A stretch of DNA of 64,000 nucleotides, taken from positions 2,888,501 through 2,952,500 of the forward strand of contig NZ_CACTIA010000005.1 of assembly GCF_902712915.1 (NCBI RefSeq). Reading direction: 5' to 3'. The position numbers and the translations under genes were made by a program. The stretch is from Acidiphilium sp. C61. Lineage in GTDB: Bacteria; Pseudomonadota; Alphaproteobacteria; Acetobacterales; Acetobacteraceae. Numbering within the stretch: position 1 is the first letter of the stretch; each line of letters begins with the position of its first letter. Shown here piece after piece: positions 1 to 64,000 of this stretch. Below the pieces are notes generated by a model. It had not been told where the DNA came from and did no database searches. It saw only the letters and a list, made by a program, of their open reading frames with translations.

Positions 1-1036
1 CGACATCGACGACATCCGCCTGGATCGCCGGCGGAATGGTGAAATCCGCCCCCAGCCCGGCGCCGGTGAACAGGCTGATCACGCCGAACCAGATGAGCGG
101 ATGCGCCGTATGCAGGATCGACGGCACGAAGCCGAAGGCAAGCCCCGAGACCGCCATCGCCAGCATCCACGCCCGATGCTTCCCCGCCCGCACCGAAAGC
201 GCCAGCCAGAACGGCACCGAGACAACCCCCGCCGCGAAATAGACCAGCAGGATCGGCCCCGAGGCATCGGGCGCGTGCAGCACCTTGTCGAACACGATCA
301 GGATGAGCGCCGCCGGCAGCCCGTTCGCCAGCCCGTTCACCGCCCAGGCCAGGATCAGCCGGCGAAACGGCGCATTGCCGCCGATCAGCCGCAGCGCTGC
401 GCCGAGCCCCGCCGGCCGCATTGCCTGCTTCACCGGCTTCGGGTCCGGCACGGCGAGCAGCGCGAGCGCCACCGCCGGCCCCGCCAGCCCGATCGTCAGC
501 AGCGCGAGCAGATGCGCCTGCCCGACATGCGAGGTGATGCCGAGCAGCACCGGCGCCAGCGCCGAGATCAGGATGCCGAGAATGGTCCCGCCCTCGCGCA
601 GGCTGGTGATCCGCTGGCGCTCGGCATAATCGTCCGAAAGCTCCGCCCCCCACGCCCAATAGGGCAGCGAAAGCGCGGTCCACCCCCAGGTCACCAGCGC
701 ATAGAACACGAACAGCCAGAGCGCCCCCGCGCCGGCGGGCGGGAAGAACAGCCCGATCGCCCCCACCGCCGCCACCGGCATCGCCAGCGCCATGAACGGC
801 TTGCGCCGCCCGAAGCGCGAGCGGCTGAGGTCGGAAAGCCGCCCCACCATCGGGTCGATCACCACATCGAAAATCCGCACCGCGGTCAGCACGACGCCGA
901 CGGTCGCAAGATCGAGCCGCATCGCCCCGGCCCAGAAATCCGGCAGGATCACCAGCAGCGGCAGGCCCAGCATCGCCAGCGGCAGGGCAGGGGCGGCGTA
1001 GGTCAGCAGCTGCCGCCGCGTCGTCCGCGCGGCCAA
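1..1036 (-). CDS. MFS transporter, GPH/MFS_2 (MelB-like) family, C-terminus outside the window
   Basis: Reading the minus strand from a TTG at 1036 gives an uninterrupted hydrophobic frame of 345 codons that runs off the window edge. It has the family pattern of membrane helices and the early motif DVVIDPMVGRLSD followed by RFGRRKPF, typical of the glycoside-pentoside-hexuronide/cation symporter branch of the major facilitator superfamily. The TTG directly follows the stop of the cyclopropane synthase gene (TGATTG), so it is translationally coupled as the last visible gene of the photolyase operon. No in-frame ATG lies near that point, which is why TTG was chosen. In other alphaproteobacteria MFS_2 genes sit in the same cfa/DUF1365/amine oxidase neighbourhood. 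The substrate is unknown; export or flipping of a modified lipid precursor is only a guess. Confidence 0.75.
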   Translation of the reverse strand, partial: MAARTTRRQLLTYAAPALPLAMLGLPLLVILPDFWAGAMRLDLATVGVVLTAVRIFDVVIDPMVGRLSDLSRSRFGRRKPFMALAMPVAAVGAIGLFFPPAGAGALWLFVFYALVTWGWTALSLPYWAWGAELSDDYAERQRITSLREGGTILGILISALAPVLLGITSHVGQAHLLALLTIGLAGPAVALALLAVPDPKPVKQAMRPAGLGAALRLIGGNAPFRRLILAWAVNGLANGLPAALILIVFDKVLHAPDASGPILLVYFAAGVVSVPFWLALSVRAGKHRAWMLAMAVSGLAFGFVPSILHTAHPLIWFGVISLFTGAGLGADFTIPPAIQADVVDV

Positions 1037-2254
1037 TCAGCCCCGCGCGATCACGAACTGGCCGACATCGGTCCACCCGGCGCGGAACCCGGCCTCGCAA
1101 TAGGCGAGATAGAACTCCCACAGCCGCTTGAACCGCGCGTCATATTGCCGCGACATCTTCGCGATCCGCGGCCAGGCGGACTGGAACGCCTCCTGCCAGC
1201 GCGACAGCGTCTCGGCATAATCCTGCCCGAAATGGAACGCGTCGCGCAGCGTGAACCCGGCGCGGCCGATCTCCGCGCGCAGCCGCGCCGGCGAGGGCAG
1301 CATGCCGCCGGGAAAGACATGGCGCTGGATGAAATCGGCGCTGCGCCGATACTCCTCGAAATACCGGTCGGCGATGGTGATCACCTGCAACCCGGCGAGC
1401 CCGCCCGGCGCCAGCCGCTCGCGCAGCGCGGTGAAATAGGCCGGCCAGTAGGTCTCGCCCACCGCCTCGAACATCTCGATCGAGGCGATCCGGTCGAAGG
1501 TCTCCGGCACGTCGCGATAATCCTGCAACCGGAATTCCACGCGCCCGCCGAGCCCCGCCGCGTCGATCCGCGCCTGCGCATAGGCGAGCTGCTCGCGCGA
1601 GAGGGTGATGCCGGTGACCTGCGCGCCATAATGCCGCGCCGCGATCTCGGCGAAACCGCCCCAGCCGCAGCCCACCTCCAGCACCCGCATCCCCGCTTCG
1701 AGCCCGAGGGCGCGGCAGAGCCGGTGATATTTCGCCTCCTGCGCGGCTTCCAGCCCGGCTTGTCCCGGCGCGAACACGGCGGCGGAATAGGTCATGCTGG
1801 GGTCGAGCCAGGCGGCGTAGAAATCGTTGCCGAGATCGTAATGCTCGGAGATGTTGCGCCGCGCGCCGCGCCGCGTGTTCGGCCGCAGCCGGTGGGCGAT
1901 GAAATTCACCGCCCGCGCCCAGAGCTTGCCGCGCAGCAATTCCTCCCAGCTCTCCTCGTTCAGCGTGCCGAGATGCAGCACGTCGATCAGCCGGGGGCTG
2001 TCCCACCAGCCTTCGAGATAGGCTTCGGCGAGGCCAAGGCTGCCGCCGAAGGCGAGCCTCGCGATCATCCGCGCGTCGCGCACCACCAGCGTCGCGTTCG
2101 GCCCCGGTGCGGCGCCGGCGAAATGATGCACCGAGCCATCCGGCAGCACCACTTCCAGCGTGCCCACGCGGATCATCCGCGCGATGCCGAGGCCGAGGCG
2201 TAGCCTGCGGTCGCGCGGCAGCGGCGGGGCGGAGAGGGCGGTGGCGTCGGTCAT
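1037..2254 (-). CDS. cfa: Cyclopropane-fatty-acyl-phospholipid synthase family methyltransferase
   Basis: SAM-dependent methyltransferase of 405 residues that acts on unsaturated acyl chains of membrane phospholipids. The SAM-binding motif VLEVGCGWGGFAE is in the middle, preceded by the family signature ISEHYDLGNDFYAAWLD and the segment SMTYSAAVF. Length matches the family. Start ATG at 2254 overlaps the DUF1365 stop by four bases (ATGA), so the two are coupled. The neighbours (photolyase, flavin amine oxidase-like protein, DUF1365, MFS_2) form the cluster that in Rhodobacter belongs to the singlet-oxygen RpoE/ChrR response and includes genes for furan fatty acid formation. The product may therefore be a methylated or cyclopropane acyl chain; the exact reaction cannot be told from sequence. 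Confidence 0.9.
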   Translation of the reverse strand: MTDATALSAPPLPRDRRLRLGLGIARMIRVGTLEVVLPDGSVHHFAGAAPGPNATLVVRDARMIARLAFGGSLGLAEAYLEGWWDSPRLIDVLHLGTLNEESWEELLRGKLWARAVNFIAHRLRPNTRRGARRNISEHYDLGNDFYAAWLDPSMTYSAAVFAPGQAGLEAAQEAKYHRLCRALGLEAGMRVLEVGCGWGGFAEIAARHYGAQVTGITLSREQLAYAQARIDAAGLGGRVEFRLQDYRDVPETFDRIASIEMFEAVGETYWPAYFTALRERLAPGGLAGLQVITIADRYFEEYRRSADFIQRHVFPGGMLPSPARLRAEIGRAGFTLRDAFHFGQDYAETLSRWQEAFQSAWPRIAKMSRQYDARFKRLWEFYLAYCEAGFRAGWTDVGQFVIARG

Positions 2255-3015
2255 GCAGGATCTCCTCGGACGATCGGCGGATGGCCGTCTTTCGGCTCGC
2301 TGTGAAACGTGGCGCCGCGCAGCAGCGTGAGCAGCGCCTCCCAATGGATTGCGGCGATGATCTTGAGCGGCAGCAGCGGCATAAGCAGCACCGCGCGGAG
2401 CAGTGCAGCGTCGGTGGCGTCCCGCCGGACCAGCGCCATCGAGGCGGTCAGCCGCGGCGCGGGCGCGCCATGAACGATCCGCACCGCGAAGCGCCGCCCC
2501 GGCGGGGTGAGGGTGAAGGCGTAGCCGCCCTGCATGTCGAACAGCGGCGAGACATGCATCCGCTTGTCCGCGCGCTGGCGGATCGGCGATCCCGAAGCCG
2601 CCGGGATCAGATAGCCGATCTGGTCGCCGAACGTGTTCTTCACCTGGTGCAGCACGGCGCCGAGCCGGCCCTCCCGGTCGTAGCAGATGTAAAAGCTGAT
2701 CGGGTTGAACGCATACCCGAGGATACGGGGAATGGTGATCAAACGGATGCGCGCGGCGAAGGCGGAAAGTCCCGCCTCGCCCAGCGCCGCCTCCACCCAG
2801 GGGCGCAACGCGCTGCCGTCACGCGGCCCGTGGTCGCGGTCGTGCAGGGCGACGAGGCCGAAGCGATTGTGGCGAAACACCCGGCTCGCGCAAGCGAACC
2901 CGTCAATCGCGTCAAGATCGATATCGAGCATCCACAGCCGGTAGGCGAAGCTGCGCCTTGGCGGCGCATGGCGCACATGGCGCAGCACGCCCTCATAGAT
3001 GCCCGCCCCGCTCAT
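2251..3015 (-). CDS. DUF1365 domain-containing protein
   Basis: 254-residue protein of the DUF1365 family. It opens with IYEGVLRHVRHAPPRRSFAYR and carries the family features LDIDLDAIDGF and NPISFYICYD. DUF1365 genes travel with cyclopropane synthase and a flavin amine oxidase-like protein across proteobacteria, and a role in unusual fatty acid formation is suspected but not assigned here. The ATG at 3015 overlaps the stop of the FAD oxidoreductase by four bases, and its own stop overlaps the cfa start, so it is an internal operon gene. No signal peptide is evident. Confidence 0.85.
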   Translation of the reverse strand: MSGAGIYEGVLRHVRHAPPRRSFAYRLWMLDIDLDAIDGFACASRVFRHNRFGLVALHDRDHGPRDGSALRPWVEAALGEAGLSAFAARIRLITIPRILGYAFNPISFYICYDREGRLGAVLHQVKNTFGDQIGYLIPAASGSPIRQRADKRMHVSPLFDMQGGYAFTLTPPGRRFAVRIVHGAPAPRLTASMALVRRDATDAALLRAVLLMPLLPLKIIAAIHWEALLTLLRGATFHSEPKDGHPPIVRGDPA

Positions 3016-4292
3016 CGCGCCGCGTCCGTGCCCTGCCAGGGGATATCGAGCCCCATCGCCCGCGCCACCCGCACGGCCGAGGCGATGCCGTCCTCGTGAA
3101 ACCCCCAGCCGGTCCAGGCGCCGGCGAACCACAGTCCGCCCCGCCCCTGGATCTCGCCGAGCCGCTCCTGCGCCGCCATCGCCGCCGCGTCGAATTGCGG
3201 ATGGGTATAATCGCGCACCACCAGCACCGTGGCCGGATCAGGCGCGACCAGCGGGTTGAGGCTGACCAGCAGCGGCTCGGCGACCGCCAGCCCCTGCAAG
3301 CGGTTCATCCAGTAGGTAACGCTGACCGCCCTGCCATGATCGGCGGCGTCGCGGGCGAGATAGTTCCATGACGACCACACCGCCTGTCGCCGCGGCATCA
3401 GCGCCGTGTCGGTATGTAGCACCGCGCGGTTGGGCTGAAACCGCACCGCGCCCAGAATCCCCCGCGCGTCCGGCGAAGCGTCGGCCAGCATCGCCAGCGC
3501 CTGGTCGGCATGGCAGGCGAACACCACCTCGTCGAATGTTTCCTCTCCCGCATCGGTGACGACGATGACGCCGCCCTCCGCGCGCCGCACCTTTCGCACC
3601 GGCGCCGAAAGCCGCACCCGGTCGCCGAGTGAAGCCGCCACACGCTCGACATAGCGGCGCGAGCCGCCGGTCACCGTCCGCCATTGCGGCCGGTCGTTCA
3701 GCGTCAGCAGGCCGTGATTGTGGAAGAACCGGGCGAAATGCCGCGCCGGGAACGCCCGCATCCCCTCGACCGAGGCGGACCAGATCGCCGCCCCCATCGG
3801 CAGGATATGATCCTCGACGAAATCCCGGCCATAGCGGTTGCGATCGAGCCAGGCGCCGAGCGATTCATCGCCGGTCGCGTGCAGCAGCGACGGCGCCTCG
3901 CGGTTGAAGCGCATCACGTCGCGCAGCATGCGCAGGAAGCGCGGCCGCACCAGATTGCGCCGCTGCGCGAACAACTGCCCGAGCGAGCCGCCGCCATATT
4001 CGAGCTCGCCCCCACCGATCGACACGCCGAAGGACATGTCGGTGTCATGGGTGGCAACGCCGAGTTCGCGGAAAAAGGCTTCGAGATTCGGATAGTTGCG
4101 ATCGTTCAGCACGATGAACCCGGTATCGACCGCGATCTCCTGCGTCCCGAGCCGCACATGCTGGGTATCGGCATGGCCGCCGAGGACCGGCGCCGCCTCG
4201 AACAGCACGACATCCCGCCGCGCGCGGGCCAGCCACGCCATCGCCATCCCGGCGATGCCGCCGCCGATCACGGCAAGCCGCCCCCCGCTCAT
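3012..4292 (-). CDS. FAD-dependent oxidoreductase, flavin amine oxidase-like
   Basis: 426-residue flavoprotein. The N-terminal Rossmann dinucleotide motif VIGGGIAGMAMAWLA is at about residues 7-21, followed by ELVLFEA-type acidic residue context (DVVLFEAAPVLGGHADT), the pattern of amine oxidase/protoporphyrinogen oxidase-type enzymes. The C-terminus has the second FAD contact GLWFAGAWTGWGFHEDGI. It lies between photolyase and DUF1365 with ATGA overlaps on both sides. In the Rhodobacter-type cluster a homologous flavoprotein is linked to oxidative modification of membrane fatty acids, so a lipid substrate is more likely than an amine; this is inference. The start was chosen at the ATG overlapping the photolyase stop; a longer open frame upstream lies inside the photolyase gene. 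Confidence 0.85.
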   Translation of the reverse strand: MSGGRLAVIGGGIAGMAMAWLARARRDVVLFEAAPVLGGHADTQHVRLGTQEIAVDTGFIVLNDRNYPNLEAFFRELGVATHDTDMSFGVSIGGGELEYGGGSLGQLFAQRRNLVRPRFLRMLRDVMRFNREAPSLLHATGDESLGAWLDRNRYGRDFVEDHILPMGAAIWSASVEGMRAFPARHFARFFHNHGLLTLNDRPQWRTVTGGSRRYVERVAASLGDRVRLSAPVRKVRRAEGGVIVVTDAGEETFDEVVFACHADQALAMLADASPDARGILGAVRFQPNRAVLHTDTALMPRRQAVWSSWNYLARDAADHGRAVSVTYWMNRLQGLAVAEPLLVSLNPLVAPDPATVLVVRDYTHPQFDAAAMAAQERLGEIQGRGGLWFAGAWTGWGFHEDGIASAVRVARAMGLDIPWQGTDAAR

Positions 4293-5704
4293 GGCGCCGT
4301 CCCGCTGATCGCGGCGAAGGCGGCGAGTGCGCGCTCCCGCCCCTCGGAAAGCCCGACGATCGGGTTCGGATAGCGCGTCCCGAGCCTGATGCCGGCGCCG
4401 CGCAGCACGATCTCCGGCGCCTCCCATGGCGCGTGGACATACTTGTCCGGCAGATTGGCGAGTTCGGGCACGAAACGGCGGACATAGGCGCCGTCCGGGT
4501 CGAATTTCCGCCCCTGCAACACCGGGTTGAAGATGCGGAAATAGGGTGCTGCATCCGCCCCGCTGCCCGCCACCCATTGCCACGAGGCCGCGTTCGAGGC
4601 CGCATCGGCATCGACGAGACAGTCATGAAACCATCGCTCCCCCGCCTGCCAGGGCAGCAGCAGGTGCTTGACCAGGAAGGAGGCGACGATCATCCGCACC
4701 CGGTTATGCATCCAGCCGGTCTGCCAGAGCTGGCGCATCCCGGCATCGACGATGGGCACCCCCGTCCGCCCGCGCTGCCAGGCGGCGAGGTCCGCCGCAC
4801 TCTCCCGCCAGGCCATGTTGGCGAATTGCGCCTTCATCGGCCGGGTCGCGAGATCCGGCGTGTGCCAGAGCAGATAGGCGGCGAATTCGCGCCAGATCAG
4901 CTCCTTGAGGAAGGTCTGCCGCGCCGCGTCGCGCCCCGCCGCCGCCGTGGCGTCGCGCCAGACCGCATCGATCGCGATCTCCCCCCAATGCAGATGCGGC
5001 GAGAGGCCCGAGGTGCCGGCAATCCCCGGCAGGTCGCGCTGGCGGTCGTATTCGCCGAAACCATTGGCGAGAAAGGCGTCGAGCCGCGCCCGCGCCCCGG
5101 CCTCGCCCGGCGTCCAGCTCGCCCGCAGCCCGCCGGCCCAGTCGGGCTGCGTCGGCAGCAGCCCCCAATCGGCGAGGCGCTCGCTGCCCGGGTCGCCGGC
5201 GGCTTCGATCCGCCCCGGTGCCGCGATCGGCGGGCGCGGCGCAAACGCCTCGAAACAGGCGCGGGAGAACGGCGTATACACGCCATAGACCCCGCCGGTC
5301 TTGGTGGTGATCCGCTCCGGGCCGAACATCAGCGCCGAGCGATGGCGGTGAAACCCGATCCCCGCATCCTGCAACGCCGCCGCCACGCGCCGGTCGGCAT
5401 CGCGCAGCCAGGGCTCGTGCGCCCGCCCGGCATGGACGCCGACCGCGCCAATCTCCTTCGCCAGCGCCGGGATGATCGCCGCCGCATCGCCCCGCCGCAA
5501 CACGAGCCGCCCACCGCGCGCGGCGAAATCGGCCGCAAGGGCGGCGAGCGAATGATGCAGCCACCAGCGCGACGCCCCGCCCGTCTCCGCCGCCGGGTCG
5601 AGCACGAAAACCGCCAGCACCGCGCCGCCCTCGATGGCGGCGGCCAGCGCCGGATTGTCGGCGAGGCGCAGGTCGTTGCGCAGCCAGAGCAGTGAAGTCG
5701 CCAT
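4289..5704 (-). CDS. phr: Deoxyribodipyrimidine photolyase (CPD photolyase)
   Basis: 471-residue photolyase, which repairs UV-induced cyclobutane pyrimidine dimers using light. The N-terminus MATSLLWLRNDLRLADNPAL is the classic antenna-domain start. The C-terminal FAD-binding half contains WREFAAYLLWHTPDLATRP, GRTGVPIVDAGMRQLWQTG, WMHNRVRMIVASFLVKHLL and DADAASNAASWQWVAGSG, which include the Trp and Asn/Asp residues around the flavin. The start ATG shares one base with the pdeM stop (TGATG). Downstream genes follow by ATGA overlaps, giving one transcription unit with the DNA repair genes upstream. Co-regulation with a light or singlet-oxygen stress response is plausible; no sigma factor gene is visible in the window. 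Confidence 0.95.
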   Translation of the reverse strand: MATSLLWLRNDLRLADNPALAAAIEGGAVLAVFVLDPAAETGGASRWWLHHSLAALAADFAARGGRLVLRRGDAAAIIPALAKEIGAVGVHAGRAHEPWLRDADRRVAAALQDAGIGFHRHRSALMFGPERITTKTGGVYGVYTPFSRACFEAFAPRPPIAAPGRIEAAGDPGSERLADWGLLPTQPDWAGGLRASWTPGEAGARARLDAFLANGFGEYDRQRDLPGIAGTSGLSPHLHWGEIAIDAVWRDATAAAGRDAARQTFLKELIWREFAAYLLWHTPDLATRPMKAQFANMAWRESAADLAAWQRGRTGVPIVDAGMRQLWQTGWMHNRVRMIVASFLVKHLLLPWQAGERWFHDCLVDADAASNAASWQWVAGSGADAAPYFRIFNPVLQGRKFDPDGAYVRRFVPELANLPDKYVHAPWEAPEIVLRGAGIRLGTRYPNPIVGLSEGRERALAAFAAISGTAP

Positions 5705-6368
5705 CACGCGGCCTTTCCGGCATGGGCGAGGGGAAACGCATAAACCCGCTCGCGCCCGAGCAGGAACACCTGCCCGCCGCGCGGGAACAGGGCACGGATC
5801 GGCGGCGAAGTCACCTCCAGCCCGCCGGCATAGGCGCCGAAGGCCGGCAGCAGCACGCGATGCGAATCGGCCACGAAGCACGGCCGCGCCACCGCGGCCG
5901 CCCGCGTCGCGATCCGCGCCTTCGGATGGAAATGCCCGGAAAACTCGATCTGCCCTTGCGCCACCTCGCCGGCCACATGGCGAAACACGGCATCGCCCTC
6001 GGCGTGTTCGGCAAGCCCCGCGCCGGCATCGTGATTGCCCTCGATCCAGAGGAAGCGATGCGCCGCCTCCATCCGCGCGAGATGCGACGCCTCCTGCGCC
6101 GGCAGCCGGGCGCGGCCGGCCGCATCGTGGAAACTGTCGCCGAGCGCGATCACCCGCTCCGGCGCGTAGCGGCGCAACAGCAGCGCGAGCCGATCGAGCG
6201 TCGCCCGGCTGTCGTAAGGCGGCAGCAAGCCGCCGCGCGCGGCGATCGACGAGGCTTTCTCCAGATGCAGATCGGCGACGACCAGCGTCCGCCGGTCCGG
6301 CCAGAACACGGCGCCGGCGGGGTCGAGCAGGAAGCGCCCGGCGGCGCGGTGAATCGGTGCGGCAGTCA
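5704..6368 (-). CDS. pdeM: Ligase-associated DNA damage response endonuclease PdeM (metallophosphoesterase)
   Basis: Calcineurin-like phosphoesterase of about 221 residues. Metal-binding motifs are visible in order: VVADLHLEKAS, ALGDSFHD, WIEGNHDAG and FSGHFHPKA. This family partners with the Lhr-core helicase, a beta-lactamase-fold exonuclease and an ATP-dependent ligase in bacterial repair clusters, all of which are present here. Its Mn-dependent DNA endonuclease activity is known from the Pseudomonas putida relative. ATG at 6368 is used; ATG at 6380 (adding MSGI) is an equal alternative, and neither has a strong ribosome binding site. The gene starts 17-29 bases after the helicase stop and its stop overlaps photolyase. 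Confidence 0.9.
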
Positions 6369-6397
6369 TGATGCCGCTCATTTCACAAGCGCGTGCG

Positions 6398-8827
6398 TTA
6401 GACCAGAGTGCCCGTTCCCATCGCCTCGGCGACGAGCGCCTCCGCCTCGCCGAGCAGCGCCTCCTCGGCCTCGGCGCCGCCGACGCGCTCGCGCCCGATT
6501 TCCAGCAGCACCGGCACGGCGAGCGGCGAAACCCGGGGCAGGGCGCGGTGATGCACCCGCCCGCGCGCGCGCGCCAGCATCCCGGCGATGCGGGCGAGAT
6601 CGACCAGCCCGTGCGCGGCATCGGCCCAGGTGGCGCGGAGGAGAATATGGCTTGGATCGTGCTTGCGGAGAACATCATAGATCAGATCGGTATTGACGGT
6701 GATCTGTCTACGGTTCTTTTCGCCGCCCGGATGCACCCGCTCGATCAGCCCGGCGATGACCGCGACATTGCGGAAACTGCGCCGCAGCATCGAGCTTTCC
6801 GCCATCCACGCATCCAGATCCTCGCCGAGCAGGTCCTCCTCGAACAACCGCCCGATCCCGGTCGGCTCCCGCGCGCACCAGATGCCGAGCACGTAATCGG
6901 TCGCGACATAGCCGAGCGGCTGGAAGCCGAGCCGCTCCAGCCGGCGGGTCAGCAGCATCCCCAGCGCCTGGTGCGCCTGCCGCCCCTCGAAGCAATACGC
7001 CACGAGATACCATCGCCCGCCGCGCGGAAACGTCTCCACCAGCAGGTCGTCCGGCGCCGGCAGCGCCGAGCGCGCCGCCTGCAGGCCGAGCCATTCGCGC
7101 ACCGGTTCGGGAAAGCGGTCCCATGTCGCCGGCGTGTGCAGCATCAGCCGCACCCGGTCGGCGAGGTTGGTCGAAAGCGGCATCCGCCCGCCGACATAGG
7201 CCGGAATCTTCGGCTCCCCCGTCCCGCCCTCGGCACAGAGCACGCTGGTCTCGCGAATGCCGATAAAGCGCAGCAGCCGGCCGGCGAAGCGGAACGTGTC
7301 GCCCGGCGCCAGCATCGCCGCGAAATACTCCTCGACCTCGCCGAGCACCGCCCCGCCGCGCCCTGCGCCGAGCCGCACCTTCAGCACCGGCGCCTCGACG
7401 ATGGTGCCGATATTCATCCGCAGCCGCCGCGCCACCGCCTCGCTGCGCACATGCACCACCCCCTCGGCATCGCGAAACAGGCGGCGATACCGCTCATACA
7501 CCGCAAGCGCATACCCCCCGTCCTCGACGAAGCGCACCACCTGGTCGAAATCCTCCCGCGCCAGCGCGGCATAGGGCGCCGCTTCGGTAATCTCGGCGAA
7601 CAGGTCGTCGGGATGGAAGGAGGCGGCGCAGGCGCAGCCCAGCACGTGCTGCGCCAGCACATCGAGCCCGCCCGGCCGTGGCGGATCGCCGTCGAGATCC
7701 TGCGCCGCCACCCCCTCGATCGCCGCGGCGCATTCCAGCACCTCGAAGCGGTTGGCCGGCACGAGCAGCGCGCGCGAGGCCTCGTCGAGCCGGTGATTGG
7801 CCCGCCCCAGCCGTTGCAGCAGGCGCGACACCCCCTTGGGCGCACCGATCTGGATCACCTGGTCCACCCCCGCCCAGTCGATGCCGAGATCGAGCGAGGA
7901 GGTCGCGACCACCGCGCGCAGCGTCCCGCCCGCCATCGCCGCCTCGACCCGCCGCCGCTGCTCCACCGCGAGGCTGCCGTGATGCAGCGCGATCGGCAGG
8001 GTCTCCTCGTTATGCTTCCACAGCGCCTCGAACATCAGCTCGGCCTGGGCGCGGGTGTTCACGAACACGATCGTCATCCGCGCCTCGCGGATGCGCGCCA
8101 GCACCGCCGCCGCCGCCATAAGCCCCATATGGCCGGACCACGGCATCCGCGCCGGCCCGATCAGCATCCCGATCTCCGGCGCCGCCCCGGCTTCGCCCGC
8201 GATCATCGCGGTCGCCCCACCCTTGCCATCCGGCGAAACCCAGGCGCGGATCGCCGCGGGATGGGCGATCGTCGCCGACAGCCCGATCCGCACCGCCCCC
8301 GGTGCGAGCCGCGCCAGCCGCGCGAGGCAGAGCGCGAGCTGGTCGCCCCGCTTGGTCCCGGCCAGCGCATGCACCTCGTCGATCACGATGGAAGCCAGCC
8401 CCGCGAAGCGCGACGCCGCCTCGGGATCGTAGAGCAGCAAGGCGAGGCTCTCCGGCGTGGTCAGCAGGATATGCGGCGGCCGCGCGCGCTGCCGCGCCCG
8501 CCGGTTCGCCGGCGTATCCCCGGTGCGGGTCTCGATGCGGATCGGCAGGCCCATCTCCGCCACCGGCGCTTCCAGGTTCCGCGCGATATCGGTGGCCAGC
8601 GCCTTCAGCGGGCTGACATAGATCGTGTGCAGCCCCTCGGGCGGCGCCTCCGCCAGCGCGATCAGGCTGGGCAGGAACCCGGCCAGCGTCTTGCCCCCGC
8701 CGGTGGGGGCGATCAGCAGCGCGCTCTCGCGCCGCCGCACCGCACCCAGCACGGCGAGCTGGTGCGGCCGCGGCGTCCAGCCGCGCGCGGCGAACCAGTC
8801 GGCGAAACGGGGGGGCAGGGCGGTCAC
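6398..8827 (-). CDS. Ligase-associated DEXH-box helicase (Lhr-core type)
   Basis: 809-residue superfamily 2 helicase. Motif I is APTGGGKTLAGFLP, motif Ia region YVSPLKALATDIARN, motif II VIDEVHAL (DEVH), motif III LSATIAHP, and motif VI region LLQRLGRANHR; a long C-terminal Lhr-core extension follows. The Lhr-core class translocates 3'-5' on single-stranded DNA and is encoded next to MPE nuclease, exonuclease and ligase in repair clusters. GTG at 8827 fits the family N-terminus (TALPPRFADWFAARGW); the open frame upstream of it is antisense to the exonuclease and is not used. Its start lies about 54 bases from the exonuclease start on the opposite strand, so a short bidirectional promoter region must lie between them. 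Confidence 0.92.
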   Translation of the reverse strand: MTALPPRFADWFAARGWTPRPHQLAVLGAVRRRESALLIAPTGGGKTLAGFLPSLIALAEAPPEGLHTIYVSPLKALATDIARNLEAPVAEMGLPIRIETRTGDTPANRRARQRARPPHILLTTPESLALLLYDPEAASRFAGLASIVIDEVHALAGTKRGDQLALCLARLARLAPGAVRIGLSATIAHPAAIRAWVSPDGKGGATAMIAGEAGAAPEIGMLIGPARMPWSGHMGLMAAAAVLARIREARMTIVFVNTRAQAELMFEALWKHNEETLPIALHHGSLAVEQRRRVEAAMAGGTLRAVVATSSLDLGIDWAGVDQVIQIGAPKGVSRLLQRLGRANHRLDEASRALLVPANRFEVLECAAAIEGVAAQDLDGDPPRPGGLDVLAQHVLGCACAASFHPDDLFAEITEAAPYAALAREDFDQVVRFVEDGGYALAVYERYRRLFRDAEGVVHVRSEAVARRLRMNIGTIVEAPVLKVRLGAGRGGAVLGEVEEYFAAMLAPGDTFRFAGRLLRFIGIRETSVLCAEGGTGEPKIPAYVGGRMPLSTNLADRVRLMLHTPATWDRFPEPVREWLGLQAARSALPAPDDLLVETFPRGGRWYLVAYCFEGRQAHQALGMLLTRRLERLGFQPLGYVATDYVLGIWCAREPTGIGRLFEEDLLGEDLDAWMAESSMLRRSFRNVAVIAGLIERVHPGGEKNRRQITVNTDLIYDVLRKHDPSHILLRATWADAAHGLVDLARIAGMLARARGRVHHRALPRVSPLAVPVLLEIGRERVGGAEAEEALLGEAEALVAEAMGTGTLV

Positions 8828-8881
8828 GCGCCAGACATGGCAGACTTGGCGAAACCTGCAATCCGTCCCCATCTTCCCGCC

Positions 8882-9901
8882 ATGCCTCCGCATCCCGAAA
8901 CCTGGCTGCATCCCCGCCCCGAAGGGCTCCATTGCGTGCCCGGCGATTTCTTCATCGACCCCACCCGCGCCGTCGACCGCGCGGTGATCACCCATGGCCA
9001 TGCCGACCATGCCCGGCCGGGCCATCGCCACGTGCTGGCCAGCGCCGAAACCCTCGCGATCATGCGGGTGCGGATGGGCGAGGCGCGGGCCGGCGCCGTG
9101 CAGCAGGCGGCCGCCCCGGGCGAGATCGTCCGCGTCAACGGCGTTGGAATCTCCCTCGTCCCCGCCGGCCATGTCCTCGGCTCCTGCCAGGTGGTGCTGG
9201 ACTACGAGGGCAGCCGCGCGGTGATCTCGGGCGACTACAAGCGCCGGCGCGATCCCACCTGCGCGCCCTTCGTCCCGGTGGCGTGCGACGTGTTCGTCAC
9301 CGAAGCGACCTTCGGCCTGCCGGTCTTCCGCCACCCGGACGCCGCGTCGGAAATCGCGAAACTGCTCCATTCCATGACGATCTTTCCCGCCCGCGCCCAT
9401 CTCGTCGGCGCCTATGGTCTCGGCAAGGCGCAGCGGCTGATCGCCCTGCTGCGCGAAGCCGGATACGAGTCCCCGATCTACCTCCACGGCGCCCTGCAAA
9501 AACTCTGCGATCTCTATCAAGCCCTCGGCGTGTCCTTGGGCGATCTCCGCCCCGCCACGGTCGCCGACAAGGACGCGCTCAAGGGCGCCATCGTCCTCGC
9601 CCCGCCCTCGGCGGTGGCGGATCGCTGGGCGCGGCGGCTCGATGATCCGGTGATCGCAATCGCCTCGGGCTGGATGCGCGTCCGCCAGCGCGCCAAGGCC
9701 TCCGGCGTCGAGCTGCCGCTGGTGATCTCCGACCATGCCGACTGGGACGAGCTGCTCGCCACGGTGGAGGATGTCGCCGCCCCGGAAATCTGGGTCACCC
9801 ATGGCGCCGAGGCGGCCCTGCTGCGCCAGCTCTCGCTGATGGGCCGGCGCGGCCGCGCGCTCAGCCTGATCGGCTATGGCGATGAGGCGGAGCAGGAATG
9901 A
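8882..9901 (+). CDS. Ligase-associated DNA exonuclease (metallo-beta-lactamase fold)
   Basis: 339-residue metallo-beta-lactamase/beta-CASP nuclease. The metal site THGHADHARPGH is at about residues 37-48, with GHVLGSCQVVLDYEG, SGDYKRRRDPTC, the EATFGLPVF loop and VISDHADWDEL further on. This is the SNM1/CPSF-like exonuclease of the ligase-associated cluster, expected to process DNA ends. ATG at 8882 gives the normal family N-terminus (PETWLHPRPEGLHCVPGDFFIDP); an ATG at 8837 in frame would add 15 residues but would leave only nine bases to the divergent helicase. The stop overlaps the ligase ATG by four bases. Confidence 0.9.
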   Translation: MPPHPETWLHPRPEGLHCVPGDFFIDPTRAVDRAVITHGHADHARPGHRHVLASAETLAIMRVRMGEARAGAVQQAAAPGEIVRVNGVGISLVPAGHVLGSCQVVLDYEGSRAVISGDYKRRRDPTCAPFVPVACDVFVTEATFGLPVFRHPDAASEIAKLLHSMTIFPARAHLVGAYGLGKAQRLIALLREAGYESPIYLHGALQKLCDLYQALGVSLGDLRPATVADKDALKGAIVLAPPSAVADRWARRLDDPVIAIASGWMRVRQRAKASGVELPLVISDHADWDELLATVEDVAAPEIWVTHGAEAALLRQLSLMGRRGRALSLIGYGDEAEQE

Positions 9902-11466
9902 AACCCTTCGCCGACCTGCTGGAACGCCTGCTCTACACCACCGGGCGCAACGCCAAGATCGCACTCCTCGCCGATTACTTCGCCCACCGCCCCGATCCCG
10001 AGCGCGGCTACGCGCTCGCCGCTATCGCCGGCGCGCTCGATTTTCCCGGCGCGAAACCCGCCATGCTGCGCGAACTGGCCGCCGCCCGCACCGATCCCGA
10101 GCTGTTCGCCCTTTCCTATGATTTCGTCGGCGACCTCGCCGAGACCATCGCCCTGCTCTGGCCGCCGGCCGCGCGCGCGGCCCCGCCCGGCCTGCCCGAT
10201 CTCGTCGCCGCCCTGCGCGCGGCGCCGCGCGCCGAAATCCCGGCGCTCATCGAAGCCTGGCTCGATGCGAGCGACGTCTCGACCCGCATCGCCCTGATCA
10301 AGCTGATCACCGGCGGCCTGCGCGTCGGCGCCGCACTGCGCCTCGCCAAACTCGCCCTGGCCCGGCAATTCGCCGTCGAGGCCGACGAGATCGAGGAAGT
10401 CTGGCACGGGCTGGAGCCGCCCTACACCGCGCTGTTCGACTGGCTGGAAGGCCGCGCCCCGCGCCCGGCCCCCGGTGCCGCCCCCGTCTTTCGCCCGCCG
10501 ATGCTGGCCCACCCGATCGAGGCGGCGGATCTCGCGACACTCGACTGGTCCGCCCATCGCGCCGAATGGAAATGGGACGGCATCCGCGTGCAGCTCGTCT
10601 CCACCCCCGGCGGCAGCCGGCTCTACTCCCGCGGCGCGGAAGACATCTCCGCCGCCTTCCCCGAAATCGTCGCGGCGATGGATTTCAACGCCGTGCTCGA
10701 TGGCGAGCTGCTGGTCATCCGCGATGGCGCGGTGGCCCCCTTCGCCGATCTCCAGCAGCGCCTCAACCGCAAGAGCGTCCCGGCGAAACTCCGCGCCGCC
10801 TACCCGGTCGGCGTGCGGCTGTATGACATGCTGTTCGAGGGCGAAACCGACCTCCGGGGCCTGCCCTTCGATGCCCGCCGCGCCCGGCTCGAAGCCTGGT
10901 TCGCCAGCACCTCTCCGGCGTCGATGGACCTTTCGGAGCTGATCCCTTTCGCCGCCGCCGCCGATCTCGCCGCCCTGCGCGCCGGCGCCCGCGATGCCGC
11001 GATCGAGGGGCTGATGCTCAAGCGCGCCGACAGCCCCTATCTCGCCGGCCGCCCAAAGGGCCATTGGTGGAAATGGAAGCGCGACCCGCTCAGCCTCGAC
11101 TGCGTGCTGATGTATGCCCAGCGCGGCCACGGCAAGCGCTCCTCCTATTATTCCGACTACACCTTCGGCGTCTGGACGGCGGAGGGCGCGCTGGTGCCGG
11201 TCGGCAAGGCCTATTCCGGCTATACCGATGCCGAGCTGCAACGGCTCGACCGCTGGATCCGCGCCCACACGGTCGCGAGCTACGGCCCGGTGCGCGAGGT
11301 GGAGAAGGCGATCGTGCTGGAAGTCGGGTTCGACGCGGCGCAGCGTTCCACCCGCCACAAATCCGGCATCGCGCTGCGCTTCCCCCGTATCCTGCGGATC
11401 CGCGACGACAAGCCGGCCGCCGAGGCCGACACGCTGGAAACCGCGCGTCTGCTCCTGCCCAGCTAG
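9898..11466 (+). CDS. ATP-dependent DNA ligase (ligase-associated/cisplatin damage response type)
   Basis: 522-residue ATP-dependent DNA ligase. The N-terminal DNA-binding domain is followed by the adenylation site EWKWDGIR with Lys225 as the predicted nucleophile, then ARRARLEAWF, the GLMLKRADSPY motif, and KGHWWKWKRDPLSLDCVLMYA leading into the OB-fold domain that ends the protein. It seals nicks after processing by the helicase and nucleases encoded around it. The ATG overlaps the exonuclease stop (ATGA). An oddity: the TAG stop at 11464-11466 lies inside the CTAG end of a palindromic repeat element, so the element or its target supplies the stop codon. Confidence 0.93.
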   Translation: MKPFADLLERLLYTTGRNAKIALLADYFAHRPDPERGYALAAIAGALDFPGAKPAMLRELAAARTDPELFALSYDFVGDLAETIALLWPPAARAAPPGLPDLVAALRAAPRAEIPALIEAWLDASDVSTRIALIKLITGGLRVGAALRLAKLALARQFAVEADEIEEVWHGLEPPYTALFDWLEGRAPRPAPGAAPVFRPPMLAHPIEAADLATLDWSAHRAEWKWDGIRVQLVSTPGGSRLYSRGAEDISAAFPEIVAAMDFNAVLDGELLVIRDGAVAPFADLQQRLNRKSVPAKLRAAYPVGVRLYDMLFEGETDLRGLPFDARRARLEAWFASTSPASMDLSELIPFAAAADLAALRAGARDAAIEGLMLKRADSPYLAGRPKGHWWKWKRDPLSLDCVLMYAQRGHGKRSSYYSDYTFGVWTAEGALVPVGKAYSGYTDAELQRLDRWIRAHTVASYGPVREVEKAIVLEVGFDAAQRSTRHKSGIALRFPRILRIRDDKPAAEADTLETARLLLPS

Positions 11467-11570
11467 AGCATCATCCGATCAGATGGAATCATCTGATCGG
11501 ATAAAGATGCTCTAATTATCAACAAGATAGAGCATGACATCCGATCCGGATGGATCGGAACATGCTCTAG
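11463..11570 (+). repeat. Palindromic two-hairpin repeat element (MITE-like), copy 1
   Basis: 108-bp element bounded by CTAGAGCAT and ATGCTCTAG. It holds two hairpins: the first has nested arms AGAGCATC/GATGCTCT and ATCCGATCAGATG/CATCTGATCGGAT, the second AGAGCATG/CATGCTCT with CCGATCC/GGATCGG. A 15-base AT-rich linker (AATTATCAACAAGAT) separates them. Eight more copies or partial copies occur in the window. There is no coding capacity, so any mobility would depend on a transposase elsewhere. The left CTAG includes the ligase stop codon. Confidence 0.9.
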
Positions 11571-11578
11571 TCCTGTTT

Positions 11579-11659
11579 AGCCGCCAGCGGCAGCTTTACT
11601 GATCCGTGCCGCCTGCGAGCGGCAGGCTCACTGATCCGTGCCGCCTGCCAGCGGCCCGA
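11579..11659. repeat. Short tandem GCCGCC...TGATCCGT repeats at the purK 3' end
   Basis: Two and a half degenerate units of about 30 bases, each with a small GC hairpin followed by ACTGATCCGT. The last unit lies inside the final codons of purK (encoding LAGGTDQ), and the two others follow its stop, so the purK tail has been duplicated downstream. The hairpins may also serve as a weak transcription stop for purK; no clear T-run is present. Confidence 0.55.
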
Positions 11660-12773
11660 GCGCCGCCCGGATGCCGAATTCGCCGGGCAGCGCGCCGTGC
11701 GGGAACAGCACGTTGACATGGCCGAGCTTGCGCCCCGGCCGCGCGGCGGTCTTGCCGTAATGATGCGGGATCAGCCCTGACGTCGCGACGATCCGCGGCC
11801 AGAGCGCGATATCCTCCGGCCCGACCAGGTTCTTCATCACCGCGTCGGAATGGCGGATCGCCGGCGGCAGGGGCAGCCCGGCGACGGCGCGGATATGCAG
11901 CTCGAACTGGCTGGCCGGGCAGGCATCGATCGTCCAGTGCCCGGAATTATGCGGCCGCGGCGCGATCTCGTTGGCCAGCACCTGGCCATCCCGGCCGATG
12001 AAGAACTCCACCGCGAGCAGCCCTACCAGGCCGATCCGCTCGGCGACGAGGCGCGCCATCTCCCGCGCCGTCTCCCGCAGCGCGGGGTCGAACGGGGCAG
12101 GGGCCAGGGTAAGATCGAGAATATGGTCGCGATGCCGGTTCTCGACCATGTCGAAGGCGCTGACCGTCCCATCCGCCCCGCGCGCGACGACGACCGACCC
12201 CTCCGCCGCGAAATCGACGAAGCCTTCCAGGATCAGCGGCTTCGGATGCAGCAGGCCAAAGGCCATCTCCGCCTCCGCCTCGGTGCGGATCAGCGCCTGG
12301 CCCTTGCCGTCATAGCCGAGCCGCGTGGTCTTGAGCACGGCGGGCAGGCCGATCGCGGCGATGGCGGCGGTCAGCTCCGCCATGGTTTCCACCGGCGCCC
12401 AGGGCGCGGTGCCGATGCCGGCCTCGTTGAGGAAACGCTTCTCCGCGATCCGGTCCTGGCTGATCCGCAGAATCTCCGGCCCCGGCCGCACCGGGCGGCG
12501 ATCGGCCAGCAGGTCGAGCCCCTCGGCCGAGACGTTCTCGAACTCGAAGGTGATCACGTCCACCGCATCGGCGAAGCGCAGCAACGCGGCATTGTCGTCA
12601 TAATCCGCCCGCGTCGTCGCGGCCGCGACCTGCGAGGCCGGCGCGTCGGGTTCGGGGGTGAAGATATGGCAGCGATAGCCGAGCCGAGCCGCCGCCATGG
12701 CGGACATGCGGCCGAGCTGGCCACCGCCGACGATGCCGATCGTGGCGTTGGGGGGAAGCGGAAAACCGGTCAT
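11628..12773 (-). CDS. purK: 5-(carboxyamino)imidazole ribonucleotide synthase
   Basis: ATP-grasp enzyme of 381 residues that carboxylates AIR to N5-CAIR with ATP and bicarbonate in purine synthesis. The N-terminal nucleotide loop [21 protein letters not shown], the grasp segment [36 protein letters not shown] and [18 protein letters not shown] are all present. Its ATG overlaps the purE stop by four bases, which is the usual purE-purK pairing. The product passes directly to PurE. Confidence 0.95.
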
Positions 12774-13264
12774 TCTGTGGGCGGATCCTCGGGCAGGTCG
12801 GGCACGCTGTCGGTCTGGGTGCGGCGCCAGGCGTCGAGCCTGGCCTCGATTTCCTTGTCCGTCACCGCGAGCATCGCGGCGGCGAAGAGGGCGGCGTTGA
12901 TCGCCCCGGCCTTGCCGATCGCGAAGGTAGCGACCGGCACGCCGCCGGGCATCTGCACGATCGAATGCAGGCTGTCCACCCCTTTCAGCGCCGCACTCTC
13001 CACCGGCACGCCGAGCACCGGCACCGGGGTGAGGGCGGCGACCATGCCGGGCAGATGCGCGGCCCCACCGGCCCCGGCGATGATCGCGGCCAGCCCCCGT
13101 CCGCGCGCTTCATGGGCATACTCGACCATCCGCAGCGGCGTGCGATGGGCGGAGACGACGCGCGCCTCGAAGGCGATGCCGAGTGCCTCAAGCGTCTCGG
13201 CGGCATGGCGCATGGTCGGCCAGTCCGACCGGCTGCCCATGATGATCCCGATGCGCGGCGTCAC
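12770..13264 (-). CDS. purE: 5-(carboxyamino)imidazole ribonucleotide mutase
   Basis: 164-residue class I PurE that converts N5-CAIR to CAIR. Signature segments are [20 protein letters not shown] near the N-terminus, [29 protein letters not shown] and [21 protein letters not shown] at 13264 overlaps the stop of the upstream DUF465 gene (GTGA), and the start fits the family N-terminus. It forms a DUF465-purE-purK operon on the minus strand. Confidence 0.95.
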
Positions 13265-13464
13265 GCGATATCGTCCGGGATCAGCCGGCTTTCGAGCCTC
13301 AGGATCTGGTCGCGCAGCAGCAGCTTGCGCTTCTTCAGCCGCTGGATCTGCAACTGGTCGGTCAGCATCTCGTCGCCGAGCCGCGCGATCACCGAGTCGA
13401 GATCCCGGTGTTCGCTGCGCAGGCCGTGCAATTGGCGGAGCAGGTTGTCCTTGTCGGTCAGCAT
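13261..13464 (-). CDS. DUF465 (YdcH-like) small coiled-coil protein
   Basis: 67-residue protein with the DUF465 pattern: [19 protein letters not shown], then a basic stretch [15 protein letters not shown] and a terminal helix. These proteins are short alpha-helical hairpins of unknown function, common in alphaproteobacteria. It is the first gene of the purE-purK operon, its stop overlapping the purE GTG start. A second DUF465 gene lies divergently about 210 bases away. Confidence 0.85.
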
Positions 13465-13673
13465 GTTTCGCTTCTAGCACAGCCGCGCGAGGCTGGCCTA
13501 TCCCGGTTTTGCCCTCCCCGTGCCCCGCCGCCTTCCGCATGCTCGCCGGCGCGGGCGCGAATATAAAAGATTGATGACAACCGGAACGCGCAGGACTAGA
13601 CTTTTGGTCAGGCGCCCGGCCGGGCACCGCCCGGCTTGCGCCACAACGATCCACACTCGGAAAGGAGTCGAGG

Positions 13674-13841
13674 ATGAGCCTGCAAGCGAGACTGGAATCC
13701 CTGAAGCAACGTCACGCCGGCCTTGAATCCCGCATCAACGACGAGGACCGCCGGCCGCGACCGGATGATGAAAATCTCGCCCGGCTCAAACTGGAAAAAC
13801 TTCGCCTGAAGGAAGAAATCGAGCGCATCCGCGTCAGCTGA
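13674..13841 (+). CDS. DUF465 (YdcH-like) small protein
   Basis: 55-residue protein with the DUF465 core: [19 protein letters not shown], then [19 protein letters not shown]. It is highly charged and predicted to be fully helical. A good ribosome binding site (AAAGGAG) precedes the ATG. It is divergent from the other DUF465 gene at 13464, and the roughly 210 bp between them must hold both promoters. A run of hairpins follows its stop. Function is unknown. Confidence 0.85.
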
Positions 13842-13853
13842 TCGGTGCGCCCC

Positions 13854-13963
13854 GGCACGAGACATCGTGCCGGAAAATCTGTCCGCACGAGACATCGTGC
13901 TGGAAAACATAGCGGCACGAGACATCGTGCCGGAAAAATTTATCGGCACGCGGTTCCGTGCCG
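13854..13963 (+). repeat. Tandem array of hairpin units, period 30 bp
   Basis: Three near-identical units start at 13854, 13884 and 13914. Each contains GGCACGA GACA TCGTGCC (a 7-bp stem with a 4-base loop), followed by GGAAAA and a variable 6-7 base spacer. A fourth, shorter hairpin GGCACG CGGTT CCGTGCC ends the array at 13963. It begins 13 bases after the DUF465 stop. It could be a multi-hairpin mRNA stabiliser, a terminator or a protein-binding array. It is not a CRISPR: the repeat is too short and the spacers are only about 12 bp. Confidence 0.8.
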
Positions 13964-14024
13964 TTTGACCCGCCCGGGCCGGATCACCGGTCCGGGCGCC
14001 TGATTTCCTGCGGTTGACCCGCTC

Positions 14025-14603
14025 TCAGGCCGCCTCGTCGCTCGAATCCGTCATCGGCTGCGGCACTTCCTCGCCTTCGCGCTCGATCCGCGCATTCGCC
14101 GCCCCCACCACGTCGTTTAGGTCGGACTGCTTGCACAGGCCGAGGATCACCGGGTCGCGCGGCTTGATATTGGCGCTGTTCCAGTGCGACTTGTCGCGCA
14201 CCTTCTGGATCGTGTCCTTGGTGGTGCCGAGCAGCTTGACGATCTGCGCGTCCTGCACGTGCGGATAGTTGCGCAGCATGAACGCGATCGCATCCGGCCG
14301 GTCGATCCGCTTGGCCACCGGGGTATAGCGCGCCCCCTTGCTGCGCCGCCCGCCGGGGATGGCGGCCTGCAACATTTTCAGCCGCGCCTTGGGATCGGCC
14401 TCGCAGCGGCGGATTTCATCGGCGGTGGTCTGCTTGTTGGCGACCGGATCGTAGCCGACGATCCCCTGCGCCACCTCGCCATCGGCGATCGCCTGCACCT
14501 CGAGCGGATGCATGCCGCAGAAATCCGCGATCTGCTCGAAGGTCAAGGCGGTCTTCTCGATCAGCCACACCGCGGTGGCCTTCGGCATCAGGGGAAGCGT
14601 CAT
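14025..14603 (-). CDS. DUF1013 family transcriptional regulator (TrcR-like)
   Basis: 192-residue protein almost restricted to alphaproteobacteria. The Caulobacter member (TrcR) travels with RNA polymerase and affects cell-cycle gene expression. Here the N-terminus carries the helix-turn-helix-like segment [20 protein letters not shown], and a second such segment is [24 protein letters not shown]. Three consecutive ATG codons (14609, 14606, 14603) are possible starts; only 14603 has proper spacing to GAGG. It is a single gene facing moaA, with an AT-containing upstream region around 14650-14690. Confidence 0.85.
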
Positions 14604-14806
14604 CATCATACCTCAGAGAGAGAGCGGCGCGCGCGGCCCTTCGGCGGCGGCGAACGCGCGGGCGTATATATTGCAGCAACATATGGTGCAGAGATCTTGT
14701 CCCGGTCAAGCCGCATGGCACGGAAATGCCGCAATTCCCCCCTGCGCCCGCCGCTCCAGCGGTTTGCGCCGCCGCGGGTCTTGCCTTTGGTCGCGCGAGC
14801 GTAAAC

Positions 14807-15802
14807 ATGACGCCCATGATCGACCCGTTCGGCCGCGCCATCACCTATCTCCGCATTTCGGTCACCGACCGCTGCGATTTCCGCTGCGTCTACTGCATGG
14901 CGGAGGACATGACCTTCCTGCCCAAGGCGGACCTGCTCTCGCTCGAGGAGCTGGAGCGGCTGGCCGGCGCCTTCGTCGATCTCGGCGTGCGCAAGCTGCG
15001 CCTGACCGGCGGCGAGCCGCTGGTCCGCCGTGGCGTGATGACGCTGCTCAACCGCCTCGGACAGCGTCTCGGCCACGGGCTCGACGAACTGACCCTGACC
15101 ACCAATGGCAGCCAGCTCGGCCGATTCGCCGAAGACCTCGCCGCCGCCGGGGTGAAGCGGGTGAACGTCTCGATCGACACGCTCGATGCCGAAAAATTCC
15201 AGTCCATCACCCGCTGGGGCCGGCTGCCCCAGGTGATCGAGGGCGTGATGGCGGCGAAGGCGGCGGGGCTCAAGGTCAAGATCAACGCCGTGGCGCTCAG
15301 GGGCGTGAACGAGGACGAGTTCGACACGATGCTGGACTGGTGCGGCCAGCACGGCTTCGATTTCTGCCTGATCGAAACGATGCCGCTCGGCGAGGTCGAC
15401 CAGGACCGGACCGATCAATACCTGCCGCTCTCCACCGTCCGCCAGCGCCTCGCCGCGCGCTGGACCCTGACGCCGACCGACTACGTCACCGGCGGCCCCG
15501 CCCGGTATTTCGACGTCGCCGAGACCGGCACGCGGCTCGGCTTCATCACCCCGCTCACGCATAATTTCTGCGAAGGCTGCAACCGGGTGCGGCTGACCTG
15601 CACCGGCACGCTCTATATGTGCCTCGGCCAGGACGACGCGGCGGATCTGCGCGCCGTCCTGCGCGGCTCGGACGATGACGCCGTGCTGCGCCAGGCGATC
15701 CGCGATGCGATCGCCCGCAAGCCGAAAGGCCATGATTTCGTGATCGACCGCGCCGGCCGCGCCCCCGCCGTCGCCCGCCACATGAGCGTGACCGGCGGGT
15801 AG
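14807..15802 (+). CDS. moaA: GTP 3',8-cyclase, molybdenum cofactor synthesis
   Basis: Radical SAM enzyme of 331 residues that converts GTP to the cyclic intermediate of molybdopterin synthesis with MoaC. The N-terminal 4Fe-4S motif is CDFRCVYC (Cys23, Cys27, Cys30), the SAM glycine motif TGGEPL follows, and the C-terminal cluster is built by [14 protein letters not shown]. It ends with the family's functional Gly-Gly (SVTGG). ATG at 14807 was chosen; ATG at 14816 is an alternative, and an upstream extension to 14726 is Ala/Pro-rich and unlikely. No other moa gene is adjacent. Confidence 0.95.
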
Positions 15803-16128
15803 GGGATCCGCCGCCGCCCGCCAGACCGGATGTGGCGTTCGCCGATAGCTGCAATCAGAATTTGCAACCGTGACATCCGATCGGCCGACATCTCCCGTAT
15901 GCCTCATGACGGCAAACGCCGGCTTATGCACCGATTTGGTAGGTCCACGTCACCAAATCAAAATTTGACAAAGGTAAACATCTTGGATACGATTAGCGAA
16001 TAATCGAGAATAAATATCAATAATAAAATACAACCTAAATACCTGTTTTTTGAGGGGCGCGGCAAGTCGGTCATCCCGGTCTTGCCATCAAAGTCAAAAA
16101 CCAAATCATTGTCTCCGGGCGCTGAGGA
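15803..16128. other. Intergenic region with AT-rich stretch
   Basis: No gene is seen here. The second half (about 15950-16045) is strikingly AT-rich compared with its surroundings and probably contains the promoter of the diguanylate cyclase gene. GAGG sits directly before the ATG at 16129. Confidence 0.5.
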
Positions 16129-17238
16129 ATGGATCTTTCCTACATCTATCTGTTCTTCGACGGTATGACCGTGCTGGCCGGCATTCTTCTTGTCGTGACC
16201 GGCTTCCTTTCCGGCGCCGAAATGTTGAAATGGTGGGGTAGCGCCTATTTCATCGGCGCGGCCGGGCTCGGTGCCTTCATTGCCGGCAGGTTCGGCGCCC
16301 ATTGGCTTGCCCACGGGCTGGCGCCCGGTCTCCTGCTGATGGCCTACGGGATGATGTGGCTGGGCGCGCGCCGCCTCGCCGGCCGGTCCAGCCCGATGCT
16401 GCTGGCCTTGCTGCCGGGCCTCGCCTGGTGGGCCATCGGCGCCACGCTCCCCTTCGCCGCCAAACCCTGGCTCTATCTCGTCGCGCAGACGCCGCTGACC
16501 CTGTTGATGATCGCGCTGCTGCTGGTCGAGGTCGTGCGGATTCCCGCCCCCGCGGCCGCGCGCTACCCGCTGGCGGCCGCCCTCGTCGTCCATGGCGTCT
16601 TCATCGTCGTTCGCGCCGCCGACCTGCTCCAGCACGGCACGCCCGCCGCGCTGCGGCTCTGGCTCGTCATCTCGGCCGGCGAGGGCATCATCTTCGTGTT
16701 CTGCGATGCGTTGTGCGCCAGCCATCTGGTGCGGATGCTGCGCGAGCGCCTGCTCGACAGCGCCGCCCATACCGACTTCCTCACCGGCGTGCTCAACCGC
16801 CGTGGCTTCACCATCCAGGCCGAGCGCCGCTTGCGCGCCACCTCCTGCATGCTGCTGGTGCTCGACATCGACGGCTTCAAGCGCATCAACGACACGCTCG
16901 GCCATGCCGAGGGCGACCGCCTGCTGCGCGAACTGGGCCGGATCTGCATGGAAAGCGTGCGCGCCGGCGATGTGGTCGGCCGGCTCGGCGGCGACGAATT
17001 CGCCATCCTGATCGATGGCGGCACCGGCGAAACCGCCTCCTCCATTGCCACCCGGATCCGCCAGGCCTTCGCCCAGACCCTCACGGCGCACGGGCTGGAA
17101 GTCGGGGTCAGCATCGGGATCGACGGCGCGAAACCCGGCAATACGCTGGATGACCTGCTGCGCCAGGCCGACATGCGGCTCTACCGCGCCAAGGGCAGCG
17201 CGCCGCGGGTCCGCAAGCTCGTCCTCGGCGCCGGCTGA
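16129..17238 (+). CDS. Membrane-bound GGDEF-domain diguanylate cyclase
   Basis: 369-residue protein. About seven hydrophobic segments fill residues 1-200 (starting YIYLFFDGMTVLAGILLVV). A GGDEF domain follows: DFLTGVLNRRGF opens it, LDIDGFKRINDTLGHAEGD carries the metal-binding Asp and substrate residues, and RLGGDEFAIL is the intact active site. The protein should make cyclic di-GMP from GTP in response to a membrane signal. No EAL domain is present. No RxxD inhibitory site is obvious just before GGDEF. It stands alone between moaA and an insertion element. Confidence 0.9.
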   Translation: MDLSYIYLFFDGMTVLAGILLVVTGFLSGAEMLKWWGSAYFIGAAGLGAFIAGRFGAHWLAHGLAPGLLLMAYGMMWLGARRLAGRSSPMLLALLPGLAWWAIGATLPFAAKPWLYLVAQTPLTLLMIALLLVEVVRIPAPAAARYPLAAALVVHGVFIVVRAADLLQHGTPAALRLWLVISAGEGIIFVFCDALCASHLVRMLRERLLDSAAHTDFLTGVLNRRGFTIQAERRLRATSCMLLVLDIDGFKRINDTLGHAEGDRLLRELGRICMESVRAGDVVGRLGGDEFAILIDGGTGETASSIATRIRQAFAQTLTAHGLEVGVSIGIDGAKPGNTLDDLLRQADMRLYRAKGSAPRVRKLVLGAG

Positions 17239-17262
17239 ACCCGCACCGCCTGCGCTCTCGCG

Positions 17263-17373
17263 CTAGAGCATCTTAATCCGATCGGATGGAACTATCTGAT
17301 CGGATAAAGATGCTCTAATTATCAACAAGATAGAGCACGACATCCGATCCTGATGGATCGGAACGTGCTCTAG
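17263..17373 (+). repeat. Palindromic two-hairpin repeat element, copy 2
   Basis: 111-bp copy with CTAG at both ends, the same AATTATCAACAAGAT linker as copy 1 and only a few changes in the arms. Its right CTAG (17370-17373) is repeated at 18193-18196 on the far side of the IS5 element, so the transposon inserted exactly at the end of this copy. Confidence 0.9.
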
Positions 17374-18192
17374 AGTTTGTGGGGATTTGGGATTCCCATT
17401 TGGGTGTTGCTGTGATTCAAGCTGTGAATGGAACGATTTGTACTGACGGACGCCCAATGGGCGAGGATGGAACCGCATTGTCTTGGCAAGGCGAGTGACC
17501 CTGGCCGCAGCGGGCGGGACAATCGGCTGTTTCTGGAAGCGGTACTTTGGATTGTCCGCACTGGCAGTCCGTGGCGTGATCTGCCTTCGATGTTTGGCAA
17601 CTGGAGCACGGCCTACCGCCGGTTCAACGACTGGCGCCGCGCTGATGTTTTCAAACGGATTTTCGACGCGGTATCTGATGAACCCGATATGGAATACGCC
17701 ATGGTCGACGCCACGATCGTCAAGGTCCACCGTCACGGCCAGGGCGCAAAAGGGGGACTCAAAGCCAGGCCATAGGCTGTTCCAAAGGTGGCATGACAAC
17801 CAAAATCCTGGCGCTGACGGATGCCCTGGGCAACCTTGTGCGCTTTCGTCTCATGCCGGGCAATCGCCATGACGGCATCGAGGTCCCGCCACTGATCGAC
17901 AACGTCGAATTCGGTGGATTGATCGCAGACAAGGCATTCGACAGCAACGCTCTGGTCGCAGAACTCAACGAAAGAGGCGCCCGGGTCGTCATTTCCCAGC
18001 ATCCGGCCCGGGCACTGAAGCTGAAAATCGACCGCGAAATCTACAAATGGCGTCATCTGGTCGAGAATTTCTTCTGCAAGCTCAAAGAGTTCAAACGCAT
18101 CGCCCTGCGCGCCTGCAAAACAGACCAGAGCTTCCAGGCAATGATCTACCTCGCCGCAGCCGTCATCAACTCACGATGAATCCCTACAAACC
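17374..18192 (+). mobile_element. IS5-family insertion sequence (IS427-like group)
   Basis: 819-bp element. Imperfect terminal inverted repeats AGTTTGTGGGGATT and GGTTTGTAGGGATT are at the ends. The duplicated target CTAG is at 17370-17373 and 18193-18196. The transposase is spread over two frames, as in this IS group. The element looks complete and recently inserted, since the duplication is exact. It separates the diguanylate cyclase gene from the Tad-like genes. Confidence 0.9.
17428..18179 (+). CDS. IS5-family DDE transposase, two frames joined by -1 frameshift
   Basis: The first frame (17428-17775) opens MERFVLTDAQWARMEPH and contains the first catalytic Asp in MVDATIVKVHRHGQGAKGG. The second frame continues in the -1 phase from the slippery run AAAAGGGGG near 17749-17757, giving GCSKGGMTTKILALTDALGN, then LIADKAFDSN with the second Asp and RHLVENFFCKLKEFKRIAL with the Glu. 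Joined, it is about 250 residues, normal for the group. Separate translation of the two parts would not give a transposase. Programmed frameshifting is established for related elements and is inferred here. Confidence 0.88.
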
Positions 18193-18201
18193 CTAGCGCA
18201 G

Positions 18202-18990
18202 TCAGTTGACCGCGCGCTTCGCCCCTGCAGCCGGCCGTGCCGCAAGCCGCGCCATCCGCGTCTCCACGGCGTCCGCCTCCGCCGCCGGCATCGTCGCGTC
18301 GAGCACCTGCCGCGCCGCGCCGTGATGGCCGGAAAGGGCGAGGGCGGCGGCATAATCCGCCCGCTCCGGCGCCGAAATCGGCCCGCCTTGCGCAAGCGGC
18401 GCGATGATCGCGGCGCCGGCGCCGGCATTGCCGCCAAGCGCCAGGGCAAGGCCGAGATTCGCCCGCGCCGCCCGGAAGTTGGGGCGCAGCGCCAGCGCCC
18501 GGCGGAAGGCCGGCGCCGCCGCGGCGAAGGCGCCGCGCTGGGACAGTGCCACTCCGAGATCGTTGAACGCCACAGCATTGTGCGGGTCGTCCCGCGTCGC
18601 CCGCCGGAACGCGGTCACCGCCCCGCGTCCGCCGCCGCGCAACGCGCAGCGGCCAAGCCCGATCTCCGCCCGCGCATCATGCGGTGCGGCGCCGAGCAGC
18701 GCGGTGTAATCGCGCGTCGCCGTCTGGCAGTCGCCGAGCAGATAGGCGGCATCTCCATGGATCAGCCGCGCCCGCACATTGCCCGGGTCGAGCTTCAGCA
18801 CCGCATCGGCGACATGCAGCGCGAGATCCGGCCGGTTCCCCGCCAGCGCCGTCTCCGCCACGTTCAGCGTGTTGGCGCCGAGCGCCGGGCGTGCGGCGCT
18901 GGTCCGCGCCGGCCCAGCGCAGCCGGCGAGCGCCGCCGCGACAATGCCGAGCATCGCCCCTGGCAGCCACCGTGTCCTCCGCCCGGTCAT
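18202..18990 (-). CDS. TPR-repeat lipoprotein, Flp pilus assembly TadD-like
   Basis: 262-residue protein with a lipoprotein signal (LGIVAAALAGCAGP, lipid Cys near residue 24). Tetratricopeptide repeats follow, for example RPDLALHVADAVLKLDPGN, NAVAFNDLGVALSQRGAF and FRRALALRPNFRAARANLG. TadD proteins are outer-membrane-linked pilotin-like factors of the Tad/Flp pilus. The ATG overlaps the stop of the upstream CpaD-like gene (ATGA), and that gene overlaps the secretin gene. The IS5 element begins only ten bases after the stop on this side. Confidence 0.7.
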   Translation of the reverse strand: MTGRRTRWLPGAMLGIVAAALAGCAGPARTSAARPALGANTLNVAETALAGNRPDLALHVADAVLKLDPGNVRARLIHGDAAYLLGDCQTATRDYTALLGAAPHDARAEIGLGRCALRGGGRGAVTAFRRATRDDPHNAVAFNDLGVALSQRGAFAAAAPAFRRALALRPNFRAARANLGLALALGGNAGAGAAIIAPLAQGGPISAPERADYAAALALSGHHGAARQVLDATMPAAEADAVETRMARLAARPAAGAKRAVN

Positions 18991-19355
18991 TGGGTGATCC
19001 CCGACAGCCCGCCGGACGATGCCATGCCGCCGCCACCGCCACCGCCACCACCGCCGGCCCCGCCGAGCGGAGCTGCGCCGCCGCCGCCGCCTGCCGGCGC
19101 CTTCAGCGCGCTACCCACCGCCTTTTCCGCGATCGGCCCGGTCAGCCGCGCATCGCCGCGCCCGGCGACGAGATCATGCGGATTGACCAGCTCGATCGCG
19201 ATATTGTGCATCGGCGCACCGTTCTCCCGCCATGTTCCCGGCCGCGCGAACGGGTCGCCCCCGGCGCAGCCGGCCAGCAGCAGCGCGCTCGCCCCGAGCA
19301 GGATGGCCGCGCGACCGTGCCGCCTTGCGCTGCGCTCGCCCATCGTCGTCCTCAT
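18987..19355 (-). CDS. Small lipoprotein, CpaD-like C-terminal motif
   Basis: 122-residue protein. A lipoprotein signal ends in LLLAGCAGG. The segment PMHNIAIELVNPHDLVAG resembles the end of CpaD, the lipoprotein of Tad pilus loci (NxAxxVANPxDL). The protein is far shorter than CpaD, and its last third is a glycine run. Its ATG overlaps the secretin stop (ATGA) and its stop overlaps the TPR gene start. The CpaD link rests on the short motif and the position, so it is tentative. Confidence 0.55.
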   Translation of the reverse strand: MRTTMGERSARRHGRAAILLGASALLLAGCAGGDPFARPGTWRENGAPMHNIAIELVNPHDLVAGRGDARLTGPIAEKAVGSALKAPAGGGGGAAPLGGAGGGGGGGGGGMASSGGLSGITQ

Positions 19356-20821
19356 CGCAGGATGAACCCGGCCTGGCCCGGCAGCACGACCGCGTGCCCG
19401 CCGCCATTGTCGCGCCCGAGAAAGACCCGCTGGATCTGGTTGGGCGGCGACCATCCCTGGTCCGGCGTCATCATCCGCCCCGCCTGGTCCACCGGCTTGA
19501 CGAGATAGGGGGTCACGAGGATCACGAGTTCCTCCTCCTGCCGGTCGTAGCTGTCGGCGCGAAACGCGGCGCCGAGCACCGGAATGTCGCCGAGCCCCGG
19601 CACCGACTTGTCGGTCTGGTTGCTGCTGTTGCTGAGCAGGCCGGCGATGGCGAGGGTCTGTCCGCTGCCGATCACGACCGTTGTCGAGGCCGACTGGGTG
19701 GACAGCGACGGCACCACGATCGACGTGCCCGCCACCGCGATCTGGAAGGCGTTCTGCGTCGTCGGCGCGCTCACCGTCGGCTCGACATGCAGGATGATGC
19801 TGCCGTTATCGAGCACCACGGGGCGGAATTTCAGCTGCACGCCGAAATCCTTGTACTGCACCGTCACCTGGCCGTTCTGCCCGGGCACCGGCACCGGGAA
19901 GGAGCCGCCATCGATGAAGCTCGCGCTCTGCCCCGAGAGTGCGGTCAGCGTCGGCTCAGCCAGGATATGCGCGAGATTGTCGCTGTTCAGCGCGTCGAGA
20001 ATGCTGTCGATCGCGCCGCCACCGGTCGAAAGCCCGGCATTGTAGCTCCCCGCGGCCGGCGTCGCCGGGCTCGATCCGTTCAGCACGTCGAGCGCGCTGA
20101 ACCCGAACAGGAACTTGCCCACCGAAATCCCATTGCCCGCGCTCTGCCAGTTGATCCCGAGCTGCTGCGTGATCGTGCGCGACATCTGCGCGATCCGCAC
20201 CTTGAGCGCCACCTGCTGCGGCAGCCGCACCTCGGTCTGATTGACCACGTGGCCGCCCTTGCCGGCGATCAGGTGCGCCTGCTGCATCACCTGGTAGTCC
20301 TGCACCGGCGTCGCCACCGTGCCGCGCACCACCACGCCATGCGCAGCACTGCTGATCGCGAGCCGCGCGCCGGGAGCCGTCCGCGCCGCGCCGGCGCGGA
20401 TTGCCGCGGCGTGATAGGTGCCGGGGGTCACCGCGACCCGGAACGTCGCCACGTCATGCCCCTGCGAATCGGTCACGGCGATGGTGGTGAAGCCCGGCGC
20501 GGTGCCGAACACGAACAGCGTATGCGCGCTGGCCGGTCGCACCGACACCACTTTCGGATCGGCGACGAACACGTTCGCCGCGGTGCCGCGCAGCGTCACC
20601 AGCCTGCCGCTGCCCTGGGCGATGTTCAGCCGTCCGCCCGCCACCGCCACCGCCGCCGCGTGCCGCGCCTTCTGTCCGGCCGGGGCCGCCGCCGTGCCGC
20701 TCCCGATCGCGATCAGCGCCGCCAGCAGCCGCGTCGCCGCAAGCCTGGTTGAAAATCGCCGCGTCGTCCGCGCGGGCGGGAATATTCTGTCCGGTGGTGG
20801 AGCCAAGGCATTTTTCCTCAA
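19352..20821 (-). CDS. cpaC: Type II/III secretin, Tad pilus CpaC/RcpA-like
   Basis: 489-residue outer-membrane secretin. After an N-terminal signal region the pilus/BON-like domain contains GRLVTLRGTAANVFVADPKV and TLFVFGTAPGFTTIAVTD. A BON-like segment VVRGTVATPVQDYQVMQQA follows. The secretin core has VALKVRIAQMSRTITQQLGI, ILAEPTLTALSGQSASFIDG, and the end motif VPGLGDIPVLGAAFR followed by EELVILVTPYLVKP. It would form the pilus exit pore. The two lipoproteins downstream are coupled. The prepilin peptidase, ATPase and platform genes of a Tad locus are not found in this window. Confidence 0.88.
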   Translation of the reverse strand: MRKNALAPPPDRIFPPARTTRRFSTRLAATRLLAALIAIGSGTAAAPAGQKARHAAAVAVAGGRLNIAQGSGRLVTLRGTAANVFVADPKVVSVRPASAHTLFVFGTAPGFTTIAVTDSQGHDVATFRVAVTPGTYHAAAIRAGAARTAPGARLAISSAAHGVVVRGTVATPVQDYQVMQQAHLIAGKGGHVVNQTEVRLPQQVALKVRIAQMSRTITQQLGINWQSAGNGISVGKFLFGFSALDVLNGSSPATPAAGSYNAGLSTGGGAIDSILDALNSDNLAHILAEPTLTALSGQSASFIDGGSFPVPVPGQNGQVTVQYKDFGVQLKFRPVVLDNGSIILHVEPTVSAPTTQNAFQIAVAGTSIVVPSLSTQSASTTVVIGSGQTLAIAGLLSNSSNQTDKSVPGLGDIPVLGAAFRADSYDRQEEELVILVTPYLVKPVDQAGRMMTPDQGWSPPNQIQRVFLGRDNGGGHAVVLPGQAGFILR

Positions 20822-21017
20822 ACGGGACAGGTCTCAGGGGTGAGACGCGCTAGAGGTAAATTTACGGATGTTCTATTAACGAATGGTTGCCGTCGCGGAT
20901 TTCGCGTGGCGAATTCCGAAAAGCGCCTTCCTGCGTGCGATACCCCCTTGCCGAATGCGCAACCTATGGCATGATCCCCTCAATCAAATTCAAAACTGCG
21001 AATAAGGGGAGCTACCA

Positions 21018-22253
21018 ATGTCCAGAAAGAAAACAGCGTTCGCCGCCGCCTTCGCCGGCGCGGCCATGGCGGTGGTGCCGGTGGCGGCACAGGCCGCGAA
21101 GCCGATCGTCGTCGGCATCACCTCCGAAATTGGCACCATTCCCGGCAAGGCCATCGCCAATGGCGCGACACTCGCCGCCGAGCAGATCAACGCCGCCGGC
21201 GGGATCGACGGCCGGCCGATCAAGCTGGTGATCGAGGACGATCACCTTTCCACCACCGATGCCATCCGCTCCTTCCAGCGCATGGTGAGGCAGGATCACG
21301 CCGTCGCCATCATCGGCACCTTCGTCAGCGAGGTGGCGCTGGCGCTCGAACCCTGGGCCGCCCGCCTGCACGAGCCCTACATGATCACCGGTGCGGCCGC
21401 CAACGAGCTGTCCGAATACGTCCACAAGGACTTCAAGGCCCATCAATACATCTTCCACGCCTACATGCCGGCCGCCTATCTCGCCCGCGCGGTGTGCGAC
21501 GCCTCGAAGGCGACCCTGGTCGACCAGTTCCACATGAAGACCGCCGTGGTCATGAGCGAGGACGCCGCCTGGACCAAGCCGCTCGACGCCGGCTACGATT
21601 CCTGCCTGCCCAAGATCGGCCTGAAGGTGCTCGACAATATCCGCTTCGCGCCCAACACGTCCGATTTCACCCCGATCTACCAGAAGATCGAGACGCTGAA
21701 GCCCAACGTCATCATCGCCGGCTGGGCCCATGTCGGCGTGCAGCCGACGGTGCAGTGGGCGCAGCAGAAAGTGCCCGTGGCGCTCGCCGGGATCAACGCC
21801 CAGGCCGGCTCCGACGTGTTCTGGAAAGCCACCAACGGCGCGACCGAGGGTGTGATCACCGGCAGCACCGCCGCCCCGGGCGTTGCCATCACGCCGAAAA
21901 CCCTCCCCTTCACCGACGCCTATGTGAAGAAATTTGGTTACTCCCCGGCCTATTCGGCCTACTCGACCTATGATGCCGTCTATGCGCTCGCCGATGCGCT
22001 GAAGCGTGCGAAATCCACCAAGCCGCTGCCCATCGTCCATGCGCTGGAACAGACCAACATGGTCGGCACCCAGGGCCAGATCGCCTTTCAGGGCGCGAAG
22101 AGCAAGTTCGCCCACGCGCTGAAATACGGCCCCGACTATGTCACCGGCGTTGCCCTGCAATGGCAGGCCGGCCAGCAGAAATGCATCTGGCCGCTGAAGC
22201 TCGCCAACGCCAAGGCGAAGTTCCCCGGCTTCGTGCCCGTCCCGAAATCCTGA
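21018..22253 (+). CDS. ABC transporter periplasmic substrate-binding protein (branched-chain amino acid/amide type)
   Basis: 411-residue type I periplasmic binding protein. A Sec signal peptide ends around AAQAAKPIVVGI. The Leu/Ile/Val-binding fold follows: EIGTIPGKAIANGATLAAEQI, VIEDDHLSTTDAIRSFQRM, and the later YSAYSTYDAVYALADALKRA. GGGGAG lies seven bases before the ATG. Homologues bind amino acids, amides or urea; the ligand cannot be read from sequence. It heads an operon with two permeases and a fused ATPase. A GC hairpin after the stop may raise its transcript level over the membrane genes. Confidence 0.9.
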   Translation: MSRKKTAFAAAFAGAAMAVVPVAAQAAKPIVVGITSEIGTIPGKAIANGATLAAEQINAAGGIDGRPIKLVIEDDHLSTTDAIRSFQRMVRQDHAVAIIGTFVSEVALALEPWAARLHEPYMITGAAANELSEYVHKDFKAHQYIFHAYMPAAYLARAVCDASKATLVDQFHMKTAVVMSEDAAWTKPLDAGYDSCLPKIGLKVLDNIRFAPNTSDFTPIYQKIETLKPNVIIAGWAHVGVQPTVQWAQQKVPVALAGINAQAGSDVFWKATNGATEGVITGSTAAPGVAITPKTLPFTDAYVKKFGYSPAYSAYSTYDAVYALADALKRAKSTKPLPIVHALEQTNMVGTQGQIAFQGAKSKFAHALKYGPDYVTGVALQWQAGQQKCIWPLKLANAKAKFPGFVPVPKS

Positions 22254-22265
22254 CCCGCCCCGCGG

Positions 22266-22291
22266 TCCCGCCGGCCCTGTCGCCGGCGGGA
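22266..22291 (+). terminator. Hairpin between binding protein and permease genes
   Basis: A perfect 9-bp stem CCCGCCGGC/GCCGGCGGG with loop CCTGTC, plus an A-T closing pair, lies 12 bases after the binding-protein stop. There is no T-run directly after it, so it is more likely an mRNA-stabilising or attenuating structure than a full terminator. Confidence 0.5.
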
Positions 22292-22328
22292 TCTGCCCAC
22301 GTTTTCGTCTGACCTGGGAGGGTAGGAC

Positions 22329-23204
22329 TTGCTAGCGATCCAGATCCTGATCGACGGTTTCGCGATCAGCACGCTCTACGCGCTCGGCGCGCTGGGCTTC
22401 ACGCTCATCTTCGGCGTCTCCGGCGTCCTCAATCTCGCGCATGGCGGCCTGATGGTCATCGCCGCGATGATCGCCTGGTATCTCGATACCTCGCTCGGCT
22501 TCGGCCCCTATGTCGGCGCCCTCGCCGGCGTCGCCGTCTGCCTCGTCGCGGCCCTCGTGACCTATGGCGGCATCGTCCGCCCGATCGAGAATTCCCGCGC
22601 CGTGCCCGCGCATGAGCGCGAGCTGTTCGTGCTGACGGCGACCCTGCTCTGGGGCGTGATGATCCAGGAGTCGCTGTCCTACGCCTTCACCAACAGCCCG
22701 ATCACGGTGCAGCCGCTGATCGCCGGCACGGTCTCCATCCTCGGCGTCCGCACCCCGATCAACGAGATCTTCATCGCCGCCGTCGCCTGGGCGGTGATGG
22801 GCGCGCTCTGGCTGCTGGTCAACCGCACCCAGGTCGGCCGCCGCCTGCTCGCCGCCTCGATCAACCCGCGGGCGCTCACCCTGCTCGGCTTCGAGCTCGA
22901 CCGGATCTACCTCTTCGTCTGGGTGATCTACGGCCTGCTCGCGGGCATCGCCGGCGTGCTGCTCGGCAGCTTCCTCGGCTCGGGGTCCGATTACGTGCCG
23001 GGGCTGACCGGCAGCGCCTTCACCATTGTCGTGCTGGGCGGGCTCGGCTCGGTCTCCGGCACGCTGATCGCGGCCTATATCGTCGGCTACATCGAAACCG
23101 TCACCGCCTACCTGGTCTCGCCCTCGCTGCGCGAGGTGCCGGCCCTCATCCTTCTCGTCGTGGTGATCTACATGCGGCCGCAAGGGCTGCTGGGACGGCG
23201 CTGA
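22329..23204 (+). CDS. livH: Branched-chain amino acid ABC permease, LivH type
   Basis: 291-residue inner-membrane permease with about eight hydrophobic helices. Family features are STLYALGALGFTLIFGVSGVL, LNLAHGGLMVIAAM and the C-terminal cytoplasmic loop TGSAFTIVVLGGLGSVSGTL. The start is TTG with GGGAGG seven bases upstream; no suitable ATG is near. The stop shares one base with the livM ATG, so the two permeases should be made in equal amounts. Confidence 0.9.
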   Translation: MLAIQILIDGFAISTLYALGALGFTLIFGVSGVLNLAHGGLMVIAAMIAWYLDTSLGFGPYVGALAGVAVCLVAALVTYGGIVRPIENSRAVPAHERELFVLTATLLWGVMIQESLSYAFTNSPITVQPLIAGTVSILGVRTPINEIFIAAVAWAVMGALWLLVNRTQVGRRLLAASINPRALTLLGFELDRIYLFVWVIYGLLAGIAGVLLGSFLGSGSDYVPGLTGSAFTIVVLGGLGSVSGTLIAAYIVGYIETVTAYLVSPSLREVPALILLVVVIYMRPQGLLGRR

Positions 23205-24124
23205 TGTCGACGATACCGAAATCCCGCCTGGCCGCGCTCGCGGTCTTCCTCATCGTGCTGGCGCTCTTCCCGCTCGGCGCCAATGGCTACATCCTCGGCG
23301 TGCTGACCACCGCCTTCTACTTCGCCGTCTTCGCGATGTCGTGGGATCTGCTGTTCGGCTATGCCGGCGAGGTCAATTTCGGCCCGACCTTCCTGATCGG
23401 CCTCGGCGCCTATGGCGCGGGCATGTCGAACGCGCTGCTCGGCCTGCCGGTGCCGCTCGCCATCGTCGTCGGCGCCCTCGCCGCGGTGGCCGGCGGCGTT
23501 GCCCTGGCCATCCCCGCATTGCGCCTCTCCGGCCCCTATCTCGGCCTGATCACCCTGGTCTCGGTGCTGCTGCTGCAACAGGCCATCGTCATCTTCGCCG
23601 GCGTCACCGGCGGCGAGATCGGCCTCTCGGTGCCGGACGTGCTCTCGATCAGCAGTGCGGCCAACTACGAATACGCGCTCGCCTTCATGCTGGTCAGCGG
23701 GCTGATCCTGTTCCTGATCTCCCGCTCCTCGCTGGGGATGATCCTGCAGGCCGCCGGGCAGGACCAGGTGGCCGCGGCAGCGCTCGGCTTCAACGCGACC
23801 CGCCACAAGATCCTCGCCTTCGCCGTCTCCGCGCTGTTCTCCGGCCTCGCCGGTGCCTTCCTCGTCTTCTATCTCGGCACCGCCTCGGTCAGCGCCGTGG
23901 TCGACATCTCGATCGGCGTGCGGGTGATCATCGCCGCCGTGCTCGGCGGCCGCCGCACCATCATCGGCGGCGCCATCGGCTCGGTCTTCCTCATCGTCGC
24001 CGGCGAACTCCTCCGCCCGATCGGCCAGCTCTCCACCTTCGTCGTCGCCCTGATCGCGCTGGTGGTGATCGTGCTGTTCCCGGACGGTCTGCTCGGCCTG
24101 CTGCCGCACCGGAGGGGCGCATGA
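23204..24124 (+). CDS. livM: Branched-chain amino acid ABC permease, LivM type
   Basis: 306-residue inner-membrane permease. LivM features are FAMSWDLLFGYAGEVNFGPT, LGLITLVSVLLLQQAIVIF, AAGQDQVAAAALGFNATRHK (EAA-like ATPase contact loop region) and VSAVVDISIGVRVIIAAVLGG. Its ATG overlaps the livH stop by one base and its stop overlaps the start of the fused ATPase gene (ATGA). Confidence 0.9.
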   Translation: MSTIPKSRLAALAVFLIVLALFPLGANGYILGVLTTAFYFAVFAMSWDLLFGYAGEVNFGPTFLIGLGAYGAGMSNALLGLPVPLAIVVGALAAVAGGVALAIPALRLSGPYLGLITLVSVLLLQQAIVIFAGVTGGEIGLSVPDVLSISSAANYEYALAFMLVSGLILFLISRSSLGMILQAAGQDQVAAAALGFNATRHKILAFAVSALFSGLAGAFLVFYLGTASVSAVVDISIGVRVIIAAVLGGRRTIIGGAIGSVFLIVAGELLRPIGQLSTFVVALIALVVIVLFPDGLLGLLPHRRGA

Positions 24125-25596
24125 ACACCACCACCACCCCGCGCCTCGCCGTCAGCGGGCTGCACAAGCGCTTCGGCGGCCTCATCGCCGTCAAGTCGCT
24201 CGACTTCAACCTCTATCCCGGCGAGATCCTCGGCCTGATCGGCCCCAACGGCTCGGGCAAGTCCACGGTCATGCAGATGATCATGGGCGTCGTCCGCCCC
24301 ACCGCCGGGCAGATCCTGCTCGACGGGCAGGACATCGCCGGCCGCCCGACCTACGACATCGCCCGCGCCGGGGTCGGCATCGTCTTCCAGCACTCCCGCC
24401 CGTTGCGGCTGCAAACCGTGCTGGAGAACATCCTGCTCGGCCTGCTGCCCGACAGCCTGAGCCGCCTCCGCCCGCCGCCGGGCGCGATCGAGACGGCGCG
24501 GCGAATCGGCGAGGAATGCGGCCTCGGCGAGGTGCTCGACCGCCTGCCGGCAACGCTCCCCTTCGCCGACCTGCGGCGGATGGAACTCGCCAAGGCGATC
24601 GCCCGCAACCCGAGCGTGGTGCTGGTCGACGAACCCTTCGCCGGCCTGACCAGTGCCGAGGTGCATGATTTCTCCGCCCTGATCCGCCGCTTCCGCGACC
24701 AGGGCCGCGCCGTCATGCTGGTCGACCACAACGTCAAGAGCATCGCCTCTCTGGCGGACCGCGTGCTCGCCCTCTATCTCGGCGAAAAGATCGCCGAAGG
24801 CTCCTCCGAGCAGGTGATGCAGGACGAAACCGTCCGCCGCGTCTATCTCGGCGGCGGCATCGAAACCCACGAACGCCCCGAGGCCGAGATCGCCGCCCAC
24901 AAGGTGCTGCTCCAGGCCGAGGACATCAGCGTCTTCTACGGCAAGGCGCAGGCGCTGGAGAATGTCTCCCTCACCGTGCACGAGGGCGAGTTCGTCTCCA
25001 TCGTCGGCCTCAACGGCGCCGGCAAGACCTCGCTGTTCAACGCCATCTCCGGCCTCGTCCCGTTCCGCGGCGCGATCAGCTGGGACGGGGCGAAGCGCGC
25101 CGGCGAATCGGCGGCGGCAATCGCGCGCGCCGGCATCGTCCAGTGCCCGGAAACCCGCGAGCTGTTCGGCCGCCTGTCGGTCGCCGAGAATCTCGAACTC
25201 GCCGGCCAGCGCCTGCCGCCCGGCGAACGCGCCTCCCGGCTCGACTGGCTGCACGAGCTGTTCCCCATCCTGCGCGTCCGCGGCACCCAGGAATCGCGCA
25301 CCCTCTCCGGCGGCGAGCAGCAGATGCTCGCCATCGCCCGCTCGCTGATGCTCAAGCCGCGCCTGCTGATCCTCGACGAGCCGACCCTCGGCCTCGCCCC
25401 GGTCATCCTCGGCCAGCTGTCCGAGGCGCTGTCCCGCCTGCGCGAGACCACCGACATCACGGTCCTTCTCGGCGAGCAGAACGTCACCTTCGCCCTGCCG
25501 CATGCCGACCGTGTCTATGTCATCGAGCATGGCCGCATCATCTGGAACGGCACGCCCACGCGCTTCGCCGCGGAGGCGGGAACCGGCTACCTGTAA
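24121..25596 (+). CDS. Fused LivG-LivF ABC transporter ATPase (two nucleotide-binding domains)
   Basis: 491-residue protein with two full ABC ATPase domains that are normally separate LivG and LivF subunits. Domain 1 (about 1-250) has Walker A GPNGSGKST at 41-49, Walker B VVLVDEPFAG near 167-174 and the switch VDHNV at 201-205. The signature position reads LPFADLRRMELAKA instead of LSGGQ. Domain 2 (about 263-491) has Walker A GLNGAGKTS at 296-304, a canonical LSGGEQQ at 395-401, Walker B LLILDEPTLGLAP and a switch at GEQN. The linker contains a short acidic stretch. GGAGGGG precedes the ATG. The fusion locks a heterodimer with one degenerate ATP site. Confidence 0.92.
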   Translation: MNTTTTPRLAVSGLHKRFGGLIAVKSLDFNLYPGEILGLIGPNGSGKSTVMQMIMGVVRPTAGQILLDGQDIAGRPTYDIARAGVGIVFQHSRPLRLQTVLENILLGLLPDSLSRLRPPPGAIETARRIGEECGLGEVLDRLPATLPFADLRRMELAKAIARNPSVVLVDEPFAGLTSAEVHDFSALIRRFRDQGRAVMLVDHNVKSIASLADRVLALYLGEKIAEGSSEQVMQDETVRRVYLGGGIETHERPEAEIAAHKVLLQAEDISVFYGKAQALENVSLTVHEGEFVSIVGLNGAGKTSLFNAISGLVPFRGAISWDGAKRAGESAAAIARAGIVQCPETRELFGRLSVAENLELAGQRLPPGERASRLDWLHELFPILRVRGTQESRTLSGGEQQMLAIARSLMLKPRLLILDEPTLGLAPVILGQLSEALSRLRETTDITVLLGEQNVTFALPHADRVYVIEHGRIIWNGTPTRFAAEAGTGYL

Positions 25597-25880
25597 GGCC
25601 GGTTCCGCCGCGTGTTGATCGAATATTAACCCGTCTTCGCCTAGCCTGAGTGTGACCTTTACGTCACGATCTTACGTAAACGATAACGAAACTGCCCTAT
25701 CCGGAGGTAATGAGATTGTCATTCTTCGTCACGAATGGCACCACACTATCATCCATCCGGATACTCGCTACCCGATCGGATGATATCGCCCCGATCGGCA
25801 CTCCAGCAGGGGTTTCCCATTCCGGCAGGATCGGGAAATCTCCAAAAAAAAACCGTGACCACCCAACAAGGAGACCGTCC

Positions 25881-26215
25881 ATGACCGACAAGACAGCCTC
25901 GAAATTCTCCCGCGCCGCTTTGTCCGTCGCCGGCGCCGCCTTCGGTGTCGGCCTCGCCGTCGCGGCGATGACCCTGCCGGCCCAGGCCGGCGGCCCGCTG
26001 CCGTATGACGCGCCGTCGCCGCCGCCCAATGTCAGCGTCGCGATGCTCTACAACCAGTTCGCCTCGGCGACCACGTTCTACACCCAGCACGGCACCAAGC
26101 TCGGCCACACCAACATCGAGACCGACGTGCCGATCCTCCGCCTCGTCCACACCTTCAACCCGGTGGACGGCATGCAATGGGGCGCGCAGCTCATCGTCCC
26201 CTATGTCTGCTTCCT
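25881..26215 (+). pseudogene. N-terminal part of an outer-membrane transporter-like protein (phenol MetA degradation family), split by IS607
   Basis: The frame opens at ATG 25881 after AAGGAG, with a Sec signal peptide (AGAAFGVGLAVAAMTLPAQAGG) and the start of a beta-barrel protein: SVAMLYNQFASATTFYTQHG, then LIVPYV. At 26215 the IS607 element begins, and the frame picks up an alien tail ending about 26246. Joining 25881-26215 to 28206-28821 restores one 951-base frame of 316 residues. An in-frame ATG at 25710, also with a good GGAGG, would add 57 residues ahead of the signal peptide and is less likely. The family assignment (PF13557-like barrel) is from overall pattern. Confidence 0.85.
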
Positions 26216-27518
26216 AATTTGTGCGCACATGTGCGCACGGGTTTAGCTCTCGGTTCACTGACCGCAGTTTCACCGCCTCTTGCGAGGCGGCCAGCGCCGC
26301 AATCTCCCCGAGCGTTGCCGCCGGAATGCCCGGCGACGGTTCGGCCCAAGCCGGGCCTACCACGAGGTGTTCAAGGTTGATCGCCGCGTTCTCGTCGCGG
26401 TCGTGAACGGTGCCGCACTCGGCACATGCCCACGACCTGATAGAGAGCGGCAGCTTGTCCACGACGCAGCCGCAGGCCGAACACGTTTTGCTGGACGGGA
26501 AGAAGCGATCAGCCACATACACGTGGCCGCCGCGCATCCGCGCCTTGTATTCGAACTGCCGGCGAATCTCACCGAAAGCCGCGTCGGAGACAGAGCCGGC
26601 AAGGGCGTGGTTCTTGCCCATGCCGGCGACGTTCAGGTCTTCGAGGACGATCGTCTCGAAGGTGCTGGCAACTGCCGTGGTTGCCTTGTGGATGGCGTCG
26701 CGGCGGATGTTCGCCACGCGCCCATGCAGCTTCGCCAGCTGAGCGCGGCGCTTCCGCGTCCGGCGGCTCGTCTTGGCGGCCCGCTTCTTCCGGGCCTCTT
26801 CCTGCCGGCTGATGCGCCGGGAGAGCTTCTTGACGCGCCGCATCGCCTTGCGCAGCGCCTTCGGGTTCTCGATCTTCGTGCGCCCATCCGGCATTTGGCG
26901 CGACAACGCCATCAGCGCCGAGATGCCGAGATCGACACCAACGACGGAGCCGGGCGCAGGGTGTGCGGCTTCTGCGTCCGGCATCTCGCACTGGATCGCC
27001 ACGAACCAGCGCCCGGCCTCGCGGCTGACGACAGCGCCGAGGATGCGCCCACCGATCCGCAGCGGTTCGCGCATCCGAACCCAGCCGAGGTTCGGGATGC
27101 GGATTTCGCCCCGATCCTTGCCGAACCGTTCACGACAGCTGTGCGCCTCGAACTGGTCGTTCCAAAGTGCGAAGCTGTCGTGCTGGCCTTTCTTCTTGAA
27201 CTTCGGGTAGCCGGCCTTGGGCTGGCCCTTGGGTTTCTTCAGGTCACGGAAGAAGTTTCCGAAGGCCGTGCCGAGGTTCATGATTGCCTGACCACTGGCG
27301 CACTTCGTTACGTCGCACGACCAGGGAAATTCCGTGCGACGTACAGCGTTCCACTGCGCCTTGAGCTTCGTGGCGCTTGGCTTCTCACCGGCTTCGTATA
27401 GGCGTTTCCATTCCGCAAGGCCCCAGTTCCATGCGAAGCGCGCGGTGCCGGCGGCGCGGGCAAAGTGAATCGCCTGCTCGACGGTCGGGTCCAATGCGAT
27501 CTTGTGGGCCAGGATCAT
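26214..27518 (-). CDS. tnpB: TnpB, RNA-guided nuclease of IS607 element
   Basis: 434-residue TnpB. The RuvC-like catalytic residues are all present: Asp196 in VVGVDLG, Glu293 in VLEDLNVAGM and Asp375 in HDRDENAAINL. The zinc ribbon is CSAC (346-349) and CAEC (365-368). An arginine/lysine-rich helix (RKKRAAKTSRRTRKRRAQ) lies between RuvC-I and II. TnpB proteins use an RNA made from the element's end to cut DNA and help retain the element. The ATG overlaps the tnpA stop (ATGA). The TAG stop (26214-26216) straddles the element boundary. It appears intact and likely active. Confidence 0.92.
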   Translation of the reverse strand: MILAHKIALDPTVEQAIHFARAAGTARFAWNWGLAEWKRLYEAGEKPSATKLKAQWNAVRRTEFPWSCDVTKCASGQAIMNLGTAFGNFFRDLKKPKGQPKAGYPKFKKKGQHDSFALWNDQFEAHSCRERFGKDRGEIRIPNLGWVRMREPLRIGGRILGAVVSREAGRWFVAIQCEMPDAEAAHPAPGSVVGVDLGISALMALSRQMPDGRTKIENPKALRKAMRRVKKLSRRISRQEEARKKRAAKTSRRTRKRRAQLAKLHGRVANIRRDAIHKATTAVASTFETIVLEDLNVAGMGKNHALAGSVSDAAFGEIRRQFEYKARMRGGHVYVADRFFPSSKTCSACGCVVDKLPLSIRSWACAECGTVHDRDENAAINLEHLVVGPAWAEPSPGIPAATLGEIAALAASQEAVKLRSVNRELNPCAHVRTN

Positions 27519-28205
27519 GGCTTCACATCCTGGCCGATGGCTTCGCTGAGCTTCTTCTTGTAGTTGCGCAAACCGTAGAGCCGGCTTGAAAAACAATGCA
27601 CGATGGTCATCAGGTCTTGGACCATCTCCTGTTCCGGCGACAGGCTTTCGTTGTTCAGCACGAGGATGTCGCAGCCGTGCGCCTTGCAGTGATGCTCGAA
27701 CCACTGGTAGCCGAACCGCACCAGCCGATCCTTGTGTGCCAGAACGATAGTCCGCACCTCCCGGCGTGATACGGCGTCCATGATTTCGAGGAACCGCTTG
27801 CGGTTGAAGTTGAGGCCCCCGCCGACTTCTTCGATCCACTCGACATCCACAAGGCCGCGTGCCGCAGCGAATTCCTCCAGAACGCGCCTCTGATTTTTCA
27901 GGTCCGGCTTCTGCGCCGCCGACGAGACGCGACAGTAGGCGATGACCCGGTGCGGCTCGGGGCGTCCGATCTGCTGACCAAGGAACGTGTCCAACTGCTC
28001 CCGCGTGTAGGCCCGCCGCCCGGTCTTGGTCCTGCCGGCCGGAGAAAGCGTGCCCTCGCGGTCCCACCGCTGAAGCGTCTTCACGCCACGCCCGAGATAG
28101 GCAGCGGCTTCGCCTGTGGACATGAAGGCAGGAAACGGTGAGCGCATACGGCACTTTTAGGCACTTTCGAGCATAAAATCAATACCTAGAGTCTACCTCC
28201 TTCCT
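26216..28205 (-). mobile_element. IS607-family element with tnpA and tnpB
   Basis: 1,990-bp insertion. CTTCCT occurs at both junctions (26210-26215 and 28200-28205), so the crossover lies within these six bases. There are no terminal inverted repeats, as expected for this family. It carries a serine transposase and TnpB in one operon on the minus strand. The host frame is restored exactly when it is removed, so the insertion is recent or has been clean. Excision by the serine recombinase could in principle restore the gene. Confidence 0.9.
27515..28147 (-). CDS. tnpA: IS607-family serine transposase TnpA
   Basis: 210-residue serine recombinase. The N-terminal MerR-like helix-turn-helix is STGEAAAYLGRGVKTLQRWDREG. 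The catalytic domain begins at VIAYCRVSSAAQK with Ser75 as the likely nucleophile, followed by LAHKDRLVRFGYQWFE with the arginine pair. The C-terminal helix is NYKKKLSEAIG. It moves the element through a circular intermediate at a short core with no target duplication. It is the first gene of the tnpA-tnpB operon. Confidence 0.92.
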   Translation of the reverse strand: MRSPFPAFMSTGEAAAYLGRGVKTLQRWDREGTLSPAGRTKTGRRAYTREQLDTFLGQQIGRPEPHRVIAYCRVSSAAQKPDLKNQRRVLEEFAAARGLVDVEWIEEVGGGLNFNRKRFLEIMDAVSRREVRTIVLAHKDRLVRFGYQWFEHHCKAHGCDILVLNNESLSPEQEMVQDLMTIVHCFSSRLYGLRNYKKKLSEAIGQDVKP

Positions 28206-28821
28206 CGGCAACCAGCGGGTCGGCGGCCAGAGCCTGTCGCACCAGGGCGGCTTCGCCGAGCCGCAGCTCTCCGCCTTCATCTACCCGCTCAACAACCCCG
28301 CCGAGGACGAAACCGCCGTCCTCGCCTATTTCGTCAGCCCGCCCTCCGGGTCCTACAACCCCTCGATCGCGCTGAACGCCAGCACCAACAACTGGGTGAA
28401 CAATCTCGAAATCGGCTTCACCCACAAAATCTTCGGCCAGGCCAAGGGCCGCCGGCTCGACCTCCAGGTCTGGGCCGATGGCTATGTCTATGGCGACACC
28501 AGCGTCTCCCCCGGCGTCCATCTGAAAACCGACCCGGTCGGCCAGCTGATCGTCTACGCGCCGTATTATTTCCACCCGCAGACGGCCGGTTATGTCGGCC
28601 TGAGCTTCGAGAAAACCTTCGGCGGCAGGGTGTCGGAGGTCAAGGCGGGCGTCACGACCGATACCGGCAACCGCAACGATTTCACCCGCCTCGGCATCAT
28701 CGCCGGTTCGTTCCTCTCGCCCACCATCTTCGGCCAGGCCGAACTCTCGACCGACCTGCAAACCCGTGGCGGCGCGCGCAACAACGTCGTCTTCCTCGCC
28801 CAGGTCGGCAAGGTTTTCTGA
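28206..28821 (+). pseudogene. C-terminal part of the split outer-membrane protein
   Basis: In the phase that joins 26215, this segment encodes FLGNQRVGGQSLSHQGGFAE, then NNWVNNLEIGFTHKIFGQAK and further beta-strand-like repeats, ending FLAQVGKVF with a terminal Phe typical of outer-membrane barrels. It has no start of its own near the junction; an internal ATG at 28396 is unlikely to be used. A palindromic repeat element and then a rho-independent terminator follow the stop. Confidence 0.85.
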
Positions 28822-28825
28822 TCGA

Positions 28826-28933
28826 CTAGAGCATCATCCGATCGGATGGAATCATCTGATCGGATGAAGATGCTCGGTTTATCAATATGATAGAGCACTA
28901 CATCCGATCCAAAAGGATCGGAAAGTGCTCTAA
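28826..28933 (+). repeat. Palindromic two-hairpin repeat element, copy 3
   Basis: 108-bp copy starting five bases after the stop of the split outer-membrane gene. It opens CTAGAGCATCATCCGATC and ends GTGCTCTAA, with the linker variant TTTATCAATATGAT. It lies between the stop codon and that gene's terminator and is in opposite orientation to copy 4. Confidence 0.9.
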
Positions 28934-28938
28934 TGCGG

Positions 28939-28971
28939 GCGCCCGGACGGTCCTGCCGTCCGGGCGCTTTT
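28939..28971 (+). terminator. Rho-independent terminator
   Basis: 12-bp perfect stem GCGCCCGGACGG/CCGTCCGGGCGC with loop TCCTG, followed by TTTT on the plus strand. It ends transcription of the outer-membrane gene; it also abuts the stop of the convergent DUF4142 gene. Confidence 0.85.
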
Positions 28972-29564
28972 CATTCTGCCATCCCCGGAGGCAGGGCGGC
29001 GCGCAGCATCGCGAGGTTGCGCTCCAGCACCGGCAGCCCATCGCGCGCGGTCTGCTGGAACGCCTGGTTCCGCCCCTCGCGCAGTTCGCCCTGGAACACC
29101 GCGATGGCGCTCTCATGGCTGCCGATCTCGTCGCGCAGGAACTCGACGGTCAGGTTCGGCTGCGGGTGATAATTGAGCGAGACGAGTTTTTCCTTGAGGT
29201 CGAAGGGCAGGGCGGTGGGCAGTCTCACGCCCTCGCGCGCCGCCAGCGCCTGCAGCCGCGGCGCATAGGTCGCGGCATCGGCGCAAACCTGCTCCACCGC
29301 CGCCCGCGCCGTCGGCTCGATCGGCCCGCGCCTGACGAACGAACAGGCGTCGAGATCGAAATTCACCAGTTGCGAGGCGGTGGTGACGAACGCGAGATCC
29401 GTCGGCCCCAGCGCCGCCCCCAGCGGCGCCTCTGCGGTGGTCGCGCAGCCGCCAAGCGCGAGCAGCGCGCCCAGCGCGGCGAGGCGGAAGCGCGCCCGCC
29501 CGGCGCGGCCTCTCGCATCAAGCGGGACAACAGATGCAGCAACGGGTCTGGTTGCAGCTTGCAT
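28971..29564 (-). CDS. DUF4142-like putative lipoprotein
   Basis: 197-residue protein with a lipoprotein signal (LAALGALLALGGCATT, lipid Cys at about 40) and a helical body typical of DUF4142 (ferritin-like) proteins: FVTTASQLVNFDLDACSFV, then QNQAF-type helix GRNQAFQQTARDGLPVLERN. The n-region before the signal is longer than usual (about 25 residues), so a later start may be true, though none is obvious. The gene is flanked by two inverted copies of the palindromic repeat. Function is unknown; relatives are periplasmic and stress-linked. Confidence 0.6.
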   Translation of the reverse strand: MQAATRPVAASVVPLDARGRAGRARFRLAALGALLALGGCATTAEAPLGAALGPTDLAFVTTASQLVNFDLDACSFVRRGPIEPTARAAVEQVCADAATYAPRLQALAAREGVRLPTALPFDLKEKLVSLNYHPQPNLTVEFLRDEIGSHESAIAVFQGELREGRNQAFQQTARDGLPVLERNLAMLRAALPPGMAE

Positions 29565-29642
29565 GATCGTGATCCTCCATGGCGCGCCGGCACTCTTGCC
29601 GCGCCCGCCATCGTCCCCCGCGCAGCTGCCGCCGTCATTGAT

Positions 29643-29750
29643 CTAGAGCACTTTCCGATCCGATTGGATCGGATGTAGTGCTCTATCATATTGATAAGTC
29701 GAGCATCTTTATCCGATCAGATGATTCCATCTGATCGGATGATGCTCTAG
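29643..29750 (-). repeat. Palindromic two-hairpin repeat element, copy 4
   Basis: 108-bp copy in reverse orientation relative to copies 1-3, with CTAG at both ends and linker ATATTGATAAG. With copy 3 it forms an inverted pair around the DUF4142 gene, a unit of 925 bp. Confidence 0.9.
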
Positions 29751-29872
29751 TTCATCGCCCGTGGCGGATTTCGCTTGCCCCATGCAGAAAAATAACCTAG
29801 GGTTGCATCGATGTTGGAAAGCAGACCAGAGATGGTTGTTTGACGCCTCATCTCCTCCCATCGATACAAACT

Positions 29873-29900
29873 GGCCCCGGACATGTCCGGGGCCTTTTTC
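29873..29900 (+). terminator. Strong rho-independent terminator without an assigned gene
   Basis: A 22-base perfect palindrome (arms GGCCCCGGACA/TGTCCGGGGCC) followed by TTTTTC. No protein gene ends before it on the plus strand. The 120 bases upstream (29751-29872) could be a small RNA; the minus-strand prpD-like operon ends 93 bases further on, and the terminator faces it. Confidence 0.8.
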
Positions 29901-29993
29901 TTGCCGGGATATTTGTCCCAAATTACGGGATTTTCATAGGTTCTGGGAATGGTCCAGAATTATATACTCGCTGTTAAGTAATTCCCGTTTTGT

Positions 29994-31439
29994 TCACAGC
30001 ACCCCGTCTTGCGCCCCGTCTTGCGCCGCTCCCGGCCGGCTCAGCGCGAACAAGCCCGCCACCTCGTCCCGCGCGCCGAGGCCCAGCACCGCATCGGCCA
30101 GGCGCTCGGCCTGCGCCGCGCCCAACACCTGCCGCGTCAGCCCGTCGAACTTGGCGCGGAACGCCGCCTCGTCGGGAAACGTCTCCGGCTCGCCCCGCGG
30201 CACCACCACGCGCCGCACGAAACGCTGCCCCCGCGCGTGCACCGTCAGCTTGCCGGACATGTTCCGCGGAAACTCGGCCTCGATATCCGGGTCGTTCTCG
30301 CAGCGCACCCGCGCCATCAGCGCGCGGATCCCGGGGTCGTCCAGAAGCTCATAGCTCGCCCAGTCCATCCGGCCGGTCGCCAGCGCGGTGGCGATCACGA
30401 AGGGCCCGCTGAACTGCGCATCGACGATGTTTTCCGGCCGCGCCTTGCGCGAGGCCGGCTCGCCGATCAGCAGCATCCCCGCGCGCGAGATCCCGAGCGT
30501 CGCGTCCTCGATCTCCTCGGCCCGCAGCCCAAGCTCCGCCCGCAGCGCGATCGCCGCGTCGATCCCGGCATGACCCCAGCGGCACGAGGGATAGGGTTTC
30601 ACCCCGGTCTTCATCAGCTCCCAGTCGGTGCCGAGCCCGGCCAGCACCCGCTCCGGCTCCGGCGCCGGGCTATAGGCGTTGAGAAACCCGTGCCGCCCCT
30701 CGATCGGCGCCGCCGCGCCCTTGAACCCCTCGCGCGCGAGGCAGGCGGCGGCCATTCCCGCCATCCCCGCCCAGCCCACCTGGAAGCGCTTGGTCCAGGC
30801 CCCGTTGGCGAGGAATTGCAAACTGCCCGCGGTCTGGCTGAGCACGATGCCGAAGCCCGACGCCATCGCCGCCGGGCTCAGCCCGAACACACGCCCGACC
30901 GCGGCCATCGCGCCGAAACTCCCGCAAGTCGCACTCGGATGGAAGCCGCGGTCGTAATGCGCGCCGGCCGGCAGCGCCAGGGCGAGCCGCAGCGCCACCT
31001 CATACCCCGCCGCGATCGCCGCGATCACCGTCGCCCCATCCGCCCCGCTCATCGCCGCCGCCCCCAGCGCCGCCGGGATCACCGGCGCGCCGGGATGCAC
31101 GATCGCCGCCGCATGGGTGTCGTCGAAATCCAGCGAATGCACCAGCGCGCAGTTGATCAGCGTCGCCCCGGCGGCGGCATAACCGGCCGGATCGGCGAAA
31201 ACCGGCGCCTCGCCATCCCCCATGCCCATCGCCCGCACCGCGGCGATCAGCGCCCTCGTGCTCTCCGCCGCCTCCCGCGCCCGCACCGCGTTGCCCACCG
31301 CGTCCAACGCCAGCAGGCCGATCCGCTGCGTCACCGCCGCCGGCAGATCCGCCATGCCCAGCCCGGCGGCGAAGCGCGCGAGGTCTCCGGTGATGCCCGC
31401 CTCGATGTCCGCGGCGTCGGTCGTCGTCGTCGTGCTCAT
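29994..31439 (-). CDS. MmgE/PrpD family protein
   Basis: 481-residue protein of the 2-methylcitrate dehydratase-like family. Family features include VHSLDFDDTHAAAIVHPGAP near residues 100-120, GYEVALRLALAL, and MKTGVKPYPSCRWGHAGIDA. In Pseudomonas aeruginosa a PrpD-family gene lies inside the itaconate degradation cluster together with the same partners as here. It may act on a C5 branched dicarboxylate, but its reaction is not established. It is the last gene of a five-gene minus-strand operon; the upstream lyase stop overlaps its ATG (ATGA). Confidence 0.8.
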   Translation of the reverse strand: MSTTTTTDAADIEAGITGDLARFAAGLGMADLPAAVTQRIGLLALDAVGNAVRAREAAESTRALIAAVRAMGMGDGEAPVFADPAGYAAAGATLINCALVHSLDFDDTHAAAIVHPGAPVIPAALGAAAMSGADGATVIAAIAAGYEVALRLALALPAGAHYDRGFHPSATCGSFGAMAAVGRVFGLSPAAMASGFGIVLSQTAGSLQFLANGAWTKRFQVGWAGMAGMAAACLAREGFKGAAAPIEGRHGFLNAYSPAPEPERVLAGLGTDWELMKTGVKPYPSCRWGHAGIDAAIALRAELGLRAEEIEDATLGISRAGMLLIGEPASRKARPENIVDAQFSGPFVIATALATGRMDWASYELLDDPGIRALMARVRCENDPDIEAEFPRNMSGKLTVHARGQRFVRRVVVPRGEPETFPDEAAFRAKFDGLTRQVLGAAQAERLADAVLGLGARDEVAGLFALSRPGAAQDGAQDGVL

Positions 31440-32257
31440 GCCGTCCCGTCCTGTTCCCTTGTCTCGCCGGCGCGGGCGAGGATCTGCCGCGCCCGCAGCC
31501 GCACCGGCGCGTCCACCATCGTCCCGCCAACCGCGACCGCCCCCTCATCCCCGGCGGCGAGGATCTGCCGCGCCCAGTCGATCTCGGCCGCCGCCGGCGC
31601 GAAGCCGGCCCGCGCCGGGCCGATCTGTTTTGGATGGATGCAGAGCTTGCCGCCGAAACCGAGGCTCATCGCGTGGCGCGCGTCATCCTCGATCAGTGCC
31701 GCGTCATCGAGCGCCGGCGTCACCCCGTCGAGCGGCGCCGCCAGCCCGGCGAGGCGCGATGCCAGCACCAGCTCCGCCCGCGCCGGCAGCAGCACCTCGC
31801 GCAGATGCGTGGCGCCGAGATCGGCGCAATAATCGATGCTGCCGAAGGCCAGCCGCCGCACCGCCGGGCTCGCGGCGATCTCGCGCGCCATCGCCATGCC
31901 CCGCGCCGATTCGATCAGCGCGATCACCCCGCGCCCCATCGCGGCGCGCTCGGCCTGCGCTGGCGTCTCCGCCTTCGCCAGCACGATCCCGGCAACCGGC
32001 AGTGCGACGATCGCGGCAAGATCGTCCTCGTGCCATTCCGTGCCCGCCGCGTTCACCCGCACGAAGGCGGCAACCCCGGCCGGCAGCGTGGCGAACCCCT
32101 CCGCCAGCGCCGCCCGGGCCATCGCCTTGCGCGCCGGCGCCACCGCGTCCTCCAGATCGACGATCACCGCATCGGCGCCGCTCGCCGCCGCCTTGGCATA
32201 GCGCTCCGGCCGGTCCGCCGGCACGAACAGCGGCGCGATCGCGGCGAACCCGCTCAT
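31436..32257 (-). CDS. ccl: HpcH/HpaI-CitE family CoA ester lyase, probable citramalyl-CoA lyase
   Basis: 273-residue TIM-barrel lyase. Features are FVPADRPERYAKAAASGADA, VIVDLEDAVAP with the metal-binding acidic residues, FVRVNAAGTEW and ALIESARGMAMAREI. CitE-like lyases split citramalyl-, malyl- or citryl-CoA. The neighbours are an itaconate-type CoA-transferase and a hydratase, so cleavage of citramalyl-CoA to acetyl-CoA and pyruvate is the best guess. The start overlaps the hydratase stop (ATGA). The gene symbol follows the P. aeruginosa pathway and is inferred from context. Confidence 0.75.
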   Translation of the reverse strand: MSGFAAIAPLFVPADRPERYAKAAASGADAVIVDLEDAVAPARKAMARAALAEGFATLPAGVAAFVRVNAAGTEWHEDDLAAIVALPVAGIVLAKAETPAQAERAAMGRGVIALIESARGMAMAREIAASPAVRRLAFGSIDYCADLGATHLREVLLPARAELVLASRLAGLAAPLDGVTPALDDAALIEDDARHAMSLGFGGKLCIHPKQIGPARAGFAPAAAEIDWARQILAAGDEGAVAVGGTMVDAPVRLRARQILARAGETREQDGTA

Positions 32258-33165
32258 GCGGCCCGTGCCTCCATCGTCCGCTTGCCGTCATTGGTCTCGA
32301 CCCAGAGTGCGAACCCATCCCCCTCGCGCCGCGCGCACAGCGCGAACACCTCGAAATCGAACAGCGGCTGCACCCCGCGGAAGCTGAAGCTCTCCGGCCG
32401 CCGCCCGCCGATCTCCTCGGCGAACTGCAACAGCCAGGTCGCCTGCAACGGCCCGTGCACGATCAACCCCGGATAGAACTCGACCCCGGTGACATAGCTG
32501 CGGTCGTAATGGATGCGATGGCCGTTGAACGTCACCGCCGAGTAGCGGAACAGCAGGGTCGGGCTCGCCGTCATCTCCCGCCGCCACGTCGCCGGCGCCG
32601 CCGCCTTGTCCGTCCCCGCCTTGTCGGTCACCGCTGCCGGCCGCGCTCCACCTGGCCCCGCCCCGCCTTGCCCCGCCCCGCCTTGCCCCGCCCCGCCTTG
32701 CCCCGCATCAAGGCCGCGATAGACGATGTCGTGCCGCTCGCGCAGCGCCACCCCCCGCGCGGTGGCGAGCGTGTGCCGCACCGTCACGAAACACAGCGTC
32801 CCGGTCCGCCCCTGCTTGACGACGACATCGCCGATCTCCGAACTGCGCCGCACCGTGTCGCCCACGCGCAGCGTGTCGTGGAATTCGAGCGCGCCGCCCG
32901 CCCACATCCGCCGGGGCAGGGGAACCGGCGGCAGGAATCCGCCGCGCGCCGGGTGCCCGTCGGCGCCGAGCCGCGCGCCCACCACCGTCGGCGGCGACAG
33001 GCACCAATGCACCGCGAGCGGCGCGATCTCGCCCGGCGCCGGCATCTCGTCGCCAAGATCGAGCGTCGCGCGGAACTCCCGCACCAGCCGCGGCGCGAGC
33101 ACATCCTCCGCGGTTTCCTGTCGGCCGATCCACTGCCGCAGCATCGCCTCGTCAACCTGTTCCAT
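32254..33165 (-). CDS. ich: MaoC/HTD2-like hydratase, probable itaconyl-CoA (or mesaconyl-C4-CoA) hydratase
   Basis: 303-residue double hotdog enzyme. The N-terminal half has PLPRRMWAGGALEFHDTLRV; the C-terminal hydratase half has FRYSAVTFNGHRIHYDRSYV with the catalytic Asp/His region and the end GVQPLFDFEVF. This is the class that hydrates itaconyl-CoA or mesaconyl-C4-CoA to citramalyl-CoA. ATG at 33165 has AAAGG upstream; a TTG at 33174 overlapping the upstream stop is the alternative. Between the two halves is a Gly-rich linker made by a 15-bp tandem repeat (GQGGA units), which is unusual for the family. Confidence 0.75.
   Translation of the reverse strand: MEQVDEAMLRQWIGRQETAEDVLAPRLVREFRATLDLGDEMPAPGEIAPLAVHWCLSPPTVVGARLGADGHPARGGFLPPVPLPRRMWAGGALEFHDTLRVGDTVRRSSEIGDVVVKQGRTGTLCFVTVRHTLATARGVALRERHDIVYRGLDAGQGGAGQGGAGQGGAGPGGARPAAVTDKAGTDKAAAPATWRREMTASPTLLFRYSAVTFNGHRIHYDRSYVTGVEFYPGLIVHGPLQATWLLQFAEEIGGRRPESFSFRGVQPLFDFEVFALCARREGDGFALWVETNDGKRTMEARAA
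32656..32700 (-). repeat. 15-bp tandem repeat inside the hydratase gene
   Basis: Three copies of a 15-base unit (CCCCGCCCCGCCTTG on the plus strand) encode three GQGGA blocks in the linker between the two hotdog halves. The length is a multiple of three, so copy changes would alter linker length without breaking the frame. Confidence 0.85.
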
Positions 33166-33170
33166 CGCGC

Positions 33171-34310
33171 TCAACCTTTCCCGCCCGCCGCCGCGTCCAG
33201 CTCCGCGAGCACCGCTTCAGTATGCTCGCCGAGTGCCGGCACCCTGCCATAATCCCGCATCACCCCGGCCACGATCGCCGGCGGCGCCGGAATCGCCGCC
33301 GGCCCGGCTGCGGTCTCCACCGTGATCCGGCGCAGATGCGGATGCGCCGAAAGCGCCGCCATGTCGTTCATCCGCGCGAAGGCGAGGTCCGCGCGGTCCA
33401 ACCTCTCGGCCAGTGCCGCGCCGGGCAGGCGGGCGAAGGCTTCGGCCACCGCCGCATCGGTCTCCGCCCGGTGGTTCACCCGCGCGACATTGCTGGAAAA
33501 CCGCGGATCCTCCACCAGCTCCGACCGTTCGAGGATGTCGCGGCACAGCGTGTGCCACTCCCGCTCGCTCTGGATCGAGATCAGCACGGCGTCGCCATCC
33601 GCGGCGGTAAACACGCCATAGGGTGCGACCGAGGGATGCGCGAGGCCGACGCGCTTCGGCGGCCGCCCGGCCTCGGCGTTGAGCAGCGGCACCGCCAGCC
33701 AGTCGGCGATCACGTCGAACATCGAAATCCGGATATCCGCGCCTTGCCCGCTCTGTCCGCGCGCGATCAGCGCCTCCAGGATCGCCGCGTGCCCGGCCGC
33801 GCCGGTCGCGATATCCACGATCGAAATCCCCACCCGCGCCGGCTCGCCCGGCCCGCCGGTGATCGAGGCGAGCCCCGATTCCGCCTGGATCAGCAGGTCA
33901 TAGGCCTTGCGCCCGGCCAGTGGTCCGCTCTCGCCATAGCCCGAGATCGAGCAGCAGATCAGCCGCTCGTGGGCGGCGCGCAGCGTCTCGATGCCGAGCC
34001 CCATCCGCGCCATCGCGCCGGGCTTGAGGTTCTGCACCAGGATATCCGCGGTCCCGATCAGTGCCGCCAGCCGCGCTCGCCCGTCCGGCGTGGCCAGATC
34101 GAGCACGACCGATTCCTTGCCCCGGTTGAGCCAGACGAAATAGCTCGACCCCGCCTTGAGCGCGTCGTCATAGAAGCGCGCGAAATCGCCCTCCGGCCGC
34201 TCGATCTTGATCACCCGCGCCCCCGCATCGGCGAGCCGCGCCGTGCAATAGGGCGCCGCCACCGCCTGCTCGACGGCGACGACCGTCAGCCCCGCCAGCG
34301 GCGCGCGCAT
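33171..34310 (-). CDS. ict: CaiB/BaiF family CoA-transferase, probable itaconate CoA-transferase
   Basis: 379-residue family III CoA-transferase. Features are LTVVAVEQAVAAPYCTARLAD near the N-terminus, VIKIERPEGDFARFYDD, LDLATPDGRARL, GYGESGPLAGRKAYDLLIQA with the catalytic Asp, and SITGGPGEPARVGISIVDIA. It would transfer CoA from succinyl-CoA to a dicarboxylate such as itaconate or mesaconate. ATG at 34310 shares one base with the acyl-CoA dehydrogenase stop. The substrate is inferred from the operon, not from active-site residues. Confidence 0.78.
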   Translation of the reverse strand: MRAPLAGLTVVAVEQAVAAPYCTARLADAGARVIKIERPEGDFARFYDDALKAGSSYFVWLNRGKESVVLDLATPDGRARLAALIGTADILVQNLKPGAMARMGLGIETLRAAHERLICCSISGYGESGPLAGRKAYDLLIQAESGLASITGGPGEPARVGISIVDIATGAAGHAAILEALIARGQSGQGADIRISMFDVIADWLAVPLLNAEAGRPPKRVGLAHPSVAPYGVFTAADGDAVLISIQSEREWHTLCRDILERSELVEDPRFSSNVARVNHRAETDAAVAEAFARLPGAALAERLDRADLAFARMNDMAALSAHPHLRRITVETAAGPAAIPAPPAIVAGVMRDYGRVPALGEHTEAVLAELDAAAGGKG

Positions 34311-35485
34311 CAATACGACCTCGGCATGCCGAGCACGTGTTCGGCGAGATACGACAGCACGAGATTGGTCGAGATCGGCGCCACCTGGTAAAGCCGCGTC
34401 TCGCGGAACTTGCGCTCGATGTCGTATTCGGCGGCGAAGCCGAACCCGCCATGGGTCTGGATGCAGGCTTCCGCCGCCTCCCACGAGGCTTCGGCCGCCA
34501 GCATCTTCGCCATGTTGGCCTCCGCCCCGCAATTCTGCCCCGCCTCGTAGCGCGCCGCCGCCTCGCGCACCATCAGCTCCGCCGCCCGCATCCGCGCATA
34601 GGCCCGCGCGATCGGGAACTGGATGCCCTGGTTCTGCCCGATCGGCCGGCCGAACACCTCCCGCCCGTTCGCATACGAGACCGACTTGCTGGTAAACCAC
34701 TTGGCATCGCCGATGCACTCCGCCGCGATCAGGATGCGCTCCGCGTTCATGCCCGACAGGATATAGCGGAACCCCTTGCCCTCCTCGCCGACCAGCGTGT
34801 CCGCCGGGATCCGCAAATCATCGAAAAACACCTCCGTCGTCGCGTGGTTCATCATCGTGCGGATCGGGCGGATGGTCAGCCCGTTGCCGCGCGCCTCGCG
34901 CATGTCGATCAGGAACACCGAGAGCCCGTCGGTCTTCTTCGCCACCGCCTCGCGCGGCGTGGTGCGGGCGAGCAGCAGCATCAGGTCCGAATGCTCCGCC
35001 CGCGAGGTCCAGATCTTCTGGCCATTGACCACGTAGTGCCCGCCCTCGCGCCGCGCCGTGGTCTTGAGGGCGGTGGTGTCGGTGCCGCTGGTCGGCTCGG
35101 TCACGCCAAAGGCCTGCAACCGCAGCGCCCCGCTGGCGATCTGCGGCAGGTAGGTCGCCTTCTGTGCCGCGCTGCCATGCCGCAGCAGCGTGCCCATGAT
35201 ATACATCTGCGCATGGCAGGCCGCGCCGTTGCAGCCGCTCTGCTGGATCTCCTCCAGGATCGCCGCCGCCCCCGAAAGCGGCAGGCCCGAGCCGCCATAT
35301 TCCTCCGGGATCAGCGCCGCCAGCCAGCCATCGCGGGCGAGCGCGCCGACGAACGCCTCCGGATAGGCGCCCTCCTCGTCGAGCCGGCGCCAGTATTCGC
35401 CCGGAAACCCGGCGCAGAGCTTGCGGATCTCGGTGCGGATCGCCGCATAGGCATCCTCCGCATGGGGTTCGGCGAAACCGTCCAT
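34310..35485 (-). CDS. Acyl-CoA dehydrogenase family protein
   Basis: 391-residue flavoprotein. Family signatures are GWLAALIPEEYGGSGLPLSG, FGVTEPTSGTDTTALKT, VNGQKIWTSRAEHSD, and the C-terminal QTHGGFGFAAEYDIERKFR with the flavin-contact Gly-Gly. It removes two hydrogens from an acyl-CoA ester; in the P. aeruginosa itaconate cluster the equivalent gene is thought to act on a methylsuccinyl-type thioester. GGAGGAG lies before the ATG. It is the first gene of the operon, and its promoter lies in the 233 bp shared with the divergent MFS gene. Confidence 0.88.
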   Translation of the reverse strand: MDGFAEPHAEDAYAAIRTEIRKLCAGFPGEYWRRLDEEGAYPEAFVGALARDGWLAALIPEEYGGSGLPLSGAAAILEEIQQSGCNGAACHAQMYIMGTLLRHGSAAQKATYLPQIASGALRLQAFGVTEPTSGTDTTALKTTARREGGHYVVNGQKIWTSRAEHSDLMLLLARTTPREAVAKKTDGLSVFLIDMREARGNGLTIRPIRTMMNHATTEVFFDDLRIPADTLVGEEGKGFRYILSGMNAERILIAAECIGDAKWFTSKSVSYANGREVFGRPIGQNQGIQFPIARAYARMRAAELMVREAAARYEAGQNCGAEANMAKMLAAEASWEAAEACIQTHGGFGFAAEYDIERKFRETRLYQVAPISTNLVLSYLAEHVLGMPRSY

Positions 35486-35718
35486 TCTGTCTCCTCCTCG
35501 CGCCGCATCGCTCCGATCCGGCGATTTGTCCCGCGCGCAGCCTAACGCGCCGCTTCCCCCTCAGGAACCGGCGTCGTTTCGCTGGCAGCCATCGCATCCT
35601 GCGATGGCCCTGCCGGGCGGGCAAGGGGGCGAAACACCGTTCCGCTCTGAAAACGGATCGCGAGCGTGTTGACGAAACTGCCGATTTTCGGTCTGCTGCC
35701 TGCAGGGAGGACTTCCAG

Positions 35719-37047
35719 ATGGCACATTCAACCACCGGTGCTGACGCGCCGAAGCCGTGGGCCGCGCGGCTCACGCCGTCGCATTGGCGCATCCTGACCG
35801 CGGCGTTTTTCGGCTGGGTCTTCGATGGCTATGAAACCTACGCGCTGATCACCGTGATCGGCCCGGCGATGATCGCCCTGCTGCCCGCGTCCGAGCGCAG
35901 CCACCTGCACCAGGCGGCCGGTCTCGCCATCGCCATCACCCTGCTCGGCTGGGCCGCCGGCGGCACGATCGGCGGCATCGTCGCCGACTATATCGGCCGC
36001 AAGCGGATGCTGCTGATCTCGGTGGTGGGCTACAGCGTGTTCACCGGCCTCACCGCCTTCAGCTCCTCGGTCCTCATGCTGGTGGCGTTCCGCTTCCTCA
36101 CCGGCCTGTTTCTCGGCAGCGAATGGAGCACCGGCAACGCCCTGCTGGCCGAGACCTGGCCGAACGAGGCGCGGCCGAAAGGGGCGGGGTTCCTGCAATC
36201 GGGCTTCGGCTTCGGCGCGTTCCTCGCCGCCGCGGTGTGGTATTTTGTCCGCCCCCTCGGGCCGGAAGCCTGGCGGGTGATGTTCCTCGTCGGCGTGCTG
36301 CCCGGCTTCCTGGTGCTGATCCTGCGCAGCCGCATCGAGGAATCGGCGAGCTGGCTGGCAGCGGTGCGCGAGAAGCGCTGGGCGGTGACCGAGCGTACCC
36401 AACCCGTCGCCAGGGCCGATCGCCGGCCCTTCACCCTGTTCCAGCTCTTCGCCGACGCCGAGGGCCGCCGCCGCACCCTGCTGGCCTGCCTGATGTCGGT
36501 CGGCACCACGATGGGCTGGTGGGGCATCGCCACCTGGATTCCCGGCTTCGTCGGCGGGTTCGCAGCCCATCACGGCCTGAGCGGGCCCTACTGGGCGAGC
36601 GTCGCCGGCCTCGTCTACACCGCCGGCGCGATCCTCGGCTATCTCGCCTCCGGCTTCCTCGCGGACTGGATGGGCCGCCGGCTCTATCTCGTCTTCCTGT
36701 TCGCCGGCGGGCTGATCATGACGCCCGCGGTCTATCTCTGGTCGCACTCGCTGCCGGTCCTGCTGGCGGCCGCGCTGCTGAACGGGTTCTGGACGCTCGG
36801 CGCCTTCGCCTGGTACGCGATCTACCTGCCCGAGCTGTTCGCCACCAATGTGCGCGGCACCGCCTCGGCCTTCGTCTTCAACGCCTCGCGCTTCATCGCC
36901 TTTCTCGGCCCGCTGCTGGCCGGCCAGCTGATCGGCGCGCTGGGCGGGCTTGCGCATGTGGCGATGGATTTCTCGGTGATCTACCTGCTTGGCCTGTTGG
37001 TCGCCCCGTTCATGCCGGAAACCAGGGGGCAGCCGCTCCCCGAATGA
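35719..37047 (+). CDS. MFS transporter, aromatic/organic acid:H+ symporter type
   Basis: 442-residue major facilitator protein with 12 predicted helices. The first motif is FFGWVFDGYETYALI with the Asp typical of aromatic/carboxylic acid symporters; the loop 2-3 motif is GGIVADYIGRKRML, and the second-half equivalent is GFLADWMGRRLYLV. GGGAGG lies ten bases before the ATG. It faces away from the itaconate-type operon and shares its upstream region, so it probably imports that operon's organic acid. This link is inference. Confidence 0.85.
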   Translation: MAHSTTGADAPKPWAARLTPSHWRILTAAFFGWVFDGYETYALITVIGPAMIALLPASERSHLHQAAGLAIAITLLGWAAGGTIGGIVADYIGRKRMLLISVVGYSVFTGLTAFSSSVLMLVAFRFLTGLFLGSEWSTGNALLAETWPNEARPKGAGFLQSGFGFGAFLAAAVWYFVRPLGPEAWRVMFLVGVLPGFLVLILRSRIEESASWLAAVREKRWAVTERTQPVARADRRPFTLFQLFADAEGRRRTLLACLMSVGTTMGWWGIATWIPGFVGGFAAHHGLSGPYWASVAGLVYTAGAILGYLASGFLADWMGRRLYLVFLFAGGLIMTPAVYLWSHSLPVLLAAALLNGFWTLGAFAWYAIYLPELFATNVRGTASAFVFNASRFIAFLGPLLAGQLIGALGGLAHVAMDFSVIYLLGLLVAPFMPETRGQPLPE

Positions 37048-37082
37048 GACGGCCGCAGGCGCCTTCCTTGCTCCGGCGCCTG

Positions 37083-37118
37083 AAAAAAACCTCGCCCTGC
37101 CGGCTGGTGCCGGCAGGG
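37083..37118 (-). terminator. Rho-independent terminator for the small gene at 37139-37462
   Basis: On the minus strand a 10-bp stem CCCTGCCGGC/GCCGGCAGGG with a 4-base loop is followed after five bases by seven T. A second hairpin with CAGGCGCC arms just beyond may end the MFS transcript from the other side. Confidence 0.75.
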
Positions 37119-37138
37119 ATGGTGCTCTGGGCTGCGGT

Positions 37139-37462
37139 TCAGGCTGCCTGGGGAACGGCGGTCGCCGAGAGGTCGACCCCGAGCTTCGCCGCCGCTGCGG
37201 CATTCTCGGCCTCCGAGCCGGCGAACCGGTAGCCTTCTTCAAGGAGCTTGGTCGTATAGCGCCGGTTATACGAGAAGGCGAAAATGAATCCGGCCACGCC
37301 AGCAGTTAAGATACTCAGGACGATAAAAATCAGCCCGATCATATAATCGCCACGAAATAAAGCGGGAAATCCACCGAAAAAAAACGTTGTCCAGCTAAAT
37401 CCATAAAATCCATTTTTTGTTATTCCCGTCGCCGGGTTCTTCAACAAAATCTTCTTTGCCAT
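37139..37462 (-). CDS. Small membrane protein, HrgC/DUF2628-like
   Basis: 107-residue protein. It opens MAKKILLKNPATGITKNGFY, continues GFSWTTFFFGGFPALFRGDY and has one strong hydrophobic helix (MIGLIFIVLSILTAGVAGFI) followed by a positively charged turn FSYNRRYTTKLLEEGY. The pattern resembles small HrgC-like proteins of unknown function. AGGAGGG lies eight bases before the ATG. The coding sequence is less GC-rich at the 5' end than its neighbours. It is a single-gene unit with its own terminator. Confidence 0.7.
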   Translation of the reverse strand: MAKKILLKNPATGITKNGFYGFSWTTFFFGGFPALFRGDYMIGLIFIVLSILTAGVAGFIFAFSYNRRYTTKLLEEGYRFAGSEAENAAAAAKLGVDLSATAVPQAA

Positions 37463-37718
37463 AAATAGCCCTCCTGTATGAGGCGTATTAAATAGTTCTT
37501 CACTTTCTTGTCAAACAAAAGATTGTGAATTGACAATGTTTTTAACGATAAAACCTCACCGTGCGGCCCGGTCACGATCGTTCCATTTCCGGATGTATGG
37601 CGAGGCGGGGAAAGGTGTCCAGAATCCAGTTTTAGAGCACGTTCCGATCCATCAGGATCGGATGATGCTCTGGCGATTCGCGCCCCGGCACGCACAACAA
37701 GAATTGGCGGCGCAAAAT
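37463..37718. other. Intergenic stretch with no gene
   Basis: It holds the AT-rich upstream region of the small membrane protein gene and a half copy of the palindromic repeat. No other coding or RNA feature is seen before the tRNA. Confidence 0.5.
37632..37673 (-). repeat. Half copy of the palindromic repeat (single hairpin), copy 5
   Basis: One hairpin only: AGAGCACGTTCCGATCC, then ATCAGGATCGGATGATGCTCT-like arm. It corresponds to hairpin 2 of the full element and lies 46 bp from the tRNA-Arg 3' end. Confidence 0.75.
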
Positions 37719-37795
37719 TGGCGACCCTGGCGTGACTCGAACACGCAACCACCCGCTTAGAAGGCGGGTGCTCTATCCAGTTGAGCTACAGGGCC
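37719..37795 (-). tRNA. tRNA-Arg (anticodon TCT)
   Basis: 77 bases on the minus strand. The acceptor arm GGCCCTG pairs with CAGGGTC, the D arm is GCTCAACTGGATAGAGC, the anticodon loop CTTCTAA lies in stem CCCGC/GCGGG, and the T arm is GCGTGTTCGAGTCACGC. The 3' CCA is encoded. It reads AGA codons. Confidence 0.95.
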
Positions 37796-37874
37796 GTCCG
37801 GTCGCGACAATCGCTTAATTCGTCGCCGATTTCCAGCCACCACGACGCATCGGCGCGGGGGGCGGGCAGGGCGG

Positions 37875-38186
37875 TCAGTGGGTCCAGTTCGCCCGCCGGT
37901 CGGGGCGGAAATTATCGGCATAGGCCTTGGGCTTGCGGTGCCGCTCGGTCGGGATTTCGAGGTCGAAGGCGATGCCATGCGCCTCGGCATAGGCGATGGC
38001 CTCCTCGCGGGTCGCGAAGCGCAGCCGCACCTCGCTGGCCAGCATGTCGCCGCTGCCGGTCCAGCCCATCAGCGGGTCGATCCGCTTGGCCATCGCCGGC
38101 TCGAATTCCAGCACCCATTCCCTCGTCTTCGCCCAGCCGGACTGCATGGCGCTTTTCGGCGGCAAATAGATTCTGGCGCGGTTCAT
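37875..38186 (-). CDS. ETC complex I subunit, NDUFS4-like
   Basis: 103-residue protein matching the accessory subunit NDUFS4 of NADH:quinone oxidoreductase, which alphaproteobacteria share with mitochondria. Features are ARIYLPPKSAMQSGWAKTRE, then WVLEFEPAMAKRIDPLMGWT, and the end region AYADNFRPDRRANWTH. It would sit on the peripheral arm of complex I. It is a lone gene between two tRNA genes, all on the minus strand. Confidence 0.9.
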   Translation of the reverse strand: MNRARIYLPPKSAMQSGWAKTREWVLEFEPAMAKRIDPLMGWTGSGDMLASEVRLRFATREEAIAYAEAHGIAFDLEIPTERHRKPKAYADNFRPDRRANWTH

Positions 38187-38213
38187 CGTGCAATTCCTCT
38201 CGGCCTGTCCGTC

Positions 38214-38287
38214 TCGGGGCGCCCGGATTCGAACCGGGGGCCTCTTGTACCCAAAACAAGCGCGCTACCAGGCTGCGCCACGCCCCG
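38214..38287 (-). tRNA. tRNA-Pro (anticodon TGG)
   Basis: 74 bases on the minus strand. The acceptor arm CGGGGCG pairs with CGCCCCG, the anticodon loop TTTGGGT lies in stem CTTGT/ACAAG, and the T arm is CCCGGTTCGAATCCGGG. CCA is not encoded, unlike in the tRNA-Arg nearby. Confidence 0.95.
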
Positions 38288-38335
38288 CTCGGACGATTGC
38301 TACCTACAGCGCCAGCAAGGTGCGAGGCAAGCGCC

Positions 38336-38821
38336 TCACTTGCCATTCCCGAATTGCGGCCCGATCACCTTGTCGCCGACATCGATGTCGTCCTTCGCGG
38401 TGATCCCGCCCTGCAACTCGATCGTCGCCGCCACGGGCACCCGGCTCGAAATGATCCGCAGGCTCTGCGGCACCGTGTCGTTGGCAATATGCCGGATCGT
38501 CCCGTGCGGCCCGACGAACACCATGTCCAGCGGCACCAGCGTGTTCTTCATCCACATCTCGGAAACCTGCGGCGGGCTCCACGGAAAGATCATCCCGCCA
38601 TCGGCGGCAACACTCTTGCGGAACATCAGCCCGACTTCCTGCTGCTTCGGCGTCAGCGCCTGTTCCACCTTGAAGACGAAGCGCTTGCCATGCTGGTTGA
38701 CGATGGTGATCGTCTCGGTCGGCAGCGTCGTCTGCGGCCCGGTGATCGCCGCCGCCGCCACCCCGCCGGCCAATCCGCCAGCAATCCCGGCCGCGAGGCA
38801 AAATCCCATCCAGCGTCTCAT
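38336..38821 (-). CDS. DUF192 family periplasmic protein
   Basis: 161-residue protein. A signal peptide or anchor (MGFCLAAGIAGGLAGGVAAA) is followed by the DUF192 fold: EVGLMFRKSVAADGGMIFPW, then MWMKNTLVPLDMVFV and IELQGGITAKDDI. Function is unknown across the family. ATG at 38821 has GAGGAG at good spacing; an in-frame ATG at 38836 is an alternative. It starts 19 bases after the deacetylase stop, so the two are probably co-transcribed. Confidence 0.88.
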   Translation of the reverse strand: MRRWMGFCLAAGIAGGLAGGVAAAAITGPQTTLPTETITIVNQHGKRFVFKVEQALTPKQQEVGLMFRKSVAADGGMIFPWSPPQVSEMWMKNTLVPLDMVFVGPHGTIRHIANDTVPQSLRIISSRVPVAATIELQGGITAKDDIDVGDKVIGPQFGNGK

Positions 38822-38840
38822 CGTCCTGCTCCTCATTGCA

Positions 38841-39935
38841 TCACGCGGCGAGGCGGCGCACCTCATCCCGCACCACGCCCGCCTGCGGCGGATCGTCGAG
38901 GCGGGTGAGCCAGCGCGCCGGCCGTGGCCGCGACTGCTGGCGGAAATAGCTGATTCCCGCCAGCACGTCCAAGGCCGCCTGCGGCAGCGCCTCCGGCACC
39001 GCGTGCCCGTTCAGCATCCCCCACATCCCCGCCCAGGCCCGCCCGAGCGCATACGGATTGTACCCGCCCCCCCCGAGCACGATCAGCCGCGGCGCCAACC
39101 CCCGGATCGCCTCCAGCGCCGCCCACAACCCCCGGTTCGACAGCGCCAGCCGGCTCATCGGATCATCCGCCAGCGCATCCGCCCCCGGCAGGAACACGAT
39201 CCCCTCCGGCCGCGCCGCCGCGATCGCCGGCAAAATCCGCGCCTCCATCAGGAACGCCAGCTCCGCGTCGCAAAACCCCTCCGGCACGGCGAAATTCAAC
39301 ACCCCCGCCGCCGCGTCGCTCGTCACCCCCGTCCGCGGCCAGCGCCCCGCCTCATGCACGCTGATCGTCGTCACCCGCCCATCGCGCGCGAACGCCGCCT
39401 CCACCCCATCGCCGTGATGCGCGTCGAGATCGAGATAGACCAGCCGCTCCAGCCCAAGGTCGAGCCACTCCATCAGCGCCAGCACCGCGTCGTTGATATA
39501 GCAGAACCCGCTCGCCCGCGCCGGCCAGGCATGATGGTTCCCCGCCGCCGGCACATGCGCGACCCCGCCCGAAGCCGTCAGCCTTGCCGCCAGCATCGCC
39601 CCCCCCGCCGAGGTCGCCGGCCGCCGATACACCGCGCGATGCACCGGATTGCCCTCCGCCCCGATGCCGAACCGCGCCCGCACCTCCGCCGGCACCGCCT
39701 GCGTCCGTTCCGCCGCCTCCAGCGCGTCGAGATAGGCCGGATCGTGAAACCGCTCCAGCGCCGCCCGCCCCGCCACCGGCGCCGTCCGATACTGCCCCGC
39801 CGCCAGCCACCCCATCGCCCGGATCAGATCCTCCGCCACCGGCGCGCGCATCGTCGCCAGCGGATGCGGCGGCACCGCGATCGCCGCCCGATACACCTCC
39901 GCCCCGATCAGCACCGCCTTGCGCGTCCCGCTCAT
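38841..39935 (-). CDS. Histone deacetylase-like (AcuC family) amidohydrolase
   Basis: 364-residue zinc-dependent deacetylase of the AcuC/HDAC superfamily. Motifs are GNHHAWPARASGFCYINDAV, VYLDLDAHHGDGVEAAF with metal-binding Asp and His, LPGADALADDP (usually GADxxxGDP) and LGGGGYNPYALGRAW. Bacterial members remove acyl groups from lysines or from polyamines and small molecules. The target is not known. DUF192 follows in the same direction; prfC is divergent with 45 bases between starts. Confidence 0.88.
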   Translation of the reverse strand: MSGTRKAVLIGAEVYRAAIAVPPHPLATMRAPVAEDLIRAMGWLAAGQYRTAPVAGRAALERFHDPAYLDALEAAERTQAVPAEVRARFGIGAEGNPVHRAVYRRPATSAGGAMLAARLTASGGVAHVPAAGNHHAWPARASGFCYINDAVLALMEWLDLGLERLVYLDLDAHHGDGVEAAFARDGRVTTISVHEAGRWPRTGVTSDAAAGVLNFAVPEGFCDAELAFLMEARILPAIAAARPEGIVFLPGADALADDPMSRLALSNRGLWAALEAIRGLAPRLIVLGGGGYNPYALGRAWAGMWGMLNGHAVPEALPQAALDVLAGISYFRQQSRPRPARWLTRLDDPPQAGVVRDEVRRLAA

Positions 39936-39980
39936 CCGCCTTGCCTACCCATCACGCCCTGCCGTTGCTATAGGCTGGGC

Positions 39981-41561
<1,581 letters not shown>

Positions 41562-41563
41562 TT

Positions 41564-41614
41564 CTGCTCCCCCCCCCCCCCCCCCGCTGCTGCGGCGGGG
41601 GAGGGGGGGCAGCT
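41564..41614. repeat. C17 homopolymer tract facing a G-rich arm
   Basis: Seventeen consecutive C at 41569-41585 are followed after about ten bases by GGCGGGGGAGGGGGGGCAG. The two arms can pair as a long GC hairpin, and the opposite strand could form a G-quadruplex. It follows the prfC stop directly and marks the start of the AT-rich accessory segment. The exact run length could be a sequencing artefact. Confidence 0.8.
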
Positions 41615-41867
41615 CTGTTATAAAAATTGCAACGCAGTCGTCGGTTCTAACAATATACCACTGTTTGCTGTAGGTGCGGCAAGTTCACCTTATGTCGTCA
41701 TAATTTTCTTGATTGCATATGATGTGCAAACTAAAAAAAAACATTAAGACGAAATAAGCATATATGATGATTTATTGAATTAATTTATATTTAGATTTTT
41801 ATTTATAAATTGATTAGATTCGATCATAAATTTGAATGTTTGTGGAGCATCGTACTGAATAGAGGAG
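41615..41867. other. AT-rich intergenic region
   Basis: No gene is found. The composition switches abruptly to AT-rich, with many short A and T runs, and it probably carries the promoter of the HNH gene. Confidence 0.5.
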
Positions 41868-42818
41868 ATGAGTTGTTTGGTAGTAAATCGGTACAATCTA
41901 CCCCGAAGTATCCCTGCAGAAATTAAGCGCCAGATACGACAAAGAGATGGATTTGGCTGTATTGTCTGCGGTAACGCCTATTATCAATTTGATCATATTG
42001 GTACGGAATTCAGAGATGCAGTGATACACGATCCATTGCAGATCATACTACTTTGCGGCAAATGTCATGACAGAAAGACTCGTGGAGTTTTATCAACCGA
42101 AACCCTATTATTACATGCTAAATCGCCTCGCTGCAAGCAGATTGATTTTTCTCGGGGAGAACTAGACATTGGTACAGCCCATCCAGAGATCGTTCTTGGT
42201 ACGATCACAGCGAAAAATGTTAGATCCCTTCTAACGATTGATGAGGAAGAAGTATTTTCTATTTTGCCACCCCAAAAACCCGGTGAAGCATTCCGTATAA
42301 ATGCATCGCTTTATAATCAAAATGGTGACCAAACGTTAAAGATTTTCGAAAATGAATTTCAAATATCAGTGTCAAACTGGGATGCTGAAATAATAGGTCA
42401 AAAATTAAAAATTAGGAGTCAATTAGGGAAGTTTAATCTTGTTCTCAGGGTCGATCCTCCAAAAAGATTAATTATTGAGCAACTAGATATGGTATATAAA
42501 AATTTTAATATAGAATGTAGAGAGGGACGAGATACAATTATAAAAAATAGAGAGACGTTATTAAAAACTAGCGGAGCAGAGCTTGATGGATGTGATATAG
42601 CTATTCTTGTGAAGGGCTTAGATCTGTCAATTGGTGTAGGTGGAGGATCTGTACACATAACAAAGATGAATTTTTCAATATCTAAAAGGGAACGTCCGCA
42701 AGCATCCAGCGTCTACCCAAATTTGTTCCAAAACGGTGCTCCAAAACTTCGGCGAAACGAGAAATGTTTCTGTGGTACTGGAAAAAAATATAAGTATTGC
42801 CACGGTCGTCTGAATTAA
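41868..42818 (+). CDS. HNH nuclease-like protein with C-terminal SEC-C zinc motif
   Basis: 316-residue protein not recognised as a named family. The N-terminal HNH-type zinc/nuclease module has Cys31-Cys34, His43 in FDHIG, and Cys63-Cys66-His67 in CGKCHDRKTRG. The middle (about 90-285) is rich in predicted beta strands with no known motif. The end is a SEC-C zinc motif, KCFCGTGKKYKYCHGR (Cys300, Cys302, Cys311, His312). Codon use is AT-rich, unlike the rest of the window, indicating transfer. GAGGAG touches the ATG; a TTG at 41874 would have better spacing. A defence or mobile-element role is possible but unproven. Confidence 0.75.
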   Translation: MSCLVVNRYNLPRSIPAEIKRQIRQRDGFGCIVCGNAYYQFDHIGTEFRDAVIHDPLQIILLCGKCHDRKTRGVLSTETLLLHAKSPRCKQIDFSRGELDIGTAHPEIVLGTITAKNVRSLLTIDEEEVFSILPPQKPGEAFRINASLYNQNGDQTLKIFENEFQISVSNWDAEIIGQKLKIRSQLGKFNLVLRVDPPKRLIIEQLDMVYKNFNIECREGRDTIIKNRETLLKTSGAELDGCDIAILVKGLDLSIGVGGGSVHITKMNFSISKRERPQASSVYPNLFQNGAPKLRRNEKCFCGTGKKYKYCHGRLN

Positions 42819-43346
42819 GTTTTGAATTACGCCTGATATCTTTGTTTCCAGAAAATTTCTCTATTCTGAATCTGACCTCACGGACGAAATTACAGCCTGA
42901 CCGAAAAAATAGTTGAGTAATTTCAGTAGGCGGTGAATTGGTTCGTTCACGAATACAAACGGATATAACATAGCTTGGACTGAGATTCCTCATCAACGAT
43001 AACTACACTTGTTCTGCCACTCAAAATAACTAAAAATAAGAGCCCCAGACATCGATCGCTGATCGAACGCGACTTCGATCTCTCCCCACGGAAATGTCGC
43101 CGGCAGCTTCCGTTGCGGCTTTGTCTCCATCGCCGCTCATACCCAAGCACACCAATGCCCACCCCGCCGCTTCAGGAATGGCCGAAATCCTACTTGCGTT
43201 GTCGAGGAGGCACTTTCATCACGTCTGTCTCATGGCCGCGATCGCTGATACAGGAAAGTAACAAAAATTTGTATATTTAGAATTGGAGACATATTTTAAT
43301 CTTAGCAACGTAATCCTAATATATAGGTGAGCGGCATCAGGTTTCT
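42819..43346. other. Intergenic region without a recognised gene
   Basis: 528 bases grading from AT-rich to normal composition. Short open frames on both strands have no ribosome binding site and no recognisable motif. About 43060-43230 has coding-like GC content and may be a decayed gene fragment, but none could be identified. Confidence 0.4.
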
Positions 43347-44093
43347 GTGTTCTATTCGGACAAAACCTGTTCAGTCGGTCAGCCGTTGAGTATTTTATCT
43401 TTTCTAAACAGGTCTGATCTGATCGCCCTGTTCGGATACACAGCTGCGGGTGCGGTCTTCGCGACCTTCTGCATGCGGACCATGCGCCCGTTACGTTCGG
43501 TCGCGCTGCTCAGCAACATATTGTTCATCAGCTACGGCGCGCTGGGCCGCCTCTACCCAGTGCTGATCCTGCACGCCTGCCTGCTGCCGATGAATGCGTG
43601 GCGCTTGCTGCAAGTCTTGCGGCTCCAGCGTGCCTCCATCTCCGACAACGCCACCTTCGACGTCGCCATCCTCCGCCCGTACACAATGCGCCGCGACCTG
43701 CCTGCGGGGGCCACGCTCTTTCACCGTGGCGACCCGGCGAAGGAAGTGTTTTGGGTCGATACCGGCGAACTGGTGCTGCCGGACCTCGGCGTGGCTCTCG
43801 GACCGGGGAGCATCGTGGGCGAGCTTGGGGTTCTCTCGCGCCACGGCCAACACACCGCCACCGTGGCGGCGCGCACCGACTGCTCCCTGCTTGCGCTCTC
43901 CGCCACCAGGATGCAGAGCCTTTATTTCCAGCACCCTGGCTTCGCGCTTCACCTGCTGAATATGCTCGCCGACCGCCTGATCGAGCATCTCCCGCCCCCC
44001 TGCCAGTCCGGTTCGGGAACGCCTGAGCCAGGCTCCCTCGCGCCGCCCGTAGCGCTGACCGCCCAGGCGCCGAACTCATGTGGCAGCTTGTGA
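43347..44093 (+). CDS. Membrane protein with cyclic-nucleotide-binding-like domain
   Basis: 248-residue protein. Residues 20-95 hold about three hydrophobic helices (ALFGYTAAGAVFATFCM, SVALLSNILFISYGALG, and the next). A cyclic nucleotide-binding fold follows: RRDLPAGATLFHRGDPAKEV, then FWVDTGELVLPDLGVALGPG and SIVGELGVLSRHGQHTATVA. It has no DNA-binding domain, so it is not a Crp-type regulator. The start is GTG at 43347 without a strong ribosome binding site. The 3' end is Pro/Ser-rich. Ligand and role are unknown. Confidence 0.7.
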   Translation: MFYSDKTCSVGQPLSILSFLNRSDLIALFGYTAAGAVFATFCMRTMRPLRSVALLSNILFISYGALGRLYPVLILHACLLPMNAWRLLQVLRLQRASISDNATFDVAILRPYTMRRDLPAGATLFHRGDPAKEVFWVDTGELVLPDLGVALGPGSIVGELGVLSRHGQHTATVAARTDCSLLALSATRMQSLYFQHPGFALHLLNMLADRLIEHLPPPCQSGSGTPEPGSLAPPVALTAQAPNSCGSL

Positions 44094-44218
44094 CAGCCCG
44101 ACATTTGGTGGGGTCGATGTAAAGAGTGTCTGTCAAAGCTGGAGCCGCAATCAATCTCGGCTTAGCTTCAGGCCTGATCCGCAACCGCACACCCCGCAGC
44201 CTTGCCGCTCAAAACAAC

Positions 44219-44323
44219 GAGAGCATCATCAAACCGGATGGATTACCTGATCGGATAAAGATGCGCTGTTTATCAATATGATAGAGCACTACATCCGATC
44301 CATCAGCATCAGAAACGGTTTTA
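44219..44323 (+). repeat. Degenerate palindromic repeat element, copy 6
   Basis: Recognisable by GAGAGCATCATC, CTGATCGGATAAAGATG, the linker TTTATCAATATGATAGAGCA and CATCCGATCC, but arms are mutated and the CTAG ends are lost. It ends three bases before the ATG of the GNAT gene, so it supplies that gene's whole upstream region. Confidence 0.8.
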
Positions 44324-44326
44324 GCC

Positions 44327-44869
44327 ATGGACATTATCGCCACCCCGCGCCTCGTTTTGCGAACCCCGCTTTCGGGCGACCTTCAACATCTGCACGACCA
44401 TGTGCTGTCAGACGCAGACGTGATGAAGATGGCCTTTGCGGGCGCCTCCATGTCTTTTGAACAGTCGATCTCATTCTTCGAAGCCAATTTCGACCATGCG
44501 CATAGTGGCAGGAAGTTAGGCATTCTTGTTGAGCGCGACACTGCGGCGTTCGTCGGATTTGCAGGTTTGCTCCCGTGCAACGTCCTGAACCAGCCGGACT
44601 ATGAATGCGGGTTTGTGCTCAGGCGTGCTGTCTGGGGGCGCGGATACGCGACCGAGATTGGACGTGGTCAAATCGAGTATGGTCTGGAGACACTTCAATT
44701 AAGCCGCCTCCTTGCTCAAGCCTCGCCTGAAAACGAGGGATCGATTTCCGTTCTGAAAAAACTGGGCATGGAATTCAAAACCTCGATCCAAAGCGCAGAG
44801 AGAGGGGAGCGGCATGTCTATGCCATCGATCGTCTCCCCCCGCCGCGGCGGGAGATGTTGCTCCGTTAG
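44327..44869 (+). CDS. GNAT family N-acetyltransferase (RimJ/RimL-like)
   Basis: 180-residue acetyltransferase. It opens IIATPRLVLRTPLSGDLQHL, the usual RimJ-like start. The acetyl-CoA loop region is FVLRRAVWGRGYATEIGRGQ (R/Q-x-x-G-x-G/A), followed by RLLAQASPENEGSISVLKKL. It would transfer an acetyl group to an amine of a protein N-terminus or small molecule. No good ribosome binding site is visible, because the degenerate repeat abuts the ATG. Confidence 0.85.
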   Translation: MDIIATPRLVLRTPLSGDLQHLHDHVLSDADVMKMAFAGASMSFEQSISFFEANFDHAHSGRKLGILVERDTAAFVGFAGLLPCNVLNQPDYECGFVLRRAVWGRGYATEIGRGQIEYGLETLQLSRLLAQASPENEGSISVLKKLGMEFKTSIQSAERGERHVYAIDRLPPPRREMLLR

Positions 44870-44875
44870 CCGACA

Positions 44876-44919
44876 TGATAGAGCGCACCATCCGATCCGG
44901 CGGGATCGGGACCTGCTCC
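44876..44919 (+). repeat. Half copy of the palindromic repeat, copy 7
   Basis: Second hairpin only: GATAGAGCGCACCATCCGATCC, loop and GGGATCGGGACCTGCTC arms. It sits between the GNAT stop and the start of the next gene. Confidence 0.7.
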
Positions 44920-44957
44920 CGCAGCGCCTCAAAGAAATTCACCGAAAGGCCGCCTCG

Positions 44958-46301
44958 ATGCCCCGCAATACCATCACATGGCAAACCACTTGCCTGGCGG
45001 TTAGTGTCGCCGTGGTGTCTCTGCTGACATGCTTTGGTCTGATGCATCCCTGGATTACGGGTGACACTGCAAGCTGGCTCGCCCCTTGCTCGGGGATCGC
45101 GTGCTTTGCCGGTGCACGCTTTCCGCTGTATCGCATCGTCTATCTGGTCATCACGTTTGACGGCCGGTTTCCCGCCCTGCTGCCTTGGGTGCAGGTCTCG
45201 CTATTCCTCGTCGCCGGGTTTCAACTGGCGTCCTCATCCCGTCGCGCCGGCGCATCGCCCGCCGCCGCCGCCGCGATTGCTCTAGCTTTTCCCCTCAGCA
45301 ATATGCTGCTGATCTGGGGACGCGCCGAAATTCCCGAAATCCTTGCCCGCGCGGCTCTCCTCGCCGCCCTCGCGGCCTCGCTCGACGCCGCCATCGCCCC
45401 TGCCTCGCGCCTCGCCTCCCTCCGCGCCGGTATCTTCGGGAGTGCGGCCTATCTCCTCGACCCCGCGCAACTGCCCTTCATCGTCGTTCTCCCCATACTC
45501 ATCGCGTGGCTCCAGCAACGCAGCAACACATCCCGCGCGCACTGGCTTCAGCCCACCCGCACGGCGGCGTTACTTGCGCTGCCCTTTCTTGTCATTGCCA
45601 GCGTCCGTCTCGCAACGCTGGATAGTTTCAACATTGTTTCGTTCGGCGGCTACGAGATCTCCGGCCTCGCCGCTGAAATCCTCACTCCGGCCACCGAAGC
45701 GGAATTGCCCCCCAGGCTGCGCCCGATCGGAGCCGAAATCCTGAGCCGCAAATCCGAACTCATCCGCAGTCGCCAGATCCCGGCAACGCCGCTGAATTCT
45801 ACCGGTCACGCCTCTCTCGCCTCCGAGGCGATCGGTTATTTCGATATCTTCGCCCGCTATTATGACGTCATGCTCCGCGAGACCGTCCTTCCCCTCCGCC
45901 AGCCCCAGCAGAGCTGGGTGGCTTTCAATCACGAGATGCAGACATTTTCCTTCGCCGTCATCCGGCATGAAAAAGTGATCTATGTCCTCTGGATTGCCGG
46001 TGCGCTCGCGCGGCTGTTCGGACGCATGACGATGCTGAACCTCCCCTTCGTGCTGGCTGCCGCCGCACTTCTGCTGATCCTCATCATGCGCCGGCCAGTC
46101 ACCCACCCCGCACCGCAACCGCGCGACACATGTCTCCTCTTCGGACTGACCGCCGCGTACACGATCGGCACCGGCATCCTCGGTTGCCTCGTCGCTTTCC
46201 CCGCCCAACGATATATCGACGGTGCGGGCCTCCTCATTACCGCCTGGCCTCTTTATGCCTGCTTTCATCTGACCGGACTTTTTGCCCCGGCTCGTACCTG
46301 A
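44958..46301 (+). CDS. Multi-pass membrane protein of unknown function
   Basis: 447-residue protein with about nine to ten hydrophobic helices, for example LAVSVAVVSLLTCFGLM, LPWVQVSLFLVAGFQLA, LLALPFLVIASVRLA, LPFVLAAAALLLILIM and the last near the C-terminus. It has a large extra-membrane loop at about 230-350. The layout, with an early ITGDTASWL loop, resembles polytopic glycosyltransferase-like proteins, but no catalytic motif could be identified. ATG at 44958 was chosen over an upstream frame that overlaps the GNAT gene. Confidence 0.65.
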   Translation: MPRNTITWQTTCLAVSVAVVSLLTCFGLMHPWITGDTASWLAPCSGIACFAGARFPLYRIVYLVITFDGRFPALLPWVQVSLFLVAGFQLASSSRRAGASPAAAAAIALAFPLSNMLLIWGRAEIPEILARAALLAALAASLDAAIAPASRLASLRAGIFGSAAYLLDPAQLPFIVVLPILIAWLQQRSNTSRAHWLQPTRTAALLALPFLVIASVRLATLDSFNIVSFGGYEISGLAAEILTPATEAELPPRLRPIGAEILSRKSELIRSRQIPATPLNSTGHASLASEAIGYFDIFARYYDVMLRETVLPLRQPQQSWVAFNHEMQTFSFAVIRHEKVIYVLWIAGALARLFGRMTMLNLPFVLAAAALLLILIMRRPVTHPAPQPRDTCLLFGLTAAYTIGTGILGCLVAFPAQRYIDGAGLLITAWPLYACFHLTGLFAPART

Positions 46302-46327
46302 TGCCGCGTCTCGCCTCATCTTGTTGT

Positions 46328-46435
46328 CCAGACCATCGTCCAATCAGATGGAATCATCTGATCGGATAAAGACGCTGGGTTTATCAACAGGATAGAGCAC
46401 GACATCCAATCCGAAAGAATCGGAAACTGCTCTGG
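46328..46435 (+). repeat. Palindromic two-hairpin repeat element, copy 8
   Basis: 108 bp with CCAGA/TCTGG ends in place of CTAGA/TCTAG. The inner sequence CAATCAGATGGAATCATCTG and the linker TTTATCAACAGGAT are well kept. Confidence 0.85.
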
Positions 46436-46613
46436 GCTCTATTCCCGTTTCCGCCACGCGCGCCGCAGTCCATCGCGTCGCCCGCCCACCGCAAATCCTT
46501 AGCGACCTAATCATTCATAGAAAAACTGTATAAGTTTGTTAATAATATTAAAATATATACACGATTCCAATATAAAAACGCTACAAAAACCAAAGAATGA
46601 AACGGAGTCGGTC

Positions 46614-47150
46614 GTGCAAGATACAATAAAATGGCTATTTTTTGGTTTTTTTATCGGAATAATTATTACGCTTCCAATCATCGTTTTCGTCGAATATGCT
46701 TATTTTGGAAATCTGTATTCTTTCACTCATTATCGTTTCAACGGCAGAAAGAGTATAGCCTATTTTTATCAGTCGCTGGACTTGATGTATATGGGAACCG
46801 GACAATTTATACATACAATAGATTATATAAATCACAGATCGAAACACCTTCATATCATTGTCACGCCCATAAGCATAAATGATTACAAGGTAAAAATCGC
46901 AAACGTGTCCCAAAACGCCTGCCGCCTCATTGTCGACATGTCGTACAGTTCAAACATAGTAAAATTCATATATATCAATGATACGGCAGTCGGCCTGTTT
47001 CACTTCCAGCCGATCAGCGGCCACTTCCTTCTCGTCGACGGCAAGGCCGTCTCCCCCGGCCAGGACGCCTACGCCCGGCGCCTGTGCGCCAGAACCGCCG
47101 GGCGCGTGCAGATCGGCATGGAAATATCGGCCCACCCGTCCAACACCTGA
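46614..47150 (+). CDS. Small membrane-anchored protein, AT-rich 5' part
   Basis: 178-residue protein with one N-terminal membrane helix (FFGFFIGIIITLPIIVFVEY) and a soluble remainder with no recognised domain. GGAG lies six bases before GTG 46614, which was chosen over a TTG at 46536. The first two thirds use AT-rich codons, while the last 50 codons are GC-rich like the host, so the gene may be a chimera or an acquired gene under change. Function is unknown. Confidence 0.6.
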   Translation: MQDTIKWLFFGFFIGIIITLPIIVFVEYAYFGNLYSFTHYRFNGRKSIAYFYQSLDLMYMGTGQFIHTIDYINHRSKHLHIIVTPISINDYKVKIANVSQNACRLIVDMSYSSNIVKFIYINDTAVGLFHFQPISGHFLLVDGKAVSPGQDAYARRLCARTAGRVQIGMEISAHPSNT

Positions 47151-47314
47151 GCCGCCAGAATCTAACCCTGAAAGCCATCCCGGATATTTGTCGCTCATCT
47201 CAACAATCATAAACAAAACAATAAAAACCTGAAAACGCTATAATATTGGACGTTTTTTCCCATCTCCCGCCATTCTCAGCCCGCACCGGCTAGGGTAAAA
47301 CCTCTCGCGGTGGG

Positions 47315-47422
47315 TTAGAGCATCACCCGGTCGGCCGAGCTCATCTGACCGGATCAGCATGCTCGCGATATCAATGAAACAGGGCGCGACACCCGCTCCA
47401 AAAGGATCGGCACGTGCTCCAG
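47315..47422 (+). repeat. Degenerate palindromic repeat element, copy 9
   Basis: Diverged but aligned end to end: TTAGAGCATCACCCGGTCGG, CATCTGACCGGATCAGCATG, linker ATATCAATGAAACAG, then CAAAAGGATCGGCACGTGCTC. It ends five bases before the next gene's ATG. Confidence 0.75.
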
Positions 47423-47427
47423 GGGAG

Positions 47428-48609
47428 ATGGCGTTGATCTATCGATGCATCGATTGCGGGAAAACCTCCTTCGAAACCGAATGCCCGTGGTGCCCGGCGG
47501 CGCATGACGCCGATGAGCCCGCGTCGGGCGAAGCGGCGGCGCAGATCCCGCTCGATCCCGCCTTCCTCCCCGAATTTCAATACCGGCCCAGAAACCTGCT
47601 CCTTCGCCTGCTCCTGAAGCGGCGAAACCAGGCCCGGCTCGACACCGCGCGCAACAACATCCTGCAAAAATACGCCCGGTTCCGGATCCCCTATTTCGCC
47701 AATTTCATCGCCATCGCCGGCTCCGGCGAAGCTGGGCTCGAACTCGCCGCCCTGACCGACCCGGCGGCGAACGACAATCACTCGGATACCGCCATCTTCC
47801 GCGAAATCCTGGTCCGCAAAGGCTTCGCCGAATTGCGCGATGCGCCGGAACTCTTCGGCAAGCTTCTGCTCACCACCCGTTTCAGCGAGGATTACCGCGC
47901 GTTTTGCCTGGAGTCCGTGCCCCATGTCCGGGACAGCCTGCGCGAGACGCTGAAATCATGGATCGCCGAAACCGGCCCCCGCTTCAGGAACGACCTCTGC
48001 CTCTTTCTCCATGTCCTGTGGTCCAGCAACATCAGGCATCCCGAGTTGCCCTTCAACGATCGCGCCGCGACGACCTACGGAACGCCCCTGCTGCCCCGCC
48101 AGCGTGTCAGGGACGTGCTGGACATCTGCGAAGCCATTCATCTCGATCTCCTGGTCCAGCGCCTCGATGCCCGGCTGGTTCATTTCGACCCCGACCGCAC
48201 CGTCTCGATCGCCCATGTCGATGCGATGAACACCGATGATTTCGAAAAATTCCTCGCCGCCCTGTTCAGGATCGCCGGCTTCGAAATCGATGAAACCCGG
48301 CCCGGCGGCGATCGCGGCAGCGTGATGTTCGGCGCCCAGTTCGGCAAACGCGTCGTCATCCACGCGATCAGCGAGTCCGGCAGCGTCGCCGCCGCCGCCG
48401 TGCAGGACGCGATCTCCGCCCGCAACGTCTACGCCTGCGACGACGCCATCGTCGTCACCAACGCCTACTTCACCAGATCCGCAACCGACCTCGCCAACGC
48501 CGCCGGCATCGCCTTGATCGACCGCGTCGAACTCCAGAACTATCTCGACGAATACAATCTCCGCATCACCGAGGCCTATCAGGAAGTGGCAAACCCCGCC
48601 CTCGCCTGA
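47428..48609 (+). CDS. Zinc-ribbon protein with degenerate Mrr-like (restriction endonuclease fold) domain
   Basis: 393-residue protein. The N-terminus is a zinc ribbon (Cys7, Cys10, Cys19, Cys22 in YRCIDCGKTSFETECPWC). A long helical middle part has no known motif. Residues about 268-372 match the Mrr_cat pattern: DDFEKFLAALFRIAGFEIDE, then IVVTNAYFTRSATDLANAAG and IALIDRVELQNYL. The catalytic positions are changed: the Asp after the GDxG turn is replaced (GGDRGSVMF) and the QxK motif reads HAI (VVIHAISES). It is therefore probably a binding, non-cutting domain. ATG at 47428 was chosen although GGGGAG touches it. Confidence 0.7.
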   Translation: MALIYRCIDCGKTSFETECPWCPAAHDADEPASGEAAAQIPLDPAFLPEFQYRPRNLLLRLLLKRRNQARLDTARNNILQKYARFRIPYFANFIAIAGSGEAGLELAALTDPAANDNHSDTAIFREILVRKGFAELRDAPELFGKLLLTTRFSEDYRAFCLESVPHVRDSLRETLKSWIAETGPRFRNDLCLFLHVLWSSNIRHPELPFNDRAATTYGTPLLPRQRVRDVLDICEAIHLDLLVQRLDARLVHFDPDRTVSIAHVDAMNTDDFEKFLAALFRIAGFEIDETRPGGDRGSVMFGAQFGKRVVIHAISESGSVAAAAVQDAISARNVYACDDAIVVTNAYFTRSATDLANAAGIALIDRVELQNYLDEYNLRITEAYQEVANPALA

Positions 48610-48690
48610 AGCAGGGCCAGCCCTGTCAACCACCTTCCCGCCTGCGCATGCTCCTTGCCTACCCCCCGCCGATCGTGCTTGTTAGAAAAA

Positions 48691-49356
48691 ATGACAACCG
48701 AAGCCGCACCGCAGGGCTTTCTGCTCCGCTTCGTCGGCTTCATCGCCGCACTCTGCGCCTGCGTCGCCGCCGAGGGCATGCGCTGCCGCCGCGGCGGCCC
48801 GGTCACCGTTCTCGCCTGGTCCCGCCTGCGCCGCCTCTGCGCCCGCTTCGAATCCCTCGCCGCCAGGCCGCCCGCGTCGCCGCGCCATCGCGCCCGCCGT
48901 CCAGGCCGCGCCGCCGCGCGCTCACCTCTGCCACGCGCCGCCGCGCGCTCGCCCCTGCCGCGCGATTTCGGCTGGCTGCGGCAAACCTTTCCCGCCGCCG
49001 CCGCCCTCGCGCCGCAGCTCCGCGCCCTGCTCGATGCGCCGGACATGCAGGGCTTCATCGCCGCAACCCCCACCGCCGGCCGCATCCTCCGCCCGCTCTG
49101 CCACACGCTCGGCCTCCGCCTGCCGCCCATCCTCGCGCTGCCGCCCCGCAAGCGCAAACCACGGCCCAAACCCGCGCCCAAACCCGTGCCCGATCTTGCG
49201 CCCGATCCCGCGCCCGATCCCGCTTCGGCGGCGACCTACACCCGCATGAACCTGGCCGCCCCGCACCAGGCGCCTGCGCCCGGCGGCAAGCCAGTCACCC
49301 CCTGGCCCCGCCCGCCGGACCGCCGCTTCATCCCCCCACACCGCCTCCGCACCTGA
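48691..49356 (+). CDS. Hypothetical protein, basic and Pro/Ala-rich
   Basis: 221-residue protein, not recognised. One hydrophobic helix is near the N-terminus (FLLRFVGFIAALCACVAA). The middle has a short helical region (FGWLRQTFPAAAALAPQLRA, then LLDAPDMQGFIAATPTAG). The end is a Pro-rich low-complexity tail. Clean host codon use and a position 87 bases before lysK suggest a real, lineage-specific gene. Confidence 0.6.
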   Translation: MTTEAAPQGFLLRFVGFIAALCACVAAEGMRCRRGGPVTVLAWSRLRRLCARFESLAARPPASPRHRARRPGRAAARSPLPRAAARSPLPRDFGWLRQTFPAAAALAPQLRALLDAPDMQGFIAATPTAGRILRPLCHTLGLRLPPILALPPRKRKPRPKPAPKPVPDLAPDPAPDPASAATYTRMNLAAPHQAPAPGGKPVTPWPRPPDRRFIPPHRLRT

Positions 49357-49442
49357 CGATCCGGCGCCCCCCGCGCCCGGCCGCACACCCATGCCCGATT
49401 CAAGCGTTTGACCCGGCCGCGCGCCAATCCTAAACGCAACGC

Positions 49443-51005
49443 ATGACACAGTCCGAAGCCGATACCCCCACGAGCTGGCCCTTCCGCGAAGCCGAACGCG
49501 TCGTCCACCGCCTGCACAAATCGGGGAAATCCACGGCCCTGTTCGAAACCGGCTACGGCCCGTCCGGCCTGCCGCATATCGGCACCTTCATGGAGGTCGC
49601 CCGCACCTCCTGGATCAGGCTCGCCTTCACCAGACTCACCGGCCTGCCCTCGAAGCTGCTCGCCTTCTCCGATGACATGGACGCCTTGCGCAAAGTCCCC
49701 GGCAATGTTCCGCAGCAGGACATGCTGCGCGAATTCATCGGCCAGCCGCTCACCCGCGTGCCCGACCCCTTCGGCACCCATCCGAGCTTCGGCGCCCACA
49801 ACAACGCCCGGCTGCAAGCCTTCCTCGACTCCTTCGGCTTCGAATACGAATTCGCCTCCTCCACCGAATACTACACCTCCGGCCGCTTCAACGACGCGCT
49901 GCGCGCCGTCGCCGCGAAGCACGATGTCATCCGCGACATCATCCGCCCGACCCTCGGCCCCGAGCGCCGCGCCACCTATTCGCCCATCCTGCCGCTGCAC
50001 CCGCGCACCGGCCAGGTCATGCAGGTCGCGATCGACGAGGTCGATGTCGATGCCGCAACCGTCACCTGGCGCGATCCGGAAACCGGCATCCTCCACGAAA
50101 CCTCGATCCTCGATGGCGGGGCCAAGCTGCAATGGAAGGCGGACTGGGCGATGCGCTGGTTCGCCCTCGGGGTGGACTACGAAATGTCCGGCAAGGACCT
50201 GATCGATTCCGTCCGTCTCTCCAGCGCCATCGTCCGCGCCCTCGGCGGCGAGCCGCCCGAAAGCTTCACCTACGAGCTGTTCCTCGACGAACACGGCCAG
50301 AAGATCAGCAAGTCGAAGGGTAACGGCCTCTCGGTCGAGCAATGGCTGACCTATGCCCCGGCCGAAAGCCTCGGCCAGTTCATGTTCGCTTCGCCCCAGC
50401 GTGCCAAGCGCCTGTATTTCGACGTCATCCCCCGCGCCACCGACGAATACCTGACCCACCAGGACAATCTGCGCGAAGGCAAGGGTAGGGCGGAGGACAA
50501 TCCCGCCTGGTTCATCCATGGCGGCGACATCCCCACCGCGTCGAGCAGCCCGATCCCCTTCGCCATGCTGCTCAACCTCGCCTCGGTGGTGAACGCCGAA
50601 ACCCCCGACCTGCTCTGGGGCTTCATCCGCGCCTACCGGCCCGAGGCAACGCCGGACACCGCCCCCTTCCTCGCCCGGCTGGTCGATTTCGCGGTCCGCT
50701 ACTATCAGGATTTCATCAAGCCGGCGAAGCAATACCGCCCCCCCACCGAGCTGGAGCGCGCCGCCCTGCTCGACCTCGCGGATGCTCTGAAAACCATCCC
50801 CGATGATGCCGACGCCGAAGCCCTGCAGAACCTGCTCTACGACATCGGCAAGCGCCACCCCTTCGCCAGCCTGCGCGAATGGTTCGGCTGCCTTTACCAG
50901 GTCCTGCTCGGCCAGACCGAGGGCCCGCGTTTCGGCGGCTTCATCGCCCTGTACGGCATCGCCCCCACGATCGGCCTGATCGAACAGGGCCTCGCCCTCT
51001 CCTGA
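49443..51005 (+). CDS. lysK: Lysyl-tRNA synthetase, class I
   Basis: 520-residue class I LysRS, which charges tRNA-Lys. The HIGH-type motif is GPSGLPHIGTFMEV and the KMSKS-type motif is QKISKSKGNGLSVEQWL. The class I form is found in archaea and in a set of bacteria including many alphaproteobacteria. The start ATG at 49443 fits the family N-terminus. The stop lies in a 12-bp tandem repeat. Confidence 0.95.
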   Translation: MTQSEADTPTSWPFREAERVVHRLHKSGKSTALFETGYGPSGLPHIGTFMEVARTSWIRLAFTRLTGLPSKLLAFSDDMDALRKVPGNVPQQDMLREFIGQPLTRVPDPFGTHPSFGAHNNARLQAFLDSFGFEYEFASSTEYYTSGRFNDALRAVAAKHDVIRDIIRPTLGPERRATYSPILPLHPRTGQVMQVAIDEVDVDAATVTWRDPETGILHETSILDGGAKLQWKADWAMRWFALGVDYEMSGKDLIDSVRLSSAIVRALGGEPPESFTYELFLDEHGQKISKSKGNGLSVEQWLTYAPAESLGQFMFASPQRAKRLYFDVIPRATDEYLTHQDNLREGKGRAEDNPAWFIHGGDIPTASSSPIPFAMLLNLASVVNAETPDLLWGFIRAYRPEATPDTAPFLARLVDFAVRYYQDFIKPAKQYRPPTELERAALLDLADALKTIPDDADAEALQNLLYDIGKRHPFASLREWFGCLYQVLLGQTEGPRFGGFIALYGIAPTIGLIEQGLALS

Positions 51006-51037
51006 TCGCGGGCCTGATCACGGGCCTGATCGCGGGC
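51002..51037 (+). repeat. Three 12-bp tandem repeats spanning the lysK stop
   Basis: Unit CCTGATCRCGGG occurs three times without gaps. Each unit carries TGA in the lysK frame, so the stop codon is present three times. Confidence 0.85.
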
Positions 51038-51047
51038 GCCGTTCAGG

Positions 51048-51797
51048 TCAGCGCATCAGCCGCTCGATCGTCGGCTGCAACGCGGCGGCGATCCGGCGCA
51101 TGCCCTCGGCATCCGGGTGCAGCGCGGGCTCGGGGGGGTGCATCCGCGGATCTACATAGAGTGCCGGGTCGGGGCGGCCGCCGGTCTCCAGCACATGCCC
51201 GACATCGCGGAACGTGACGAGCGAGCTTGCGGCATAGTGGCGGGCGAGAGCCGCGTTGATTGTCCGCGTCTGCGCGCTGATCCACGCCGAGCGGATCGAG
51301 GGCAGGATGCCGAGCAGCAGCACATGCGCGCGGGGAACATGGCGGTGCAGATCATCCACCACCGCCTCGATTCCCGGCACCGTCTGCCCGGCCCCCCAAT
51401 GGGTGCGGCCGAGATTGTTGGCGCCGATCAGCAGCACGACGAGTCTCGGATGCAGGCCGGCGAACTCGCCATGGTCGATCCGCCAGATCACGCTCGCCGT
51501 GGTGTCGCCGATCAGGCCGAAATTCAGCGCGTCGTAACGCCCGTAATAATGCCGCCAGATCGGCAGGATCTGCTGGTAGGGGTGCTTCCCCTCGCGATGC
51601 CAGTATTCGGTGATCGAATCGCCGAGCCAGACCAGCCGCGCATTGGGATGCGCGCGCGCCTCCTGCCTCGTGTGCTCGAAACGCTGCCGCCACCAGGGCA
51701 GGTCCATCCGCCCGATCGGCGCGGCGGCAAGATTGACATGCGCCTGGGCGGTGAGCGGAACAAGCAATGCCAGCAGCAGGCAGAGGCGAAGGATCAT
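51048..51797 (-). CDS. SGNH/GDSL-family hydrolase, secreted
   Basis: 249-residue protein with a signal peptide (LCLLLALLVPLTAQAHVNLA). SGNH blocks are visible: LVWLGDSITEYW (block I Ser), NFGLIGDTTASVIWRI (block II Gly), VVLLIGANNLGRTHW (block III Asn) and LHPDAEGMRRI (block V Asp/His). This fold includes esterases and O-acetylhydrolases of glycans. The ATG overlaps the MFS stop (ATGA). It is the last gene of the uppP-MFS-GDSL operon, which suggests a cell-envelope substrate. Confidence 0.88.
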   Translation of the reverse strand: MILRLCLLLALLVPLTAQAHVNLAAAPIGRMDLPWWRQRFEHTRQEARAHPNARLVWLGDSITEYWHREGKHPYQQILPIWRHYYGRYDALNFGLIGDTTASVIWRIDHGEFAGLHPRLVVLLIGANNLGRTHWGAGQTVPGIEAVVDDLHRHVPRAHVLLLGILPSIRSAWISAQTRTINAALARHYAASSLVTFRDVGHVLETGGRPDPALYVDPRMHPPEPALHPDAEGMRRIAAALQPTIERLMR

Positions 51798-52972
51798 GCG
51801 GACCTCGATGGATCGTGGCGCCCGAAGACGCGAGGATAGAAGAACAGATACGCCCCCTGGAACAGCCCGGCGAGCAGGAAGGGTGCGGCGAGGGCGCCGG
51901 ACTCGAACAGCACGCCGGCCAGCGCCGGGGCGACGCCGCGCGGGATGAGCACCGAGATCGTGTTGACGCTGGCGGCAAGCCCCCGCCGCTCGCTGCGCAC
52001 AATGCCGAGGGCGACCGCCTGGCGCGCCCCGGCCGTGCCGCGGTTGAAGGCCGAGCGCAGGGCGTAGATGACCAGTGCCACGCCGAAGCTCGGCGCGAAG
52101 GGCAGGGCGAACAGGCTGACCAGCCCGATCCCGCGCATCAGCACCACCGCCCGCACCGTGCCGAGAAGCCGGGTCAGCCGCCCGGTGGTCAGTGCCGCGA
52201 TCCCGGCCGCGGCGAAGGCGATCGCGAGCGCGGGGCCGATGGCGGCAGCCCCTGCATGGAAGCGGGCGGCGAACCACCAGGAGATGAACGGGCCGGACAG
52301 GCCGATCCCGGTGCCGTTGAGAACATTGAGCCCGGCGAGTTTCCACAGCAGGCTGTTCTCCGCCTTCGAGACGGCCTCGTGCCCCTCGGTCCGGGCGGCT
52401 TCAGGCAGGCGTGGCGGATCGGGGGTGAGGGCGAGCAGCAGGGTTGCGATCAGCGAGGCCGCGAGCGGCAGGGCGAACATCGGCCGCGCCGCGCCGATCA
52501 GCCCAGCCAGCACGGCGCCGATGGCCATGCCGAAAAACCCGATCGCGGTGTTGAGCGACAGCACCGTGCCGAACTCCCGCTTCTCGATCAGGCCGGACAG
52601 CCAGGATTGTTCCGCCGGCGCAAAGGGGCCGGCGGCGCCGTTCGCACCCCGGCCGAAGCCGCCGATCACCGCGGCGAAGGCGAGCGGCAGCGTCGCCTGG
52701 GTCAGCAGGCCGATCAGCGACGCAATCACCGAGATCGCCTCGTAGACGAGGACGAAGCGCTTGCGGCCGAAGCGGTCGCTGGCGGGGCCGACCAGCGTCG
52801 TCACCGCAACGGCGAACAGGATCGACAGGGCGAAGACAACGCCAAGCAGCGTGGCACTCCAGCCGAGCCTGGTCACATAAAGCGCGAAATCGACCACCAG
52901 CGCGCCCTGGGCGATGCTGCGCGCCCCGCGCGCGCCCATCAGGCGGGCGATGTCGGGGCGCGCCGTTGCCAT
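51794..52972 (-). CDS. MFS transporter
   Basis: 392-residue major facilitator protein with 12 hydrophobic helices. The loop 2-3 motif is LVGPASDRFGRKRFVLVYEA and a related motif is in the second half. The substrate is unknown. The ATG shares one base with the uppP stop and its stop overlaps the GDSL gene start, so the three form one operon. Confidence 0.88.
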   Translation of the reverse strand: MATARPDIARLMGARGARSIAQGALVVDFALYVTRLGWSATLLGVVFALSILFAVAVTTLVGPASDRFGRKRFVLVYEAISVIASLIGLLTQATLPLAFAAVIGGFGRGANGAAGPFAPAEQSWLSGLIEKREFGTVLSLNTAIGFFGMAIGAVLAGLIGAARPMFALPLAASLIATLLLALTPDPPRLPEAARTEGHEAVSKAENSLLWKLAGLNVLNGTGIGLSGPFISWWFAARFHAGAAAIGPALAIAFAAAGIAALTTGRLTRLLGTVRAVVLMRGIGLVSLFALPFAPSFGVALVIYALRSAFNRGTAGARQAVALGIVRSERRGLAASVNTISVLIPRGVAPALAGVLFESGALAAPFLLAGLFQGAYLFFYPRVFGRHDPSRSA

Positions 52973-53820
52973 CAGATGCCGGCCGGGATCAGGATCAGGC
53001 TCAGCCCGCCGAGAACGGCGCAGTAGAAGGCGAAGGGGCCGAGCGCCCAGCGGTCGTGATCGCGGAAATAGCGCATCAGGAAGGCGGTCGAGAGATACGC
53101 CACCACCCCGGCGACGATGGCGGCGATCACGGCGGTGCCGAACATGCCCCGCGCGGCGGCGGCGTGGTGCAGCAGATGCGGCACCTCGACCACGGCGGCG
53201 CCGGCGATCACCGGGGTCGCCATCAGGAAGGCGAAGCGGGCGGCGGCCTCGTGGTCGAGCCCGCGGGTCAGGCCGCCCACGATCGCCGAGCCCGAGCGCG
53301 ACAGGCCGGGCAGGAAGGCGAGGCACTGGAACAGGCCGATGATCACGGCGTCGCGCAGCGTCATCTGGCCGATGCCGAACCCGTTCCCGGTGCGGCGTCG
53401 ACGCAGCTTTTCGCCGATCACCAGCACCGCGCCGTTGGCGATGAGGAAGGCGGCGGCGATTTCGGGACTGGCGAAGAGATGCTGGATCGGCTTTTTCAGC
53501 GCGAAGCCGATGATCACGGCGGGCAGCGTGGCAACGACGAGGCGCAGCAGCAGGCCGCGCTGGGCATCGACCTCGCCGGGGTCGCCGCGGCCGAGCAGGC
53601 CGGTGAACATCGCCCACCATTCACGCCAGAAATAGAGCAGCAGCGCCGTCGCGGTGCCGACATGCAGAAGCACCACGAAGGGCAGGAAGGACGGCGCGGC
53701 CTGGTCGATCCGCCAGTGCAGCAGGGCGGGGACGATCACGACATGGCCAAGGCTGGAGACGGGAAAGAGTTCCGTGGCGCCTTGCAGGAAGGCGAACAGG
53801 ATTGCGGTCAGCAGGGTCAT
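52972..53820 (-). CDS. uppP: Undecaprenyl-diphosphatase (BacA/UppP)
   Basis: 282-residue membrane enzyme that removes one phosphate from undecaprenyl diphosphate, recycling the lipid carrier for cell wall and glycan export. Active-site motifs are QGATELFPVSSLGHVVI with the Glu/Ser/His set and FLPGLSRSGSAIVGGL with the arginine. ATG at 53820 was chosen; the frame further upstream is a basic extension with no signal. Overproduction gives bacitracin resistance in other bacteria. Confidence 0.93.
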   Translation of the reverse strand: MTLLTAILFAFLQGATELFPVSSLGHVVIVPALLHWRIDQAAPSFLPFVVLLHVGTATALLLYFWREWWAMFTGLLGRGDPGEVDAQRGLLLRLVVATLPAVIIGFALKKPIQHLFASPEIAAAFLIANGAVLVIGEKLRRRRTGNGFGIGQMTLRDAVIIGLFQCLAFLPGLSRSGSAIVGGLTRGLDHEAAARFAFLMATPVIAGAAVVEVPHLLHHAAAARGMFGTAVIAAIVAGVVAYLSTAFLMRYFRDHDRWALGPFAFYCAVLGGLSLILIPAGI

Positions 53821-54044
53821 GGCGGCTCCGGCGGTTGAGGGTGCGGCTTCCTTGGCAAACAAGTGGCGCAAAGGCAACGCGGCCGGGTGGCGGCCGCCAA
53901 CCCGGCGCCGCCCGGCTTGCCATTCCTTCATCCGCCGCACATAGTTCCGTCATTATCCGGAGCCGTTTTTCGCGGTCTGACGTGAGCGTGCCGGCGCCGC
54001 ATTGCTGAATTTGGAAACCACCATTGTCGATCTCTCCGCTGCGG

Positions 54045-55499
54045 ATGTTTCAGCCCCTGTGCCGTCTGGTCTCTGCGCTCGCCCGGCCGCGAAGACTGGT
54101 TGCGCTGTTCCTCTGTTTCGGATTGGCGACCGGCACGGAACTCGCGTTCCTCGTGCCGATCGGCCAGGTGGCCGACGAGCCGTGTCAGATGGCGCGGGCC
54201 GATGGGTTGCTCTATGGCCAGCTTCTCGGCCATCGGGTGATAGATCCCCTCCAGCACCATGTCTCTTCCGCGGTGACCAACAACGCCGCCGTCGTCCGTA
54301 TTTGGCAGCTGATGCTGGAGAACGGGGAAGGCAACAAGCGGGTCTCGCAGGCGCAGATGGCACAGGCGCGGGCGGTAAGGTGGTCCGGTCGCACGACGCT
54401 CATGGATTGTCCGAACACCGTTGCGTATTTTCCGGCGCTGTTCCTGCCGGCGACGATCGGGCTCGGCGCCGGTTGGCTCGCCGGCCTGTCGCCCTGGCGG
54501 ACGGTGCTGCTCGGCCGGGTCCTGATGCTGGCGGCGTTTCTTGCCATGGGGGCGGCGGCGCTGGCGCTGGCGCGCTGGGGGCATGCCCTGCTGTTCGCGA
54601 TGCTGATGCTGCCGATGACGGTGTCGCTCGCCGCCTCGTTCAACGTCGATGGCCAGATGATCGGCGCGGCCGCGCTCGCGGCGGCGCTGCTGACAAGCGA
54701 TCCCGAGCGTGAGCCCGCCCGGCGCTGGCTCGCCGCCGCGCTGCTCGTGCTGATGATCATGACCAAGCCGCCCTACATGCCGCTGCTGTTCATCGGCCTG
54801 CTGCCGCTGGCGCAGCCGCGCTGGCGCGCCGTTCTGGCCCGGCTGTCACTGCTGGCGGTGCCGTCGCTGGTCTGGCTCGGCGTGGCGCATCATGTCTCGG
54901 CGGCGCCCATCTATCACGTCGCCCCCTACCATCCGGGGCCGCTCTGGCCCGGCCGGCACGACCTGTGGCTGACCACGATCGATCCGGCCGCCGGCCTGCG
55001 CAGCCTGATCGCGCATCCGCTTGCGGTGGCCCTGCTGCCCCTCCACGCCCTCGCCGCCAACGCGCCGCTCTACCTGCGCGAGGCGATCGGCACACTCGGC
55101 TGGCTCTCGGTCATACTGCCCCGATGGGACTATCAGGGCTGGAGCCTCGCCCTGCTCGTGGCACTCCTCGGCACGATGCTGGCCGGCCCCGCCGACCGTC
55201 GCTCGGCGGGCGATGCCGGGTTCGCGGCGCTGCTGGTGCTGGGCGGCGTGCTGGCGATGATGCTCGCGGTCTATCTGAGCTGGACCTATACCGGGTACGA
55301 CCGGATCGACGGTATCCAGGGGCGCTATTTCCTGGTGATCCTGCCGTTTCTGCTTTTCCTGCGGCCCGGACCGGGCTGGAGACCGGGCACGGTGGCTTCG
55401 CGTCAGGCGATCGAGACGCTGGCCGCGCTGCCGGCGGCGGTGATGGCGCTGGCCAATCTCGCCGTGTTGCCGCAGATCCTGGCCCGGATCTTTTACTGA
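54045..55499 (+). CDS. DUF2142-like multi-pass membrane protein
   Basis: 484-residue protein with about 11-12 membrane helices. DUF2142 features are visible: PIGQVADEPCQMARADGLLY near the start, FNVDGQMIGAAALAAALLTS in the middle, and DGIQGRYFLVILPFLLFLRP near the end. Families with this layout are found in polysaccharide and teichoic-type glycan loci and are thought to be GT-C-like transferases. ATG at 54045 was chosen over a TTG at 54024. A glycosyltransferase gene follows on the same strand. Confidence 0.75.
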   Translation: MFQPLCRLVSALARPRRLVALFLCFGLATGTELAFLVPIGQVADEPCQMARADGLLYGQLLGHRVIDPLQHHVSSAVTNNAAVVRIWQLMLENGEGNKRVSQAQMAQARAVRWSGRTTLMDCPNTVAYFPALFLPATIGLGAGWLAGLSPWRTVLLGRVLMLAAFLAMGAAALALARWGHALLFAMLMLPMTVSLAASFNVDGQMIGAAALAAALLTSDPEREPARRWLAAALLVLMIMTKPPYMPLLFIGLLPLAQPRWRAVLARLSLLAVPSLVWLGVAHHVSAAPIYHVAPYHPGPLWPGRHDLWLTTIDPAAGLRSLIAHPLAVALLPLHALAANAPLYLREAIGTLGWLSVILPRWDYQGWSLALLVALLGTMLAGPADRRSAGDAGFAALLVLGGVLAMMLAVYLSWTYTGYDRIDGIQGRYFLVILPFLLFLRPGPGWRPGTVASRQAIETLAALPAAVMALANLAVLPQILARIFY

Positions 55500-55604
55500 G
55501 CCGTGCAGGCGCCGTTTGCCGCGGCGCCGGTTTGCCGATAAAAGGAAATCACTCGCGTTATGGTTGTGATGGCGCCGGCCTCTGCGCGGCGCGCGCGGTC
55601 GCAC

Positions 55605-55652
55605 GGCGCATGGCGCATGGCGCATGGCGCATGGCGCATGGCGCATGGCGCA
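55605..55652 (+). repeat. 7-bp tandem repeat (TGGCGCA)n upstream of a glycosyltransferase
   Basis: Almost seven perfect copies of a 7-base unit containing GGCGCAT. Because seven is not a multiple of three, ATG codons within the repeat lie in all three frames, and loss or gain of a unit shifts any start located upstream. It ends 15 bases before the preferred GTG start of the glycosyltransferase. Confidence 0.9.
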
Positions 55653-55667
55653 GGAAAGGGACATGTC

Positions 55668-56627
55668 GTGTCGGCACAGGCAAGCCCGGTCACGGTTTCG
55701 GTCGTCGTGCCGTTTCACAACGAGGCCGGCAATGTGGCGCCGCTCTACGAGCGGCTCGCCACCGTGCTCGATGGCAGCGGCGAGAGCTGGGAGCTGGTCT
55801 GCGTCAATGACGGCAGCCGGGATGCGACGCTCGCCGCCCTGCTCGGCCTCGCCGCGCGCGATGCGCGGGTGCGGGTGATCGACCTGTCGCGCAATTTCGG
55901 CAAGGAGGCGGCGCTGACCGCCGGGCTCGACCATGCGCGCGGCGCGGTGGCGGTTCCACTCGACGCCGATTTGCAGGACCCGCCCGAGGCGATTCCCGCG
56001 CTGCTGGCGAAATGGCGCGAGGGTTATGACGTGGTCAACGCCACGCGGGTCTCGCGCGAGGGCGACGGCGCGGTGAAGCGGTGGACCGCGCACATGTTCT
56101 ACCGGGTGATGAACCGGCTGAGCGATGTGCCGATCCCGCGCGATACCGGGGATTTCCGGCTGATCGCCCGGCCGGCGCTGGAGGCGCTGAAGCGGCTGCC
56201 GGAGCGGCGGCGGTTCATGAAGGGACTGTTCGCCTGGATCGGCTTCCGCACCACCACCATCGCCTATCACCGCGCCCCGCGCCATGCCGGGCGGACCAGC
56301 TGGACCTACTGGAAATTGTGGAATTTCGCGCTGGAGGGGGTGACCTCGTTTTCCAGCGCGCCGCTGCGGCTGGCTTCCTATCTCGGCTTCGCCGTCTCGG
56401 TCTTCGCCTTCGTCTACGCGGCGGTGACGATCTTTCGCAAGCTGGTCTATGGCAACCCGGTGCAGGGCTATCCCTCGCTGCTGGTCGCCATCCTGTTCCT
56501 CGGCGGGGTGCAGCTCATCGCCCTCGGCATGATCGGCGAATATCTCGGCCGGCTCTACGAGGAGAGCAAGCAGCGGCCGCTCTACATCGTGCGCGAAGTC
56601 ATCGGCGGGAGCGCGCCGGACTCATGA
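55668..56627 (+). CDS. Family 2 glycosyltransferase, polyprenyl-phosphate type (DPM1/GtrB-like)
   Basis: 319-residue protein. The GT-A domain shows VSVVVPFHNEAGNVAPLYER, VCVNDGSRDATLAALLG, LSRNFGKEAALTAGLDHARG, VPLDADLQDPPEAIPALL and RDTGDFRLIARPALEAL. Two C-terminal helices (YLGFAVSVFAFVYAAVTIF and LLVAILFLGGVQLIALGMIG) anchor it in the membrane. Such enzymes load a sugar onto undecaprenyl phosphate for use by GT-C enzymes such as the DUF2142 protein upstream. GTG 55668 has GGAAAGGG at good spacing; in-frame ATGs from 55560 run through the 7-bp repeat. The stop overlaps the convergent sufE stop by six bases. Confidence 0.9.
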   Translation: MSAQASPVTVSVVVPFHNEAGNVAPLYERLATVLDGSGESWELVCVNDGSRDATLAALLGLAARDARVRVIDLSRNFGKEAALTAGLDHARGAVAVPLDADLQDPPEAIPALLAKWREGYDVVNATRVSREGDGAVKRWTAHMFYRVMNRLSDVPIPRDTGDFRLIARPALEALKRLPERRRFMKGLFAWIGFRTTTIAYHRAPRHAGRTSWTYWKLWNFALEGVTSFSSAPLRLASYLGFAVSVFAFVYAAVTIFRKLVYGNPVQGYPSLLVAILFLGGVQLIALGMIGEYLGRLYEESKQRPLYIVREVIGGSAPDS

Positions 56628-57059
56628 GGCGGCGAAGCGCTGGATGCGTTCGGACATCGCCGCGACGCCGTTGCCGCGATTGCCGGACAAGGCGCCGATC
56701 AGCCCCCATTCCTTGAGGAAAACCGGCGGTGTGGCGCGGATCTCCGCCGGGGGGCGGCCGGAATAGACCTGCAACAGCATGGCGACGAGGCCGCTGACGA
56801 TCGCGGCGTCCGACGCGCCGGCGAAATAGAGCTTCCCATCCGCGAGCTTCGGCTCCAGCCAGACCCGGCTCTGGCAGCCGGGCACCAGCCGGTCGTCGGT
56901 CTTCAGCGCCTCGGGGAAGGCGGGCAGCGCCTGGCCGAGTTCGATGATGAACTGGTAGCGGTCCATCCAGTCATCGAACAGGAACAGCTCGTCATGCAGG
57001 GCGGCGATCGCCGCGGCAGCGCTTTCCTGCGCGGGGGTGACGAAGGGCGGCGCGCTCAT
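56622..57059 (-). CDS. sufE: SufE family cysteine desulfurase activator
   Basis: 145-residue SufE, which takes sulfur from SufS for iron-sulfur cluster assembly. The active site is [13 protein letters not shown] with Cys62, preceded by [17 protein letters not shown] and followed by [23 protein letters not shown] at 57059 overlaps the tyrS stop. No other suf genes are adjacent. Confidence 0.93.
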
Positions 57060-58309
57060 GCCGGGCGGACCAGGCGGTGGTGCTTCTTGCCGGACGAGAG
57101 CTTGGCCGCGCCGTCGATCACGTCGGCGAGGGTGACCATGTGCGCCTCCTCGGCGATCGGGGCGTCGTTGAGCCGCGCGCCGCCGCCGCGGATCAGCCGG
57201 CGCGCCTCGCCGTTGCTGGCGGCGAGCCCGGCTTTCACCAGCAGGGCGAAGGCGGGAATGCCGGCTGCAAGCTCGGCGGCGGGGATATCGATCCCCGGCA
57301 GGGTTTCCGCCGCCTCGCCGCCCTCGAAGGTGCGGCGCGCGGTCTCGGCCGCGGCCTCGGCGGCGGCGCGCCCGTGGCAGAGCGCGGTCGCCTCGGTGGC
57401 GAGGATCTTCTTCGCCTCGTTGATCTCGGCCCCTTGCAGCGCCTCCAGCCGGGCGATCTCGTCGAGCGGCAGGTCGGTAAACAGGCGCAGGAAGCGGCCG
57501 ACATCCGCATCCTCGGTGTTGCGCCAGAACTGCCAGTAGTCGAACGGGCTGCGCCTTGCGGCCGAGAGCCAGACGGCGCCGGCCGCGGTCTTGCCCATCT
57601 TCGCCCCCGAGGCGGTGGTGATCAGCGGCGCGGTCAGGCCATAGACCTGCTTGGCGTCGGTGCGGCGGACGAGGTCGATGCCCTGGACGATGTTGCCCCA
57701 CTGGTCCGACCCGCCCATCTGGAGCACCACGCCGTAGCGGCGGTTCAGCTCGCGGAAATCATAGGCCTGCAGGATCGAGTAGTTGAATTCGAGGAAGGTC
57801 AGCCCCTGTTCGCGCTCCAGCCGCGAGCGGACCGAGTCGAAGGACAGCATGCGGTTGACGCTGAAATGCACGCCGACCTCGCGCAGCAGGTCGATATAGC
57901 CGAGCGTATCCAGCCAGTCGGCATTGTTGACCATGACGGCGTCGGAGGGACCGTCGCCGAAGCGCAGATAGGCGGCGATGTTGTCGCGGATGCCGGCCAT
58001 GTTCAGCGCGATCTGTTCCTCGGTGAGGAGCTGGCGGGCTTCTTCGCGGAAGGAGGGGTCGCCGATGCGGGTGGTGCCGCCGCCGAGAATGGCGACCGGC
58101 TTGTGCCCGTGCTTCTGCAGCAGGCGGAGCATCATGATCTGGATCATGTGGCCGACATGCAGGCTGTCGGCCGTGCAGTCGAAGCCGATATAGCCGGCGA
58201 TCGGGCCGGCACGCATCGCCTCGCGCAGCCCTTCGGTGTCGGTGCACTGGAAAATGTAGCCGCGCGCTTCTGCCTCGCGCAGGAAATCGCCGGTATCGGT
58301 CATGATCAT
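57056..58309 (-). CDS. tyrS: Tyrosyl-tRNA synthetase
   Basis: 417-residue class I synthetase. The HIGH motif region is [20 protein letters not shown], the tyrosine site includes [13 protein letters not shown] and [17 protein letters not shown], and the KMSKS equivalent is [14 protein letters not shown]. The C-terminal S4 domain has [20 protein letters not shown] at 58309 or 58303 is the start; the longer upstream frame is not needed. sufE follows with an overlap. Confidence 0.95.
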
Positions 58310-58352
58310 GGTTCCGCCGTGGTCGGGGTGGCCGCAACCGGCCCGTTTGTCT

Positions 58353-59594
58353 TCAGATGGGCGCGGGGTAGCACGCGGGGGCCGGCGTGCCAATTCCGCC
58401 CGTCGCACGCGCGGCGCGCAGGGCGCCGAGCAGGATCGCCAGCGGGGCGGCCTCGACATGCGCGAGGCTCGCCAGCAGCGGCCCGAGCACCGGCCAGAGC
58501 CAGAGCAGCACATCCGCCGGCTCCAGCCGGCCGCGCCGCCAGGCGAGCCAGGCGGTCATCACCGAAAGCGCGGCCATATCGTTCACATAGGCGTAGGGCG
58601 TGACGAGCAGGGTGAGGCAGACGGTGAGCGAGGCGCGGGCGACCGGGTCCGGCGCTGGAACTCGCCAGGCCCGCCAGCACCAGGTCGCGGCGGCCAGTGC
58701 CGCGGCGGCCTGCGCCGCGCCGGCAAGCGCCACGCTGGCGCCGAGGCTGCGCGCCATCCAGAACACCGACACACCGTTCAGCTCGTAGCGCGCCGGGAAC
58801 GGGGCGACGAGATGGGCGTGCGCCGCCGCCATGCCCGGGCCGAGCCAGGCCGCCCAGATCGCCGGGCCGGTGATCAGGGTGATCGCGGCGGCCAGGGCGG
58901 CTGCCAGTGCTGCGCCGGTGGCAAGGCCCCGCCAGTCGCCGCGCGCGAGCAGCACCACCGGGCCGAGCAGCCCGGCCTGCGGCTTGAGCGAGAGCAGCCC
59001 GAACAGCGCGCCCGCCGCCGGTTGCCGGGCCGACGCCGCGGCGAGTGCGGCGATGAAGATGCAGCCCGAGAGCGGGCCGAATTCACCGATCGACACGCCG
59101 ATGAGCGACGCGGGCCCGAGCAGCCCCGCCGCGATGACCGGCCATGGCGCGCCGGCGCGGCGTAGCAGGAACGGGCAGGGCAGGGCGATCAGGATCGTCC
59201 ACACCAGCAGGCCGGCGCCGGGCGCGAGCGGGGCCAGCGGCAGCATCGCGAGAAGCGCCGGCGGCGGGTAGAAGAACTGCATGAAGCCCGGCAGCCCCGC
59301 CCCTACATGCGCCGCCGTCCAGCCAAGAAAGCGGAACGGCGTATAGAGGCTCGCCGGCGCGGCCGAGACGGCGATATGCGCGGCCGGCCAGAAGGCGAAG
59401 AAATCGCTCGGCAGCACCGCCGGCACCACCTGCTTCCCCTCGAACATGGCGGCGGCGATCACGCCCAGCACATGGAGCATCGCCCGTGCCGGCGACAGCC
59501 AGGCCAGGCTCGCGATGCCGAGCAACAGCCAGGGCAGGAAGGTGCGCCCGTTGACCGCCGGGCGGAAGCTGCCGCGCGCCGCGCGAGGTTCCAC
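58353..59594 (-). CDS. GT87/DUF2029-like membrane glycosyltransferase
   Basis: 413-residue protein with about nine to ten helices. Features of the DUF2029/GT87 group are [20 protein letters not shown] near the start, [17 protein letters not shown], and [18 protein letters not shown], with [14 protein letters not shown] later. Relatives add mannose or arabinose from a polyprenyl carrier. GTG at 59594 has AAAGGA eight bases upstream. It is divergent from anmK with 57 bases between starts. Confidence 0.78.
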
Positions 59595-59651
59595 GTCCGA
59601 TCCTTTGCTCCGGTTCTTGTAAACCCCGCCGCCGCGGCGGATAAGCGAAGC

Positions 59652-60770
59652 ATGCCCGAAACAGGTTTCCAGACCGCTAACGACGGCGCCGCGCTGCACG
59701 CGATCGGCCTGATGAGCGGCACCTCGCTCGACGGGGTCGATGCCGCGGTGATCCGGACCGATGGCGAGCGCATCCTCGCTACCGGCCGCTCGGCCACGCT
59801 GTTCTACGAGGAGCCGCTCCGCGCCCGGCTGCGCGCCCTGCTCGACGCCGCCCCCGGACTGCCGGCCGACGACCCGGAACTCCGCGCGCTCGACCGCCTG
59901 CTGGCCGACCGCCATGCCGAGGCGGTGGCGATGGTGGCGAGCCGGGCCGATGTGGTGGGGTTCCACGGCCAGACCATCCTGCACGACCCCGACCGGCGGC
60001 GGACCTGGCAGATCGGCGATGCGGCGCATCTCGCCCACAAGACGCGGCTGCCGGTGGTGCATGATTTCCGCAGCGCCGATGTCGCCGCCGGCGGGCAGGG
60101 CGCGCCGCTCGCGCCGCTGTTCCACGCCGCCCTTGCCGAGGCGCTGGAGAAGCCGCTGCTGGTGGTCAATATCGGCGGGGTCGCCAACATCACCTGGCTC
60201 GGCCCGGCGGGCGAGGTACTGGCCTGCGACACCGGGCCCGGCAACGGCCCGCTGGACGACTGGGTGCAGCGCGCCACCGGCGCCGCCTTCGACGCTGACG
60301 GCGCGCTGGCCGCCGCCGGGCGTCTGGATGAGCGGCGTCTCGCGCGGCTGATGGACGATCCCTGGTTCGCGAGGCCGGCGCCGAAATCGCTCGACCGGCT
60401 GCATTTCTCCACCCGCCTCGCGGCGGCGACGGAGGGATTGTCCGCCGCGGACGGGGCGGCGCTGCTCGCCGCCTTCACCGCCGCGGCGATCGCGGCCTCG
60501 CCGCTGCCGGCGCCGCCGCTGCGCGTGCTGGTGGCCGGCGGCGGACGGCACAATGCCGCGATCATGGCGGCGCTGCGCCGGCACTTCGCCGCCCCGGTCG
60601 AGCCGGTCGAGGCGGTGGGCTGGGATGGCGATGCGCTGGAGGCGCAGTGTTTCGGGTTTCTCGCGGTTCGCGCCCTGCGCGGCCTGCCGCTCTCGCTGCC
60701 CGGGACGACCGGCGTGCCCGCGCCGCTCGCGGGCGGGCGGATCGTCCGGCCCGGCCCAGAGTCAGAATAG
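59652..60770 (+). CDS. anmK: Anhydro-N-acetylmuramic acid kinase
   Basis: 372-residue kinase that opens and phosphorylates 1,6-anhydro-MurNAc in cell-wall recycling. Signature regions are AIGLMSGTSLDGVDAAVIRT, VGFHGQTILHDP, VVNIGGVANITWL, ACDTGPGNGPLDDW and VLVAGGGRHNAAIMAAL. ATG at 59652 matches the family start. No murQ is adjacent. Confidence 0.95.
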   Translation: MPETGFQTANDGAALHAIGLMSGTSLDGVDAAVIRTDGERILATGRSATLFYEEPLRARLRALLDAAPGLPADDPELRALDRLLADRHAEAVAMVASRADVVGFHGQTILHDPDRRRTWQIGDAAHLAHKTRLPVVHDFRSADVAAGGQGAPLAPLFHAALAEALEKPLLVVNIGGVANITWLGPAGEVLACDTGPGNGPLDDWVQRATGAAFDADGALAAAGRLDERRLARLMDDPWFARPAPKSLDRLHFSTRLAAATEGLSAADGAALLAAFTAAAIAASPLPAPPLRVLVAGGGRHNAAIMAALRRHFAAPVEPVEAVGWDGDALEAQCFGFLAVRALRGLPLSLPGTTGVPAPLAGGRIVRPGPESE

Positions 60771-60794
60771 GAGTCGGAACCGGAAGCGGGCGGC

Positions 60795-63494
60795 TCAGCC
60801 GCCGGAGCGCGCGGCCTTGCGGGCGGCGGGCTTTGCCTTGGTGGCGGCCGCCTTCGGTTTCGCAGCGGCCTTCGGCTTCGCGGCGGCTTTCGGCTTCGCG
60901 CTGGCGGCCTTCGGCGCCGCCGCGTCCCTCGACTTTGCTGTGGGCGACTTTGCTGTGGGCGACTTTGCTGCGGGCTTGGCGCCCTTGCGGCCGCGCGGCG
61001 CCAGCGTCTTGCCCTTCTCGGCGAGCAGGGCGACCGCCTCCTCCAGCGTCACCGTGCCGAGTTCGCTGCCGCGCGGCAGGGTCGCGACCGTCTTGCCATG
61101 CTGGACATAGGGGCCGAAGCGGCCCTTGCGCGCGGTCACGCTCTCGCTGTCCTTCGGGTGCGGGCCGAGATCGCGGATGCCTTCCTGCTTCTTCGCCAGC
61201 ACCATCACCGCGCGGTTGAGGCCGACGGCCAGCACGTCGTCATCCTTGTCGAGCGAGGCGAAGATCGGGCCCATCTTCACATACGGGCCGAACCGGCCGA
61301 TGCCGGCCTGGATCTCCTGCTTCGTCTCCGGATGCACGCCGATCACGCGCGGCAGCGAGAGCAGGCCGATCGCCTGCTCCAGCGTGATCGCCTCGCCGGT
61401 CATCCCGCGCGGCAGGGCGGCGCGGCGGGGCTTCGCCTTCTTGTCCTCCGGATCGGGCTCGCCGAGCTGGACATAGAGACCATAGGGGCCGCGCCGCAGC
61501 GTGACGGGAATCCCCTCGGCATTTTCGCCGAGCTGCTTCATCCCGTCGCGCAGCTGCTCGCCCTCCTCCTCGCCGCCCTCGACGGCGAGGCGGCGGGTAT
61601 ACTGGCATTCGGGATAGTTCGAGCAGCCGATGAACGCGCCAAAGCGGCCGAGCCGCAGGCCGAGCCGGCCGCTGCCGCAGGCCTGGCAGACCCGCGGGTC
61701 CGACCCGTCCTCGCGGGCGGGGAAGAAATGCGGGCCGAGATCCTCGTCCAGCGCGTCGATCACGTCGGAGATCTTGAGATCCTTGATCTGCTCGACCGCG
61801 CCGGAGAAGTCGGCCCAGAAATCCCGCATCACCGCCCGCCAGTCGAGCCGGCCGTCGGAGACCTCGTCGAGCTTCTCCTCCAGATTGGCGGTGAAGCCGG
61901 TCTCGACGTACCGGCCGAAGAAGCCGACCAGGAAGGCCGTGACCAGCCGGCCGCGATCCTCGGGGATGAAGCGGCGGTTTTCCATCCGCACATAGTTGCG
62001 CTCGCGCAGCACGGTCAGGATCGAGGCATAGGTCGAGGGCCGGCCGATGCCGAGCTCCTCCATCCGCTTGACCAGGGTGGCCTCGGAAAAGCGCGGCGGC
62101 GGCTGGGTGAAATGCTGCTCGGCGGCCACCGGCCCGCTGGCGAGCGGGTCGGATTTCGCCATCGGCGGCAGCAGCCGCGCGGTCTCGTCCTCCGGGTCCT
62201 CGTCCATGCCCTCGCGGTAGAGCTTGAGGAAACCGTCGAAGGCGAGGATCGAGCCGGTGGCGCGCAGGGTGGTGCCGGCGGCATCGGCAAGCTCGACCGT
62301 GGTCTGGTCCAGCTCGGCCGACTGCATCTGCGAGGCGAGGGCGCGCTTGTAGATCAGCTCATACAGCCGCGCCTGCTCGGGCGAGAGATGGCGGGCGGCG
62401 CGCTCGGGGGTAAGGGCGAAATCGGTCGGGCGGATCGCCTCGTGGGCTTCCTGCGCGTTCTTCGCCTTGGACTGGTATTCGCGCGGGGCGGCGGGCAGGT
62501 AGTTCGCACCGAACGCGTTCTTCACCTGGTCGCGGGCGGCGGTGATCGCCTCGCGCGCCATCTGCACGCCGTCGGTTCGCATGTAGGTGATCAGGCCCAC
62601 CGTCTCGCCGCCGATCTCCACCCCCTCGTAGAGCTGCTGGGCGGTGCGCATGATGGATTGCGCCGTCATATGCAGCTTGCGCGAGGCGTCCTGTTGCAGG
62701 GTCGAGGTGGTGAAGGGCGGCGGCGGGTTGCGGCGGACGCGCTTCTTCTCGATCGAGACGACGCTGAAGGTGCCGCGTTCGACCGCCGCCTTCGCCGCAT
62801 CGGCCGCTGCCTTGTCCGCAAGGTCGAACTGGTCGAGCTTGCGGCCGTCGAGATGGGTGAGGCGGGCGCGGAACGGCGCGCCGGCGGGGGTGCGGAACTC
62901 GGCCTCGATCGTCCAGTATTCGCGCGGGCGGAACAGCTCGATCTCGGCCTCGCGCTCGCAGATCAGCCGCAGCGCGACCGACTGCACGCGCCCGGCGCTC
63001 TTGCTGCCGGGCAGCTTGCGCCAGAGCACCGGCGAGAGAGTGAAGCCGACCAGATAATCCAGCGCGCGGCGGGCGAGATAGGCTTCGATCAGCGGCGTGT
63101 CGAGGTCGCGCGGGGCGCGCAACGCCGCCTGCACCGCCGATTTGGTGATCTCGTTGAAGGTGATGCGGTGGACCTGCTTGCCCTTGAGCACGTTGCGCGC
63201 CTCGAGCATGGCGCGGACATGCCAGGAAATCGCCTCACCCTCGCGATCCGGGTCGGTGGCGAGGTAGAGCGTGTCCGCCCCTTTCAGCGCCTTGGCGATG
63301 GCGGCCACCTGGCGGTCGCCGCGGGCATCCTCCTCCCACGACATCGCGAAATCCTCGTCCGGGCGCACCGAGCCATCCTTCGGCGGCAGATCGCGGACAT
63401 GGCCGAAGGAGGCGAGGACGGTGAACCCGTCGCCGAGATATTTGTTGATCGTCTTGGCCTTGGCCGGAGATTCAACGACGACGATGGCATTCAT
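60795..63494 (-). CDS. topA: DNA topoisomerase I
   Basis: 899-residue type IA topoisomerase that relaxes negative supercoils. The Toprim part opens MNAIVVVESPAKAKTINKYL and has LATDPDREGEAISWHV; the active-site Tyr is in VGLITYMRTDGVQMA. One zinc finger is CQACGSGRLGLRLGRFGAFI followed by GCSNYPECQYTRR. Several C-terminal repeat domains (RFGPYVKMG, RFGPYVQHG) follow, then a Lys/Ala/Pro-rich tail of about 70 residues with histone H1-like repeats. It starts 19 bases after the dprA stop. Confidence 0.95.
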   Translation of the reverse strand: MNAIVVVESPAKAKTINKYLGDGFTVLASFGHVRDLPPKDGSVRPDEDFAMSWEEDARGDRQVAAIAKALKGADTLYLATDPDREGEAISWHVRAMLEARNVLKGKQVHRITFNEITKSAVQAALRAPRDLDTPLIEAYLARRALDYLVGFTLSPVLWRKLPGSKSAGRVQSVALRLICEREAEIELFRPREYWTIEAEFRTPAGAPFRARLTHLDGRKLDQFDLADKAAADAAKAAVERGTFSVVSIEKKRVRRNPPPPFTTSTLQQDASRKLHMTAQSIMRTAQQLYEGVEIGGETVGLITYMRTDGVQMAREAITAARDQVKNAFGANYLPAAPREYQSKAKNAQEAHEAIRPTDFALTPERAARHLSPEQARLYELIYKRALASQMQSAELDQTTVELADAAGTTLRATGSILAFDGFLKLYREGMDEDPEDETARLLPPMAKSDPLASGPVAAEQHFTQPPPRFSEATLVKRMEELGIGRPSTYASILTVLRERNYVRMENRRFIPEDRGRLVTAFLVGFFGRYVETGFTANLEEKLDEVSDGRLDWRAVMRDFWADFSGAVEQIKDLKISDVIDALDEDLGPHFFPAREDGSDPRVCQACGSGRLGLRLGRFGAFIGCSNYPECQYTRRLAVEGGEEEGEQLRDGMKQLGENAEGIPVTLRRGPYGLYVQLGEPDPEDKKAKPRRAALPRGMTGEAITLEQAIGLLSLPRVIGVHPETKQEIQAGIGRFGPYVKMGPIFASLDKDDDVLAVGLNRAVMVLAKKQEGIRDLGPHPKDSESVTARKGRFGPYVQHGKTVATLPRGSELGTVTLEEAVALLAEKGKTLAPRGRKGAKPAAKSPTAKSPTAKSRDAAAPKAASAKPKAAAKPKAAAKPKAAATKAKPAARKAARSGG

Positions 63495-63513
63495 GTCTAG
63501 CGCGGTGTCCCGT

Positions 63514-64000
63514 TCAGCACTCTGAGAGCAGACAGACCCGGTTGCCCGGCAGGGTTTCGATCCGGCCGGCAAGTTCAAGCTCGGCCAGCACGGCAACAAT
63601 GATCGGTGTGGAGAACTGGCAGTGCCGTGCCAGTTCGTCAACACCGACCGGGCTGGCGGAGAGCAGCGGCGGGATTTCGCGTCGGGCGCGGTCGAGCGCG
63701 TCGCCCGGCTCGGGCTCCGCCATCGGCGGCTCGGCGAGGCCGGCGGGCGGGGCGGCGATCCGCGCGTCGGGAAACAGCGCGCCGGGCCGGGGCGGCAGGT
63801 TGGCGAGGATGTCGGCGGCTGATTCGGCAAGCCATGCGCCCTGGCGGATCAGCTCGTTGCCACCGCGGGCGCGCTCGTCGAGCGGCGAGCCGGGCACGGC
63901 GAACAGCTCGCGGCCATAGTCGCGCGCGAAGCGGGCGGTGAGCAGGCTGCCCGAGCGCAGCGCCGCCTCGATGACGACGACGCCGAGGGCGAGGCCGGCG
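63514..64000 (-). CDS. dprA: DNA processing protein DprA, C-terminal part (N-terminus outside the window)
   Basis: The visible 161 codons cover the end of the Rossmann domain, LALGVVVIEAALRSGSLLTA, then RELFAVPGSPLDERARGGNE and LIRQGAWLAESAADIL, followed by the C-terminal winged-helix domain (VGVDELARHCQFSTPIIVAV). DprA loads RecA on incoming single-stranded DNA in natural transformation. topA follows in the same direction, a common pairing. The gene continues beyond the window edge. Confidence 0.92.
   Translation of the reverse strand, partial: AGLALGVVVIEAALRSGSLLTARFARDYGRELFAVPGSPLDERARGGNELIRQGAWLAESAADILANLPPRPGALFPDARIAAPPAGLAEPPMAEPEPGDALDRARREIPPLLSASPVGVDELARHCQFSTPIIVAVLAELELAGRIETLPGNRVCLLSEC

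Follow-up and report, generated by a model that had tools for sequence, protein, structure and literature searches.

A two-hairpin repeat of Acidiphilium as a probable IS630-type MITE, and its layout across the Alphaproteobacteria

Introduction

The Rhizobium-specific intergenic mosaic elements RIME1 and RIME2 were reportedly described by Osteras et al. in 1995. RIMEs are repeated intergenic sequences of about 108 bp with two large palindromes, and we know of no agreed mover for the palindromic intergenic repeats of rhizobia. Other short bacterial repeats, i.e. Correia/NEMIS, RUP and nezha, are MITEs derived from IS630/Tc1-mariner elements, with one pair of terminal inverted repeats. RIMEs count among the repeats annotated on the S. 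meliloti 1021 chromosome (PMC2573895). REP, REPIN and the GTAG- and CGTC-tagged repeats are units of 20-40 bp carrying a GTAG or CGTC tag (PMC3733652).

The element analyzed here, from a 64,000-nucleotide stretch of Acidiphilium sp. C61 DNA (the window), shares with RIMEs its two large palindromes within about 108 bp and its intergenic position. Like Correia/NEMIS, RUP and nezha it is a short non-coding unit with a TA duplication and with ends resembling those of an IS630-family element, but unlike them it consists of two complete palindromes and a fixed linker, conserved across many families. With REP/REPIN it has in common that it is a high-copy extragenic palindrome, frequently in pairs; it differs in being a 104-bp unit with TA duplication, and no Y1 transposase was found in the copy-rich genomes. 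In our assessment, the repeat is quite likely a MITE, a non-autonomous transposon, of IS630/Tc1-mariner type, TA-duplicating, moved in trans by a transposase of an IS630 subgroup and belonging to a class-wide superfamily.

Results

Nine copies in the window

The first-pass annotation had reported nine copies of a double-hairpin family in the window, and every one was recovered in place, seven as double hairpins and two as partial copies. A covariance search of the window with filters off returned 16 rows up to E 1, every row overlapping one of these nine places; as seven of the nine had been in the model's training set, the search confirms the set and is not an independent test of it. Matches to the full model, from 132 down to 72 bits, were obtained at 11463, 29643 (minus strand), 28826, 17263, 46328, 47315 and 44218, and the partial copies matched at 44825-44921 (36 bits) and, on the minus strand, 37632-37716 (26 bits). 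For the motif CTAGAGCA, 8 occurrences were counted in the window where 0.55 would be expected, and 0 of 100 shuffles attained that number; Rfam at its gathering cut-off identified two tRNAs and nothing else in the whole window. The features are as follows, with G001 (the nearest relative examined) and G008 being genomes of the same genus.

11463..11570, plus strand: copy 1, complete double hairpin; empty site in both G001 and G008
11464-11465 and 11568-11569, plus strand: left and right TA of copy 1
11464-11514, 11515-11527 and 11528-11569, plus strand: hairpin 1, unpaired linker and hairpin 2 of copy 1
17263..17373, plus strand: copy 2, full double hairpin with hairpin 1 longer by 3 bp; full-model match
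17373..18193, plus strand: IS5-like insertion sequence inside the right-hand CTAG of copy 2; DDE_Tnp_1 match, frame 17793-18179
28826..28933, plus strand: copy 3, full double hairpin, flanks C-TA..TA-A; absent in G001
29643..29750, minus strand: copy 4, full double hairpin in reverse orientation, flanks C-TA..TA-G; absent in G001
37633..37672, minus strand: 40-bp single hairpin with both outer ends; 26-bit match
44218..44324, plus strand: degenerate double hairpin; full-model match
44873..44919, plus strand: remnant, end of linker and hairpin 2; 36-bit match
46328..46435, plus strand: copy 5, near full length, one letter altered in each terminal TA; full-model match
47315..47422, plus strand: degenerate double hairpin; full-model match

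The initial size of about 108 bp had to be corrected, a full copy spanning about 106 bp with both terminal TAs counted. The mobile unit, GAGCA...TGCTC, is about 104-105 bp long and is made up of two palindromes and a 15-base linker. It codes for nothing, and the proposal of a non-coding family with mobility in trans was upheld. The copies at 44219 and 47315 had been called degenerate, and match as double hairpins along the full model (rows 44218 and 47315), within the range of 72-132 bits spanned by the seven double hairpins. The two places described as single hairpins required refinement: the one at 44876 comprises hairpin 2 together with the last part of the linker, and the one at 37632 is indeed a single hairpin but retains both outer ends. 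The latter is identical at 37 of 40 positions to the product of deleting copy 1 between two GATCGGATG repeats, and its sequence is compatible with internal loss of the stretch between the GATCGGATG repeat of hairpin 2 and that of hairpin 1. Folded as single-stranded DNA, copies 11463 and 28826 reached z values of -10.9 and -8.9, respectively, and no shuffle folded as well.

Copies in relatives

More copies lay beyond the window, as had been predicted: the model search of relatives gave 123 matches in G001 and 58 in G008 (E<=1e-3, some of them one place read on both strands). Within the genus, matches varied from 0 to 123 per genome, G001 having the most; the element is present in G001, G008, G002 and G010, and absent from G007. 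A mixture of copy ages, also proposed earlier, was borne out by 30 aligned copies with 99% to 70% identity to the consensus. Tandem arrays and composite A-TA-B-TA-A arrays of elements were observed as well. The G001 contigs C7 and C64 start within tandem copies.

A single plasmid copy was found, in A. multivorum JZ-6 (L131:5001-5107). When plasmids were searched with class- or family-level elements, four of five gave no match, and the phage collection was not matched by the element. A long exact pattern run across genome contigs gave no match either, and in a same-host test with Roseomonas mucosa the element was absent from 150 of 184 kb of plasmid and from locus L083.

Insertion sites

Copy 1 reads CCCAG-CTAG..CTAG-TCC, and the corresponding empty site in G001 and G008 is CCCGG-CTAG-TCC; the empty counterpart of copy 29643 in G001 is GATCTGGTTCA. 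Such CTAG sites are consistent with either a TA or a CTAG duplication, which are separated by two sites only. At one (TTAA), the filled G001 site T-TA-GAGC..GCTC-TA-ACCCG faces the empty G008 site CTTAACCCG; at the other (CTAT), filled C-CA-GAGC..GCTC-TA-TTTC in G001 faces empty CTATTTC in G008. These pairs rule out the CTAG target duplication suggested at first: TA alone is duplicated, and CTAG is the commonest target. Among 12 sites compared between G001 and G008, six were without the element yet too messy for reading; the 37632 site in G001 has no element and is too diverged for reading.

A pyrimidine precedes the left TA in 16 of 19 cases (background 39%, p 7e-5), and a purine follows the right TA in 18 of 20 (background 42%, p 1e-5). 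Insertion thus occurs mostly at Y-TA-R sites, with TA duplication. CTAG and the TAG of stop codons are frequent targets, a plausible reason being the scarcity of TA in a 67% GC genome together with the preservation of the stop codon; the TAG at copy 1, for instance, is the stop codon of a DNA ligase frame (9898-11466). Of the preferred landing zone proposed within the window only a weak clustering remained, with seven of nine copies in 18.6 kb (scan p = 0.052) and four in 3.2 kb (scan p = 0.044), both window sizes having been picked post hoc.

The candidate mover

The element combines the features of an IS630-type MITE, i.e. TA duplication, ends similar but not identical to those of IS630, no transposase of its own and many copies. 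An insertion sequence with matching ends had been anticipated; insertion sequences with similar ends do exist, the agreement being one of similarity and not identity. At the sequence level, similarity to the terminal repeats of GAGC-end IS630 insertion sequences from the same genus is seen at the outer ends and not at the inner ends of the hairpins. When the outer end of hairpin 2 was compared with 448 TAGAGC sites (hairpins filtered out), three G008 IS630 ends ranked first, second and joint fourth, scoring 15, 14 and 12 of 21 against a mean of 5.8 (sd 2.2) for the 448 sites. For the inner end of this hairpin, the score against the G008 IS630 ends was 0-1. The DDE frame of this G008 IS630 matches the IS630 model over the cut-off; for its HTH frame, the IS481 model is slightly ahead of IS630, both under the cut-off. 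An end search in which GAGC was not specified found TA-flanked GAGC ends in seven of eight named IS630s, the eighth having GAGT.

For the seven element ends with known host (two identical in sequence, tying with two foreign ends), the IS630 of the genus or close kin was best or joint best among 16 IS ends in all seven cases, with 11-12 of 16 letters shared in both Acidiphilium and S. meliloti. The co-occurrence of element and IS630 (called at E 1e-15) over 249 genomes of the family was modest: 85 had both, 80 of the 165 element-bearing genomes lacked an IS630 match, 29 had IS630 without the element and 55 had neither (odds ratio 2.0, p = 0.015). G001 has neither an IS630 nor a DDE_Tnp_1 match; as this is a 70-contig draft, an IS630 may have dropped out during assembly or may truly have been lost. 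Half-element pairs in its contig C12 were considered as a parent insertion sequence and rejected, an ordinary gene lying between them. In the half-element pairs of C3 and C23, frames viewed by eye included no transposase-like one.

From these end similarities we infer an IS630 transposase as the mover. It would be of the GAGC-end subgroup, encoded elsewhere in the genome or by a since-lost insertion sequence, and would bind both outer ends and, acting in trans, move the unit by a cut-and-paste mechanism.

IS427-like transposases of the IS5 family likewise target YTAR/TA, and could be envisaged as driving the MITE. Copy 2 does carry an IS5-like element with ends GAGTTTGTGGGG within its right-hand CTAG, bordered by CTAG left and right (17370-17373 and 18193-18196), and G008 has 54 DDE_Tnp_1 matches. 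However, the end of this IS5-like element agrees by eye with that of hairpin 2 at 7 of 16 letters, compared with 12 of 16 for IS630; when 30 of the 54 G008 loci were scanned for inverted repeats flanked by TA, ends were found in four and a GAGC start in none, and the lack of a DDE_Tnp_1 match in G001 also speaks against it. An Acidiphilium IS5-family element with GAGCAYNTTYCGATC ends would favor an IS5 mover, which we regard as unlikely. Stray TAGAGC and GCTCTA were seen at the G008 locus L292, beyond its own ends.

Similarly improbable, in our view, is that the repeat is retained because it acts in cis (in transcription ending, at mRNA 3' ends or in protein binding) and spreads by recombination and not transposition. 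Frame calls place four of the five best copies in the window a short way downstream of a gene end, three of these between convergent frames, and the stems maintain pairing while their sequence changes across genera. Nevertheless, precise TA-duplicating insertion at orthologous sites, the tandem and composite arrays and the wide range of match numbers within the genus are the behavior of a transposon; cis function and transposition are compatible, not exclusive.

It is very improbable that the copies are REP/REPIN-type doublets moved by a Y1 transposase (RAYT or IS200/IS605), an enzyme that acts on hairpins beside a short tag and makes no duplication. There are indeed a hairpin pair, a fixed spacer and CTAG-like ends, and the A. 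multivorum JZ-6 plasmid copy adjoins an IS200/IS605 element (tnpA about 65 bp off), so that a Y1 enzyme exists in the genus. However, PF01797 was not found in eight of nine genus genomes, including the element-bearing G001, G008, G002 and G010, controls being detected in 5 of 14 genomes; one match was obtained in G007, a genome lacking the element. The TA duplication and variable bases either side of the unit, with ends N-TA-GAGC that carry neither a GTAG nor a CGTC tag, fit a fixed 5' tag poorly. A RAYT mover was accordingly rejected for the copy-rich genomes.

Layout across the class

A ten-sequence covariance model was used in the class survey, with the layout defined as two hairpins and a 15-base linker. 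The model recovered it in 165 of 249 genomes belonging to the family of G001 and in 44 of 385 from the class; the former number stands against a restriction to Rhizobium and its kin, as in RIMEs. Stem pairing was kept despite sequence change across genera, in 54 of 57 and 55 of 57 cells compared with shuffle means of 42.7 and 38.4, respectively.

In S. meliloti, a 115-bp repeat (L361; 1025545-1025659) was found in 10 places on pSymB. It reads inward TAGATCAC at one end and TAGAGCGGGATG at the other, has a two-hairpin fold with CAA in the linker, and is matched full length by model R2 at 48.9 bits, an Ensifer adhaerens copy reaching 53.3. Five other 50-kb stretches of pSymB gave weak R2 matches (E 0.11-0.99) and no match to a direct pattern search. 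The stem sequences of the 115-bp repeat differ from those of the Acidiphilium element. Judging from its size and fold, this repeat is probably a RIME. Among the literature matches listed, none named Acidiphilium and none linked RIME with IS630.

Discussion

Taken as an IS630-type MITE, the Acidiphilium repeat probably belongs to a class-wide superfamily of such elements sharing this layout, the rhizobial RIMEs included. We would more tentatively propose that RIMEs, the Acetobacteraceae repeats and the other matches form one ancient, IS630-driven superfamily, in which palindromes and 15-base linker are under selection for mobility, the outer ends follow the resident IS630 and the stems are swapped by compensatory change. 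The folded, perhaps single-stranded, form might then belong to the transposition or survival cycle and not be a by-product of inverted ends.

Annotators and assemblers run into these repeats in practice. If the superfamily is real, a single agent, the IS630 transposase, would explain both the rhizobial repeats and a large hidden repeat load in Alphaproteobacteria, and one may ask, given the conserved two-hairpin design, why hairpins should be retained in a DDE transposon.

Double-hairpin elements in the window

The first-pass annotation had reported nine places in the window carrying a non-coding palindromic repeat, all of which were found at the positions claimed:

11463, near full length (copy 1)
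17263, near full length (copy 2)
28826, near full length
29643, minus strand, near full length
37633, partial
44218, degenerate
44873, partial
46328, near full length
47315, degenerate

The copies constitute a real family, and the proposals that they are of mixed ages and move in trans were judged correct, while a preferred landing zone in the window was not established. The sequence CTAGAGCA alone occurs eight times, against 0.55 expected. Single-strand folding, applied to two copies from the window (both strands in one case) and to two relatives, gave two strong hairpins. Measured from TA to TA, a copy opens with a hairpin 1 of about 51 nt and closes with a hairpin 2 of 42 nt, and 13-15 unpaired nt link the two. 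The copy at 37633 has a single hairpin, yet keeps both outer ends; when copy 1 is deleted between its two GATCGGATG repeats, the remainder is identical to it at 37 of 40 positions. CTAG is rare in the window (1-64000), with 21 occurrences against 56 expected from a Markov estimate, part of the 21 lying within elements.

Insertion sites

The site of copy 1 is cleanly empty in two Acidiphilium genomes, G001 (the nearest of those searched) and G008, as a single CTAG containing the stop codon of a ligase gene. The copies at 28826 and 29643 are missing from G001, which has 19 different bases followed by CTGATGCGGG at the former site and GATCTGGTTCA at the latter. It also lacks the element at 37633, where the sequence is too diverged to read, while near the copy 2 site an A-B pair (A being this element, B a second repeat described below) lies at most about 30 bp from the aligned right flank.

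Twelve G001 copies were compared with G008 in search of empty sites. Three could be read as empty (L021, L023 and, with its flank slightly different, L016), one copy was common to both (L019), six sites were without the element but messy (L004, L014, L020, L025, L029, L030), and two had no anchor (L003, L008). L021 (TTAA) and L023 (CTAT) discriminate between models, i.e. TA alone is doubled and the outer bases are the host's, so the target duplication is TA and not CTAG as first suggested. Among 23 copies checked, the base preceding an intact left TA was C in 10, T in six and A in three (19 copies), and that following an intact right TA was G in 12, A in six and T in two (20 copies).

Family B is a double-hairpin repeat of about 115 bp with ends GTGTCC..GGACAC. 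At three places on G008 contig C6 it is enclosed by a pair of A copies that meet it at a shared TA on either side:

L254, near 3326823-3327152, A-B-A composite
L255, near 2518202-2518531, A-B-A composite
L256, near 2087969-2088298, A-B-A composite

Together with tandem A copies in G001, these junctions indicate that the TA at the element end can in turn serve as a landing site. IS elements also sit at element ends, namely at copy 2 and at L131. An IS5-like insertion sequence (17373-18193) lies inside the right-hand CTAG of copy 2, with CTAG flanking both sides. On the JZ-6 plasmid of A. multivorum (L131:5001-5300), an IS200/IS605 element apparently begins a few bases past the sole plasmid copy found and may target the CTAG ends. 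Two related genomes, with 95% identity over 400 bp of upstream flank, carry at one and the same TA double-hairpin elements that differ in length and sequence (L071:10979-11084 and L086:4979-5105), which can be read either as independent insertion or as replacement.

Distribution

A covariance model from 30 copies (R1), with 150 candidates scored per genome, matched five of 13 Acidiphilium genomes (G001 123, G008 58, G002 16, G010 13, G011 two; some of these count a single place twice, once per strand) and none of the remaining eight. One plasmid record, A. multivorum JZ-6, held a copy, and none was found in the phages searched. The ligase beside copy 1 has 95% protein identity to that of a metagenome bin (L051) and 81% to those of A. 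iwatense and Acidiphilium sp. PA, which puts the window close to Acidiphilium.

A second model from ten diverse copies (R2) matched 165 of 249 genomes and 74 of 102 genera in the family of G001, taken as Acetobacteraceae; these are lower bounds because 15 candidates were scored per genome. At class level 44 of 385 genomes matched, from this family and 30 others. All 23 matches among 299 phylum-level draws were labelled nearest or same class, the other-class share of the 299 not being given. Among 81 named loci searched, L071, L086 and L077 matched, and Humitalea rosea (L089) weakly.

The best 50 R2 loci begin with TAGAGC (30) or TAGATC (six), end with TAGAGC read inward (40), and measure 102-106, 115 or 136-139 nt, with one of 73. 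With the linker set to 15 nt in 19 elements, the 3' arm of hairpin 1 showed an exact GAGC in 12 and a one-letter variant in seven. Outer stem positions 5-7 were paired in 54/57 and 55/57 cells, which none of 2000 shuffles equalled, a significance inflated by kinship among the sequences.

A candidate mover

TA duplication is typical of IS630/Tc1-mariner or some IS5 groups, and the suggested search for an IS with matching ends proved worthwhile. PF13358 gave 33 matches across eight of nine genus genomes, and in six of 25 loci examined (L196, L197, L198, L201, L206, L208) GAGC adjoins TA 99-123 bp beyond the domain. L197, from G008, has two frames in 1,052 bp; the DDE frame exceeds the IS630 model cut-off, while the HTH frame scores about equally with the IS481 and IS630 models, both under cut-off. 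In eight named IS630 loci, 986-1,053 bp long, the best TA-flanked inverted repeat, picked without requiring GAGC, had GAGC in seven and GAGT in Methylocystis.

Element ends were compared with 448 TAGAGC sites from the loci, a set filtered of hairpins that includes IS ends and retains some element copies. For the outer end of hairpin 2, three G008 IS630 ends ranked first, second and joint fourth; that of hairpin 1 scored 13, 11 and 13 of 21 against them, and 10 of the 448 sites reach at least 13. Inner ends scored 0-1 (hairpin 2) and 6-7 (hairpin 1). In a same-host comparison with 16 IS ends, ISRm2011-2 was best at both ends of the Sinorhizobium meliloti pSymB repeat (12 and 11 of 16) and of the Ensifer adhaerens repeat (10 and 11). 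For Acidiphilium, the G008 IS was best for hairpin 1 (12), and hairpin 2 scored 12, tied with two foreign ends. No Roseomonas element was found in 150 of 184 kb of an R. mucosa plasmid or in L083.

Element and IS630 were both present in 85 of the 249 family genomes; 80 had just the element, 29 just IS630, and 55 neither. Neither IS630 nor DDE_Tnp_1 was found in G001, which has the most R1 matches. We infer that IS630 is the best candidate mover. The S. meliloti R2 match and the IS481 ambiguity pull in opposite directions and leave the odds as they were.

Relation to known repeats

A 115-bp member matches at 526 places in 85 plasmid records (Sinorhizobium in 80 cases). Its copy on pSymB forms two hairpins when folded and is matched by R2 along its entire length (48.9 bits; Ensifer adhaerens copy 53.3), and we take it to be RIME-type. 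Two weak model matches on pSymB (L358:30918-31020, L359:28830-28945) have a common palindrome around TTTGCGCG..CTGAT..AGACGCGCGGCGCTG and may represent a further repeat family in S. meliloti.

IS630 MITEs are a known kind of element, as are two-palindrome RIMEs. A literature search covering few subscription journals found no paper joining such two-palindrome repeats to IS630, and a word search of a MITE review (PMC10969869) found neither term. What seems new is the joining of IS630 MITEs and RIMEs as one class-wide family, with the TA evidence and outer ends linked to IS630.
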